Assembly: GCA_018985235.1 (NCBI GenBank)
Contig: JADGIG010000014.1
Coordinates: forward strand, 1-50,561
Direction of reading: 5' to 3'
Source of the DNA: Sanchytrium tribonematis
Taxonomy: Eukaryota; Sanchytriomycota; Sanchytriomycetes; Sanchytriales; Sanchytriaceae
Length of the DNA stretch: 50,561 nucleotides
Shown here piece by piece: positions 1-50,561 of this stretch (positions within the stretch are counted from its first letter, which is position 1; the number at the start of each line of letters is the position of its first letter). Below the pieces are notes generated by a model. It was not told the origin of the DNA. It ran no database searches and was given only the letters and a program-made list of their open reading frames with translations. Position numbers and translations under genes: made by a program.

Positions 1-344
1 CAGTATTATTAGATTTAAATACAAATACCGAATTGTTCTATACCTATTTTGAGGCAAAACACAACCGAGCCCGACAAGATGAGATGGCCCCAATACCATT
101 TAAACAATGGAGATCAGAAATAGACTTATTATCAAAGTCGTTGTTGCACAAAAGTACATATGACAAAGCAGAGTTGAAAGATATCAAGGAACGATTAACC
201 AGTTTCAGGAATACACAGGCCTCATCAGGTATTGTAGTTACAGCTAAATCTAATAGACCAAGTGATTCCACGAGTCCAGAGTCTGTAAATAAGAAACGCG
301 GTAACCCGAGTCCAGCTACTGGCACTCCTGCTTCTAAGAAATAA
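1..344 (+). CDS. C-terminal part of an unrecognised protein (5' truncated by window edge)
   Basis: The reading frame is open from base 3 to a TAA at 342-344, with no stop before the window edge, so this is the 3' end of a longer gene and not a small ORF starting at the TTG at 33. About 114 residues are visible. The first 70 are helical and charged (a stretch reading PFKQWRSEIDLL). The last 40 form a low-complexity Ser/Thr/Pro/Lys tail ending in PASKK. I recognise no family. The stop codon sits inside an AATAAA-type hexamer, as in most genes here. Confidence 0.6.
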   Translation, partial: VLLDLNTNTELFYTYFEAKHNRARQDEMAPIPFKQWRSEIDLLSKSLLHKSTYDKAELKDIKERLTSFRNTQASSGIVVTAKSNRPSDSTSPESVNKKRGNPSPATGTPASKK

Positions 345-427
345 AAATCGTTTAAACGAATTTCTTTTAATTGTGATTGGCTGTTGACTTCATTTAAGAT
401 ACAAACCGACAATTTTTTGATTGAAAC

Positions 428-1868
428 ATGCAAGTAGCAGCAGAATTTTTAGTTGATCCAGAAAATCTTAACATTTACAATGACAATGTTGTAGTGAATT
501 GTGTAGGAACAGGATGCGGTGCCACAAGTAAAAAGGAATTGTCCTACTTTTTTAAAACTACAAACTTTGGCCAGGACTTTGGTAATTTAGAAAAAGTACA
601 GGAGATTAAACATCTAGAAACTCAGAGTTTGATTTTGAATGAGACTGTGTACAAAATTCCAATTAAAGAGACAGAGCCAAACAGATTTCAATGGTTGCTT
701 ACAGGATTAAGATTGATTAATCCAGGTGAAGAAAAAATAGTTTACCTTGCTATTGTGACGATTATTGAGTTTTCTGATGCAATTGATAAAGTCCGAATTT
801 ATTGGGATCAAGCTTCATTATTGAAGCAGATTGGCTTTTTACATCATATTCAAGCGAAACCTAATACCTTTCAAACAGCTCCAAATTTTCAAACTCCGAT
901 CTTGGGGTCTTCACAAGCTGAGAAACTCATCGAAAATAAGGGGTTTAATACCTTTATCGAGAGTATTGTGGATGCTCAAGGAAAAGGCCAAAATTACAAA
1001 CAGCCGACTTCAATCGGCACCTGTTTAGACGACTCAGACTTGCAGCCTATTTTTGAGACTGGGAAAGCGGCCTCCCATAAATCCAGTATTGGTGGCAATG
1101 AAATGAGGTCTGCCCTGAAGGAATCTGAAGTATCCGAGAACAGATCAATAAGACAACTAAAAGAATCTCCATATAAACAAAAGGATTACATGAAAGCTTA
1201 CTTTGAAGGCACGGATAAGACAGACTGGCTTCCAAAAACCAAAATGATGGCTGAACCCGAAAAGTCCAAAGTTTTTGACGATGAACCAGTACCAGCGTTT
1301 TCCCATAAGCAAATCAATCCAAATAAGAATGCGTCTCATTTTTCCTTGACTGAAAATGAATATGAGAGCTCTCACAATCAAGCAACACTCAACAAAGCTA
1401 ATTCGGGTAGATCTCAAATATTTGATCAAGCGGATGAATTTAAACCAAGTACAAGAGTTTTGAATCCAGGTTGTACCGGGGGTAAGTCACAGATTCAATT
1501 CGGACTGGATGATGGCAGGCCAGGCAAACATGTTAATCCGGAAAAAAATCAATCTCATTTTTCTATAAGTGGTGACTTCTCTGATAAGTCTGCTTCCTTC
1601 AGAGAGCTTGGTTTAGCTGGAATAAAGTCATCCAAGGGTAATGAGTCTCATTTTGCCATATCTGATGCTGGAAGAACTGACCAGCCTGCTCCATCTCATC
1701 ATGGTCGTCGCTTGGTATATTTTATTCATTTAGTACAAGTCAAATCAATCCAGCTTCAGTCTCGGAGATGTCGATCCACTTGCGAAAGATTTCGAGAAAT
1801 TAAAAGTAAGACCCTCTTCGAAAGTTACGAATGTACCAGGAGGGCATTCATCGCTTAGACTTGGCTAA
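428..1868 (+). CDS. NTF2-like domain protein with Jupiter/HN1-type repeats; two exons split by a 19-nt intron
   Basis: Exons 428-1714 and 1734-1868 encode 473 residues. Residues 1-145 look like an NTF2-like (SnoaL/KSI fold) domain: an early WLLTG segment and the late motif VRIYWDQASLLKQIGFL are typical of fungal members. The C-terminal half is polar with recurring motifs: NPNKNASHFSL, NPEKNQSHFSI, GNESHFAI and PSTRVLNPGCTGGKSQ, the last resembling the P-S-S-R-V-L-x-P-G-G-x-S signature of Jupiter/HN1 (JPT) proteins. Reading through the intron gives an unrelated tail to 1858. Splicing it restores two more motif copies, NQSSFSLGD and RPSSKVTNVPGGHSS, then a TAA. The function of such proteins is unknown; Jupiter proteins bind microtubules, so a cytoskeletal role is only a guess. 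Confidence 0.75.
1715..1733 (+). other. 19-nt microintron (phase 0) in the NTF2/Jupiter-like gene
   Basis: The sequence is GTATATTTTATTCATTTAG, with GT-AG ends and an interior containing only one C and no G. Removing it joins codons TTG and TAC and shifts to the frame encoding the repeat motifs NQSSFSLGD and PSSKVTNVPGG, which match upstream repeats of the same protein. Retention changes frame and loses them. Confidence 0.8.
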
Positions 1869-1880
1869 TAAATTTATTTA

Positions 1881-4373
1881 CTACTGCTCGCACAATTCCT
1901 TAATTCTGGAATCTAGTTGGAGTATCAGCGGGTCAGTTGAATGGTATAAACCAGTAGAGAGCAATTCTTGCCTTTCATGACGAAGTCTGTCAATCTCAGG
2001 GTCGCCACTTGACTTTTTGGTGATTCCATTGAGTTCTTTTCGTAAAGATTCTAGCATTTTTAAATCGCTGTTATTTTTCTTTTGCTCTTCTTGAATTAGA
2101 TATCTCCACTTCAATTTCTCTACCATTTTTGAGTCAGTATCCAATTTTGACTGTTTGTCTTGCATGTTTGCAAGTTTAAAATTATCAAATTCAAATTGCA
2201 ATTTAATGCATCTTTCTTTAAAATGCTTTTTGACTTGTTCAGACTTTTGTAGTTTGAACTTAATATCGTTTAATTCACTCTGTAGTTTATGATTAGCGTC
2301 TTGAAGTTGAGTAGTTGTAGATTCAGCATTAATGTGTTTGATATGTATTAGTTTCTCATTAAGTTCATTGTATTTAGATTGAATCATATTATATTGAGAT
2401 TGGGCATCTTTTTGGGATTTCATAAGCTCTTTCACCTTTTCCTTGTATATCAAAAGTTCTTGTTCAGATTGTTTTAATTGCAGACTTTTTTCATTCTTTA
2501 TCTCCTCCATTTTCAAAACAACTTGCTGCTTTTCGAGTTCAAATTTGGCCAATAAAGCTTGTTTTTCCTTACTCATCGATGCCTCTCTTTTTTCAATATT
2601 CTCAGTCTTGAGCCTCAGTTCATCATCTAATGCTCGTAATTCGGTTAATTGTTGTTCAACTTCCTTGTAACTTGAAAAAAGCTTTTCAAGATTCCTTTTT
2701 AATGCTGGCTGATCCATCAACAAATGTTGAACGTCTTGTTTACTCTCATCTGTTTGGACAGCGATATTAGCAACCGGAGACTTGAATTTCAATGACAATT
2801 TTCTGTAAATTTCTTCATCCGTCTGGTGTGGCGTAAAGGTTGTGGCATCTATGGCTTTGAGTTTAGGAGACTCAGGTTGATTTTCAACATCAATACCAAA
2901 TTCTTTTAAGTAGCTAAGGTTATCTATTGGCTCACGCAGATCTTCCTTATGAATTTCAGGTATTTCTTTTTCTTGAAATTCTCCAAAATCTTCTAAAGCT
3001 ATCGTGGCCTTGAGTTGTCCTACATTTTCAATTAATATTGGGATGTCAATTAATTGCAAATCCCCCTGTCCATGAATTTCCGGAGTTCGTTCACTTTTGA
3101 GTACATTTCCTAAATTTATTTGACAGTTTCCCACCAGCGATTTCTTTTTGTATTGATCATGTGAAAAAACTTCAATATTCAATGGTTTTAGCAAAGCTTT
3201 TAAATCTGTAAAATTCATAACCATCTCGTAAGCACAGAATCCATTTTGAATAAAGGATTCAATGTTATTTTGTAGCATCACAGGCGGCCTAGTAGAAAAT
3301 TGATTTTTTGTGCCTAGAACGTAAAGCTCGTAATGAAACTCAACTGGTAATTTAATATTGGAATGTCCAATAATGCTTCTTAGATCGATACTGAGTCGAT
3401 ATTGATGAGCTTCATTTGATAAAGATGTGATTGAAGTAGATTTGGAAACAGGCACAGGAATTTTAGATACAGAGACATCCGAAATATCATTTTTAGTTGG
3501 AGATATAGATTTAGGTTTTCTGTTTTGAGAAATTTCATCCCTGGGGTATCCAATACATTCTAGTTTTATGTCGTAATTATTCAAAGAGATAATTTTCAGT
3601 GTTCCAGATAAAAAATCTATCAAGTGGAAACCTCTTTCCAACACTTTAATCGGTTTTACATTTTCATGTTTTACAACAAAAACCTTGAATTCCGTAGACT
3701 TCCAAAATTCTTGTAATTCACTCAAATGACCCTCAAATACAATTTGATGAATGCTAATTGGCTTATTCTTGTTTAAAATAATATGCTTATTCAATAGTTT
3801 CAATGCGACTGACTCTTTATCATCTTCAAAGTGACAAGATATTGTGGCTGTCATTCTGTAGACTTCTTTACCTTCGCCCACAACAATATTACCTTGATGT
3901 AAATTTAGATAAATGTTAGGACTCCAAATCATTAGGGCTTGGGTAATTAAACGCTCAGGACTCAGCTCATCCATCTCTAAGAATTGATCGGGCTGTTCCG
4001 GCACTAAACCGACTCCAAATCCGATTAAAACTTGTGGTCTAGGGGTATAATTGGTATTCATTAATGTGAACCACTTTTTACTTTCGGGTGGTAATTTGTT
4101 TTCAGCCCGTCGCATGTCAAGTAGAACAAATCCCACCAATTTCTTTGGCTTCTGATAGCAACTTAATTTGCAGTTTAAGCGATTTTGTTTTAAAAAATTA
4201 AATTGCTGCTCATTCAAGTAAAAAACTAATTCCGTGTCAATGGTCATTTCCGAAGTTGATACTAGTACTTCTGATGTTAATTTTTCATTGTTCAGTGTGC
4301 ACTCAAAATATATCGGAGATTTTGATGGTATGATGTGTTTAGCCTTATGCAAAACGATAAAAACCGAAAACAT
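1881..4373 (-). CDS. CEP120: CEP120-like centriolar C2-domain/coiled-coil protein
   Basis: The 830-residue protein has the CEP120 layout. An N-terminal C2-like domain (about residues 1-120, with VGFVLLDMRRAE and KKWFTLMN matching the family's conserved GYIVLDLR...KWY..L pattern) is followed by further beta-rich C2-like segments to about residue 470. A linker then leads to a long coiled coil (about 560-780). The C-terminal motif LRHERQELLSTGLY followed by LDSRIKEL closely resembles the CEP120 C-terminus. CEP120 acts at centrioles in duplication, elongation and basal-body maturation, so its presence implies a flagellum. The start ATG is at 4371-4373. The gene converges on the NTF2/Jupiter-like gene with only 12 bp between stops. 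Confidence 0.8.
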   Translation of the reverse strand: MFSVFIVLHKAKHIIPSKSPIYFECTLNNEKLTSEVLVSTSEMTIDTELVFYLNEQQFNFLKQNRLNCKLSCYQKPKKLVGFVLLDMRRAENKLPPESKKWFTLMNTNYTPRPQVLIGFGVGLVPEQPDQFLEMDELSPERLITQALMIWSPNIYLNLHQGNIVVGEGKEVYRMTATISCHFEDDKESVALKLLNKHIILNKNKPISIHQIVFEGHLSELQEFWKSTEFKVFVVKHENVKPIKVLERGFHLIDFLSGTLKIISLNNYDIKLECIGYPRDEISQNRKPKSISPTKNDISDVSVSKIPVPVSKSTSITSLSNEAHQYRLSIDLRSIIGHSNIKLPVEFHYELYVLGTKNQFSTRPPVMLQNNIESFIQNGFCAYEMVMNFTDLKALLKPLNIEVFSHDQYKKKSLVGNCQINLGNVLKSERTPEIHGQGDLQLIDIPILIENVGQLKATIALEDFGEFQEKEIPEIHKEDLREPIDNLSYLKEFGIDVENQPESPKLKAIDATTFTPHQTDEEIYRKLSLKFKSPVANIAVQTDESKQDVQHLLMDQPALKRNLEKLFSSYKEVEQQLTELRALDDELRLKTENIEKREASMSKEKQALLAKFELEKQQVVLKMEEIKNEKSLQLKQSEQELLIYKEKVKELMKSQKDAQSQYNMIQSKYNELNEKLIHIKHINAESTTTQLQDANHKLQSELNDIKFKLQKSEQVKKHFKERCIKLQFEFDNFKLANMQDKQSKLDTDSKMVEKLKWRYLIQEEQKKNNSDLKMLESLRKELNGITKKSSGDPEIDRLRHERQELLSTGLYHSTDPLILQLDSRIKELCEQ

Positions 4374-4418
4374 AAAAAATTGATTTCAAGGAGAAAAGAT
4401 GTTAAAATATACAGTTTA

Positions 4419-5414
4419 CTAAAAGTCGACAAATAAATCATGATAAATATCTTCTTGCACAGAGTGCTTGGTTTTTTCTTCAGGATAATGATCAAAATAA
4501 CTTGAATCACCAGGATGTTGTAGATGCGGAACAATCGGAGGTGTCAACTTCAAATTTTCAACATCCAGCCAATTAATTTGTGCAAAAAACAAATGATTTT
4601 TGATGTCATCAGTGCCATTTCTCAGGTTACCTATCCTATTAGTCAGATCGTGGGTCAAAAGTTGCCGTATTAAATCTTTTGCTGGAGAATGAAATTGAGC
4701 AGGAAAGATTAATTTAGCTCTGAGAATCTTTTCATAGATCCCAAATGGAGATTCATCATAAAAAGGAGGATACCCAACTAAAAATTCATAAATAAGTATA
4801 CCGAGAGCGTACCAATCTACGGCCTTAGTGTGTCCCTTACCTTTTATAATTTCTGGAGCAAGATATTCAGCAGTTCCACACAAGGTATATGTAACATCAC
4901 CTTCTGGTACAAATTTAGCAAATCCAAAGTCACAAAGCTTTAAATTTCCTTTTGAGTTTAATAATAAATTTTCTGGCTTAAGGTCTCGATAGATGCAGCC
5001 ATGATCATGAAGAAACCCCAAGGCGGTTGTAAGTTGAGCAGCATAAAAGACAGATGTGCTTAAGTTGAATCTTCCAGCTTTTCTTAAGTGACTAAATAAT
5101 TCCCCACCAGGAATATATTCCATAATCAGATATAAATTTGCGGATGATTGAAAATGATAGAGTAAATTCACAATTAAAGGATGCTTAAGTTTTTCTAAAA
5201 TCATTTTTTCATTTCTGATATGTTCTACTTGACGCAGTTTGACAATAGTCTTTTTTTGCAACACCTTCAATGCGTAATACTGAAATGGTGACAAGGTTGG
5301 TTTTGCAAATGCCGATGGTTTAATTCTGGTTAAATACACCCTTCCGAATGTACCCGTCCCGAGTGTATTTAAAAGTTCAAAATCGTGGTACGTAAAATCA
5401 TCCTCTTTAGTCAT
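4419..5414 (-). CDS. cAMP-dependent protein kinase catalytic subunit (AGC kinase)
   Basis: The 331-residue protein is a complete AGC kinase. The glycine loop is LGTGTFGRVYL, the ATP-binding lysine lies in YALKVLQKK, the catalytic loop is YRDLKPENLLL, and CDFGFAK is the DFG motif. The activation loop TLCGTAEYLAPE carries the PDK1-site threonine and the PKA-type GTAEYLAPE sequence. The tail ends in FVDF, the FxxF hydrophobic motif that docks into the PKA N-lobe. The size equals a minimal PKA-C with almost no N-terminal extension. It would phosphorylate Ser/Thr targets when released from a regulatory subunit, which is not in this window. It lies 29 bp downstream of the dehydrogenase gene on the same strand. 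PRKX is the nearest alternative. Confidence 0.9.
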   Translation of the reverse strand: MTKEDDFTYHDFELLNTLGTGTFGRVYLTRIKPSAFAKPTLSPFQYYALKVLQKKTIVKLRQVEHIRNEKMILEKLKHPLIVNLLYHFQSSANLYLIMEYIPGGELFSHLRKAGRFNLSTSVFYAAQLTTALGFLHDHGCIYRDLKPENLLLNSKGNLKLCDFGFAKFVPEGDVTYTLCGTAEYLAPEIIKGKGHTKAVDWYALGILIYEFLVGYPPFYDESPFGIYEKILRAKLIFPAQFHSPAKDLIRQLLTHDLTNRIGNLRNGTDDIKNHLFFAQINWLDVENLKLTPPIVPHLQHPGDSSYFDHYPEEKTKHSVQEDIYHDLFVDF

Positions 5415-5443
5415 TGTTTGACAAGGGGTAAAATCACTAAAAT

Positions 5444-6268
5444 TTATTTCATCTTTTTTCCAGCTTCATCATATAAAAAGAATCCTGCTTTTGTTTTTAA
5501 ACCCAATTTCTTTTCATTAACCAAGTCAATTAAAGTTTTAGGGGGTTTACACCATTCCTGTTGGTTCTCTTTGTACCACCCTTCACTAATAAACAATAAT
5601 GTATCAAGTCCAACAAAGTCAGCCAATGTGAAAGGACCCATGGGATAACCAGCACCGAGTTTCATGGCTTTGTCTACATCACTCATTGAGGCATCCCCAC
5701 GTTCCACCAGTTTAATGGCTTCAAGAATATATGGAACTAGTAGTCGATTAACAATGAATCCTGGAGTGTTTTTACAAATGACAGGAGCTTTCTCAATATT
5801 TTTGCAGTATTCCTTTAATTGCGCAACTTTTTTTTCTTGATTTGAAGCAGTGTAAATTATCTCAACTAATGGCATTTTAGTAACAGGGTTGAAGAAATGC
5901 AGACCTAGAGCCTCTTTTCCACTAGGGAAGCATTTCTTTACATCCAAGCTACTGGTATTTGTGCATATAACTGCTTTAGGAGCAACGTCAAAAACTTGTT
6001 GCAGTAATTTTCTTTTCAATTCAAGAACTTCAGGTACTGCTTCAACAACTAAATCGCAGTCTTTAAATGATTTGATGTCAGTAGATAGCGTCAAATTCTC
6101 ATGATCATATTTTGACTTGAATTTGTCGAGCATCTTTTGATTTGCGTCAACCAAAACTGTTTTGTATTTCGGCAAAGATACACGAGCAATTCCGCCTCCC
6201 ATTTGACCGGCTCCCAAAATACCTATTTTGGTAAAAGACATTGTGCGAGTCAGATTCAACAAACTCAT
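5444..6268 (-). CDS. 3-hydroxyacyl-CoA / 3-hydroxybutyryl-CoA dehydrogenase
   Basis: The 274-residue protein begins MSLLNLTRTMSF, a short basic hydroxylated leader that could be a mitochondrial presequence. The Rossmann motif GILGAGQMGGGIA follows, with VLVDA at the end of the second strand selecting NAD. Catalytic signatures are NTSSL, GLHFFNPV (catalytic His), TPGFIVNR and GAGYPMGPF. It should oxidise 3-hydroxyacyl-CoA to 3-ketoacyl-CoA with NAD+ in beta-oxidation or butyrate metabolism. The segment between VDA and the DLVVEAVPE motif is roughly 15-20 residues shorter than in typical members. There is no C-terminal peroxisomal SKL-type signal (the end is KKMK). Confidence 0.88.
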   Translation of the reverse strand: MSLLNLTRTMSFTKIGILGAGQMGGGIARVSLPKYKTVLVDANQKMLDKFKSKYDHENLTLSTDIKSFKDCDLVVEAVPEVLELKRKLLQQVFDVAPKAVICTNTSSLDVKKCFPSGKEALGLHFFNPVTKMPLVEIIYTASNQEKKVAQLKEYCKNIEKAPVICKNTPGFIVNRLLVPYILEAIKLVERGDASMSDVDKAMKLGAGYPMGPFTLADFVGLDTLLFISEGWYKENQQEWCKPPKTLIDLVNEKKLGLKTKAGFFLYDEAGKKMK

Positions 6269-6287
6269 AAACCGTTTGAAAAATTAT

Positions 6288-7517
6288 TTATTTTATATAT
6301 TTTTTAACATCATGCAAATACTTTTCGGGGATGCCAAGCTGCTGCAATTGCTTGACTTTTTCCATTTTTAATTGCTCAATGGCAATTTGTTTTGTTTGAA
6401 TCTCTTCATTAAATTGATGAAGCTCAGCGTAAAATTTGTTTGAACTTTCCAACTTGGCCTTTTTCTTTTCTTCGATTTGAGCCTTTATATCTATCAAAAA
6501 TTGGTTAAGTTGCTCTTTCTTTAGCTTTTGAGCTACTCTCATCTTTTCGTCGACTTCTTGCTGTTGTCGAAGAATGTCTTGGTATTCAAGTTTTGCTTTT
6601 TCAGTTTCCTTTGCTATAGTATTTTCTTTTAACAATTTTAATCTTTGCCTTTCTTCGATAAGTTGCAGTCTGGCAATATGTGCCTTATTTTTCTTCTCCT
6701 CCTCTTCCTTTCTGCTTTTCATTTCAAAATCATATGCAGCCTTCATTGCAGAAATGTCTTGCTTATTGCTCTTCATTTCTGATTTTCGTTTGTGCTCCAT
6801 CAAGCTTTTCGCATAAGCTCTCTCCATTTCTAAACGTTTTTCCTTTCTCTGTTTTTCTAATTGCTCTTCCTTTTCAATTTTTTGCAAAGTATATTGTAAC
6901 ATTTGCTTGTCCATGGCCAACTCATTTTCTTTGGCTTCTTGTCTCTTTGTAGAGGCTTGTTGGTTACTCTCTATGATAGCCCTGGTAAATTCCTTCTTCT
7001 TTTCCGTAAGGATTTTCTTCTTCTGCTCCTCTTCTTGAGACTGAAGCTGATATTGCTTTTGCTGGTTTTCACTTTCCTTCTTTCGCTCCTCCTTTTCAAT
7101 ACTAGATTTTAATCTTTTCTCAACCATTTGCACCTTTATATTCTTGGCATTTTCCTTTTGTTTTTCAAAAGTTAGATGGAAGCTTTCATCTTGTTTCCTG
7201 ATATTTTCTATACGAGCAACCTCCACTTCAAGGTCCATGTTTTGCTCGTATACTTCAAGCTCTTGTTTAATAAGCTTTTTTTCTATTAATTGTCTATCTC
7301 TTATGGCTGCGCATTTGGCTTGATTGATTAGAATGTTCAATGCTCGAATCTCGTCGTGGTCTTCATAATATGGCTTTACTTCATCTTTAGGAATAGTTGG
7401 GACTTCTTCCACATAAGGATGCGCTTGAATCTGAGCTATCAAGCTATCACTGTCACTTTCCTCTGAATTTCTTGGTTTCGTGGTGAGCTCTCGAAGACGA
7501 GAGGAATTGATAACCAT
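6288..7517 (-). CDS. CFAP45: CFAP45-like axonemal coiled-coil protein
   Basis: The 409-residue protein is almost entirely charged alpha-helix/coiled coil after residue 50. The segment ALNILINQAKCAAIRDRQL followed by LIKQELEVYE matches the CFAP45 (CCDC19) N-terminal conserved region, and the C-terminal LQQLGIPEKYL resembles the family's (L/V)PEKYC ending. CFAP45 is a microtubule inner protein of the axonemal doublet. CFAP53 and trichoplein share the general fold, so the assignment rests on these two motifs. The start ATG is at 7515-7517. The stop is 19 bp upstream of the dehydrogenase start. Confidence 0.7.
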   Translation of the reverse strand: MVINSSRLRELTTKPRNSEESDSDSLIAQIQAHPYVEEVPTIPKDEVKPYYEDHDEIRALNILINQAKCAAIRDRQLIEKKLIKQELEVYEQNMDLEVEVARIENIRKQDESFHLTFEKQKENAKNIKVQMVEKRLKSSIEKEERKKESENQQKQYQLQSQEEEQKKKILTEKKKEFTRAIIESNQQASTKRQEAKENELAMDKQMLQYTLQKIEKEEQLEKQRKEKRLEMERAYAKSLMEHKRKSEMKSNKQDISAMKAAYDFEMKSRKEEEEKKNKAHIARLQLIEERQRLKLLKENTIAKETEKAKLEYQDILRQQQEVDEKMRVAQKLKKEQLNQFLIDIKAQIEEKKKAKLESSNKFYAELHQFNEEIQTKQIAIEQLKMEKVKQLQQLGIPEKYLHDVKKYIK

Positions 7518-7621
7518 GGCCTATAAAAAATATTTTTTTTACTCAATACAAAAAGAATGTCCAGAGACCAGTAAGTAGCGCGTAAATACTCATAAAGTAT
7601 ACTTTTCTTCTCTTTCCACCT

Positions 7622-8632
7622 CTAGCAACATTCGGATCTTGATTTGCAAACATTATTGGCCGCAAGGCTCTGAGCTAAATAAATTTTGATTACTGTAAAA
7701 AAAGCTAAAGCTACAGATATGTATCCTCTCAAAGTCCATCCCAATATACCTTTGAATCCCAAAAGTGTTATAAAGCCATTGATTACAGCACCAACAAACA
7801 TGTACCCGATAAGAGCAGCCAGATCAAGCCATGATATGTAAGAGCCAACATTATTTAAATAAAGAAATAAAGATAGAACCAATAATTGTAATATATATAC
7901 GAATATGGTGAAAGAAGCGGTAATTCCTAATATGTCTGGATGAAAGGTTGACTTGCTTTTTGAACCATCTGCGATTGCTTTTGAGCCATCTAGACCAGTT
8001 TGTAAACCTACAAGCAATATATATGTTATAAAAGTCATCAAAGGAATATAAAGATCAAATTCACTACCAACTCTATTTCCATTTGGAATTTTGATTTGCT
8101 TGAAGGGAAATAAAATATTGGCTAGCCTGTAGACTACATACTGATGATTAACTCTGAAGTAAACTCTCAAAACATCAATATATCTTGAAGAATTTTTAAA
8201 ATATTGATTTGAAGCGTTCATAGCCATATTGAAAGTACCCAGACCCGCAGCTAAAGTATTACCATTAAAAGGAGATTGTCCAGAATCCTGATTATATTGA
8301 TTTGGATAGGAACTGGGCTGAGGGGCGTAATTTTGTGGATATTGCTGTTGTTGCATATTTGGTGATGCATTTGGATTTGCTTGATAATTGTTGTATTGTG
8401 GCTGATTCGATTCAGGTATAGGCATATTTGGCGGGTAACTAGTATCCGGTTGATAATTATATTGCTGAGGTGGTTGTTGCTGTAAATTTGGGGAATTTTG
8501 ATAGCTAGGAGGATATTGTGCAGGTGGCGGAGATTGGCGAGGCTGCTGCTTTTGAGGTCTTGCCTGTCCAGCATTTGGCCGCTGCTGAGTCTGTGCGTAA
8601 GGCTGTTGGTAATAATTTTGTTCGTTCGACAT
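7622..8632 (-). CDS. YIF1: YIF1 family ER-Golgi membrane protein
   Basis: The first ATG at 8630-8632 gives 336 residues; the frame extends to a TTG further upstream, which I do not use. Residues 1-125 are a Q/N/P/Y-rich cytosolic tail. The domain from about 140 carries family hallmarks: YFRVNHQYVVYRLANILFPF and DLYIPLMTFITYILL, then about five hydrophobic segments. Yif1 binds Yip1 and Ypt/Rab GTPases and acts in COPII vesicle fusion between ER and Golgi. The protein ends SRSECC, a possible lipid-modified CC end, although family members are normally anchored by their TM segments. The sequence just upstream of the ATG contains a 17-mer shared with the SEC22 gene. Confidence 0.88.
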   Translation of the reverse strand: MSNEQNYYQQPYAQTQQRPNAGQARPQKQQPRQSPPPAQYPPSYQNSPNLQQQPPQQYNYQPDTSYPPNMPIPESNQPQYNNYQANPNASPNMQQQQYPQNYAPQPSSYPNQYNQDSGQSPFNGNTLAAGLGTFNMAMNASNQYFKNSSRYIDVLRVYFRVNHQYVVYRLANILFPFKQIKIPNGNRVGSEFDLYIPLMTFITYILLVGLQTGLDGSKAIADGSKSKSTFHPDILGITASFTIFVYILQLLVLSLFLYLNNVGSYISWLDLAALIGYMFVGAVINGFITLLGFKGILGWTLRGYISVALAFFTVIKIYLAQSLAANNVCKSRSECC

Positions 8633-8636
8633 CAAT

Positions 8637-8653
8637 AAAAGTTTCAAAAATTA
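8637..8653 (-). promoter_or_regulatory. 17-nt start-proximal element of YIF1 (identical copy at SEC22)
   Basis: In gene orientation the sequence TAATTTTTGAAACTTTT lies 4 bp upstream of the YIF1 ATG. The identical 17-mer lies just upstream of the SEC22 ATG. A 14/17 version precedes the dehydrogenase ATG (6270-6286). The core AATTTTTGAAAC directly abuts the ATG at 42990-43001. It could be an initiator/transcription start or 5'-UTR element. Confidence 0.35.
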
Positions 8654-8783
8654 TTTTTTATTCTAATATATTGTTCATATCACAATTACAATGTAAAGAT
8701 GTCGCATTTTCAGACGTGTCTATTGTTGCTTAAAAATGATGAAACCAACTTTTAAAGCAAAGTAATGTGAAACAATAATTAAA

Positions 8784-9341
8784 ATGGAAAATATCACTTT
8801 TGAAATTAACACTCCGGATGTTGCACACGACGACTATTTATTCTTGACCATCCTAATTGTGACTATGGTTCCATCTCTAACTTGTTTATATTACTATATC
8901 TCTGATTATTTTGATAGAGAGCCCACAAAATCACTACAATACCTAAAACTCGTCAATTTGTGTCTTATTGGACTCCACTTTGTCTGTTTTCTAACTCCTT
9001 TACCTAAAACTAATCTGTTGGTAGGCCTGATAAATTATTCTATCTACGCCATATTGAATATAAAAAGAAGCGAACCGAAATATCATTTACATACTAAGCC
9101 ATTTCATCTGAAGGCCCTGGTACCTTCCAATTTGGTGTCCAAAATATATATATTTAATATTGGGATTGTCATTTTGCACTATATACTTTGGATGCAATAC
9201 CTTTACCGCTTTAGCTTTGTGTTATTCATATTTTTATTTGTATTTTTCTACCCCATCATGGATTTATTTTACCAAATTCGATCAACTGTGTCCCTCCCTG
9301 TCTTTAACAAACATTATGCTGTAAGGTTTAAATCAGAGTAA
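8784..9341 (+). CDS. Small multi-pass membrane protein, weakly cornichon-like
   Basis: The 185-residue protein has about four or five hydrophobic segments: roughly residues 18-40, 55-72, 76-93, 125-145 and 147-165. The loop after the first segment (ISDYFDREP) and the order TM, acidic loop, TM pair, His-rich loop, TM resemble cornichon/Erv14 cargo receptors of COPII vesicles, but no diagnostic motif is preserved. I therefore regard the family call as tentative. It ends 17 bp from the ATP-citrate lyase stop on the other strand. Confidence 0.55.
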   Translation: MENITFEINTPDVAHDDYLFLTILIVTMVPSLTCLYYYISDYFDREPTKSLQYLKLVNLCLIGLHFVCFLTPLPKTNLLVGLINYSIYAILNIKRSEPKYHLHTKPFHLKALVPSNLVSKIYIFNIGIVILHYILWMQYLYRFSFVLFIFLFVFFYPIMDLFYQIRSTVSLPVFNKHYAVRFKSE

Positions 9342-9358
9342 GTAAATTCAAAATTTTA

Positions 9359-12300
9359 TTACTGACCTGTTCCTTTTTCCTTGACACTATCAGGATTAAC
9401 ATTGACTCTTTGCTGACTTTCAGTAATATAACTAATGTCGTCCCACTAAATAAATAAAAAAGTACAGGGTGGCGATATAGACCTTGCTTTAATCTCTTTT
9501 GGTCTAAATAATGAGCAGTAAAACCAATTGTTCTTCCTAAAACGAATAAACCATTCAAAGTACCAATTTTAATATATTCTTCTGCTTCTTCCTTTGAAAA
9601 AGCACCACTATGTCTTAGTAAATCAACAAATAAAACACCAATTGCACCATCCACATTTAAAATTAAATTGTCTTTCTTTTGGGTTGTGATTTCCTCAACC
9701 TTTAATGCGTAATCTAAAATAGGAGTGGCTGGAAAATGAGATTTTGCGTAATTTTTGACCAATTCTACTCTCATGTCTGGATTAGTTTTGCTCTTAATTT
9801 TATGTCCGATTCCCAAAATGAGCTTATTTTCTTTTCTCATTTCATCCACAAATTGTCTCGGAGTTTTGTTGCTATCGTATGCTTGGCTAAAAAGTAATGC
9901 AGCACCGTCTAAAGCACCACCAAATCTCTCTCCAATGGTCAACATTCCACTCACAACACTAGATATCAAATCTTTTCCCGCTCTAGCAGTCACAATGGTG
10001 TTATGGGCACCACTGACGGCTGGTCCGTGGTCCGCAGTTAGCATCAAAACCATTTCGATGAAGTGACAAGCATATTCTGGTAATCTTCTCTTAAACCACA
10101 GTAAGCTTACGACTCCTCCAACTCCCAAATTTTGATTAAACACTTGACTTATAGGCATTCCGGCGTATAAAAGTTCCTCTCCTCTATCATCGGTAATGGT
10201 GCTGATAAAATTTGCAGGCTTACGAATGAGTCCCAATTGTTGAGCCCAAGCGTAATCAATCGGAATCTTGGGCACTTCTGGCTCCTTCATAACATGAATG
10301 GTTCCGTTTTCAACAAGTTTGTTGTAAACCTCACTCAATAAATCGGGTAATTCTTCAAAAGTATTTGGAACGGAAATCCCACTTTCTTTCATTTTTTGAT
10401 TTTTATAATTAGCAGTTTCTTCCTTATTATTTGCATGAGCGCCAGCATGACCAAATTGCACATCAGTTGTCAGCAGATCAGCCACAGTACCAATACACCA
10501 ACCAACTATTGGTTTTGTAATAGTTTTAGATTTAACAGCTTCCATGACTCTGTATTCTTCTTTACCACCGACTTCACCCAGAAGAACAATCAGTTTGACA
10601 TGAGGGTCCTGCTCATACCGGAGGATGTGATCCAATAAAGTACTTCCGGGATACCTATCACCTCCGATAGCAATTCCTTCATAAACACCATTTGTGTGAA
10701 GACTGATCATATTGTTCAATTCATTACTCATACCTCCACTCTTGCTCACATAAGCAACACTACCAGGACGATAGAGCTTACTGCTTACAATATTATCCAT
10801 CATACCACCAGTATTTCCAATTTTGAAACATCCTGGTTTTATGCCTCCAACGGTTGCAGGCCCGATAATTAAAACATTTTTAGCTTTTGCCACATGTAGC
10901 AAGTGTCTCGTTCTTCTTTCAGGTACACCTTCAGCGATAATACAAATGGTTTTGATCTGATTGAAGTTCATAATATCCATTGTCGAAGAAAAGACACTTC
11001 TGCAGCTGGTAAAATTAATGATTGAATTAACCTCTGGGTGTGCCTCCAAGGCCTTTAACAAAGAATCATAAACTGGGATCATAATGTCTTGAGTACCCCA
11101 GTAATACTTCATATTTGAATCACCACCAAAGGGATAAATCATAGCAGCCACACTTGGGGTTTGTCGTTTACACATGTAATCAAAATCCAACATACCTTGA
11201 ACAGCTTTTGGTTGCATACCCCAAATAAAGCATCTGGTGGAATTAGTGAATGTAGGCGAAAAAGAAGCGGAAGGAGGCGGTGTTGTGACTCGCTCGATAG
11301 AAGAGTTTGTCGGACCTCTTGGGGTAGAGGTTGGTTTGGCCTTTGCCTGTTCAGTCCATTCTTCTTTCACATCTCCTTTTAATGCCATAGGTACTATGCT
11401 CGTTACATGGGTTTCGGGACCGTAAACATGCATATCTAAATTTAATTCGCTTGCGACTCTTTTGATATTTTGTAGTCCTTCTTGATAATTTGGTCCTGCA
11501 CGTCTTACAAAAATTCTGGTTTTATGTTGTTGTAACTGAATTTGGAATTCTTGCAAAGCTTTAATAATACCCTTGAAGGTGCTGGCGACATTTGTGAAAT
11601 TTGCGATACCACCACCAATCAAAAGAATTTTTCCATCTTTATGTTCATACTTTGTCATGAGCTGTAAAATAGTTTTAGCGTATAAATAAGTTTGTTCAGT
11701 AGATGGAGCACCAGAGTATTCTCCGTAATTTGCTAACTCATTAGCAAATCCATAATTGGCAATAGCATCTGCATATGCAACTGATGCACCTCCACCAGCA
11801 ACCATAGTCCAAACTTGCCCATGTGGGTTCAAAATTGTTAATTTTAGAGAAGCGCCGGTTTTAGCGTCTAGTTCTTGAATAAAAGCTTCTTCTTTACTCA
11901 ATACTCGTCCAAAAGGAGCAGGGTACTCAATTGAAGCAGATAAAGCTTGCTGAATTTTGTCACCCGTCTCGAACTCTGCGGTTTGGTCAAGTTTTGCTGC
12001 CAAATCCATCATAGAAATTGTATAAGGCTTGACGTTTCCACCGTTAGTGTCTAAAATGGCTTTGAGTTGCGGATTATTACTAATTTCTGATTGCTCTAGC
12101 AATACTAAAGGATTAATTTCCAAATAAGTGAAATGCAAATCAACATAAACTGCATAAAGACGGGAAATGAATTCAGTAAGAACCACCTTGTGTGCTGAAG
12201 GGACATTGGCAAGTAGTTTCGAAATATCTGTTGCCTTGAGAGTTTCCAATGCAAAAACATCTACTTTAATTGCTTTTTCTTCAACATCCCCGATGTCAAC

Positions 12301-12744
12301 ACCGCCTTCGTGATGAAAATAAATTGTGTCGCCTTGTCGATCACTAGAAATACAAATGTAATATTCAAGTTTATGAGGAATAAATGGTTCAATAATAAAA
12401 TGAGTGAGCGGGCCAGTCAGACTGCCAATTTGAGTCGTCGGGTGCCCTCGAATCCAATCTAAACATTCATCGACTTTCTTATTTAAACCAATTAGGCCGA
12501 GTTTACCTCTACGTTTAATCAACATATCTGGTTTAACAACATACTGCAAATGGATAGGTAATTGTTGCGATAATTGATTATTTGTAACTTGTGATAAATT
12601 TCCAGTCAAGAATCGAAAGGAAACTTGTTCTTGATCCTGAATGTGATCAATCTTAAAATCATTATTAAGTTGAATATGACTTCGATGTAAATGATAAGAA
12701 ATAAGTGATTTGCCGTCAATTTCTCTGATTGCTTTTGCAGACAT
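9359..12744 (-). CDS. ACLY: ATP-citrate synthase (lyase), single-chain animal type; two exons split by a 20-nt intron
   Basis: Exons 9466-12744 and 9359-9445 (minus strand) encode 1121 residues. ATP-citrate lyase makes acetyl-CoA and oxaloacetate from citrate, CoA and ATP in the cytosol. The start MSAKAIRE matches animal ACLY. The order is: ATP-grasp/citrate-binding region; a low-complexity linker near residue 470-500; the CoA-ligase half with FGHAGAHAN, whose first His (residue 766) is the phosphorylated catalytic residue; and a citrate-synthase-like C-terminal domain (TADHGPAVSGAHNT, ILGIGHKIKS, LILNVDGAIGVLF). Reading through the intron gives a wrong hydrophobic tail after LKQGLYRHP. Splicing restores WDDISYIT, the conserved ACLY ending, then a short unique tail and TAA. 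Dikaryotic fungi split this enzyme into two subunits; here it is fused. Confidence 0.97.
9446..9465 (-). other. 20-nt microintron (phase 0) in ATP-citrate lyase
   Basis: In gene orientation the intron is GTACTTTTTTATTTATTTAG. Its removal joins the codons for ...YRHP and WDDISY, exactly reproducing the conserved end of the family. Retention shifts the frame and runs past the true stop to 9328. Confidence 0.93.
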
Positions 12745-13053
12745 TCGTTTCGCGGAGTTTCTCCGAAAAGCGTTTACAAAATTAAGGATATGATAGATTG
12801 AGGTATTTTAGGTGAGTTTTCATATCACCTTTAAATGAAGAAGCTCCTCCGATAAATATCTTGACATAGATTCAAAATGTTATTTAACTGAGCAACTTAG
12901 CAAAATTAAAAGTACTACCACTTTCGTTGCTTCAAAATTGCTGCAGATTTTTCATTTACAGAAACTTCAAGACAATTTTGTCTAATTTTTCTTACCCCGT
13001 AGTATTTTAAGGCCAAATTTGACCTTGTTCTAGAACATTGTGACAAACGGAGA
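12745..13053 (+). promoter_or_regulatory. Divergent intergenic region (about 309 bp) between ACLY and the PAS-kinase gene
   Basis: There is no ORF or RNA gene that I can support. It contains several short perfect inverted repeats: CGGAG-TTT-CTCCG (12753-12765) close to the ACLY start, AGGTGA...TCACCT (12810-12830), and AGACAA-TT-TTGTCT (12970-12983). Near the kinase start lies GTTCTAGAAC (13028-13037 approximately), which contains one TTCnnGAA heat-shock-type pair. These may be binding sites for dimeric regulators; none is proven. Confidence 0.4.
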
Positions 13054-14511
13054 ATGAATTTCTCTAAATCTAAAAACAAAAATAAATTTGGAGCATTTGA
13101 TCTTGTTCACGCTCCAATAATTGTGATATCTGTCGAAGAAGATCAGGATAGCTTCATATTCGCTAATAAGGAGGCCTTGGATTTATTTGAAGGCCTTGAA
13201 AATATTAGATCGAAATTTCCTAAATTGAATGATAAGCAAATATACCAAATTCAAGGAAAAAAGACAGTCACTTTCAAGTGTGAGTTCTCAGATTTACGTT
13301 CTACTGAGAAAGTAGTCACTTTAACGGTTTTATCTAATGATGTTTATTCGAGATTTAAGAGAGAATACTCAGTCATTTCAAAACTCGGAAGTGGTGGATT
13401 TGGAAGTGTTGTAAAAGCAAAACATTTACTAGACCATCAGATTTATGCCATCAAGAAAGTCAAAGTAGCACTTCAAGAAAAAAACTTGGAAACATTTTCC
13501 CTCAATCAGCCTGAAAGTGACATCAATAACAAATTACTTAAAGAGGTTACACTATTCGCTAAAATATCTCATCATCCCAATGTTATTCGCTATTACTCAG
13601 CGTGGTTGGAGCCAAGAATTAAGAAAGTGGACTCTGATTTCAACACTCATTTACTCTATATCCAAATGGAATGCCCTGGAGATACACTAAGAAATTGGAT
13701 GGATCATCGATCAATTTTGGATTCTACGCAAAACTTGAAAATATTCCATCAAATTTGCCTTGGTTTAGAACACATCCATTCTTTTCAGATTATCCACCGC
13801 GATTTGACTCCGTCTAATATTTTTATAGATCCTGCCTCATTACACATATACATTGGGGACTTTGGATTAAGTGAGGAAGTTCAACAAGGTTCGCCTAAAA
13901 AGGTCAACAAATTTGGAACTCCTACTTATTCTGCCCCAGAAGTCCTAAAATCTTCAAGGAACAGAGTAGGTATCCATTCAGACTGTTATTCTTTGGGAGT
14001 TATTTTATTTGAATTATTTAATGTCTTCAAGACTCACATGGAAAGAGCACAAGTCTTGTCAAAATTTAAAAAAGGAGAAATTAGCGTTGAATTTACTAAT
14101 AAGTTTACAAATGTCTATTCCACAATCTGTAGCTTGACTTCAGAGAATCCAGACGAAAGAATGACCGTAGAAGAGTTATTAAGATTGCCAGAACTCAGTT
14201 ATAAATCATCTGGGTTTTCACATTCTTGGAGCGGAGTTGCTGGAGACTGTACCTCCCTTTCAACTTTGAATAACACCCAATCATACTCCAGTAGTCCGCA
14301 CTCGTATAAAACGGACAAAACAGAGGTTTTTAAAAAGTATTTGACCTCTGTATTTGCCACTATGAACAAAACTAAAGCAGTGGAAAACTCTCAGGTCGAC
14401 ATGGTTGCTGCAGTCGCAGAAGAAATGTTTGGAATGGATATTCATGATAGTGGTGTTCCTTTTAGCGACTCAGAAGCTGAATCCTTGCAGTTTGTACTTG
14501 AACAAAAATAA
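13054..14511 (+). CDS. eIF2alpha-kinase-like protein kinase with an N-terminal PAS-like domain
   Basis: The 485-residue protein has a PAS-like segment at about residues 15-95 (APIIVISVEED, FIFANKEALDLF) before the kinase domain (about 105-390). The kinase has LGSGGFGSVVKA, ATP lysine in YAIKKVKV, HHPNVIRYYSAWLE and LYIQMECPGDTLRNWM, a combination typical of the PEK/GCN2/HRI group that phosphorylates eIF2alpha. GDFGLSE is the DFG motif and FGTPTYSAPE the P+1 region. The catalytic loop reads HRDLTPSNIF, with Thr where most Ser/Thr kinases have Lys. The C-terminal 100 residues are Ser-rich and then helical. A PAS sensor on such a kinase would be a new way to trigger translation control (inference). 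NEK- or Wee1-type kinases are less good fits. Confidence 0.75.
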   Translation: MNFSKSKNKNKFGAFDLVHAPIIVISVEEDQDSFIFANKEALDLFEGLENIRSKFPKLNDKQIYQIQGKKTVTFKCEFSDLRSTEKVVTLTVLSNDVYSRFKREYSVISKLGSGGFGSVVKAKHLLDHQIYAIKKVKVALQEKNLETFSLNQPESDINNKLLKEVTLFAKISHHPNVIRYYSAWLEPRIKKVDSDFNTHLLYIQMECPGDTLRNWMDHRSILDSTQNLKIFHQICLGLEHIHSFQIIHRDLTPSNIFIDPASLHIYIGDFGLSEEVQQGSPKKVNKFGTPTYSAPEVLKSSRNRVGIHSDCYSLGVILFELFNVFKTHMERAQVLSKFKKGEISVEFTNKFTNVYSTICSLTSENPDERMTVEELLRLPELSYKSSGFSHSWSGVAGDCTSLSTLNNTQSYSSSPHSYKTDKTEVFKKYLTSVFATMNKTKAVENSQVDMVAAVAEEMFGMDIHDSGVPFSDSEAESLQFVLEQK

Positions 14512-14528
14512 ATGTTTTAGGCCTCAAA

Positions 14529-14813
14529 ATGAATACTGAGCAAAAAAATCTTTTCCCATTAGTTGTAAAGAATACTTTTCAATCAGATAGCGAGACAGAA
14601 ACTGTGGAAAACATATCCACCTTTATGGAGAAAAATGGAAATAATTACCATGAGGCAGCAAAGACTATGAAAGAATTTCTCGACAAGAGATTTGGCGGAT
14701 TCCACCAAGTAATCATAGGAGAATCTTTTGGTTTTAACATCTCACATGATTCGCTTCACCTTTTACATGTCCATTTTGGAAATGCCTCAATTTTGATATG
14801 GAAAAAGCAATAA
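14529..14813 (+). CDS. DNAL4: Dynein light chain, DNAL4-like
   Basis: The 94-residue protein covers the whole light-chain fold. NLFPLVVKN near the start matches the DNAL4 FPLVRH segment. A helix containing NNYHEAAKTMKEFLDKRFGG is followed by VIIGESFGFNISHDS and the beta strand ILIWKK, paralleling DNAL4 (DKKFG...VVIGEGFGFEITHE...VWK). It belongs to the LC8/DYNLL superfamily and would dimerise on dynein intermediate chains, most probably of axonemal outer arms. It starts 17 bp after the kinase stop and ends 16 bp before the karyopherin start. The TAA stop lies within an AATAAA. Confidence 0.85.
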   Translation: MNTEQKNLFPLVVKNTFQSDSETETVENISTFMEKNGNNYHEAAKTMKEFLDKRFGGFHQVIIGESFGFNISHDSLHLLHVHFGNASILIWKKQ

Positions 14814-14829
14814 ATCTCCTTGAAAATAA

Positions 14830-17433
14830 ATGAGTTTTATTCAGCAAATTTATGATTTGCTAGATCCCGAATTGAGCCATTTAAATCCTCATCCTATCTA
14901 CGAATTTGCAGACGATGAAATATTTTACGATTCTCTGCTGCAAATTATTATGAATGATGAAATGGAATTAAGCAGACAACAACTTGCGGCAATTTTAGTA
15001 CAACAAACGAAATCTTATAAACCTAATCAAGTGAAAATAATTTTAAATTTAACGACATTTCAAAAGCATCAAAGTATTAGAGAATATTTGGTAAAGGGAT
15101 TGTGTCAATATTCTAGAAATCAATGGTACAACATTCCTGATTTTTTTAATCATCTGATTCAAAACATACAAATCAAACCAAGAGAAGGGCTTTATTGCCT
15201 TAAAAAAATACTAAAAGAGTTTTCCACCAAAAAATTTGGAAAAGATTTGCCAAAATTATATGAAGAGTATCAAAATCTGATAACATTTCTAACTTCCTGT
15301 TATGAGCAGTGCAATGAAGATATACTATTGAACTTGATAGTAGAGTGTGGTAGATATTGTATTTGTTGGAGTAAGATTGAGAATTCTCCATCTGTTTATA
15401 ACTTTGTCAAGTATTCTATACAACAAAGGGAAGCGAGCCCTTCTCCCAAACACTACAAATCTTTGATTAAATTTCACAGCGATTTGTTTTTATCCCTTTC
15501 GGTGCCTGTGATAGAAGGATTCCCTTCTCCTGTAAAAAGAATTATTTGGCTAAAAGATTTAGTTCAATTCTTAATACCAGTGGTGCTTGATACCTCCTCT
15601 CATCTATCTCAGCAGAAGAGTATTTTGGTTTTAAATAATATTTATCAAGGTATTGACCTGATGACGCCAGCAAAACACCCATTGTCAAATTTCTTCTTGA
15701 ATGACGACTTCATACATAATCTAATTCAATATATCCTTCAAGTATGTCGATTTGATCATATTTTGGTAGATTATGAGCTATCTATTGAGCAAATATCAGA
15801 AGAAAATGATGAGAGTTGGGAATTTATGGCCCTCTCAATATCGATAAACGACGACGGTGACTCAAATTATGTCGATTCTTTTATAGAACGATTTCTCAAA
15901 TGTTTGGATAATCCAGATGATGTCATAAAATTCTTGATACAATTCAAAACAGATGACATTCAAGTAATTGATGTTATTTTGAGATTTATTGCAGTTCGTC
16001 TTGGAGAGACTGAAGAAAATAGCTACATGATACATTTCATTAACAACGCGATACAGAAATTTTGTAATTTATCACAATTTAATTTAATTTTACTAAACAT
16101 TCGAATGTCTTCAATGATTTCTCTGCACCCTTTTTTATTTCAAAACGAAATATCTGCATTTTTTAATACTGTAATACAAAGCGTAGTTTCAAAACAAATC
16201 ACTCATCCTTTGGTTATAGTCAGTTCTTTATACGCGATTAAAAAGCTATTGGGCGAGGACGCTTCAGACGTGAACCTGGCCAAAAATGCACTTTTAATTA
16301 GCTTAAACCATCTCAACACATTGAAATCGGCTGAAGCAAAATGTGAGTGTTTGGCCGCAGCTAGCAAGTCTTTGGAAGTTTTAGGGAAAGAACAAGTGAC
16401 TGATCTAAGCGCCGATATTATATTTTGTTTATCTCAATCCTGGCAGGACACAAATTCAATAGTCAAACCTGTACTTATTGGAGTCATGCAGACTATGACT
16501 GAGTTGATGGAGACAGAATCCTATAAGATAAAAGACCCTATATATAGCATTCTAGAGAGCGCTTTCCATGCGGATAAGTCTCTCCTTTTCGATGATTCGC
16601 TTTATCTTTTGATAGCCTATCTTTCGTTCAATGAGGATATTAGTGAATTTAAACCATATGTGTTTGAAGTTTTGCAGCAGATTGAAAATGGCGTCGGAAC
16701 AAGTGAGCAAATATTTTGTTTCTACAAAGTAATTGAGATTTATTCATTTTATGCGGACTCTAGCGAGAAGAATACCATAATTTTTTCTGTTTTAAATTTA
16801 CTTCAGTATTGTGAAGACATTGGTATTGTAAATGCGAGCTTGACACTTTTGACTTCTATTGTTATAATTGCTCAATATCAAAAGCAAGATCTCTCACAAA
16901 GCACTTATCAGCAGATTTATTTCATGGCAACTCAATGTTTGGGAGATCAAGCGATACTAAGCATTTTGTCTCTCTCTCTGATAGCTCATTTGACTGAAGT
17001 CTTAAAAATACCAGACCCAGTTGTGATTCTTCAGCAATGTATAGATAAATGGGACAACATTTCCGATTCCCGCTACCAAAAATTGATTTGCATGCTAACT
17101 TGCACTCTTATAAACGATTGCACAACTGAAATGCTGGTTGCAATCGTACCATACTGGAGCAGTTTTCTTTTGGGACTGCAAGAAGTCAATGGCTGGGATG
17201 ACAGATATTTGGGATCGATTCCTTCAAGTTTAATGGGTCTCGGTATATCGACTTCTCCCCATGAACACAAAATGATACAGGTGGAGAAACATGTGCTTTC
17301 ATTCAACACCAAAAAAATGATGGGGCAAACTATTAGTTCATTTACTGATTTGCACCGAAATGTTTGGAATCAAGTTACTTCAGTGTTGGACTCCAATTTA
17401 GTTCAGGAATTTCAAAGAGCATTACTTCAATAA
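14830..17433 (+). CDS. Importin-beta family karyopherin (importin-9/Kap114-like)
   Basis: The 867-residue protein consists of amphipathic helical pairs over its full length. Near the N-terminus, SRQQLAAILVQQ followed by SIREYLVKGLCQ matches the karyopherin-beta pattern (QLAA.LL ... IR..L..GL). It lacks long acidic loops. Karyopherins carry cargo through nuclear pores under control of Ran-GTP. Which family member this is cannot be settled by eye: importin-9/Kap114 or importin-11 are candidates, and it is shorter than the usual 950-1050 residues. The gene is 16 bp downstream of the light-chain gene. Confidence 0.55.
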   Translation: MSFIQQIYDLLDPELSHLNPHPIYEFADDEIFYDSLLQIIMNDEMELSRQQLAAILVQQTKSYKPNQVKIILNLTTFQKHQSIREYLVKGLCQYSRNQWYNIPDFFNHLIQNIQIKPREGLYCLKKILKEFSTKKFGKDLPKLYEEYQNLITFLTSCYEQCNEDILLNLIVECGRYCICWSKIENSPSVYNFVKYSIQQREASPSPKHYKSLIKFHSDLFLSLSVPVIEGFPSPVKRIIWLKDLVQFLIPVVLDTSSHLSQQKSILVLNNIYQGIDLMTPAKHPLSNFFLNDDFIHNLIQYILQVCRFDHILVDYELSIEQISEENDESWEFMALSISINDDGDSNYVDSFIERFLKCLDNPDDVIKFLIQFKTDDIQVIDVILRFIAVRLGETEENSYMIHFINNAIQKFCNLSQFNLILLNIRMSSMISLHPFLFQNEISAFFNTVIQSVVSKQITHPLVIVSSLYAIKKLLGEDASDVNLAKNALLISLNHLNTLKSAEAKCECLAAASKSLEVLGKEQVTDLSADIIFCLSQSWQDTNSIVKPVLIGVMQTMTELMETESYKIKDPIYSILESAFHADKSLLFDDSLYLLIAYLSFNEDISEFKPYVFEVLQQIENGVGTSEQIFCFYKVIEIYSFYADSSEKNTIIFSVLNLLQYCEDIGIVNASLTLLTSIVIIAQYQKQDLSQSTYQQIYFMATQCLGDQAILSILSLSLIAHLTEVLKIPDPVVILQQCIDKWDNISDSRYQKLICMLTCTLINDCTTEMLVAIVPYWSSFLLGLQEVNGWDDRYLGSIPSSLMGLGISTSPHEHKMIQVEKHVLSFNTKKMMGQTISSFTDLHRNVWNQVTSVLDSNLVQEFQRALLQ

Positions 17434-17585
17434 ACCCGTGGTGGTGGGGAGGTGCGCTGTGGTGTATTCATTTGAACCATTTATAACGAAAATATCATTG
17501 AAAATAAATTGATATGATAAACATAAAATTTTGCAACAGTTTAAGAACACAAGTTTCAACCTGATCTATTCAAGGAGGTGAGCTG

Positions 17586-17933
17586 ATGTCGAGAAAAGAT
17601 CGTAAATACCACTGTGGATGGGCAAAATGCATGTTTAGTTCCACTGATGGACTGGAATTAAAAAATCACGTCATCGAGCACCACTTATTACCAATTGAAG
17701 ATTGCAATTTCAAGTGCAAATGGGTGACTTATTATGACGGTTCCTGCACTGAAATTTGTAAATACAGAACTGACAAAATCCAGCGAATTAAATCACACAT
17801 CGACTCGCATATGGAGTACAGACCTTATGAGTGTATTGCATGCAACATTTCATTTAAAAGGAAGTTTGATAGCAAAAAGCATTACAAAACGGTTCACTTG
17901 AAAAATATAGAAAGTGTGCTGATTGACCAATAA
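17586..17933 (+). CDS. Small C2H2 zinc-finger protein with PacC/Rim101-like finger arrangement
   Basis: The 115-residue protein is nearly all zinc fingers. Finger 1 is CGWAKC with HVIEHH. Finger 2 begins CKW, has two further cysteines and ends HIDSH. Finger 3 is CIACNISFKRKFDSKKH with a final TVH. The tryptophan after the first Cys of fingers 1 and 2, and RIKSHI...RPYEC..C...FKRK.D.KKH, parallel the three-finger DNA-binding domain of the fungal pH regulators PacC/Rim101. There is no room for the regulatory C-terminal region of PacC, so it is either a stand-alone DNA-binding protein or a different C2H2 factor. A GA-rich stretch precedes the ATG. Confidence 0.55.
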   Translation: MSRKDRKYHCGWAKCMFSSTDGLELKNHVIEHHLLPIEDCNFKCKWVTYYDGSCTEICKYRTDKIQRIKSHIDSHMEYRPYECIACNISFKRKFDSKKHYKTVHLKNIESVLIDQ

Positions 17934-17963
17934 TACAAATAAACAAAAATTTACACCGCTTTA

Positions 17964-19461
17964 TTACGCTAAAAATTTGGTGGTGCTGTCGTTGCTGTCT
18001 GTATCACTTGACTCCTCATGAAAATTTGCCACATCTCTACGACCTCTTTCCAAATCGACAAAATGGTATAAAATTGGGATAGCAATAAGAAGCATTACTA
18101 TGAGAGCAAAGAACGAATTTCTGAAATCTCCACTTAAATCTCTTATCAATGCAGTCAAAAGGGGACCAATCCAAGCAGATCCCTTATCTGTAATTTCGTA
18201 CAAGCTGAAAAATTCAGCTTCTTTGCCTTTTGGAATTAATTCGGATAATATCGCTCTAGAGAGAGCTTGCCATGCACCTTTATAAATAAAAATTACCAAG
18301 AGTAAAGCCAAAAATTATACAAACTGGATAAATTTCCCATACTTGATGCAAGAAAAACGTCTTCGACCATTTTCCTAAGACAGCGTATATGGGGACTAGC
18401 AAAACTATAGATAGAACAATCAATAGAGTCTTTTTTGAGCTCCAATTCATGAACTTTTGCAGCCGTAACCAAAATACATTGCCAATACCTGCAATGAATG
18501 GAATTAAAATAGCATTAATTAATAAATGTTTGTCGGGCACACCCAATTCGCTTCGTGCAAATAAGATGGCGACAGTTGTCATAGTTTGTGCAGCATCAGC
18601 ATATAATGCAAAAGCAAGCAAAAAATAAAACGTAGTCGGAATTTTCCTACAATTTTTAACACTAATGTACAATCTTTCCCAAGAGAATGCAACATATACA
18701 TACGTTACATAAATTTTTCTTGTCAATTTTCTCACTAAGCTGAGATCCGCGGTACTACCACCAATTTTTCGCTGCATAGTTGGAGGTAAGGGCTCACCAG
18801 GATATGATTTCAAATTTACAAACGCTAAAGATCCGAATCCTAACCACCAAATTCCGGTTAAAATTAAGCTTAATTGCTTTCCATAGATTGGGCCTGTAAA
18901 CATATTAATTGTGGCAGCAATTATTAAACACAAAACACCGCCAACATAACCCCAGGCAAATCCATAGGATGAGAATTGAGAAGAGATATGATCCTCATCT
19001 AGTAAAGAAACTGGAGAACTAATTTCATCTAAGTTGGTTTCTCGGGTTTGAATTTCAGCTATGTGCTCCCTTACAATAAACGGCAGGTAAGCATTGTAAA
19101 CAACCAGACTAACACCGTATGCTACATTGGATAAAACAATAAAAACTGCGATAAATTGTATATTCCTTGATAATCCGATTAAAATACAGGACAGACCACC
19201 AATCCATGTTGTAAACACCAAAATGGCCTTCTTATTACCACCATAGTCTGCTAAACCTCCACTACTGATACAAAAAAGTGCCTGCATAAACACCGAGAAC
19301 GAGTTAATGTACATGGCAGTTGAATCATCGCTCAAAGATTCAACAATTAAAGGAAGAAAGAAAGTCATTGCCACGGTAGCATAAACTGTGTTAGCGAAGT
19401 CGTATAAATACCAGGCATAGACACTTCTCTTTGATTGAAGCGGTCCATTATGTGATTCCAT
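17964..19461 (-). CDS. ATG22: Atg22-like major facilitator transporter; two exons split by a 19-nt intron
   Basis: Exons 18297-19461 and 17964-18277 (minus strand) encode 492 residues with about eleven or twelve hydrophobic segments. The N-terminal KRSVYAWYLYDFANTVYA and the later ALSRAILSELIPKGKEAEFF...LYEITDKGSAWIGP are strong Atg22/UMF1 signatures. Yeast Atg22 exports amino acids from the vacuole after autophagy; the same role is likely but not shown. Without splicing the protein stops after GFTLGNFYL. Splicing joins GFTL to GAWQALSRA, the conserved loop. The C-terminal cytosolic tail is Ser/Asp-rich. Confidence 0.9.
18278..18296 (-). other. 19-nt microintron (phase 1) in the Atg22-like gene
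   Basis: In gene orientation the intron is GTAATTTTTATTTATAAAG. It interrupts a Gly codon (G/GT) within the conserved LGAWQALSRA segment. It is the only one of the six introns ending in AAG. Retention terminates translation at a TAA inside the intron. Confidence 0.93.
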
Positions 19462-19649
19462 TAGACTTCACTGTTTGAGGGCTGATAACGGAGTTACGCA
19501 ATCTGGCAAATTTGCAAATTTGTGTAACGGTTTCACACAATTTGACGATGTAATTTATCGCTACGAGCTTCTTCAGATGTCTATTTCGAAGTTTTTAAAT
19601 GTACAATAGAGTAAAATAAAACGCTTCTAATTATTTTTGTAACACGGAA

Positions 19650-20240
19650 ATGTTATTTATCTCATTATTATCCGCTGCGTATTTTTATCTTGAAGGCAGC
19701 AAACGCTCTTGTTTTATAGAAGACGTACCTTCAGAAACAAACATATTTGGGCATTTCAAGTCGGAATTGAGTACAGGCGGCTCCTTTATAGAAGATGCAA
19801 GTGTAAAGCTTAAAGTTGCAATCAGTGAATCGCCTAGTGGACATGTCGTAAAAAATATGGCGCTATCTAGCAAAGGTAAATGGTCATATACTTCGTCCTA
19901 TTCAGGCCCACATCAAATTTGCATTTCATATCCAGATGGCGAAAATTTCGGAAATAGTAGAATTCATTTTGACATCACTATCGGAGAAGACTTCGATCCA
20001 ATAACTAATGTAGCTGACACTCTAAGCGACAGAATTAAGGATATTGACCGTTTAGTTCAAAATGCTCTTCGTGATGCTAGATTCCAAAGAACGAAAGAAG
20101 CAGAGTTTAGAGATCAATCTGAAAAAACTCATACTAAGATTTCTAATTGGACTTTTATCCAAATGATTATTTTAGGATTGACTTGCGTTTGGCAAATGAG
20201 AACTTTGAAAAATTTTTTCACGGCAAAGAAACTTTTGTAA
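19650..20240 (+). CDS. p24/TMED (emp24) cargo receptor, alpha-subfamily-like
   Basis: The 196-residue protein starts with a hydrophobic signal peptide (MLFISLLSAAYFYL). A GOLD domain follows with the expected pair of cysteines (CFIEDVP and QICISYP). A coiled-coil stretch (about 115-155), one TM helix (about 165-183) and a short cytosolic tail ending KKLL complete it. KKxx is the COPI retrieval signal. The EGSKRSCFIEDVP region is most like alpha/TMED9-Erp1 types. p24 proteins cycle between ER and Golgi and sort GPI-anchored proteins, which fits the PIG-A and PIG-Y genes in this window. It converges on SEC22 with 16 bp between stops. Confidence 0.9.
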   Translation: MLFISLLSAAYFYLEGSKRSCFIEDVPSETNIFGHFKSELSTGGSFIEDASVKLKVAISESPSGHVVKNMALSSKGKWSYTSSYSGPHQICISYPDGENFGNSRIHFDITIGEDFDPITNVADTLSDRIKDIDRLVQNALRDARFQRTKEAEFRDQSEKTHTKISNWTFIQMIILGLTCVWQMRTLKNFFTAKKLL

Positions 20241-20256
20241 AGATAAATAAAATTTA

Positions 20257-20907
20257 TTAGGTGAACCATGACCTGAGATACCACACTAAAAGCAACAAAA
20301 GTATGGCTGCAGCTGGTGGGCCATATTTGCGATATTTTAACATCAAATTCAAATAATTTGCATCTTTCCTATATTTCAAACTGGAGTCTTTCAGCTGATC
20401 AGATAGAGTTGTCATTCCTTCCAAGTTTTCACCTCTCAAGAGCATGTCTTCTAAGTTTTTGTTCATTATTTGATGGACGTCAGTAAGCTCTTGATTCAGT
20501 TGATGGAATTGTTGTTGTTTGACATCAGCATATTCCTTTTTGAGTCGATGTATATTGGTCTCAAATGAGAGGTAGTTATATGGTCTATTTTGCTGCATCG
20601 GATCATTAATACCATACAGCTGAAAAAATTCATTCTTGACTGCAACTAGAAAATCGAAAGCAGACTGCCTGGGAAATTGCTTGTTACATATAGTCAAAAA
20701 GCAAACGCTACTTTCTATTATGTAATGGAAAAGATAATCTTTAATTTGTACACTGCATTTTTGTTCTGAAGATTGATTCAGTACTTTAAATAATTTCTTG
20801 GCTTGTTGCTTTATGGAATTAAGATCATTTTCAGTGCGGTCATCATCAATACTGGCAGCTAGCGGAAGGGCATCACCCACTCTATAAATTAAACAGCTTA
20901 GAACCAT
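20257..20907 (-). CDS. SEC22: SEC22 longin R-SNARE
   Basis: The 216-residue protein has the full SEC22 plan. An N-terminal longin domain (LIYRVGDALPLAASID at the start; FLTICNKQFPRQSAFDFL later) leads to a SNARE motif with the zero-layer Arg in MLLRGENLEGM, then one C-terminal TM helix ending LVWYLRSWFT. SEC22 mediates ER-Golgi membrane fusion in both directions. Its length is almost the same as in yeast. The 66-bp divergent promoter is shared with the CaMKK-like gene. Confidence 0.95.
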   Translation of the reverse strand: MVLSCLIYRVGDALPLAASIDDDRTENDLNSIKQQAKKLFKVLNQSSEQKCSVQIKDYLFHYIIESSVCFLTICNKQFPRQSAFDFLVAVKNEFFQLYGINDPMQQNRPYNYLSFETNIHRLKKEYADVKQQQFHQLNQELTDVHQIMNKNLEDMLLRGENLEGMTTLSDQLKDSSLKYRKDANYLNLMLKYRKYGPPAAAILLLLLVWYLRSWFT

Positions 20908-20910
20908 TAG

Positions 20911-20927
20911 AAAAGTTTCAAAAATTA
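20911..20927 (-). promoter_or_regulatory. 17-nt start-proximal element of SEC22 (identical copy at YIF1)
   Basis: TAATTTTTGAAACTTTT in gene orientation ends 3 bp upstream of the SEC22 ATG. The exact 17-mer recurs at the same place and in the same orientation before YIF1, another ER-Golgi gene. Confidence 0.35.
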
Positions 20928-20973
20928 ATTTGCAGTCTTCAAGTCTTGATACAAAAGGAGTTTTGCAGTTTTA

Positions 20974-21972
20974 ATGGATTACGAGCTTTTAGAAGAGCTA
21001 GGCTCGGGATCATTCGGGAAAGTTTTTCGTGCTACCAATAACAATTGTCACTATGCCATTAAAAGAATTAAAAAATCCGCAAATCGAAGATTTATTAAAC
21101 CAGGGACTTCTGTTCAGAATCAAGAACAGGCCATTAAACGAGAAATAGCCATTTTAAAGAAATTGAATAATGATAATTGCATTAAATTAATAGATGCTTT
21201 GGAAGATGGAGTTTACTGGTTTTTAGTTTTTAAAGAATATCAATCAGTGGATCCTGATATGGACCCATTTTTCATTTTTAATAATGTGTTGCTTGGACTC
21301 GAGTATATTCATGCCCACGATATAGTTCACTTGGATGTTAAGCCAGACAATTTGCTATATGATGGGAAACAAGTAATTCTCTGCGACTTTGGGTTGAGTG
21401 TTATGATACCAGCCGAAGTTCGACCAGGTTCAGCACAATGGACCAAAGCAGGAACTTTGGGCTACACTGCACCGGAAAATATTGGAAATGACGAATTGAC
21501 AGACTTAAGTGATCTCTTTCGGGCTAAAATGGCTGATATGTGGGGATTGGGAATGTCTATATACCATTTTGAATATAAGAGACTTCCATTCGATGAACTT
21601 AATTCTTTAGATAGAATTGAGGCATTGAAAAATGAAGACATTATTTTTAAAAACAATTCCAATCTCTCTGCGGTTGTAAAGCACCTGTTGGATCGAAATG
21701 TAAAGGATCGATATGACACGGATAAATGTAGATATCACATTACGCAGCTTAAGGATTGGCCTACATTCAAAAGCAAAGTGGAAAATATTGGTAAACTTTG
21801 TATTGTTGATGATATTGAAATAGAAGGTGCGTTTAAAAGGGTCCATTTTATGGCAACAGTAATTAAAGCCGTTACTAGATTTAAAAGAGGTTCTAGAAGT
21901 AATGCCGATATGTCTACCGAATTAAAAAAAGTGGCAATCGATCAACTCACTGATAGTAGCAACTCCCAGTAA
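20974..21972 (+). CDS. CaMKK/Sak1-like protein kinase
   Basis: The 332-residue kinase has LGSGSFGKVFRA, ATP lysine in YAIKRIKK, catalytic loop HLDVKPDNLL (Leu instead of Arg in HRD), CDFGLS and GTLGYTAPE. After the kinase domain, the region FKRVHFMATVIKAVTRFKRGS resembles the segment following the CaMKK catalytic domain (IPSLATVILVKTMIRKRSF type). CaMKK/Sak1/Ssp1 kinases activate AMPK (Snf1) and CaMKI. An Arg/Pro-rich insert like that of metazoan CaMKK is absent; a short insert between beta-strands 2 and 3 (RRFIKPGTSVQNQ) is present. The HLD change suggests it is not regulated by activation-loop phosphorylation in the usual RD-kinase manner (inference). Confidence 0.75.
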   Translation: MDYELLEELGSGSFGKVFRATNNNCHYAIKRIKKSANRRFIKPGTSVQNQEQAIKREIAILKKLNNDNCIKLIDALEDGVYWFLVFKEYQSVDPDMDPFFIFNNVLLGLEYIHAHDIVHLDVKPDNLLYDGKQVILCDFGLSVMIPAEVRPGSAQWTKAGTLGYTAPENIGNDELTDLSDLFRAKMADMWGLGMSIYHFEYKRLPFDELNSLDRIEALKNEDIIFKNNSNLSAVVKHLLDRNVKDRYDTDKCRYHITQLKDWPTFKSKVENIGKLCIVDDIEIEGAFKRVHFMATVIKAVTRFKRGSRSNADMSTELKKVAIDQLTDSSNSQ

Positions 21973-22135
21973 ATTTAAATGGTGCGCAATTATCTATTTA
22001 GGAACTACAAAATCTTGTATGACCCAAACGGTCTAAACGTCGACTATCACGATTAGTTTCAGGTTTGTGACGTAAACTTTTATAAGACAAATAAAGACGC
22101 TCTCTACCAAAAGACGTTAAACGACACAATTCTTA

Positions 22136-23497
22136 ATGCGAGAATTAATAGAATTTCTTAATGAATCCAAATTACCACAACCAAAACGAAAAGTTAGCGT
22201 CAGTAAGAAACATAGGCCATTAATGCAAAAAAAGCGAATCAGTATACATGAAAATAATTCGGTCTTAAAAATGCTAAAAACTGAATATAATAATTCAAAA
22301 AAGGTAGTGAGAAGTGCCGGACAAAACACGTTGAATAGAGACAATCGAAACAGCAACGCTCTAAGTTTAACAAGCATGAGTATTTCAAATTTGAGTATGA
22401 TGAGTGACGGATCTATTGATTCATTTATTAGCGATTTAGACGAAGAGGATGAAAAACCAGTCAAGCCTTTGCGTTACAAAAATCAACCTGCACATTATAC
22501 CACCCTCATTCCCACCGAAACTGAAAAGAATGAAGTTACTTCAGAAAATATTAAAAAGACTGATTTAAATAGAGATAATGCTCAAAATGCTGCTGAAAAA
22601 AGGATCTCACCTCCTAGACCACCGAAGCCAATGAGTTCAGAGTTGGCAGAAGTTGCTGATGTGATACATCAGTCAATTGAAACAGATGAAGAAGATATTA
22701 CAGATATAAGCTCTTTAACAAGCTCAAGTGATTCTAGCCAGTCTCTTCCTGCGGCCCATAAGCCTTTGAAAATTGCAATGCCCCTCCCTCAACCATCTCC
22801 CCAACAAAGTGCTGCCCAACAAAAACCATTAAAGTCTGTTACTAAAAGAGTTCAGTTCTCAGATGTAGATGTCATTAAACGCGATACCTCTCTAGAAGAG
22901 CTTGGTACCGTCGACTTAAACGATGATTTGTTGGATATGAAAGATTGGATGACGTCAAGAAGTACACAGACGCAACAGAATACTTGTGAAGAATATACAG
23001 ATTTGTCCAAGGAAGAACTTGTATCCCAATTGACCAAATATAGAGAAGAATGTTTTGCAGCTCAGGAGTCTCTCCATCTTCTAGTTGATGAGAACGGAGA
23101 ATATGCGAAAAAATATGATATCGCTTCTCGTCAAAATGATGAATTATTTATTAAGCATGATCAAGTTATGTCACAATATACTTTACTGAAGTCAGATTAT
23201 AATACAGCCCAAAATACATTAATACAAACAAGACAGCAACTTCAGCAGGCTACAAACAAATCCACTGATTTGGAAAAATTGTCGACTCGCGCTTTGAAAA
23301 AAATCAAAGACTTGGATGGAGAAAACAAGTTTTTGTCCATGCAAGTTGAGTGGCTGAGAAACAAACTTGTCAATCTTAATGTTCAAGATGACGACGACAT
23401 GGATGACTCATCCTATTCATCAAGTACCACGATGTCTAGTTTTGAGAAGCCAGCGATTAGAAGGAAAAGACTGAAAAAAAAAGAGGCATCAGTCTGA
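22136..23497 (+). CDS. Disordered and coiled-coil protein with a PP1-docking RVxF motif (unrecognised)
   Basis: The 453-residue protein has a basic N-terminus, then a long polar region rich in Ser, Asp/Glu and Pro (including PPRPPKP, an SH3-type proline motif). The motif KRVQFSD at about residue 240 fits the RVxF consensus for docking to protein phosphatase 1. Residues about 300-410 form a coiled coil, followed by an acidic DDDDMDD run, a Ser-rich patch and a basic end RRKRLKKKE. I recognise no family. It could be a PP1 regulatory subunit or a centrosomal scaffold; the motif is the only support. Confidence 0.65.
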   Translation: MRELIEFLNESKLPQPKRKVSVSKKHRPLMQKKRISIHENNSVLKMLKTEYNNSKKVVRSAGQNTLNRDNRNSNALSLTSMSISNLSMMSDGSIDSFISDLDEEDEKPVKPLRYKNQPAHYTTLIPTETEKNEVTSENIKKTDLNRDNAQNAAEKRISPPRPPKPMSSELAEVADVIHQSIETDEEDITDISSLTSSSDSSQSLPAAHKPLKIAMPLPQPSPQQSAAQQKPLKSVTKRVQFSDVDVIKRDTSLEELGTVDLNDDLLDMKDWMTSRSTQTQQNTCEEYTDLSKEELVSQLTKYREECFAAQESLHLLVDENGEYAKKYDIASRQNDELFIKHDQVMSQYTLLKSDYNTAQNTLIQTRQQLQQATNKSTDLEKLSTRALKKIKDLDGENKFLSMQVEWLRNKLVNLNVQDDDDMDDSSYSSSTTMSSFEKPAIRRKRLKKKEASV

Positions 23498-23536
23498 GGA
23501 TTCTGGCTGGGAAACAGAAATACAAACATAAATTAA

Positions 23537-23962
23537 TCATTTTTTTCTTTCCTTATTCAAAATCTTTAAATCGTCTCTGTGCTTTTTCAGTCTTTTCTCG
23601 ATTGTTTCTTTAGATTCAACTTTTGGTTGGAGATTTTCCCAATAAGCAATTCTTTCCAAAACTTGATCAATACTAACTTTCTCAGGCACATCACTTATTC
23701 CTGCTGCAATTTGATGCATTCTGCTATTTATATGTTCAAGATAAGCATTGGAATCTGAAAAAACCAAATCACAAACTTTACAAACATAACCTGCTTGTTG
23801 AGAAGTATGAATTAGCCTTTTTCCAACTGCATTTTGTAAATTCAAATTTAGTGTAGTAGAAACGCGCTCATTTTTTGGGGTGTATTTCAAGTCAGGCTTC
23901 TTTTTCTTCGCAATTGGAAGTGTATTAACATCGAATTCCCTTCGTTTCATGAACTCATACAT
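23537..23962 (-). CDS. SNU23: Snu23/ZMAT2-like tri-snRNP zinc-finger protein
   Basis: The protein is 141 residues from the ATG at 23960-23962, or 137 from the ATG at 23948-23950 (MKRREFDV), which I prefer because ZMAT2 carries a comparable RREYKVDL segment there. One matrin-type C2H2 finger (YVCKVCDLVFSDSNAYLEHI...MHQ) and the following SIDQVLERI match Snu23/ZMAT2. A basic helix ends the protein. Snu23 is a B-complex-specific tri-snRNP protein near the 5' splice site. The N-terminal KWDKDEYEK region of larger homologues is missing. Its 5' end overlaps the PIG-Y-like gene on the other strand. Confidence 0.8.
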   Translation of the reverse strand: MYEFMKRREFDVNTLPIAKKKKPDLKYTPKNERVSTTLNLNLQNAVGKRLIHTSQQAGYVCKVCDLVFSDSNAYLEHINSRMHQIAAGISDVPEKVSIDQVLERIAYWENLQPKVESKETIEKRLKKHRDDLKILNKERKK

Positions 23963-24119
23963 TCTCGCAATCGTAATTCCGCTCTTAGCCTTATATTACG
24001 TACATTTAATGTGGGCATCAGACAAGGATTACTTGCTGCTAACTCCAACTGTATTTATGTTGTCTCTTGTGTATTCGATTGCTCAGTGGTGGGCCTTTAA
24101 CAAATTTAGACATAATTGA
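23949..24119 (+). CDS. PIGY: PIG-Y-like GPI-GlcNAc transferase microprotein
   Basis: The 56-residue ORF from the ATG at 23949 has two hydrophobic helices (about residues 4-22 and 30-49) joined by a short polar turn (ASDKDY). It ends QWWAFNKFRHN. As far as I remember it, human PIG-Y is a 71-residue two-TM protein that also ends in FRHN. PIG-Y is a small subunit of the ER complex that starts GPI-anchor synthesis with PIG-A, whose gene is at 33927-35255. The upstream part of the open frame (to 23880) is only antisense of Snu23. The ATG shares its CATG with the Snu23 start. Confidence 0.6.
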   Translation: MNSYILAIVIPLLALYYVHLMWASDKDYLLLTPTVFMLSLVYSIAQWWAFNKFRHN

Positions 24120-24132
24120 ATGTATATTTACT

Positions 24133-25577
24133 TTACAAGTAATCATTTGAAAACTCTAACTCAGGAAATGAGGCATTTATATCCAGAACTTCTTCCTTTA
24201 TAGGTGAGTCGGTAGATTTTTTCCTCTTGTCCAGAATCGGCGAATCAGCAGATAATTCCTCATTAGAAGTATTTATAAGCGGTGGTATTGGTATAGCGAA
24301 GTAGTGGTTCTCGGAGTACTCCCCGTCAAATTTTTTCATAGTGACGGGTGGAAAAATTAAATCTACAAGATCACCTACATCGCCGTAGGAAGACTTAAAA
24401 TAGCTTTGTTCTAATTTCAAGGTTCCCAGGTGATCTACTACGAATATACGACTGTTAGGAATATCCACGCTTCTGTAAGATATTGCGTCCTATATTAGAT
24501 AAGTAATACAGTGTTTCTATTCCCAAATCCAGCGTAAAAAGGATTTCTAATTTTAAATACTCTCTTGATGTCTTTTAGGCAAGCCATTTTAAAAATTTCT
24601 GGACGCCTTTGTATTATTTCCCTTCGGAAAGCTGCATAAAGACGATCCGGAGATAGAAAAACGGGTCCTTCCGGTAATTTGTACGGTCCTTGCTCCACCT
24701 TCTCTAAATAATTTCTAGTGTAAGGAGCTTGGCCAATGGCTCTGGAAGTGAGATATAACATTTTGTACCCATTTTTATAAATTTTATGATATAGTCCACA
24801 AATACTAGCATGTGTCCAATCCTTTCCAACAAAAGCAAATAAGTGACCCAGAGCATCACTTTTTGTGATTGTTCCATCTATATCACTTATAACAACATTT
24901 ACGTTATGTTCCCATAAATAAATGTTGGCTGTGCACTTTTCTTCTCCATTGATGTAATAAATTAAATCATTTTTGCCTTTTTTCAATTCCAAGGCTTTCA
25001 ATTGTTCGGAAGACATCCTTAGGCTTTTAGGAGAATAACTCATCATAGAAACAGATTGAATTGGCATTAGTTCTGGAGAGCCGGAATTGGATCTTGAAAA
25101 TGTATTTGATGTGGACGGTTCTCGACTGAGTGGATTTTTCAAAGATATTCTATCCTCTTCACTTTTGTACCCTTGCTCATGACGGGTGGATCTAAAATCG
25201 TCCTCTGGTGGAGACTGATAACCTTCTGATCTTGTATCTAAATTTAAATCAATACTTCCTTCGTCAGAAGACATGGCATCTTGGTCAACCTCATCTAAAA
25301 CAAAATAACCTTCACCAACATCACCTACGCGCATCTGAGTGTCAATAATTTTTCCATTCACTTTTAAGTGTACAATTTGGTCTTGAGTTCTCAGTATAGA
25401 CAATTTTCCGAATCTCACGTGAAAAGGCGAACAACTTAAAGATCCGTCCAGGTGTTCGATAACAAGTATATCAATAGCACCGCTTAAAGTTGATGGATTT
25501 ATCTCGGAATATACATCTTTTATCCATGATACAGCACTGCTTGCATTTTTGTAAGCGTAAGAAGAGATTGATTGCAT
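24133..25577 (-). CDS. Lipin/Pah1 phosphatidate phosphatase; two exons split by a 20-nt intron
   Basis: Exons 24510-25577 and 24133-24489 (minus strand) encode 474 residues. The first ATG (25575-25577) gives MQSISSYAYKN; the frame is open further to a TTG that I do not use. The N-LIP domain (residues 1-95) has PSTLSGAIDILVIE and SPFHVRFGKL. A short polar linker leads to the C-LIP HAD domain with the catalytic DIDGTITKSD at about residue 230, YLTSRAIGQA, GPVFLSPD and PFYAGFGNR. Splicing joins GFGNRNT to DAISYRSVDIP, the conserved lipin sequence. Lipin makes diacylglycerol from phosphatidate at the ER and nuclear membrane. It is short compared with animal or yeast lipins (850-900 residues), the linker being reduced. 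Confidence 0.95.
24490..24509 (-). other. 20-nt microintron (phase 0) in lipin
   Basis: In gene orientation the intron is GTATTACTTATCTAATATAG. Its removal links ...GNRNT and DAISYR, reproducing the lipin consensus GNR.TDA.SYR. Without splicing the protein ends after NTVLLI. Confidence 0.93.
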
Positions 25578-25729
25578 CTCCGGTTTTAACAATCAATTTA
25601 TGAATTTGTTTTTGAGCTATAAAACCTTCATTAATATTGGAAGTTGATGCAAAGTCGTGGCACTTATATATATATTATATAATAGCAGGTAGTATTATAT
25701 TTCAGTAGGAGAGAGTAAAACTTTTATTT

Positions 25730-26953
25730 ATGAATGAGCCAGAGATATCAATGTCAATTGAGGAGACAAATAAGCTTCGTGCACAGCTTGGTCTGAAGCC
25801 ACTAAAGGAGGAACAGAATCGCAAAGAAGAGCCTACCATACTTGAAAAATCTAATGATCGTATTGAAAACAATTTTTCTACTGAGGATTGGCTTTCAAAA
25901 ATGGCAAAAACATCCAAAAAAGTAGATAATAATTTTGAACTCAATGATCAGTTGGATTACAAGATCGGCCATGATTTCGAAGACTTAAAAACAGGAGAAA
26001 ATATTGTAACCTTGAAAGATTCAGATGAGATGATTTTAGAGGAACAGGGCATAAAAGATCTTGATCATATAAAAAAACAAAAAGATGTTTTTCAAAATTA
26101 TACTGGAACTAGAGACTCTGAAAAAAGTCTGTTGTATCAATATGAAAATCAAACTGGGTTCAGAATCGGTGACCCGGTGAAACGAAAACGCGAAGAACTT
26201 CTTGGAGAAACTGTTTCTACTCAAATTGAAAAGACTGAGCAGTCTGAATTTCGTCCAGTCAAGAAATTTAAAAAGGCAAATATCAGGACAATTGAAAAGG
26301 ATATTGGTGAACAAATAATGAATGAAATTGAAATTAAAAACATAAAGCCAAACATCAATCAAGTAATAGCATCAGTGAGGCCAAATATTGAATTAGATCT
26401 TAATCGACTTAAGGCAAGCAATGATATCACTGTCGAAGGAGAAGAATTTAATGAAGCTACTATTATCACATCTATCGTAAAACCTGAAGAGAAGGAAGAA
26501 AAATGTGAATTTACGGATGCAACAATGGAAGAAGCCGCCGAAGAAGAAATGGATATTGATGACGCACCAAGCGTTGACAATGATTATCTGAACAATATAC
26601 CAAACACAAAATATTTTGATTTGCCAAGTTTTTCTGTTGCACCTTTTCTGCCTCAGATAGTTAAAGTTTTTGATGAAGCACAATTTGATTCAGAAATGAA
26701 GCATATTGATGCAGAGATTGATATTTTAAAGATTAAAAGGAAAAACAGCAAGCGCAAGAAAGACATGAATCCTATTGACAAGAAAATTGATCAACTGGAG
26801 AAACAAAGAGCTTCATTGCTAATTCAGAAAATGAAACATTACAAACCAAATATTGATATCCAATATGTAGATAAAAATAGAGTTCTAACACCTAAGGAAG
26901 CTTTCAAGAAGATTAAATTCTATGGTCAAAAGGTCAAAGCTGCTAATAAATAA
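25730..26953 (+). CDS. SNU66: Snu66/SART1 tri-snRNP protein
   Basis: The 407-residue protein starts MNEPEISMSIEETNKLRAQ and continues GLKPL; SIEETNKLRA.LGLKPL is the SART1 N-terminal signature. Central charged segments (IGHDFEDLKTGENIVTL) match the SART1 GHD...F..GE..ILTLKD region. The C-terminus DIQYVDKNRVLTPKEAFKKI matches the SART1 YVDE.GR.LTPKEAFR motif, but the protein then stops about 60-70 residues earlier than SART1 usually does. Snu66 belongs to the U4/U6.U5 tri-snRNP and functions in B-complex formation with Snu23, also in this window. A TATA-like AT run lies about 50 bp upstream in the divergent gap to lipin. Confidence 0.9.
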   Translation: MNEPEISMSIEETNKLRAQLGLKPLKEEQNRKEEPTILEKSNDRIENNFSTEDWLSKMAKTSKKVDNNFELNDQLDYKIGHDFEDLKTGENIVTLKDSDEMILEEQGIKDLDHIKKQKDVFQNYTGTRDSEKSLLYQYENQTGFRIGDPVKRKREELLGETVSTQIEKTEQSEFRPVKKFKKANIRTIEKDIGEQIMNEIEIKNIKPNINQVIASVRPNIELDLNRLKASNDITVEGEEFNEATIITSIVKPEEKEEKCEFTDATMEEAAEEEMDIDDAPSVDNDYLNNIPNTKYFDLPSFSVAPFLPQIVKVFDEAQFDSEMKHIDAEIDILKIKRKNSKRKKDMNPIDKKIDQLEKQRASLLIQKMKHYKPNIDIQYVDKNRVLTPKEAFKKIKFYGQKVKAANK

Positions 26954-26986
26954 GATTTATTCCTGCCAAGAATTCTCCGTGACACA

Positions 26987-29728
26987 ATGAATTTTTTCGG
27001 AGATGTTGATGATTTGGATCCAGAAATGCAAACTGCACTCAAATCTGATTACGCAAAAAATCTACTTCTTGGTGGAATTGTGGATGATGAGCAGCAATCA
27101 GATCACAACGGATATATGAGCGAAGATGATAAATGGCCTGAATTGCCGAAAATAAAAGTACAAATGGCCGAGGATACCCTGGATATAATGCTTAAAACTA
27201 AATACTATGCCCCACCAGATATCATTGAAACTGAAAAAGAAGAAAAAGAAGATCCCCATCACTCTTTAACGCTAGACGATTTAAAATGGAACATTCAATT
27301 AGATCAATGGGACAAAGCCATTACTTATGATAAATATTCGAAACCTCAACCAACTAATCATTATATGCTGTTATTTCCTATTCCTAATTATCACTTGATA
27401 CACAATATGCAACACCGTTCATCCGATGGCTGCGCGTTACTTTTGGATCAAAATGATCCTTATTTACATGTTGATTATTCGACACTGACACAACCGAAAA
27501 AAGTGGTAACCGTTAATGAAGCACTGTCTACTATAAAGCAAAAGTTCAATGGATTTATGTATCAATTGAATTCTGTAAGACAAACAATGCAATATCAGCT
27601 GAATCACACTGATATAGCCAAAAAACTTTATACTGCCTTTTATCCACTTCATTATACAAAATTCGACCTCAGGCATTACCATAGAGCGCCTTATGCTGCC
27701 AAAACCCATACAATGTTAACCTTTCAAGGACCTCGAAGCATACACAAAAAGAAAATTCAACTTGCAAAGGAAATACTTGCGAGAGATGGCAGAATTGTGT
27801 TGTTAGAATACAGTGAAGAATATCCTTTAATGATGCAAAATGTTGGTATGGTGACTTTATTTCAGAATTTTTATAGAAAGGAAGAAGGGTTTCAACCCCA
27901 CAAACCATACGGATCACTTATCAACCTGGAAGAAAACGAATTGAGCCCTTTATTTGGATTTGGTGATGTCGAAAAGGGTGAGATTGTCTCGTTAATCGTC
28001 AATAATCTGTTTCGAGCACCAATTGTTCAACACGCCCCTAAACAAACAGATTTCTTGTTTATACATTATAATTACAAAAACCAAGACAAGTACTATTTAA
28101 GAGAATTTCCTGATTTATTTGTGGTTGGACAGGCTCTTCCTGCAGATCAGATTCTTCCTCCGCAGAGCAGAAAACATTTGCTGATGCAGAAAAATAGAGT
28201 CAAACAAGCAGCATTTAGACTGATCAAAAAACATCCTAAAAGAGTTCTTCATATTGATAGTTTAAGACATCAACTACCTGGATATTCAGACACAAATTTA
28301 AAAGGTAAGTTACGGGATTTTATGGTTCCAGTGAAAAACAAGAAAAACAATATTTGGGCACTAAAACCTGGTATTGTTATATCTGACGATTTGGATGAAC
28401 TGTGTACACCGGAGCAAGTATGTTTACACCATGCGATGTTGGCGGGAGAGCAGAGACTTAAGGACCTCGGATTTACTTCTATCAGAGATGATGAAAATGA
28501 CCACAATATGGAACTTGAAGAAAAAGTAGCATCTTGGATTTTGTCTAGAAATTTTATTAATGCTGTACAAGGTAAAAACATGCTTCAATTGTATGGTTCT
28601 GGTGATCCCACAGGCGTTGGTTTGGGATTTTCATTCATTAAAACCGCTGCCAAAGATGTATTTTTGCGAGAAAATGAAACAATGGAAGATCGAATGAAAG
28701 AATTATCAAATAGACCAAAGAACGCTCAAAAATTCACCATTGCTGAGCAGCAAAATATTTACAATACAGAGATAATGAAAATTTTTAAGAGGCAAATGGA
28801 AGATCTTTGTAACCCAGTTGATTTTGAATTGGCTGAGGGTGAAAGCGTAACGCAGCAACAACCTCTTTCATTTGTCAAGGAAGATGAAAGCGTTAGCAAT
28901 GTAGTTCGCCAAACAAAGACTCTAGTTATTACGAGAAAAGTCAAAGTTGATGGTGCAGAGGAAATTCGTCAAGAGATTGTCAGAGACCTGCAAGTCATAA
29001 ATCAATATATTGCAATTAAGTCAAAAAACATACCAAAAGATGCCGGCGCTGCCGATGACAAAAGTGAAGTATCAAAAGTTAGAAAATGCCGTGCTTGCGG
29101 TTCAACAACTCATATTAAAACTAGTAAGTTGTGTCCAATGAATAAAAATCACGGGGAGCACTTGGAAAAGGAAAGAAATAGAAAAAGAAAGGCGTCTCAA
29201 GCAGGATCTAGAAACCCACCAGGTAATAGGCTATCAAACAAGGTCAAGTTAAATAATGTACTTGAAAAAATAGTCATGCAAATGACGAGCAATACTGAAT
29301 GCTTTGCATTTAATTACCCAGTTTCTGATGAAATAGCCCCAAATTATTCACAGGAAATAGAGACTCCTATGGATTTTGGTTCCATGTTACAAAAATGTAA
29401 AGATAAGCTATATAACTCAGCTGATGAATTTTTGCAAGACAATGCTTTGATCCGAGACAATTGTGCCAAATATAATGGACCAACAGCAGTTTTTTCCCAA
29501 CTGGCTGCAAAATTTGTGGCTATAGTTGAAAAGAAAGTGAAATCTAGCAAAAGAGTGTTGGAATTGACAGAAAACATGGCAAATTCTATCAACGACGACG
29601 CCAATACTATAGAAGATACTAATACCGAAACTCGTAAATTAGATGCAACACCTGATGGTGCTTTGTCTGACAAATCAAGTGATAGTGGCTTGGAAGATTT
29701 AGAAGCATTACTAAATCAAGATATTTAA
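26987..29728 (+). CDS. TAF1: TFIID subunit TAF1
   Basis: The 913-residue protein has an acidic N-terminus (MNFFGDVDDLDPE), the large DUF3591 core (about 170-600; e.g. HYHRAPYAAKTH, RDGRIVLLEYSEE, LPPQSRKHLL), a zinc knuckle CRACGSTTHIKTSKLCP (about 701-717) and a single bromodomain (about 760-860; ETPMDFGSM, NCAKYNGP). The tail is acidic. TAF1 is the TFIID scaffold that binds TBP, promoter DNA and TAF7. Metazoan TAF1 has two bromodomains, while budding yeast places them in Bdf1; one copy here is intermediate. The DUF3591/winged-helix region is the TAF7-binding surface, and TAF7 is at 47972-48889. Confidence 0.95.
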   Translation: MNFFGDVDDLDPEMQTALKSDYAKNLLLGGIVDDEQQSDHNGYMSEDDKWPELPKIKVQMAEDTLDIMLKTKYYAPPDIIETEKEEKEDPHHSLTLDDLKWNIQLDQWDKAITYDKYSKPQPTNHYMLLFPIPNYHLIHNMQHRSSDGCALLLDQNDPYLHVDYSTLTQPKKVVTVNEALSTIKQKFNGFMYQLNSVRQTMQYQLNHTDIAKKLYTAFYPLHYTKFDLRHYHRAPYAAKTHTMLTFQGPRSIHKKKIQLAKEILARDGRIVLLEYSEEYPLMMQNVGMVTLFQNFYRKEEGFQPHKPYGSLINLEENELSPLFGFGDVEKGEIVSLIVNNLFRAPIVQHAPKQTDFLFIHYNYKNQDKYYLREFPDLFVVGQALPADQILPPQSRKHLLMQKNRVKQAAFRLIKKHPKRVLHIDSLRHQLPGYSDTNLKGKLRDFMVPVKNKKNNIWALKPGIVISDDLDELCTPEQVCLHHAMLAGEQRLKDLGFTSIRDDENDHNMELEEKVASWILSRNFINAVQGKNMLQLYGSGDPTGVGLGFSFIKTAAKDVFLRENETMEDRMKELSNRPKNAQKFTIAEQQNIYNTEIMKIFKRQMEDLCNPVDFELAEGESVTQQQPLSFVKEDESVSNVVRQTKTLVITRKVKVDGAEEIRQEIVRDLQVINQYIAIKSKNIPKDAGAADDKSEVSKVRKCRACGSTTHIKTSKLCPMNKNHGEHLEKERNRKRKASQAGSRNPPGNRLSNKVKLNNVLEKIVMQMTSNTECFAFNYPVSDEIAPNYSQEIETPMDFGSMLQKCKDKLYNSADEFLQDNALIRDNCAKYNGPTAVFSQLAAKFVAIVEKKVKSSKRVLELTENMANSINDDANTIEDTNTETRKLDATPDGALSDKSSDSGLEDLEALLNQDI

Positions 29729-29732
29729 TAAA

Positions 29733-30209
29733 TTAGGTTGAAAGTTGTTTGGATATGGGACTTCTAGAGTAATCTTGAGGTAAAAAGCCAAACTTATCTC
29801 TTAGAAGCTTAAGATGTGGATATTTCGACACTATTAATGAAATTATTTCCAAATTGTCTTCCATCATTGCCAAATGTAGTATTGTAGATTTGTCAATATC
29901 CAAAGCACAAGACAAGTCTTCAAATTTCAAAAAATAATTCAAGAGATCTAAATTGTTGCACAAAATACTCTCGTGGATGATCGTGCGCTTGGTACCTGAA
30001 CAATACACTAATTTAGGATCGTATTTTAAACAATCAAATAAAAAACGAAAGTGCCGAACATTTCCATTATAAACCAGATTTAAAATGTAAGATTCTTCGC
30101 TTAATAATTCAGGAAAAGTGCTTATATCGTGTTGAAATTTCTCAAATGCCAAGTTGATGTCCATGGTTTCGGAAATTAAAGACTGTCGAACGATGATCAT
30201 TCGAATCAT
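29733..30209 (-). CDS. Small ankyrin-repeat protein
   Basis: The 158-residue protein contains ankyrin-type helical repeats from about residue 65 to 145, e.g. KRTIIHESILCNNLDLLNYF and KSTILHLAMMEDNLEIISLI, preceded by a helical N-terminal region. ATGs at residues 1, 4 and 16 are all possible starts. No family beyond ankyrin repeats is recognisable. Its stop is 4 bp from the TAF1 stop (convergent). Confidence 0.65.
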   Translation of the reverse strand: MIRMIIVRQSLISETMDINLAFEKFQHDISTFPELLSEESYILNLVYNGNVRHFRFLFDCLKYDPKLVYCSGTKRTIIHESILCNNLDLLNYFLKFEDLSCALDIDKSTILHLAMMEDNLEIISLIVSKYPHLKLLRDKFGFLPQDYSRSPISKQLST

Positions 30210-30339
30210 TCATGTGAAATATAAAAAAATGATAATGGTATTTTACATTGGATAACTCTCTGTGCGAGAGTTCTATCTGAAAATTAATATTTAGCCAATC
30301 ACTTACTGTATGACTCCTTAAAATTCAAGTTTACCCAAA

Positions 30340-31290
30340 ATGACCACAATGGATGATCTTGATATTGACAAAAATAGTATTTATAATCTACTAGCTTGGA
30401 TTTTTTTACCAAATATGATCAGTAAGTTTATTTTATCAATAATTTACAAATTATTTGGGACTGCGGCTCCACAAAAGAAACAGCGCCATCAGAACATGGT
30501 ATATGCCGCGGTTATCTTGTCTTACTTGATTTATTCTGTTGGTACAACATACATCGATCTAGGTGATAATCATTTCAATACATTGGGTTTGACTGCAAGT
30601 GCAACCAATAAAGAGGTATCTTCTGCATACAGAAAATTGTCAGTACAATATCATCCTGATCGAAACGCAAACGCCAACCCTGAAATTTATTTAAAAATGA
30701 ATGCTGCTCATGAAGTTTTAAAAGACGCAAAGAGACGTTTCGTCTACGATAGATATGGCGACCTTAATTCTTGTCAACATTGTAAAACTCAGCATGACTA
30801 CTTTGAAAATTACATGACTTTTAAGTTCACAGTCTTCTATTTTGGTTTCGTCGTTGCAATGGGAGTCTTTATGGGAATTCAAAAGCCATATGCCATGTTT
30901 TGGAGATTTTTTTCTGTTTTAGCAATGGTGACTACGGAATTGATATTCGTGACGAATGGCTCACCTGATTGGTTTTTAGGTGACTTGACAACTGCTCAAA
31001 AGATATCTTTCTTACATTCTTCGTTTGTGTGGATAAGTGTAGCTCTTGGTCACCTAGGCCCCACTTTGGAGTATTTTATCGAAGGACCAAAGTTTATCAG
31101 CAAGCTAGAAGATCGTCTTGACACTATTGAGTCAACTCTAGACACTGCATTGATGGAATCACAGTTTGTTCTAAATTCTAAATTAAAAAACGTTCCTTTG
31201 AGCGAGAAAAAGACTTTAGTTAACGAGATGAACTTAAAATTAAAAGAAGAGCGTGCCTATTATGCGCAACAAGCGCAATATCGTCAATAA
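30340..31290 (+). CDS. Membrane-bound J-domain protein (DnaJ family)
   Basis: The 316-residue protein has two N-terminal hydrophobic segments (about 16-40 and 52-68). The J domain is at about 80-140: LGLTASATNKEVSSAYRKL, the catalytic HPD in YHPDRN, and RRFVYDRYG. Three hydrophobic segments (about 155-175, 185-203, 225-243) and a C-terminal helix (270-316) follow. It resembles the J-domain membrane proteins of fungi and the ER J-proteins, which recruit Hsp70 to membranes. It is not SEC63, as it lacks the Brl domain and acidic tail. It ends 43 bp before the FCP1-like gene. Confidence 0.8.
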   Translation: MTTMDDLDIDKNSIYNLLAWIFLPNMISKFILSIIYKLFGTAAPQKKQRHQNMVYAAVILSYLIYSVGTTYIDLGDNHFNTLGLTASATNKEVSSAYRKLSVQYHPDRNANANPEIYLKMNAAHEVLKDAKRRFVYDRYGDLNSCQHCKTQHDYFENYMTFKFTVFYFGFVVAMGVFMGIQKPYAMFWRFFSVLAMVTTELIFVTNGSPDWFLGDLTTAQKISFLHSSFVWISVALGHLGPTLEYFIEGPKFISKLEDRLDTIESTLDTALMESQFVLNSKLKNVPLSEKKTLVNEMNLKLKEERAYYAQQAQYRQ

Positions 31291-31333
31291 ATTTTGGATT
31301 TTATTGTATCAACATAATCCCCGTGAAACCAAA

Positions 31334-33364
31334 ATGACAGGTTTGAATTTGAAGAAGAAACACTACTCTGGACTCAAACAGGTCAACGTCGCAAGAGCAA
31401 TGAATTTAATGAACGTCATTTCATCAAAGTCAATAGCAATGGTTCCACTTGATACAACAATGTTTAAAATTTGCATACAGTACAACAATGAAATCGAGCA
31501 ATTATTGTGTACCAAATCAGAAATATCTGTTCCGATTACCATTCCTCAAGTATTAAAATTTTCAGAATTTAATCTTATTGGACGTTTGGCCAATATTGTA
31601 GATTCAAAAGATTATTGTGATTTTAAATACAATGGACTTCCCCAAATCGACATTTTTCAACAAAAATATCACCTAATAACTACCCAAGATAGCTATTATC
31701 TAATTTTTAAATTCAATCTTAGTGGCGTGCGTTTGATGGTATTTAAAATAGATGATTTACATGAAAGAATCAGAAATTTTCATCAAATCGCAACTCAAAA
31801 ACTACCGGTTGTTTTAGACCTTGACGACACTCTTGTTAGGGCAGTTTGTAGCTCGTCAGATATGAGTTTGAGTTCAAGAGTCATTTCAAAGGATCAGCGG
31901 TCACTTGTTATAAATCGGCTGAAACAATTACCACCAAATAATTTCAATATTGACGAAATAGCTTTAGCAACAAACGTTGAGACTTTTTTGGACCAATTGT
32001 CCCGTTTCGCTGACATCACTATATGTTCTGCTGGTAACGTTGATTATGTAAAAGCTGTTTGCTCATTATTAGATCCGGACAATTCCTATTTTAAGGATGT
32101 TGAATCAACTAGACACATGTATGATTATAATGTTATAAAGTACAAATCCTCTAGCTTGCCTACAAAAGATTTAGCAAGACTCTATCCATTTTGTATCCCG
32201 TGGGAGCACCACATTTTGGCCAAAAACATGCCTGAAATCATTGAAATGTCTAGGCAGCCAGTGATCGTAGACGATATTGACCAAGCTTGGTTGACTAATC
32301 AACGGCAGCAGGTTTATCTTATGCTTCCTACTAGTCGTGTTTGGGATGTTAATTTAGAATTATGTGCCTTAATTTTAAAGCATGTTCATGAAGGCTTTAC
32401 AACTTACAATCAATCTGATGTTCCGCATCTTCTTCGTCATAACATTATGGTTTTGGCTCATACCAAGCTTGTCCCATCTAGTAAAGATGAACCGGAGGAA
32501 GATATTGACGATGACGAATCTATTGGGGTGCAATCTACAACCAGTAGATTTGAAAACATTCAAGATACCCTCGAAGCCCCAGAAGAAAATGCCATGGCTG
32601 CAGATCTTGCTGTGTCAACTTCAGACTTTACTGCTATCAATACTTTTGAAATTGAAGATACTGAAATGGAAGAAGCTGCCTCGGAGCCTCAAATCGTAAA
32701 ACAAGAAGCTACTTTGGCTTCTAAAATTGTAGATGTCATTAATGGTGAATCAGTTTTATGTGTGGAACATCATGATACAATTAAAAATGCAGACTTGACT
32801 GCAGTTCAATCCGCAATCGTCGATGTTGTAGATGTAGCTAGCCAGCGATCTGAGAAAATTGATACAGTTACGGAAAATTCCGATAGCGACATAAAATCGC
32901 TTGGAAAATCTGAAATAGTTCGGCCAACTAAAGACGCTGTAATTAATTTAAATAGGCCGACACTATCTACAAAGTTTGAAAATACCTTCTCCGAACCGAA
33001 AACTAGTCCAACTAATACTATTTCATCTGGTAGAAGCAAGACTAAGGTTCAAGTTGATAGTATTTTGATAGATCAAAATTTCAAACCACAATCTAATATG
33101 TATACAAACGATCCGGCAGCAGAGGCACCTAGAGCAATTGATACTGGTCATAATGTTCCATTCGGCGCACAAGATACTAATCAGGTAGAAGATCGGGATA
33201 CTAGCACCATCCAAGAATCAAAATTAAATACTAATAATCAAGCACCTTCAAACTTACCTCCTTTATTGGAAAAAGCATTTCCTAATGTAAAAATAATTGA
33301 AATAATAGAAGATGCTCCCATAGTTCCTATGACCCTGGGAATTGATAAAAACCTGCCACAATAA
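31334..33364 (+). CDS. FCP1/CPL-like HAD-family phosphatase with long acidic tail
   Basis: I start at the ATG at 31334 (MTGLNLKKKHYSG); the frame is open 81 bp upstream but that part overlaps the J-protein end. The protein has 676 residues. A beta-rich N-terminal region (to about 155) precedes a HAD phosphatase fold with the DxDx(T/V) nucleophile motif LDLDDTLV (about 161), then VETFLDQLSRFADITICSAG, and VIVDDIDQAW with the acidic loop. This order matches RNA polymerase II CTD phosphatases (FCP1, plant CPL). From about residue 370 the protein is low-complexity and acidic (EEDIDDDES, DTEMEEAA) with no BRCT domain visible. CTD Ser dephosphorylation is the likely but unproven activity. Confidence 0.8.
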   Translation: MTGLNLKKKHYSGLKQVNVARAMNLMNVISSKSIAMVPLDTTMFKICIQYNNEIEQLLCTKSEISVPITIPQVLKFSEFNLIGRLANIVDSKDYCDFKYNGLPQIDIFQQKYHLITTQDSYYLIFKFNLSGVRLMVFKIDDLHERIRNFHQIATQKLPVVLDLDDTLVRAVCSSSDMSLSSRVISKDQRSLVINRLKQLPPNNFNIDEIALATNVETFLDQLSRFADITICSAGNVDYVKAVCSLLDPDNSYFKDVESTRHMYDYNVIKYKSSSLPTKDLARLYPFCIPWEHHILAKNMPEIIEMSRQPVIVDDIDQAWLTNQRQQVYLMLPTSRVWDVNLELCALILKHVHEGFTTYNQSDVPHLLRHNIMVLAHTKLVPSSKDEPEEDIDDDESIGVQSTTSRFENIQDTLEAPEENAMAADLAVSTSDFTAINTFEIEDTEMEEAASEPQIVKQEATLASKIVDVINGESVLCVEHHDTIKNADLTAVQSAIVDVVDVASQRSEKIDTVTENSDSDIKSLGKSEIVRPTKDAVINLNRPTLSTKFENTFSEPKTSPTNTISSGRSKTKVQVDSILIDQNFKPQSNMYTNDPAAEAPRAIDTGHNVPFGAQDTNQVEDRDTSTIQESKLNTNNQAPSNLPPLLEKAFPNVKIIEIIEDAPIVPMTLGIDKNLPQ

Positions 33365-33400
33365 AATTTATTTTTCATTTGTTTTATAAAACAAGGAGAT

Positions 33401-33935
33401 ATGCCAGTTTATCATTCTCAATTCGATGGAACAAAATTTCAAAGTATTGGAGGAATGGCTTTACTTCCATTTCAATCTAAATTTAAAGGACCAGCTGCAC
33501 CTACTACGGAAGAAGATATTGTTGAGGAATCGGTCATTTCTTTTAGAATTAATTGCTTTTTTAAGCATTTCGACATTAAAAGTTCGGCTGATAGAACTTT
33601 GATTTATGGTATTCTATTTGTTTCCGAATGTTTGAGTAAATTGAAGCCAAATATGTCTCAACAAGAAGCTTACAAGACTTTGCAAAGTTTTGCTGTCAGT
33701 GGATTTGCACTTCCTGGCGATGCTGGTATTTGTAATTAATTCAGGATTCCCTTTAAATGCATTATATCCCACACCTGCTAATAGAGGTGAATACGATCAA
33801 TTAAAAGCGTATATTTTACAATTTAGACAGGAACTTGCGCAAAGATTTAGCGAGAGGGCATTCGTCAACAATCAGCCTTCCAAATGGTGGATGGCATTTC
33901 AGAAAAAGAAGTTTTTAAATAAAACTCTATCTTGA
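33401..33935 (+). CDS. ARPC3: ARPC3 (Arp2/3 complex p21 subunit); two exons split by a 19-nt intron
   Basis: Exons 33401-33725 and 33745-33935 encode 171 residues, close to the usual 175-180. MPVYHSQFDG at the start, CFFKHFDIKSSADRTLIYG in the middle, FALPGDAG|FPLNALYPTPANRGEYD across the splice, and KPSKWW-like PSKWWMAFQKKKFLNK at the end are diagnostic. ARPC3 is a core subunit of the Arp2/3 complex, which nucleates branched actin, so the organism probably makes branched-actin structures (amoeboid movement, endocytic patches). The last 9 nt overlap the end of PIG-A on the other strand. Confidence 0.96.
33726..33744 (+). other. 19-nt microintron (phase 1) in ARPC3
   Basis: The intron is GTATTTGTAATTAATTCAG. 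It lies in the Gly codon of PGDAG/FPLNALYP; splicing restores this conserved ARPC3 block exactly. Retention stops translation at TAA within the intron after GICN. Confidence 0.95.
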
Positions 33936-35255
33936 TGTTTTTGTGTAATTTTCAAAGTAAAATTCATTGTGTCGATACTTCAAATGTGATACTTTGACAG
34001 CCTTTTTACTTAGCCAACCCAAATACAGCTGCATAAAGGTCCAAGAACCTATCAAAGTCATCAGAGAAATAAAACCAAAGACTGTATTTTTCCAGTGCAA
34101 ATTGATCAATTCTTGAATATTTGGAGGTGTTGGTAACGTTTTGTAGATGTTTTCCGTATCCCTCGCAACGCTTTTCCAGGAATACATTGACTTAAGTTTT
34201 TCATGGAAAGTTGGATTGCAGCTAATGTTATATAGATGGCGATAGTTTATGACATGTTCGATTGCCTTAATCAAATTATCTTGCAAGTCAACTGGGTTGG
34301 GTTCTGCCAGCAGCACCATTTCGTCAGGGAGAACCTCTGGAATGCCTCCGACATTTGTAGAAACAACAAGCAATCCACAACTAGCAGCTTCTAAAATAGC
34401 AATGCAAAATGCCTCCGTTAAAGAGGTATTTAAGAAAATTGAGCCTTGCACTAGCACGTCGCGGACTTTTCCGAGTGGGATAGCACCGAGAAGAGTAACT
34501 CTTTCAAAAAGAATATGCTGATCGATCATTTTTTCAAGTTCAACGCGTTTTTCCCCATCACCAGCAATTAGAAAATTGATATTGCTAAATTTTTTACACA
34601 TTTTGGGGATTATATTGATAAGTAAATCAGTTCCTTTTCGATAGACTAGCCTAGACACCACCACAATTGTGATGTTTCCTTCTGGACTTGCTGGAGAAGC
34701 AAGTGGAGTAAATTCTTCACTTATTATTGCATTAGGAATAACATGACAATCATTCTTACTTACCCAGCTCCTCAAGCAGATATTATCTCTGCTAACTTTC
34801 GAAACGCAGAAAAAGGCTTGTGTAGCTCGCAATGAAAACTTGCAACATTTGTTTAAAAATATTGGACCATTTAATCTAAATGAAAACAATGAATGGTCAG
34901 TAAATGTGGAGTGAATACCCATTAAACTAGCATGAATACATGCCTCCAGGGCCAAAGCGCTAGAACTTTGATGGCCGTGCACTAAATCAACATCTTCTTC
35001 GTAAAATATTTTTGAAAGAATTGGTAAATTGCCTAAAATTGTCGGAAATACGCATCCTTGATAAACTATTGGTAAAGCCAAATAGTAAACCTTTAAACAA
35101 CCAATAAAATGAATTCCTACAAAATTCTCATAAGCATGAGTTAAAATTATGACAGTGTGTCCTAACTTTATCAATTCGTGACTCAAATGTATTATGTGAC
35201 TCTCAACACCGCCAATTTTTGGATGAAAAAAGTCGCTTACCATGGCAATGATCAT
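33927..35255 (-). CDS. PIGA: PIG-A/Gpi3 GPI-anchor N-acetylglucosaminyltransferase catalytic subunit
   Basis: The 442-residue protein is a GT4-family glycosyltransferase. The start MIIAMVSDFFHPKIGGVESHI is the PIG-A N-terminus, followed by DLVHGHQSSSALA, STFTDHSLF, HVIPNAI, VVSRLVYRKGTDLL, TEAFCIAILEAASCGL and VGGIPEVLP, all classical PIG-A motifs including the nucleotide-sugar-binding E...E region. One C-terminal TM segment (about 390-412) anchors it in the ER. It transfers GlcNAc to phosphatidylinositol. The 3' end overlaps ARPC3 by 9 nt (33927-33935). The start faces the rhodanese gene across 60 bp. Confidence 0.95.
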   Translation of the reverse strand: MIIAMVSDFFHPKIGGVESHIIHLSHELIKLGHTVIILTHAYENFVGIHFIGCLKVYYLALPIVYQGCVFPTILGNLPILSKIFYEEDVDLVHGHQSSSALALEACIHASLMGIHSTFTDHSLFSFRLNGPIFLNKCCKFSLRATQAFFCVSKVSRDNICLRSWVSKNDCHVIPNAIISEEFTPLASPASPEGNITIVVVSRLVYRKGTDLLINIIPKMCKKFSNINFLIAGDGEKRVELEKMIDQHILFERVTLLGAIPLGKVRDVLVQGSIFLNTSLTEAFCIAILEAASCGLLVVSTNVGGIPEVLPDEMVLLAEPNPVDLQDNLIKAIEHVINYRHLYNISCNPTFHEKLKSMYSWKSVARDTENIYKTLPTPPNIQELINLHWKNTVFGFISLMTLIGSWTFMQLYLGWLSKKAVKVSHLKYRHNEFYFENYTKTSR

Positions 35256-35315
35256 TTACCAAGATTAAAATTATTCAAAACAAAAGGGATCTACTATTTA
35301 TCAACTTCAAAGTAC

Positions 35316-35660
35316 ATGAGTTACAATTACATAGATCCAAAAGCCTTACACGAGAATCTTGAAAAATATGTTATCATAGACGTAAGAGATTATGATTTTG
35401 ATGGCAAATTAATAAATGGTGCATTGAATGTGCCATTTGAAGCCTTGTCATCAAATACAAGCAGCGAAAATAAGAAATTGATTCAGGAACACGTCACTTA
35501 TAGATCTGATATTGTGGTTCATTGCATGTTGTCTCAAGTACGAGGTCCCAAAAGCGTGAAATTTATAAAAGAAGCTTTTCCATACACCAATATTCTAGTC
35601 CTAAGAGGAGGATACGAGACATATAGTCAGTTGTACCCTCAAGATATAATGAAGCAATAA
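35316..35660 (+). CDS. Cdc25-like rhodanese phosphatase (Ibp1/Ych1 type)
   Basis: From the ATG at 35316 (MSYNYIDPKAL) the protein has 114 residues, a single rhodanese domain. IIDVRDYDFDGKLINGALNVP matches Cdc25-type rhodaneses, and HCMLSQVRGP gives the catalytic HC-x5-R loop with Cys and Arg in place. Yeast Ych1 and fission-yeast Ibp1 share this loop and length. Upstream in-frame ATGs (from 35178) fall inside PIG-A antisense and are not used. Arsenate reductase (Acr2) is an alternative activity for this family. Confidence 0.85.
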   Translation: MSYNYIDPKALHENLEKYVIIDVRDYDFDGKLINGALNVPFEALSSNTSSENKKLIQEHVTYRSDIVVHCMLSQVRGPKSVKFIKEAFPYTNILVLRGGYETYSQLYPQDIMKQ

Positions 35661-35918
35661 ACTAATTTTTACAGCTCAAATGCACTACCTTTCCTTAATT
35701 GTTTCAAATTAGTAATTGCAAATATGTTAGACCTTTGGGAGAATTCTGTCGATACATATTGTGTTCATCCCAAGACTTGACTATTTCAATTTGTGAGAGA
35801 TTGTTGATTGGCAATGTTACATCTAGATGTACGATCACCTCTTTGTCTTACCCCAACTTTGACTGATTGGTACTTGGATGAGGACATTTTTTGAAGGGAC
35901 CCTTGTTACGGTACGCAG

Positions 35919-38900
35919 ATGCTTTTAATCATAAGTGCCATTGTATTGATTTTGCTAAGTGGCTATGGTGTTGCTGCACCTATGATTATAAGAGACATTC
36001 TTGGTAACGGTGATATATTCGTATACCCAGACCATGTCAGTCTGGATCTTAGACCGCAAGAAACGAATGTATACTTTAAGGGTGAATTTTTTATCACTAG
36101 AAACAACATAGATGCATATATCCATGAAACATTTTATCGGATTTATTACCGGAATCAAGTCGCTCTGGGACTAACTCTGAGTGATATGCAAACTTATACC
36201 GACAAAAGAACAAACCTTGACTTTCATACTCAGTTATTAGTATTTAATGCATCATTAATTGATCAATTGCTAAGAGAAGCCATTAAAGGTGAAAATGCTG
36301 ATGTTATTATGCAAGGGTATATGGGAGTAAGTGTATTTAAAGTGCCCATGTATTCCAAGGTATTTGTTGAAAGATACCTGCTTCCTAAAGAAACTAATCT
36401 CAGGCAACAATTGCAAGATTTCATGGACGGGACTCTACCACCTGGTTCACTTGATCCAACTTTAAAACAATATCCAAAACCGGTCATTCCGCCTCTGAAT
36501 ACGCCAAAAATTAACGGGCTAACCTTGTACAGAAAGTCCAACCAGATTGGTATCAATATAAAATTTGAGTGGAAAAATGATTTTATTGAGTTGCACGTTG
36601 CAGAAATTCGGATTCCTTTACTTCTGTACAATGTAAATTTTGGTGGACTTTATCTTGAAAATTTGAGACTGACAAATGGCTTGGTGAAGGGAAATGTAAA
36701 TATTGGATTATACCTTTTAACTGGAGATGAGATCAAGAAAGCTTTCCAACACGCTTTTAAAATGCTGATTAAAGAGCTTACCATTCAAGTTGGTGTTGTG
36801 GGACCATTACGTTTTGTCGCTGAAGAATCAGTTGTTTGGATTGCAAATGCAACAAAATCTCTCAACGCAAGTCTCACGATAGATATACCGAGAGTTACCG
36901 AACGATTTGGTATCTCGCTGCCGTCAGCTCCTAAAGCTATGCTTGATTTGAAGCACATGAGCTTGGAAATCAAGATTAGAACAGTGAAAAAATCAATCGA
37001 TTTAGGGCTAGAGTTGCATTTACCTTCAAAGTTTCCGAAGCTCCCAAAAGTAGAGTCTCTAATTGGAGTTGCTCTAAAACTGGGATATATAAAGGATTTG
37101 ATCCAAATTGAAGTTGGAAAGTTGCATATTGTAAATCAGTTCGTTCAATTGGGGACACGTATTAACTTTTTTGATCAACCTAGAGAATTGCGTGCTTTAG
37201 TCGACAGATTTATGGGAAAGAAAAGCGACCAGACAATTCATGCCCACGATATGGAGTTCTTCCCAAGCTGCCCTACATGCAAGCAGTTTGACAATATTGA
37301 TTTTTCTATTGATCCTCCTGAAATCAATTTTTCGCAATATGTCAAATTTGGTAAATCCATTCTTAAAAATACCAATTTGGGATTAAAGATTTATTCATTA
37401 AGCGTGATCCAAAAAGAAAGATCATTTTTTATCGATGTTGATTTTCAACTTGATTTATTGCTGCCAATAGATGCGTTTATTGGATATTTAGCAGTGACAC
37501 TTCAAATCAATCATGATGACTTTTTGACTCTGAGCATTGAAAATTTAAGATGGAGTAAAACAAACAGGCATAAATTATCATTAGAGATTACTTTCCACAA
37601 ATCTTCTCAGCTCTCGCTTTTGATACCACATTTACTGGATTATCTGAACAATAAGAACTCGATCCCTGACATCATTACAATATCTTCAATCAAAATTGGA
37701 GAATCCAAGCAAATGTTTAGTAGCTTGTTTTCTGAAATTGATATAGACATTAAAATAAGCGAATTATTAGAGTCAATTTCTTTACCTCAATTGGATCTTA
37801 ATTTGGATAATGTATTGGAACCTACTTTTTTGACTTTGATAGCTAGAGACACTATAAAATTAGGGTTGAAAAGCATTTTCAATAACCCGTTAGATTTTGA
37901 TTTGCACGTTCATTTGGACCCGATAAAAGCTTCGATTGACAACTCTATATTCTTCAATATTGCAGAGTTGAATCTGTCCCATAACCTAGAGTTGGAAGCC
38001 GAGATATCTTTTAAAAATGCAAAAGCCATCATTCAACCAATTTTGGAGGATTTTCTAAATCATAAATTTAACAGAATGATATCTCTTTCATTGGGAAGTA
38101 TAACATTTCTAGAAAATGCGAAAGTTGACATCAACATCCCAGAATTGTCTTTGAGCAGTGGTTTGATAAATTTGAGTCATATGAATTTAAATAACCCAAT
38201 TTCAAATTTTAAACCAGATAATATTGATATTAATCATCACGGGAACTCAATCAAGGCTGCTTTAGGAGTAGACCTGACCATCAATGTACCAATAGTAGTG
38301 GACATCTCCAGCATTCAAGTCGGGGTGCGGCTACAAAAGAACAAATTTTTGAAGTTGTCAACTGGCGCCATTAAAATTCATCAAGGCTTGAATGAGATAA
38401 ACTTACCGCTGGAATTACAATTCAACGAATGTACAGTTTGTGAAACTGAAGTGAATCAATTAACCCAAAACCTCTTGAGTGGAAATCTAATTGAAACCAT
38501 TATTGGGATTCAGGATCTCCACATCGGGGAAATTGAGGATCTTGAGTCTATCTCTGTTGATCTTTTTGTTTCTCAAAATATCCATTTGCCGAAACTTCCT
38601 GCCATTCAACTTCCAAATATATCTCCCAAGAATTTGGCTATATCTGTTCATGACAAAACTATTAATGCCAAAGGGTCATTATCTTTAGACTTGAACTGGA
38701 TTAAGGCTCATTTTCAAAGAATTTCATTATATGTCACTTTGAATAATCAAGATCTTGTCCGAATTTTGATTCATCATTTGGATGTAAATCGAGGGGTGAA
38801 TTTTGAAATCAGCCTTGAATTTTTTGATGCATCAAAAGAAGTTTTGCAACTTTACAATTATTTAACAGTTGGATACAATGAGATCAATATTGGTGTTCAC

Positions 38901-41900
38901 ACAATTTCTCTTGACCAAATATATATTTTGAGGTCAATTAACGCAGCACAACCAGTTGGTAGATTTGTCGAGCCTGCTATCATTCATTTGGATGAAGTAC
39001 TAAATAAGCCTCTACCTGCGTTGCCTTTAGAATCAGTTGACATTGTCTCATTAGACCAATGGATTGTTCTAGATATTCTTGCCAAAATTCCTATTGATGT
39101 CAAAATCGATGCTTCGCTTGCTTTACAAGTTGCTTTGAATGACCATTCCTTATTGAATTTAAAATTATCATTAAGCGGTCACAACATGATCCGAATTGGA
39201 GCTAAAATAATGCTGTTTGATATTGCAGAAAATATGAAAACTATTGGAAGTATAATCTCGAATGTATTATCTTCAAGAGACTTGAGTGGTTCTATCAGTA
39301 TTAAGCAAATAGTTGTAGGAAACATCAATTCATTTGAAAGAATATCTGTAGACATTCCTCTCAGTATAATTAAAGTACCAAGTCTAACGTTGCCGGCAAT
39401 AAAGATGTCTGGTTTAAGCGTTAAAAATGTCGAAAAAGATGTTGAAGTCAAATTACATCTTCCTATAAAGCTACCTAAGCTGCCATTCAAAATTGATGTT
39501 TTACTTGTTCAATTGCATATTTTTGATAGTGCGTTTGTAACGCTTTCTCTCAATCCAATTTTTAAAAATGGTGTTGATTTAACGATCCTTGCTCATTTTG
39601 AGAAATATGATAATCCTGAAATCAATACAATGATAAACAGTTTCTTAGAAACAAAAAATTTAGATTTACAAGTGGGTATAAGTAAAATCGCTTTGAAAAC
39701 CAATAAGGGATTGTATAAAATATCAAACAAGATTCCCATCGATATTCATCAGAAAATGACACTACCGCAATTATCTCTACCAACTTTAGAACTAAAAAGC
39801 TTAAATATACACACAGATGAAAATAAGCTAATTGCTCAAATTGAAAATCCTTTACCAGTTCACCTGGACTATTTCCAAATCAGTTTAGGCCATAATCAGA
39901 ATTTAGTCACCATATCTGCGGTACTCTCCAGCAAAATTGATATTTTTTTGGAGTTTAATAATGCTGGCGCAGATGAAATGAAAATTTTACTAGAAAAGTT
40001 TGATTTTGTCCAAATATATGGTATGAAAATTGGGACTAGTAGAGACTTTCACCAGTTTAATTTAGATATACACTTTCCGTTGCATATACTTCCAAAATTC
40101 GACTTTCCAATTCCAAGTCTACCTTCAATCAAGATTTCACCTGAAAATGTACAATTAGAAACAATACAAGATCACGGTTTAATGGCAAAGCTTAGAATTC
40201 AGGCTGCTCTACCAATTGCATTGAATTTGAATTCTCAAAACATTAAAGTGAAATTGGGACTTGGAAATCCAATGATATTGGCAGAAATTGATTCTATCAA
40301 TATAACTGGAGACGAAGTTTTTGTCAGTCTCAAATTATTTATGGACAATCAATACAGATCCCAGATTGCTGAAGAAATATCAAAGCTTTTACATAAAGAG
40401 CAGTCACATCTCTTTGTTAGTGAATTAAAAATAGATAGCATTATGCTCTTTTCTTCGAGTAGGTTTGAGGTCCCAATTCATTTGCCAATCGACGAGTCAA
40501 AGTTGGGTAGTTCATTGAATGATTTGACATCACAGCACGCTGAAACTTTGTCTAATATTACCATAAACCACGTCAAAGCTGTTGTAAACCCAGATAATTC
40601 TCTTACAACTTCCTTGAGCATTAATTTTCCTTTTGATTTCGATATCAAAGTCGCAATCAATTATTTGCAAGTTGGTTTGCGAATCAACGAACAATCTCTA
40701 TTGTTGGCTGAAATTCAGCCTATTAAGATACAAAAAGCAATGGAACTAGACGTCAAGTTGAAATTAAATTCCTGGGCATATTCAAAAATTGAAAAGGTAG
40801 GTATAGAATACCTAAAAATAGGTTATAGCGATGAAGATTATATCTCATTGTTCGAAGATGTCAAATTAGATGTAAATATTGATTTAAAAAATATCAAGCT
40901 ACCAAGTCTGCCGAATATTGATTTGTCGATCAAGGCCGATTCCGCCAATTTGAATATTGACCAAAATATATCAGGACTAGCAAAATTAAAGATTCCAAAT
41001 ATATTCCTTTCAATTCCTTTTATTAGAGTCAGTCTAGGTGCATTAATGCCAAGCATTTTTATACAGTTAAGCGTTATAACTAGCGAGTTAATTGAAGTTA
41101 ATTTTCTAATTGATGGGCATGCTGATGACAATGAACTACTAGCAATGAGGCAACTTGTTGATAAGTTTCTCAATGGAAATGTTGATGTGTTTTTAGACGA
41201 ATTGCAATTTGGTCATAGTAGAGATTCTTTTGTTAGTTTAAAAATAGGACAACAGATTAAGACAAAAGCTCCAAAATTGCCAGCAATCAAATTACCTTCC
41301 TTGGTGGTTGACCCTAATAATGTAAAGGCTAGTATTTCTGAAAAGATCACGTTGAAAACATCAATTAATTTGGATGTTCCTGTTACTTTTAATGTCAAAA
41401 ATATCGAATTAGAAGTATTCATTAACGAGAGACTTGCAAATATTCACATTGATGCGATCAAAGCAGACGGAGTTGCAGAGATTTCAGTAATAGTTGAACC
41501 ACACAATGTGCAAGAGAGCACACAATTGCAATTAAATGAGATTCTCAACAATATTATTCAAAAGACACCGTTAAATGCAGATGTTTATATCGATAGGATT
41601 ATTCTAGGAAATTTGAACAATTTGGAGCTCATTCACCTGAAATTACCTAATTTAGATTTGCCACAGATTACTTTACCAAAAATTGAACCTATTTTGAACT
41701 TGGATAAGGCTAATATCAATTTAATAGGAGACAATCAGCTCTTTTTGACAGCAAAAGCTGGTGTTTCAGTAGGATTTTCAATTGATGCTCAGCTTGATAA
41801 ATTAGGGTTGAGTGTCGGTATTTTGGATAATCCATTTTTGGAAGCTAGAATAAGTGGAGATGTGAAGGATGTTGCAGATGTTGAAGTCAATTTAAGTCTG

Positions 41901-42971
41901 CAGAAAAATCCAAATCTAAATGCACTAGTGCACCACTTTCTAAATGACGAGAAATTTACCGAGTACATCATGGTTGGTATTAAGTTGCAACAGAATTTAT
42001 TAGACAAGGTCAAAATTAAAATCAATATCCAAGATCTATTGTCTAAAAATTTAGTAGCCTCATCAGAGCCAGCGAAGCAACTTATCAAGTCAGTTCAAGG
42101 TGCAATTGTGTCTGATGGCATCGCTGCTAGCATCGAGTTAGATTTGCCAATTAGTAGTAATATTAACTCCATTACTGCAGTTATTCATAAAGGTGGAGAT
42201 TCTATTTTCAATATTGCCGTAGATGCACAATTACCATCAGTCAATGCCCATTTAAAACCAATTTTTCCTGCAATGCAATTTCATATGAGTCAAATTTACA
42301 GAAGAATGAAACTGGGTGTTAATTTAGTGTCGGATATTTCAATAGGTGGTATTTTATTATCGAATGAATATAAGCTGAATATCCTAGAAGATATTTTTGT
42401 AGATAAGTTACCAGATGTAAGTTATGTAGAGGGTATACTGCCATGTCGAATGCACACGCTGAACCCTATAAAATTAATTAAAGATCCTGGAATTGGTACT
42501 GATGTTTTCTTTAAAGCAAGCACTTTACCATTTCCAGTCGATCTCGATTTGGGAACTCTCTACTTCGATGTTTTAGACTACAATGTATATAATGATACGC
42601 TGAAGTATGAAGTTACTATGGATGATGAAAGAGCGCATATTAACGAGCTGGTTTATCCAGTCAATCCAGCTGCTATCGGAAACTATAGCAAAGTTGATTA
42701 TACTCGAAATTGTATTCATAATGACCATATCAAATATTACAATGTAAATACTGGTCTGTTGTTCTTTATTAGATGGGTGAATAATCCTCTTAAAGCTGTT
42801 GATGGATTGTTTAAATTAGGACGCAAAAAATTATTACGAAATTTTAAAATTACAAGGAATGGCGAAGAAATGAAATGGCTCGGTGAAATGATGTTAAAAA
42901 CAAATGTATATGTTCACGTCAAACTCGACCATGTACCTGATTTTGAAAAGAATCCAAGGCCAGATCGATAA
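35919..42971 (+). CDS. Giant lumenal/secreted repeat protein, LEA2/DUF3712 (Tag1)-like
   Basis: An uninterrupted 2350-residue ORF starts with a signal-peptide-like leader (MLLIISAIVLILLSGYGVAA). I see no later TM segment. The rest is mostly beta strand in a divergent tandem repeat of about 110-150 residues. Each unit opens with a Leu-Pro-rich segment (LPKLPAIQLP near 888, VPSLTLPAIK near 1151, LPQLSLPTL near 1281, LPSLPNIDL near 1660, PKLPAIKLPSL near 1784, LPQITLPKI near 1912). Alternating hydrophobic strands follow, and the unit closes with an I.(I/L)G....(L/F) element (GIQDLHIGEIEDLES, QIVVGNINSFE, MKIGTSRDF, LQFGHSRDSF, IILGNLNNLE). Strand pattern and unit size resemble LEA2-like/DUF3712 domains of fungal Tag1-type proteins. 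A BPI/SMP or repeating-beta-groove lipid-transfer protein is an alternative. Two CxxC motifs occur (CPTC, CTVC). Confidence 0.75.
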   Translation: MLLIISAIVLILLSGYGVAAPMIIRDILGNGDIFVYPDHVSLDLRPQETNVYFKGEFFITRNNIDAYIHETFYRIYYRNQVALGLTLSDMQTYTDKRTNLDFHTQLLVFNASLIDQLLREAIKGENADVIMQGYMGVSVFKVPMYSKVFVERYLLPKETNLRQQLQDFMDGTLPPGSLDPTLKQYPKPVIPPLNTPKINGLTLYRKSNQIGINIKFEWKNDFIELHVAEIRIPLLLYNVNFGGLYLENLRLTNGLVKGNVNIGLYLLTGDEIKKAFQHAFKMLIKELTIQVGVVGPLRFVAEESVVWIANATKSLNASLTIDIPRVTERFGISLPSAPKAMLDLKHMSLEIKIRTVKKSIDLGLELHLPSKFPKLPKVESLIGVALKLGYIKDLIQIEVGKLHIVNQFVQLGTRINFFDQPRELRALVDRFMGKKSDQTIHAHDMEFFPSCPTCKQFDNIDFSIDPPEINFSQYVKFGKSILKNTNLGLKIYSLSVIQKERSFFIDVDFQLDLLLPIDAFIGYLAVTLQINHDDFLTLSIENLRWSKTNRHKLSLEITFHKSSQLSLLIPHLLDYLNNKNSIPDIITISSIKIGESKQMFSSLFSEIDIDIKISELLESISLPQLDLNLDNVLEPTFLTLIARDTIKLGLKSIFNNPLDFDLHVHLDPIKASIDNSIFFNIAELNLSHNLELEAEISFKNAKAIIQPILEDFLNHKFNRMISLSLGSITFLENAKVDINIPELSLSSGLINLSHMNLNNPISNFKPDNIDINHHGNSIKAALGVDLTINVPIVVDISSIQVGVRLQKNKFLKLSTGAIKIHQGLNEINLPLELQFNECTVCETEVNQLTQNLLSGNLIETIIGIQDLHIGEIEDLESISVDLFVSQNIHLPKLPAIQLPNISPKNLAISVHDKTINAKGSLSLDLNWIKAHFQRISLYVTLNNQDLVRILIHHLDVNRGVNFEISLEFFDASKEVLQLYNYLTVGYNEINIGVHTISLDQIYILRSINAAQPVGRFVEPAIIHLDEVLNKPLPALPLESVDIVSLDQWIVLDILAKIPIDVKIDASLALQVALNDHSLLNLKLSLSGHNMIRIGAKIMLFDIAENMKTIGSIISNVLSSRDLSGSISIKQIVVGNINSFERISVDIPLSIIKVPSLTLPAIKMSGLSVKNVEKDVEVKLHLPIKLPKLPFKIDVLLVQLHIFDSAFVTLSLNPIFKNGVDLTILAHFEKYDNPEINTMINSFLETKNLDLQVGISKIALKTNKGLYKISNKIPIDIHQKMTLPQLSLPTLELKSLNIHTDENKLIAQIENPLPVHLDYFQISLGHNQNLVTISAVLSSKIDIFLEFNNAGADEMKILLEKFDFVQIYGMKIGTSRDFHQFNLDIHFPLHILPKFDFPIPSLPSIKISPENVQLETIQDHGLMAKLRIQAALPIALNLNSQNIKVKLGLGNPMILAEIDSINITGDEVFVSLKLFMDNQYRSQIAEEISKLLHKEQSHLFVSELKIDSIMLFSSSRFEVPIHLPIDESKLGSSLNDLTSQHAETLSNITINHVKAVVNPDNSLTTSLSINFPFDFDIKVAINYLQVGLRINEQSLLLAEIQPIKIQKAMELDVKLKLNSWAYSKIEKVGIEYLKIGYSDEDYISLFEDVKLDVNIDLKNIKLPSLPNIDLSIKADSANLNIDQNISGLAKLKIPNIFLSIPFIRVSLGALMPSIFIQLSVITSELIEVNFLIDGHADDNELLAMRQLVDKFLNGNVDVFLDELQFGHSRDSFVSLKIGQQIKTKAPKLPAIKLPSLVVDPNNVKASISEKITLKTSINLDVPVTFNVKNIELEVFINERLANIHIDAIKADGVAEISVIVEPHNVQESTQLQLNEILNNIIQKTPLNADVYIDRIILGNLNNLELIHLKLPNLDLPQITLPKIEPILNLDKANINLIGDNQLFLTAKAGVSVGFSIDAQLDKLGLSVGILDNPFLEARISGDVKDVADVEVNLSLQKNPNLNALVHHFLNDEKFTEYIMVGIKLQQNLLDKVKIKINIQDLLSKNLVASSEPAKQLIKSVQGAIVSDGIAASIELDLPISSNINSITAVIHKGGDSIFNIAVDAQLPSVNAHLKPIFPAMQFHMSQIYRRMKLGVNLVSDISIGGILLSNEYKLNILEDIFVDKLPDVSYVEGILPCRMHTLNPIKLIKDPGIGTDVFFKASTLPFPVDLDLGTLYFDVLDYNVYNDTLKYEVTMDDERAHINELVYPVNPAAIGNYSKVDYTRNCIHNDHIKYYNVNTGLLFFIRWVNNPLKAVDGLFKLGRKKLLRNFKITRNGEEMKWLGEMMLKTNVYVHVKLDHVPDFEKNPRPDR

Positions 42972-43001
42972 ATAATAAATCCATTGTGCAATTTTTGAAA
43001 C

Positions 43002-43706
43002 ATGCAGTACATCAAGTGTCTGTTTGAGCAGGCCAAAAAACGTGAAATCTCTACAGGAAAGGAAAATGAAACTGATGAGAAAATTATCGAGGTGATTGAA
43101 AATTTTAGTATCCATTCATTACATTTTGGTTTATTTTCGGAATTTGCATTTGAAGACCAAATTGTACAAAACAATACCACATCGTTTGAAAATGAAAATT
43201 TATCAATTACGAGCAATAAAGCAGTTTCGGATAACGAGTCAATCAAATCTATTGAAAGTGAACATTTAAATACGACGCCGCTTGATGTTACTCAAAATGA
43301 AAGCATGGTACCAGATTCTCAAGATCAAAACTTGGAGCCAGTGTCCACTGTCGATGATATATTGAGTAGATCCCAATTAAAGAGAGACATCGATACCGAA
43401 ATTAGAAAGTTTAAAAAGAGAAAAATCCCAATACAGCACAACGGAGCAGATGATGAAAATTTATTGCAAAATTTTTGTAGTATAAATTCCAATATCGCAA
43501 AATTATCAACAGATTATAAAGCAAATCACGGTGCAATTCAAAAAGTTAGCAATTTAGTTCAGAAATTAAATGCAATGATTCCTACTACTGATAATGATAT
43601 GCAAATCGTAGAAACGATTCAAAATTTGTTAGAGTTGAGACGAACAGTAGAAAAATCTGCAAATGATTTAGATCAAATATTAATGAACCTTAAAGAAAGA
43701 ATCTAA
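43002..43706 (+). CDS. Unrecognised acidic/coiled-coil protein
   Basis: The 234-residue protein has a helical N-terminus (MQYIKCLFEQAKKRE), a disordered Asn/Ser/Glu-rich middle (about 65-120) and a C-terminal coiled coil (about 125-234) starting LKRDIDTEIRKFKKRK. A faint similarity of LKRDIDTEIRKFKKRK...NLLQNFC to the I...FI.RKR.EI...N..EFC region of MBIP (ATAC complex) is too weak to name it. The core AATTTTTGAAAC element abuts its ATG. It ends 3 bp before the LDAH stop on the other strand. Confidence 0.6.
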   Translation: MQYIKCLFEQAKKREISTGKENETDEKIIEVIENFSIHSLHFGLFSEFAFEDQIVQNNTTSFENENLSITSNKAVSDNESIKSIESEHLNTTPLDVTQNESMVPDSQDQNLEPVSTVDDILSRSQLKRDIDTEIRKFKKRKIPIQHNGADDENLLQNFCSINSNIAKLSTDYKANHGAIQKVSNLVQKLNAMIPTTDNDMQIVETIQNLLELRRTVEKSANDLDQILMNLKERI

Positions 43707-43709
43707 ATT

Positions 43710-44630
43710 TTATTTTTCCGGAAGAATAGTTCGAATAATATCAACAACAGGTCTATGGTGTCCCAATATAAATGCATGAGGAATGGTGCTATCTGTCAAA
43801 TATATCCCACCTTTTTCTGATTCTTTTGCAGTTTCTTTCTCAATAATTTTGTCCGGAAACTCGTTGCAAAGATTTCTATAAGTGTTAATTTTACACCAAC
43901 CATCAAATGGAGCAAACACAAAGTAGCATTTATCAATGACTCTAACAGGATCTTCATCTAATGAAGAATCTTGCCTTTTATGTCGACCAAGTGCTGCCAT
44001 ATCTAATGGTTTAATCTTATCGAATTCATCTCGACTAAGACCTACAGCATTTGCAACTACTCGGTGATGAAAAATTCTAGAGACAATCATTCTCTGGTCG
44101 TAACCCAAGCGAGGTTCTACGTAGTGTGCCAAGTGAAATTTTACTGTCAATGGCAATATTTCCAACAACCAACTAAGCATAGACATGATGAAAATACCCA
44201 TGGGTGTAAATAAAAACCACATCATTTTGGCATTTTCTGTGTTTTTCAAGTCATCAATAGCTGGAAATAATAACACGATACGGTCTGCTAAAGACTCCAA
44301 TCTAAGTGCCAAATAGCCTCCCAAAGAGTGTCCAAATAAATAAATTTTGGCATTCGGTTGTTCAAATTTGATGCTCAAGATCTTTCTTCTACAATACTCG
44401 AGTTGATGTTCAATCAAAAATTGCTCCGGGGAAGGAGTGGTGTGACCTAGATAGTCGATAGAATAAATGTCGACTTTCTCTTCATATCTTTGGTGCAAAT
44501 ACTCCATAAAATCTAAATAAAGATCAGAGCAGCCAGGGTTCCCTGGTAAAAGTATAAAGACAGTTTCTGGCTCCGTTGCACTTGCATAATACTTCATGAT
44601 TTCGAGGGGTGTTTTTGCCGCTATCCTCAT
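43710..44630 (-). CDS. LDAH: LDAH-like lipid-droplet-associated serine hydrolase
   Basis: The 306-residue alpha/beta hydrolase has FILLPGNPGCSDLYLDFM, matching the PGNPG..(D/E)FY block specific to LDAH (DUF2305/C2orf43). The nucleophile elbow is LFGHSLGGYLAL (GxSxG), followed by VLLFPAIDDL and, near the end, PHAFILGHH with the catalytic His. A hydrophobic segment (about 135-165) may embed in the droplet surface. LDAH acts in lipid/sterol-ester turnover at lipid droplets. Together with lipin and ATP-citrate lyase here it points to an active lipid economy. Confidence 0.85.
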   Translation of the reverse strand: MRIAAKTPLEIMKYYASATEPETVFILLPGNPGCSDLYLDFMEYLHQRYEEKVDIYSIDYLGHTTPSPEQFLIEHQLEYCRRKILSIKFEQPNAKIYLFGHSLGGYLALRLESLADRIVLLFPAIDDLKNTENAKMMWFLFTPMGIFIMSMLSWLLEILPLTVKFHLAHYVEPRLGYDQRMIVSRIFHHRVVANAVGLSRDEFDKIKPLDMAALGRHKRQDSSLDEDPVRVIDKCYFVFAPFDGWCKINTYRNLCNEFPDKIIEKETAKESEKGGIYLTDSTIPHAFILGHHRPVVDIIRTILPEK

Positions 44631-44673
44631 GGAGAAATAAATTCAAACACAATTTATCTATAAATATATTTAC

Positions 44674-45801
44674 TTAAAACTTGAAAAATCTGATTTCATT
44701 CGCGTCATAACAAGGAACCATGAGCAAATCCTGGCCACCTAAAGTATCATAATGAAGTTCACCCACTGTACCACCACAATTTGTGATTACTTGAACGTCG
44801 TAAGAGAGTGGAGTATCACGAGGTACCAATAGGTAAGCTTCTTGAGAGCCATCCCCTCCAGCTGCTAAGTATGGATATCCTTTGCTATTTTTGATTGGAA
44901 GAGATATTGCTGTTCCTGGAGCAGCTTCATTTTGTCCTGAGTTTCTAACAGGAATGTTATCAAATAAGATTGTTTTCTTCCAAGTCCAGTTTTCAACAGT
45001 TCCTGATTTGTTAGGTGAGAAAGCATAAATTTTGCCAGTAATTTTATCTTTTGTACCTTGGTGGTTTGTGACCAGCAAATCGCTAATACCGTCATTGTTC
45101 AAATCTACTAACTCCAAATTAAAGGCTTTTCCGATATCTGTTGCAATGTCCACAATTCTCAAGTCAGCCGCATTATTAAATTTTCCAGTTTTTGAAACAA
45201 TAATAGAAAGTCGTTGACTCCAAAATCCAGAAAAGATTATTTCTTTCTTACCATCTTTGTCCAAATCTGTAATGATAAAGTTAACATCACAGCCATCCAT
45301 TATTTCTACTTCTTCAAATTGTTTGCTGCCATCAAACCAAACAAGCTTAGATTGTGTTGCACCAAATAAACTTGTTTTAGCTCTACAGGAGACAATATCC
45401 ATAATTCCATCTTGATTGACATCTAACTCTAGTGCCTTGTGATAAAACCACCCATTCTGTTTCTTAGTAAGTTGACTGGCTTGTCCATCTTTTAAAAACC
45501 AGATGGCACCATTAGAATGGCCCGGAACCAAGAATCCATCTCCAATCAATGCTCCAGCAGAAGGGGTATTTGTTGGCACTATTTCATTAGGCCATGCCAT
45601 GCCAGTGGATTGTCCCACAGTAGTGCCTTCACTGAAGTCTAAAGCGAAGGAGGACATTTGATACCCAAATTGAGTCACTTTGCATTTGAATACCCCGAAA
45701 GAACTAACAGTCAATTTATCATCAATCACATTAAGAAATGCAGGATGATCTGTCTTTAAAGTACTGAACAATTGAATGGCTTGTAGAGTTGTAAATATCA
45801 T
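44674..45801 (-). CDS. FG-GAP/VCBS-repeat beta-propeller protein
   Basis: The 375-residue protein carries at least three Ca2+-binding-like loops in FG-GAP/VCBS context: DVNQDGIMDIV (about 130), DLDKDGKKEII (about 180) and DLNNDGISDLL (about 225), each followed by a hydrophobic strand. This fits a seven-bladed propeller. The N-terminus (MIFTTLQAIQLF) is only weakly signal-like, so the location is unclear. Fungal and oomycete proteins of this type are mostly uncharacterised. No integrin alpha leg or TM is present. Confidence 0.75.
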   Translation of the reverse strand: MIFTTLQAIQLFSTLKTDHPAFLNVIDDKLTVSSFGVFKCKVTQFGYQMSSFALDFSEGTTVGQSTGMAWPNEIVPTNTPSAGALIGDGFLVPGHSNGAIWFLKDGQASQLTKKQNGWFYHKALELDVNQDGIMDIVSCRAKTSLFGATQSKLVWFDGSKQFEEVEIMDGCDVNFIITDLDKDGKKEIIFSGFWSQRLSIIVSKTGKFNNAADLRIVDIATDIGKAFNLELVDLNNDGISDLLVTNHQGTKDKITGKIYAFSPNKSGTVENWTWKKTILFDNIPVRNSGQNEAAPGTAISLPIKNSKGYPYLAAGGDGSQEAYLLVPRDTPLSYDVQVITNCGGTVGELHYDTLGGQDLLMVPCYDANEIRFFKF

Positions 45802-46036
45802 TTTGAAATTTAAAGATATTTCTACTATTTATAGAATATAAGAGTTGCATGTGATGACTATGTCAGTGGAATTCTACTTCAGGATCCATAGGAAATTCAA
45901 CTTTAAAATCTCAATCCATAAATCGTAAGGACGAGGATCCATAGATGAATACCCCGCGTCTTATGTCCCTGAAATCGTGCTGGCTAAAAAAGGTCGAGAG
46001 GTGAGTTGATAATGGATTGTTGAGACACATGATTTA
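45802..46036. other. Intergenic gap (235 bp) with possible non-coding RNA signals
   Basis: No ORF is supported here. TACTTCAGGATC (45875-45886) equals the box-A core of yeast U3 snoRNA as I remember it. GTGATGA (45851-45857) and CTGA (45969-45972) resemble boxes C and D. CCCTGAAATCGTGCTGGC (45967-45984) is vaguely like U3 box B. However AGGATCCATAG occurs twice (45881 and 45934) and the base after GGATC is C where U3 pairs with 18S using A. I give this low weight. Confidence 0.2.
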
Positions 46037-47945
46037 TTATGACGACTTGTCAAGGTATGGAAGATATTTGCCAAATTTTAGATTAGGAGTATCAAGGTCA
46101 ATTGCTTCTAGATTTTGATTGCAGCGAGTGGTAAAGGTCTCTATCAAGTCATTTGCAACGCCGCTTGCGAATTTATCCCAGTTTTCATATACCTTTAATC
46201 TAGACGATATATTTTTGCAATTATTGAGAGCTTCAATAATTTCTTTCTTTAAATCACTTTTGGGAATACTTTTTACCGATTCTACCTTTTTTTGTAAATG
46301 ATTGTATTTCAAAGATGGAGGAGAAGCAGCTATACCAAGTACTCTATATTGCTGTTGGAATCTATGAGCCATAAAATCATCAGTATAGATGTCCAACTGA
46401 AACGGTACAGAGAGATTAATATTGCAATAAAGTAGCAATTTTGTAAAAGCTCCATAATATATTTGATGAAATTGTACAAAAAGACCTTCGAATGAGTGCA
46501 GCTCTTGGACTTCTAGAGAGACTTTTGGCAGATCAGAGATACTTCCACAAAAATATCGAATATGATCAGATTGGAAATCTTTGAGAGATTTCTTTTTCTC
46601 AAGTGTTTTGAGAAAAAATCTACTAACATACTCCATTTGAACAGAAAAAGCCAAAATATCATGCTTTTCTATCAATTCAAGATAATATCCTAAGTTTAAC
46701 CATTGAAAACAAGCAAAGTTGGACATAACATCAACCGATATTTTTAAGTATGGTGTATTATGCTTCTAAGTAAGTATTAAGTACATCACGCAGCATTTTG
46801 CTAAGTAAATCATCATATTGATCAAATGGAATTTTTTTGATGGACTCAATATATCCATTTAACATTCGTCTATATCTTCCCGAATTATGAGCAGAGCTAT
46901 GGATTAAATCCCCAAATACAGAATTAAGACCTGGTAAAAGGTTGGATAACAAATCATGAAGATGCATCGGAGGCCATGGGATTTCTGCACTACCCAATTT
47001 CTGAATTTCCTCTTTTGAGTGAGTGGCTATCGTATGACTTATTTCTCTCAACTGAAGTAGAAAAAAATCGTTTATCGGATGTCCCTGAATCTTTTTGTCT
47101 CTCATCAAAACATGGTTTCTTGTGCTAAATAAAAAGTCTAAAGGAATCTGGCTTTTCTCAATTCCATCGATATCAATGTCGTATGTATTGAATAACTTCA
47201 CCCCCACTTCAGAAAAGTAGCAGGATCCTATAGAATAAAAGAAATTTCTCCAATATAAATTAAGGCCAAACTCTGCTGGCAAAGAGTAGCTTGAATGAAT
47301 ATCATTATAAAACTTGTACATAAAATTGTAAATAGGCTCAATTCTATTATTAGGAATTAAATGAAATGGTCTGGGTGGAGAAAGTAGCATTTCTGGCAAT
47401 TCGTTTAGATTTACATCGAACGGGATTTCTTTAGATTTACATTTAGTGCTAGTGATTTTGGAAGCCCACAAGAAATGATGAGCTGAAGATGGAAAATTAT
47501 CAGGCTTGATTTTTAATTGAAATTGTGGAGCCGATTCTCCTTTCATCATCTGTAAAATATCCAGAGCTAGATTATCCAGCTTCAAATGATCGTTATAAGC
47601 ATTTCCGTGCTTACATATAATGCTGCAATCATGACTCACGATCTCCTCCTCTTCATACAAACCATATTTTCTTAATTCTTGAACAACTGCTGTAAGGTGT
47701 TGGTGCGGATAGTAGCAAGTCGTCAATGACTGACCGCAAAGAAAGTGGAGAAAAAGACAGATTCCATTATCTTGATTCAGTATAGGCGCCTCATGGTCTG
47801 CCAATGCTGTAAAATAATCCATTTTAAAATCCATCATTTCGATAGCTGCAATGCTGTCTAGCAACTTAATTGTATTTGAAATGGAAAACGTTTCGAGAGA
47901 GTCACAATACGAATTAAACTCTTCCGTACATTCTATCCAATTCAT
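46037..47945 (-). CDS. NAA35: Naa35/Mak10, auxiliary subunit of NatC acetyltransferase; two exons split by a 19-nt intron
   Basis: Exons 46785-47945 and 46037-46765 (minus strand) encode 629 residues. IAAIEMMDFKMDY near the start is the Mak10 signature (AIE.MD.KMD), with CLFLHFLCGQSLTTCYYPH after it. The C-terminal exon restores NTPYLKISVDV...NLGYYLELIEKHD, and the AHRFQQQYRVLGIAASPPSL segment matches the Mak10 YEHRF..F......PPP region. Without splicing the protein ends NTYLEA. Naa35 anchors Naa30 to the ribosome for N-terminal acetylation of ML/MI/MF/MW starts. It begins 26 bp downstream of the TAF7 stop on the same strand. Confidence 0.92.
46766..46784 (-). other. 19-nt microintron (phase 0) in NAA35
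   Basis: In gene orientation the intron is GTACTTAATACTTACTTAG. Removing it joins ...MLRD to KHNTPYLKIS and connects two ORFs that are both recognisable Mak10 halves, with no start codon needed for the second. Confidence 0.92.
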
Positions 47946-47971
47946 TACAAAGGAGTGTAAAAGTTTATTTT

Positions 47972-48889
47972 TTAAGTTTCTGTTGTATCTCCAAATTCTT
48001 GTATTTTTGATTCGTATTCCTGCTCGAGTCTCTTCAGTGCTTCTTCAAGCTTGATTTTTATAATAGCATTAGGAGCAGATTCAATCTGTTGCTTCTTTTC
48101 TGCTATTTGTTCTTTAATTAATAATATATCGTCATTTAATTCATTCAAATCTTCCAGGTCTTCTACCTCGTTATCGTCATTTTCGCTGTCATCTCTTTCT
48201 TGTTGAAGTTCTCTTTCAAGATCCGCAACCAAGCTGTCATCATCACTCAAATTATCCTGAATAATTTGCGATGGCTCATTTTCAAAGCTCATTTCGTCAT
48301 CTTCATCCTCTACCACTTCATATTTGACATCGAATGCTTCATCATCACGTTCTAAAAGCTTCTTGACTTGCTCTTCAATGGTTTCAATTTCATGCTTTGG
48401 TGTTCTCTTTCTAAATCTTCTTTGTCGAACATGTTGCAATGGTGGAGTTAATCCGTGTGGATAAATGTAATCTGTTCTATCTAAATCTGGCAGCCTCGCA
48501 CTTAATTCATCAATGGTCAGACCCTCTCTTTCTTTCTCAAAAGGCTCTTCATCAACCAAAATCATTTGTGAAATGTCTCCACTTTTATAAAATTGCTTTT
48601 TATCAACAGTCTTTTGAGTTTCCAAAATACAAGGTAAATCCACCAACTTGAACATATATATATCTTTTTGGTAGATAAATATACCTTGTCTATCATTCAA
48701 GTACTCCATTTTTATATTGTCGTAATTTCGATCTTTAATTTCAGAAGAAACACGGTCTGCCAATTGTTCAGGTAGTCTCAAAATAAGATGCTTTTCAATT
48801 GGTATATTCGCGCCATCCTCTAAATTATCTGCGGATATCTTTATTTTGTTTTTCTGACTTTTGCCAACTGGAATCGTGATTTTTACCAT
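47972..48889 (-). CDS. TAF7: TFIID subunit TAF7
   Basis: Starting at the ATG at 48887-48889 (MVKITIPVGK) the protein has 305 residues; a TTG three codons upstream also lies in frame. The TAFII55 N-terminal domain (about 25-165) shows HLILRLPEQLADRV, the YPHGLTPPLQHVRQRRFRK block and the acidic SARLPDLDRTDYIY stretch. The rest is acidic and ends in a coiled coil (about 245-300). TAF7 binds the DUF3591/winged-helix core of TAF1, which is encoded at 26987-29728. Confidence 0.93.
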   Translation of the reverse strand: MVKITIPVGKSQKNKIKISADNLEDGANIPIEKHLILRLPEQLADRVSSEIKDRNYDNIKMEYLNDRQGIFIYQKDIYMFKLVDLPCILETQKTVDKKQFYKSGDISQMILVDEEPFEKEREGLTIDELSARLPDLDRTDYIYPHGLTPPLQHVRQRRFRKRTPKHEIETIEEQVKKLLERDDEAFDVKYEVVEDEDDEMSFENEPSQIIQDNLSDDDSLVADLERELQQERDDSENDDNEVEDLEDLNELNDDILLIKEQIAEKKQQIESAPNAIIKIKLEEALKRLEQEYESKIQEFGDTTET

Positions 48890-49399
48890 TGGAAACAATC
48901 GGGGTAATCATGCCCAATAAATTTGAAAACTACCCAAAAAAAGAAACTAAATTGAGCCTCACACCTAGTTCTTGAGCTTATTTACCAAATATTTTTAAAT
49001 TTTTAATCGCGAATAAAGTTACACATGATGAAGCAGTTACTACCAAATACAATATATAACACCGAAATACAATACAATAAATGCAATGATATCTCCATTA
49101 AATAATTTGAACTCCTCCGTATGCAATATAATGTCTCTGTGTCATTATCTAAATTTAAAAGGGACTAGATATAGAAATATATTATAATTATTTAATTAAA
49201 AGTTTGGTTTTGTATTCTCATCAACTAGCTCATACGAGAAAGAAATGTGTTCGTGGTCATTGTCTTGTGTAGTAGTTCGTTATTGTAAATCATTAATTGA
49301 TTAGTAGATGACAATTTACTTTTAAAAAAACTCTTTCAATCACTTTGAATTAATTGGACTTCCCTTATGCGGAGGTATCGGGAATATGAAGCAGCGCAG
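48890..49399. other. AT-rich intergenic stretch with no gene seen
   Basis: About 510 bp upstream of TAF7. Frames on both strands are short and broken, and I see no RNA gene. It contains long A/T runs. The plus strand from about 49368 reads MRRYREYEAAQAWYI before a stop 75 bp later, which I regard as chance within the retroelement flank. Confidence 0.4.
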
Positions 49400-50561
49400 G
49401 CATGGTATATTACAATAGCAATACAACAGATGTTGCAATAGAAACCTAATACTCCACCTAGACATTTAAATACGTGGTGCCGCAAGTTGAAAGAGTTTTG
49501 TAAAGAACAGAGACACTAACATATACATTGGGTAAATTGCCAGATAATAGGAATCGAATCAAAATGTGTTATTGAATATAATTAACGAGAATGGGTTTTT
49601 GTTCAATTTGGCGCAAAGGTGTCTTTAGTCATGCGTAGGCTTTCAAAAAATAAGCATTCGCCGTCTTTTGATTAGGATCCAGCCTTGTTAAAGGACTTAG
49701 AACTCGATTCATTCTTTTTTAGCAATCTTGTATGACCGTCCTGTTATAATATTGCTGCAACTCCATGGTCACATGCATCCACTTCTATCCTAAATGGGTT
49801 TTCAAAATTTGTGTGTTTAGGCAAAATGGGATATTTTTTCAACTCATTGATCGAAATTTCACTCCTTTGCGAAATGATAGCAAATTTTGAACAGAGCCTT
49901 AAAAATCACTAGCCGTATTGTTTGTTGGTGATTCAAAATCTAATATGGGGCAACTTGGTCTGACTTTGGTTTTACAACTTGCCCATTCTAATTGAATCTT
50001 AAATAAGTTGCACTGAGAAGCATAAAGTCCACATGTTGCAATACACCTTTAAATTGTTTTTCTCGGTCACTACTTTTGGTTATTGATTGAAAAATGTTTT
50101 GTAGCAATCTTCTAAATACTCCGATAGACAGTAGTCCTTCATTATATCTTTATCAATAATATTGATCGATAATCCTGAGTTCATTGGTTGGTCCTCAATC
50201 TGTACTGGTAGCCATGAGGTCTTTGCTGCCATTATTACAATTGCATGAGATCTATCAAAGTCCATATTTATTAGTATAATTTCGTGCCTAATATGGGGCA
50301 TTGCAAATATAACGTTTCAAACTTTTGTCCTTAATCTTGTTAAACCCTTCGGTTTTATATTTATTCTGATTATTATTATAGTTTGGTTTATTATTGTGGT
50401 TGCCTTTCCAACTGTTATTGTTGTTACTATTTTTATTATCTTTTCGATGGCTGCCACGAAACTGCTAGTATTCTGTGGTTGAATTGTGTTCTTTTTGCGG
50501 TTTGAATATAAGTGACCATACATTTCTTTAATTGACTTATCCTTCTAACTTAGTGTCGCAT
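49400..50561 (-). mobile_element. Decayed Ty3/gypsy-type LTR retrotransposon remnant (5'-3' on the minus strand, runs past window edge)
   Basis: In minus-strand order I see: an Asn-rich Gag-like tail (about 50330-50561); a protease-like segment in the open frame 50080-50301, where the usual DSGAS is replaced by NSGLS followed by INII; a gap where most reverse transcriptase should be; a connection/RNase H segment around 49780-49900 with YPILPKHTNFENPF and RIEVDACDHGVAAIL (RNase H normally DAS); and a far remnant with RWSIRF near 49470. Stops and frame changes break every domain, and the protease-to-RNase H distance is about 300 bp, far too short for a full reverse transcriptase. No LTRs were found. 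It is a non-functional host-genome relic. Confidence 0.7.

Follow-up and report, generated by a model that had tools for sequence, protein, structure and literature searches.

Ciliates, rhizarian parasites and algal nucleomorphs, which are unrelated lineages, have each evolved tiny introns of one fixed size. The introns of Stentor coeruleus measure 15-16 nt and have their branch A in most cases at nucleotide 10 of 15 (11 of 16), according to the intron data drawn from PMC9505925. In the mikrocytids Mikrocytos mackini and Paramikrocytos canceri (Rhizaria), 217 of 224 introns are 16 bp and 7 are 17 bp long, and the excerpt of PMC10245619 from which these counts come also gives 18-21 nt for the hundreds of introns in the Bigelowiella (chlorarachniophyte) nucleomorph. 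Among opisthokonts, the nearest precedent found is the animal Dicyema, with 26.2 +/- 1.9 nt (n = 16 introns; abstracted from PMC2222250); in its genome assembly, genes have 6.2 introns on average and the mean intron length is 38 nt (from an extract of PMC6736024). Yarrowia, Trichomonas and Giardia are intron-poor and keep a fixed branch-to-AG distance, as stated in the relevant passage of PMC2483917.

We analyzed a stretch of 50,561 nucleotides from Sanchytrium tribonematis (the window) together with other parts of the same assembly. The data are best explained by U2-type spliceosomal introns in the sanchytrid nuclear genome with a standard size of 19 nt, less often 20 nt, a reading that we consider probable at about 0.93. 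The spliceosomal nature already proposed in the initial annotation gains support from the restored frames, a branch consensus that was not selected for and sits at a fixed place, the snRNAs and Prp8, Pfam matches across junctions and intron positions shared with relatives. Like the sanchytrid introns, those of mikrocytids are numerous, nearly of a single length and conserved in sequence, and belong to a parasite genome, but they are 3 nt shorter and from an unrelated lineage. The Bigelowiella nucleomorph matches in size range and abundance, yet it is a remnant algal nucleus and not the cell's own. Stentor shares the GT..AG ends, a branch A 6 nt from the end, and unchanged U1 (ACUUACCU) and U2 (GUAGUA) sequences; it differs in having 4 nt less from the 5' site to the branch A and, as far as the material from that source goes, a branch region without strong consensus, and it is a giant free-living ciliate. 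Dicyema is likewise an opisthokont parasite with short uniform introns, but these are 6-7 nt longer. Yarrowia introns are longer than 19-20 nt. With Yarrowia, Trichomonas and Giardia the sanchytrid shares a strong branch consensus at fixed distance and, within the passage cited above, the absence of a polypyrimidine tract, while those genomes have few introns.

Our literature search returned no report of equally short introns from any fungus or other opisthokont, so the earlier statement that no opisthokont with a 19-20-nt norm was known stands as far as the literature was searched. Since Stentor (15-16 nt), mikrocytids (16-17 nt) and nucleomorphs (18-21 nt) already possess such introns, sanchytrids are a new lineage among ultra-short-intron genomes, of a kind that is known. 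The list of precedents in the initial annotation had omitted a shorter norm, that of the mikrocytids (PMC10245619, in the portion used here). Its suggestion that these introns leave hardly any room does not amount to a new limit, because the 15-nt introns of Stentor place the branch A equally far from the end according to the cited data in PMC9505925.

At least seven predicted introns in the window

Re-reading the sequence reproduced exactly the coordinates and lengths of the six 19-20-nt segments reported earlier. On the coding strand all six begin with GTA and end with AG (TAG four times, CAG and AAG once each). Their removal restored the frame in six of six cases, with junction residues as quoted; read unspliced, the frame meets a stop 4 to 47 codons beyond the site. 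These six had been regarded as the only introns of the window; it contains at least seven, as the segment at 7675..7693 (-) in the YIF1 gene also fits. GT..AG ends are present in all seven.

The YIF1 intron (GTAATCAAAATTTATTTAG, 19 nt, phase 0) separates exon 1, within 7694-8650, from exon 2 at about 7543-7674, and the Pfam YIF1 match ends at 244/245 when it is spliced compared to 200/245 in the unspliced ORF. In the Atg22-like vacuole effluxer gene, the 19-nt intron GTAATTTTTATTTATAAAG at 18278..18296 (-) is in phase 1, between exon 1 in 18297-19467 and exon 2 at about 17964-18277; across the spliced junction the ATG22 match reaches 481/482, versus 402/482 unspliced. The lipin gene carries the 20-nt intron GTATTACTTATCTAATATAG at 24490..24509 (-), in phase 0 (exon 1 in 24510-25592, exon 2 at about 24133-24489), and its LNS2 match extends to 226/226 across the spliced junction versus 178/226 unspliced. 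For ARPC3, with the 19-nt phase 1 intron GTATTTGTAATTAATTCAG at 33726..33744 (+), exon 1 in 33365-33725 and exon 2 at about 33745-33935, the P21-Arc match rises from 135 bits, ending at 112/173, to 225.2 bits, ending at 173/173, upon splicing. The ATP-citrate lyase (ACLY) intron GTACTTTTTTATTTATTTAG at 9446..9465 (-) is 20 nt long and in phase 0, with exon 1 in 9466-12807 and exon 2 at about 9359-9445. Its junction GLYRHP|WDDISY agrees with six other fungal ACLY proteins compared, and when the read-through was decoded, 20 nt was the sole solution within 10 to 40.

A conserved block had been claimed for every junction. Although the frames join in all six cases, the 'Jupiter-type repeats' assigned to the first gene were not recovered: its protein matches no Pfam family at E <= 1. 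The evidence for its 19-nt phase 0 intron GTATATTTTATTCATTTAG at 1715..1733 (+), between exon 1 in the ORF 425-1714 and exon 2 at about 1734-1868, consists of the frame, which is reopened by excision, and the motif GTA..YTNAY..AG. Removal of the 19-nt phase 0 intron GTACTTAATACTTACTTAG at 46766..46784 (-) connects two frames, one of 420 and one of 242 codons (exon 1 in 46785-48044, exon 2 46037-46765). The naming of this gene as Naa35 is hinted at by a weak Pfam Mak10 match (18 bits, cut-off 24), which stops short of the junction, and we refer to it as Naa35/Mak10-like.

Anatomy and length of the introns across the assembly

In order to describe the introns beyond the window, we used 32 seeds picked by GTA, HAG, a length of 19-20 nt and frame, with the branch motif being no selection criterion. 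T at position -8 was present in 31/32, A at -6 in 31/32 and both in 30/32; with looser frame thresholds, the two occurred together in 35/39. For a collection of 39 introns, by contrast, the branch motif was a selection rule; its tables derive from 38 rows with two manual changes, the removal of one row (L009, + strand) and the addition of two reported introns of the window that had fallen below the thresholds. The resulting intron word consists of GUA, 7 or 8 A/U-rich nucleotides, the branch site YUNAY, one nucleotide and HAG. The putative branch A then occupies position 14, or 15 in introns of 20 nt, at a distance of 13-14 nt to the 5' G and of 6 nt to the end of the intron. The 5' site is GUA in all 39 by selection, often GUAA or GUAU, with A at +4 in 17/39 and G at +5 in 0/39. 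Among the 39, 20 junctions were submitted to Pfam, and matched stretches span 16 of them. We also considered a branch site farther from the end; all 11 matching frame-joining 19-20-mers have T-8 and A-6 as well, nine of them with the full motif, and these are therefore second matches within the same introns.

Tabulation of lengths over 306 kb of this assembly showed that frame-joining GTA..AG pairs with YTNAY near the end are concentrated at 19 nt (24 pairs) and 20 nt (6), with 2 at 25 nt and none at the remaining lengths from 14 to 30 nt (14-18 and 21-24 nt included). Without the branch requirement, the frame-joining count still peaked at 19 nt (31) and 20 nt (10), in a count that included the 10-kb mitochondrial L021, whereas nine decoy end pairs gave no such peak. 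L021 and the 600-base L035, which had entered the 32-seed count, were excluded from later counts. Frame-blind counts were 44 at 19 nt, 15 at 20, 3 at 18 and 4 at 21. Among frame-joining GT..AG pairs, 30 out of 66 with a length of 19-20 nt had both GTA and the branch motif, compared to 6 of 680 of other lengths between 14 and 60 nt (Fisher p = 2.5e-29), the six being two 25-mers and four scattered cases. The alternative donors GTG, GTT, GTC and GCA yielded just 0 or 1 pair each at 19-20 nt. Apart from a few unproven other lengths, the narrow range of 19-20 nt is thus the norm here, under the bound of about 25 nt taken for ultra-short-intron genomes. In the whole assembly (6.34 Mb), the 19-mer pattern matched 897 times versus 441 for the reversed control, and the number of introns is estimated at about 450 (897 minus 441) to about 950 (extrapolated from the frame-blind counts).

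Relatives and spliceosome components

Ten ORFs of relatives were examined in EukProt and ENA records, and nine of them are interrupted at three positions shared with the window, in ACLY, lipin and ARPC3, as fits an intron. At the ACLY residue where the 9446..9465 intron sits, the ORFs of three relatives run off, as do three at GNRNT|V in lipin and three at GDAG in ARPC3. An intron length could be decoded for 6/10 (19, 19, 19, 19, 20 and 22 nt), with the residues permitted in the next exon chosen by the analyst and, for lipin, chosen after the peptides had been seen. No length is readable for P0002, P0178 and P0242 because the stop falls inside the intron. P0236 was tried as an additional case of the shared ARPC3 intron, and no GTA..AG intron fits there. 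In an ACLY tree, the window and three relatives (two proteins from ENA and one EukProt entry that sits on a NODE contig) stand on one side of a branch supported by 100/100.

Searches of the assembly for snRNAs identified U2 at 115.9 bits, U6 at 61.8 bits and U1 at 43.7 bits, the last not reaching the Rfam cut-off of 69.5. The U1 5' end AUACUUACCU is intact and the GUAGUA of U2 (GUAGUAU) is unchanged; the lack of G at +5 in the 5' sites would fit U1 poorly. Prp8 is represented by its U6-snRNA-binding domain inside an open frame of 2239 aa. In this probably incomplete assembly, U5 was not found and SF1-HH and CWC25 had no match, three empty results that do not show absence; the best match for U4 had only E ~0.8, and none of 20 U2AF65 matches exceeded the cut-off (best 51.6 of 310.3 bits). 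U5, U4, SF1, U2AF65 and CWC25 are not to be read as losses.

Alternative explanations and proposed mechanism

That the introns are ordinary ones with a mixture of lengths, and that frame joining detects the shortest class alone, would be an improbable explanation. In its favour, the 6/680 motif-bearing pairs of other lengths leave space for rare longer introns, and the frame-joining background climbs with length, so that a few of these could hide. When the same 3' motif was used to look for introns of 31-300 nt, however, the counts fell inside the range of the decoys (31-60 nt, 4 versus 0-8; 61-120 nt, 18 versus 2-24; 121-300 nt, 53 versus 14-117), exceeding those for AC and CG ends while staying under those of other decoys. 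Moreover, the Pfam matches in the window that were judged clearly cut at the ORF end (ATG22, LNS2, P21-Arc and YIF1) are each explained by a 19-20-nt intron. Programmed ribosomal bypassing or frameshifting, with the segments kept in the mRNA and the ribosome hopping across, would suit segments that are short and uniform. We regard it as slightly less probable still, as the ribosome has no use for the spliceosomal signals carried by the segments (GTA, AG and a branch site in constant position), U1, U2, U6 and Prp8 were found in the genome, and the 39 collected introns occupy all three phases (16/8/15) with exon flanks lacking strong base preference.

That small frame-breaking insertions are artefacts of assembly or amplification deserves mention, since the sanchytrid genomes were assembled following whole-genome amplification of isolated sporangia, as described in the excerpted text of PMC8371127. 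It is nevertheless very unlikely: errors are not expected to have a consensus and a preferred length, and the EukProt and ENA relatives break at identical codons in three genes. Least probable of all, to a degree that makes it negligible, are non-spliceosomal introns of the IRE1/RtcB (HAC1-like) type. Known non-spliceosomal mRNA introns can have a similar size, but the IRE1/RtcB type depends on paired stem-loops, the cleavage loops of which are conserved, and is restricted to very few genes. The U2-type consensus seen here, in contrast, is common to many unrelated genes.

If the segments are excised by a U2-type spliceosome, U1 with its unchanged 5' end would meet a 5' site as short as GUA (in many cases GUAA or GUAU), and U2 would pair with YUNAY. 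The second step would take the AG 4-5 nt past the branch A, too close for a polypyrimidine tract to fit between them. Fixed spacing could make up for weak individual sites, and we therefore propose that the intron may be recognised as one unit. More tentatively, with the odds somewhat against it, the spliceosome of the whole phylum might act as a ruler. It would accept only words of 19 or 20 nt (one relative has 22) in which the branch A is held 6 nt before the end, and the polypyrimidine-branch step of U2AF65/SF1 would have disappeared or been remodelled. Multiples of three would be barred, so that each retention event would shift the frame. If this were true, sanchytrids would be the first opisthokonts with length-gated splicing. 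A case inside Fungi, with a branch-to-end distance equal to that of Stentor, adjoins the best-studied spliceosomes and raises the question of which parts set the minimum.

Published sanchytrid proteomes, that of S. tribonematis included, are translated ORFs of genomic contigs. Introns of 19-20 nt may break many published protein predictions of this algae-infecting fungal phylum; given that nine of ten relatives' ORFs are broken, conclusions on lost genes, odd C-termini and protein counts need rechecking. For re-annotation of sanchytrids, we advise a minimum intron of about 15 nt. As to the assembly itself, the window has a GC content of 35.1%, the 6.34 Mb are divided among 311 contigs, and the mitochondrial contig, for which no end overlap was found, comprises 24,986 bp (the published length is 24,749 bp) with 25.5% GC in its first 10 kb. 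A primer pattern for nuclear SSU rRNA matched this mitochondrial contig and yielded no nuclear SSU rRNA. These values agree with those published for sanchytrids in the part of PMC8371127 used here (GC of ~35%, a small genome and a mitochondrial genome of ~25-27 kb at 26-31% GC).

Short introns in the window and a length peak beyond it

The initial annotation had described six segments (1715-1733, 9446-9465, 18278-18296, 24490-24509, 33726-33744 and 46766-46784) as the only introns seen in the window. We found their coordinates and lengths to be exact: all read GTA...AG on the coding strand (two on the plus and four on the minus strand), each excision joins two open frames at the residues quoted, and in the unspliced reading a stop follows after 4 to 47 codons. 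The count of six has to be raised to at least seven, as another intron is located at 7675-7693 on the minus strand, in a YIF1 gene. Scanning the window for GTA..YTNAY..AG, a motif derived from the wider genome, returned 13 strings, of which these seven read as introns, and splicing of the seventh extends the YIF1 Pfam match from model position 200 to 244 of 245. The window also contains an uninterrupted ORF of 2358 codons (35895-42971, plus strand), which matched no Pfam family.

Intron length was analyzed in a non-random sample of about 306 kb, made up of the window and pieces of other contigs from its assembly. Among GTA..AG pairs of 12 to 60 nt whose removal links long frames and whose retention disrupts the frame, 31 were counted at 19 nt, 10 at 20 nt and 0-14 at each other length; this first count took in one mitochondrial piece. 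Nine decoy end pairs, counted in the same way, were without any peak at 19-20 nt. With GTA, HAG and frame as the only criteria, 32 seeds of 19-20 nt were obtained, in which T at -8 and A at -6 from the intron 3' end were each present in 31 and together in 30; both occurred in all 24 of the 19-mer seeds and, with looser frame thresholds, in 35/39. This signal is a branch-site consensus, YTNAY, spanning -9 to -5 and lying outside the selection criteria. Demanding the branch motif left 24 pairs at 19 nt, 6 at 20, 2 at 25 and zero at the remaining lengths from 14 to 30 nt, and for longer introns of 31 to 300 nt the counts stayed inside the decoy range. GTA plus the motif characterized 30/66 frame-joining GT..AG pairs of 19-20 nt versus 6/680 pairs of any other length between 14 and 60 nt. 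When the frame test was omitted, the motif was found 44 times at 19 nt and 15 times at 20 nt, over a background of 0-13 per length (mean ~6; 27 lengths from 12 to 40 nt, excluding 19 and 20). The frame-keeping lengths 18 (3) and 21 (4) were at background in this count, which may reflect selection or geometry.

Protein evidence was obtained by submitting to Pfam 20 spliced segments out of 39 collected introns. A family stretch spans the junction in 16 of these 20, including Rad51, NAD kinase, protein kinases, DHHC transferase, Helicase_C, lipin LNS2, ARPC3, Atg22 and YIF1. The other four were not counted: one match begins at the junction, one stops short, one spans it below the cut-off, and one segment had no match.

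Intron anatomy and proposed recognition

The 39 introns, collected on the condition that they carry GTA, the branch motif at -6 and HAG, comprise 30 of 19 nt and nine of 20 nt, in phases 0/1/2 of 16/8/15, with an interior A+T content of 88%. Position +4 is A (17/39) or T (16/39), +5 is mostly T (29/39) and never G (0/39), and -3 is T in 31/39. The 20-mers have their additional base in the interval from 5' site to branch, and the exon flanks show little base preference (G at -1 in 15/39). In intron-poor genomes a 5' intron bias is usually described. The present sample shows the opposite, since 30/34 introns with both gene ends readable lie in the 3' half of the coding region (quartiles 2/2/12/18), with the farthest in-frame ATG taken as start and two-intron genes pooled with the rest. 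A standard-form 19-nt intron was also seen in a DDE_Tnp_4 gene fragment on another contig (L013, a piece of G000:C100; 5055-5073 counted on the minus strand), where a Pfam match spans it.

The assembly encodes U2 (115.9 bits) and U6 (61.8 bits) snRNAs, and the U6-snRNA-binding domain of Prp8 lies inside an open frame of 2239 aa. The U1 candidate (43.7 bits) falls below the Rfam cut-off, yet keeps the full AUACUUACCU. U5, U4, SF1, U2AF65 and CWC25 gave nothing above cut-off in the 6.34 Mb assembly, which is probably partial, so these results carry little weight. The best U2AF large-subunit-like match (G000:C121:26219-26806, minus strand; 51.6 bits, model 300-507/510, frame of 432 aa) may correspond to U2AF65 or to a different RRM protein.

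Most probably, these are U2-type introns compressed into one unit, in which U1 would sit on GUA(A/U) and U2 on YUNAY, and the AG shortly past the branch would be used as 3' site. As U1 finds a poor match at +5 of the donor, much of the specificity probably comes from the fixed spacing. In Stentor, the branch A usually occupies position 10 in 15-nt introns and position 11 in 16-nt introns (PMC9505925), which corresponds to an equal 6-nt branch-to-end distance and 4 nt fewer before the branch than in the introns analyzed here. Given this comparison, the latter would not go beyond what a spliceosome is thought capable of.

Shared intron positions in close relatives

The nearest database proteins to the window's ACLY are P0002 (EukProt), P0003 and P0004 (both ENA), with 68-73% identity. 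In all three, the alignment is lost exactly after GLYRHP, where WDDIS comes next in six other aligned fungi. The same run-off occurs at GDAG in the ARPC3 proteins P0122, P0124 and P0178 and at GNRNT in the lipins P0242-P0244. These public proteins look like ORFs reading into a conserved intron. Lengths up to 40 nt were decoded by their fit both to the peptide of the read-through and to the conserved exon that follows, with allowed residues chosen by us; the control, the window's own ACLY, gave 20 nt and nothing else. Only 19 nt fits P0124 and only 20 nt P0244. For P0122, 22 nt fits, as does 40 unless the branch motif is demanded; for P0243, 19 nt fits, as do 36 and more under the same proviso. 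P0003 and P0004 accommodate 19 nt but also 27 and more, at 32 and 36-40 even with the branch motif. Three relatives (P0002, P0178, P0242) have a stop inside the intron, which makes the length unreadable by decoding. The ARPC3 protein P0236 (ENA; 66% identity, 56% query coverage) ends YS* directly after GDAG and fits no GTA..AG intron; this is perhaps a contig end or another type of break. From the run-off sites and decoded lengths, the intron positions are therefore common to the relatives, with readable lengths best explained as 19-22 nt. Sanchytrid proteins are TransDecoder predictions on SPAdes contigs (PMC8371127, accessible part), and such ORF-based proteomes may hold many read-through breaks of this kind.

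In the ACLY tree, built without a non-fungal outgroup, the window and the three relatives are separated from other fungi by a branch with 100/100 support. After the relatives, the match list contains a single record under the name Oesophagostomum dentatum (51%, query coverage 62%), followed by Blastocladiomycota (Allomyces, Paraphysoderma, Coelomomyces; 60-61%), the reported sister group of Sanchytriomycota (PMC8371127).

Known short introns, intron number and the assembly

Introns of similar size are described, in the portions of the sources available, for mikrocytids (16-17 nt) and nucleomorphs (18-21 nt; PMC10245619) and for Stentor (15-16 nt; PMC9505925). The initial annotation knew of no opisthokont genome with a 19-20-nt norm, and the literature searched gives none, the shortest located being that of Dicyema (26.2 nt; PMC2222250, accessible part). 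Titles and abstract beginnings on short introns, sanchytrids and aphelids with introns reported no such fungal norm, and in two of the seven papers that mention both sanchytrids and introns the word intron is confined to the reference list. The available part of a fungal survey describes Cryptococcus introns as relatively short, at a mean of 63 bp, and leaves sanchytrids unmentioned (PMC8476143). In two genome papers, microsporidian introns are described as few and tending to short, with no 19-20-nt norm mentioned in the text available; short single introns may occur there. We regard the present case as a new lineage with an already known ultra-short-intron type, and there is a good chance that its introns are the opisthokont extreme.

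The 19-mer pattern matched 897 times throughout the 6.34-Mb assembly, compared with 441 matches of its reversed control. Together with the extrapolated motif counts, this suggests several hundred introns in the assembly, about 450 by the reversed control and about 950 by extrapolation without frame test.

The assembly analyzed has 311 contigs, and the GC content of the window is 35.1%. Published values, from the accessible part of PMC8371127, are 11.2 Mb, GC 34.6% and N50 11.9 kb for Sanchytrium (mitochondrial 24,749 bp, GC 25.9%) and 10.5 Mb, GC 36.3% and N50 13.4 kb for Amoeboradix (27,055 bp, GC 30.7%). The mitochondrial contig G000:C311 (24,986 bp) shows no overlap of its end with its start, and its last piece (L035, 24387-24986) terminates in 16 C; the contig may be linear, or its end an assembly artefact. 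Its first piece (L021, 1-10000) carries six tRNAs and bacterial-type SSU (3163-4403) and LSU (4479-7530) rRNA genes, the latter with a group II intron domain inside (6931-7007).
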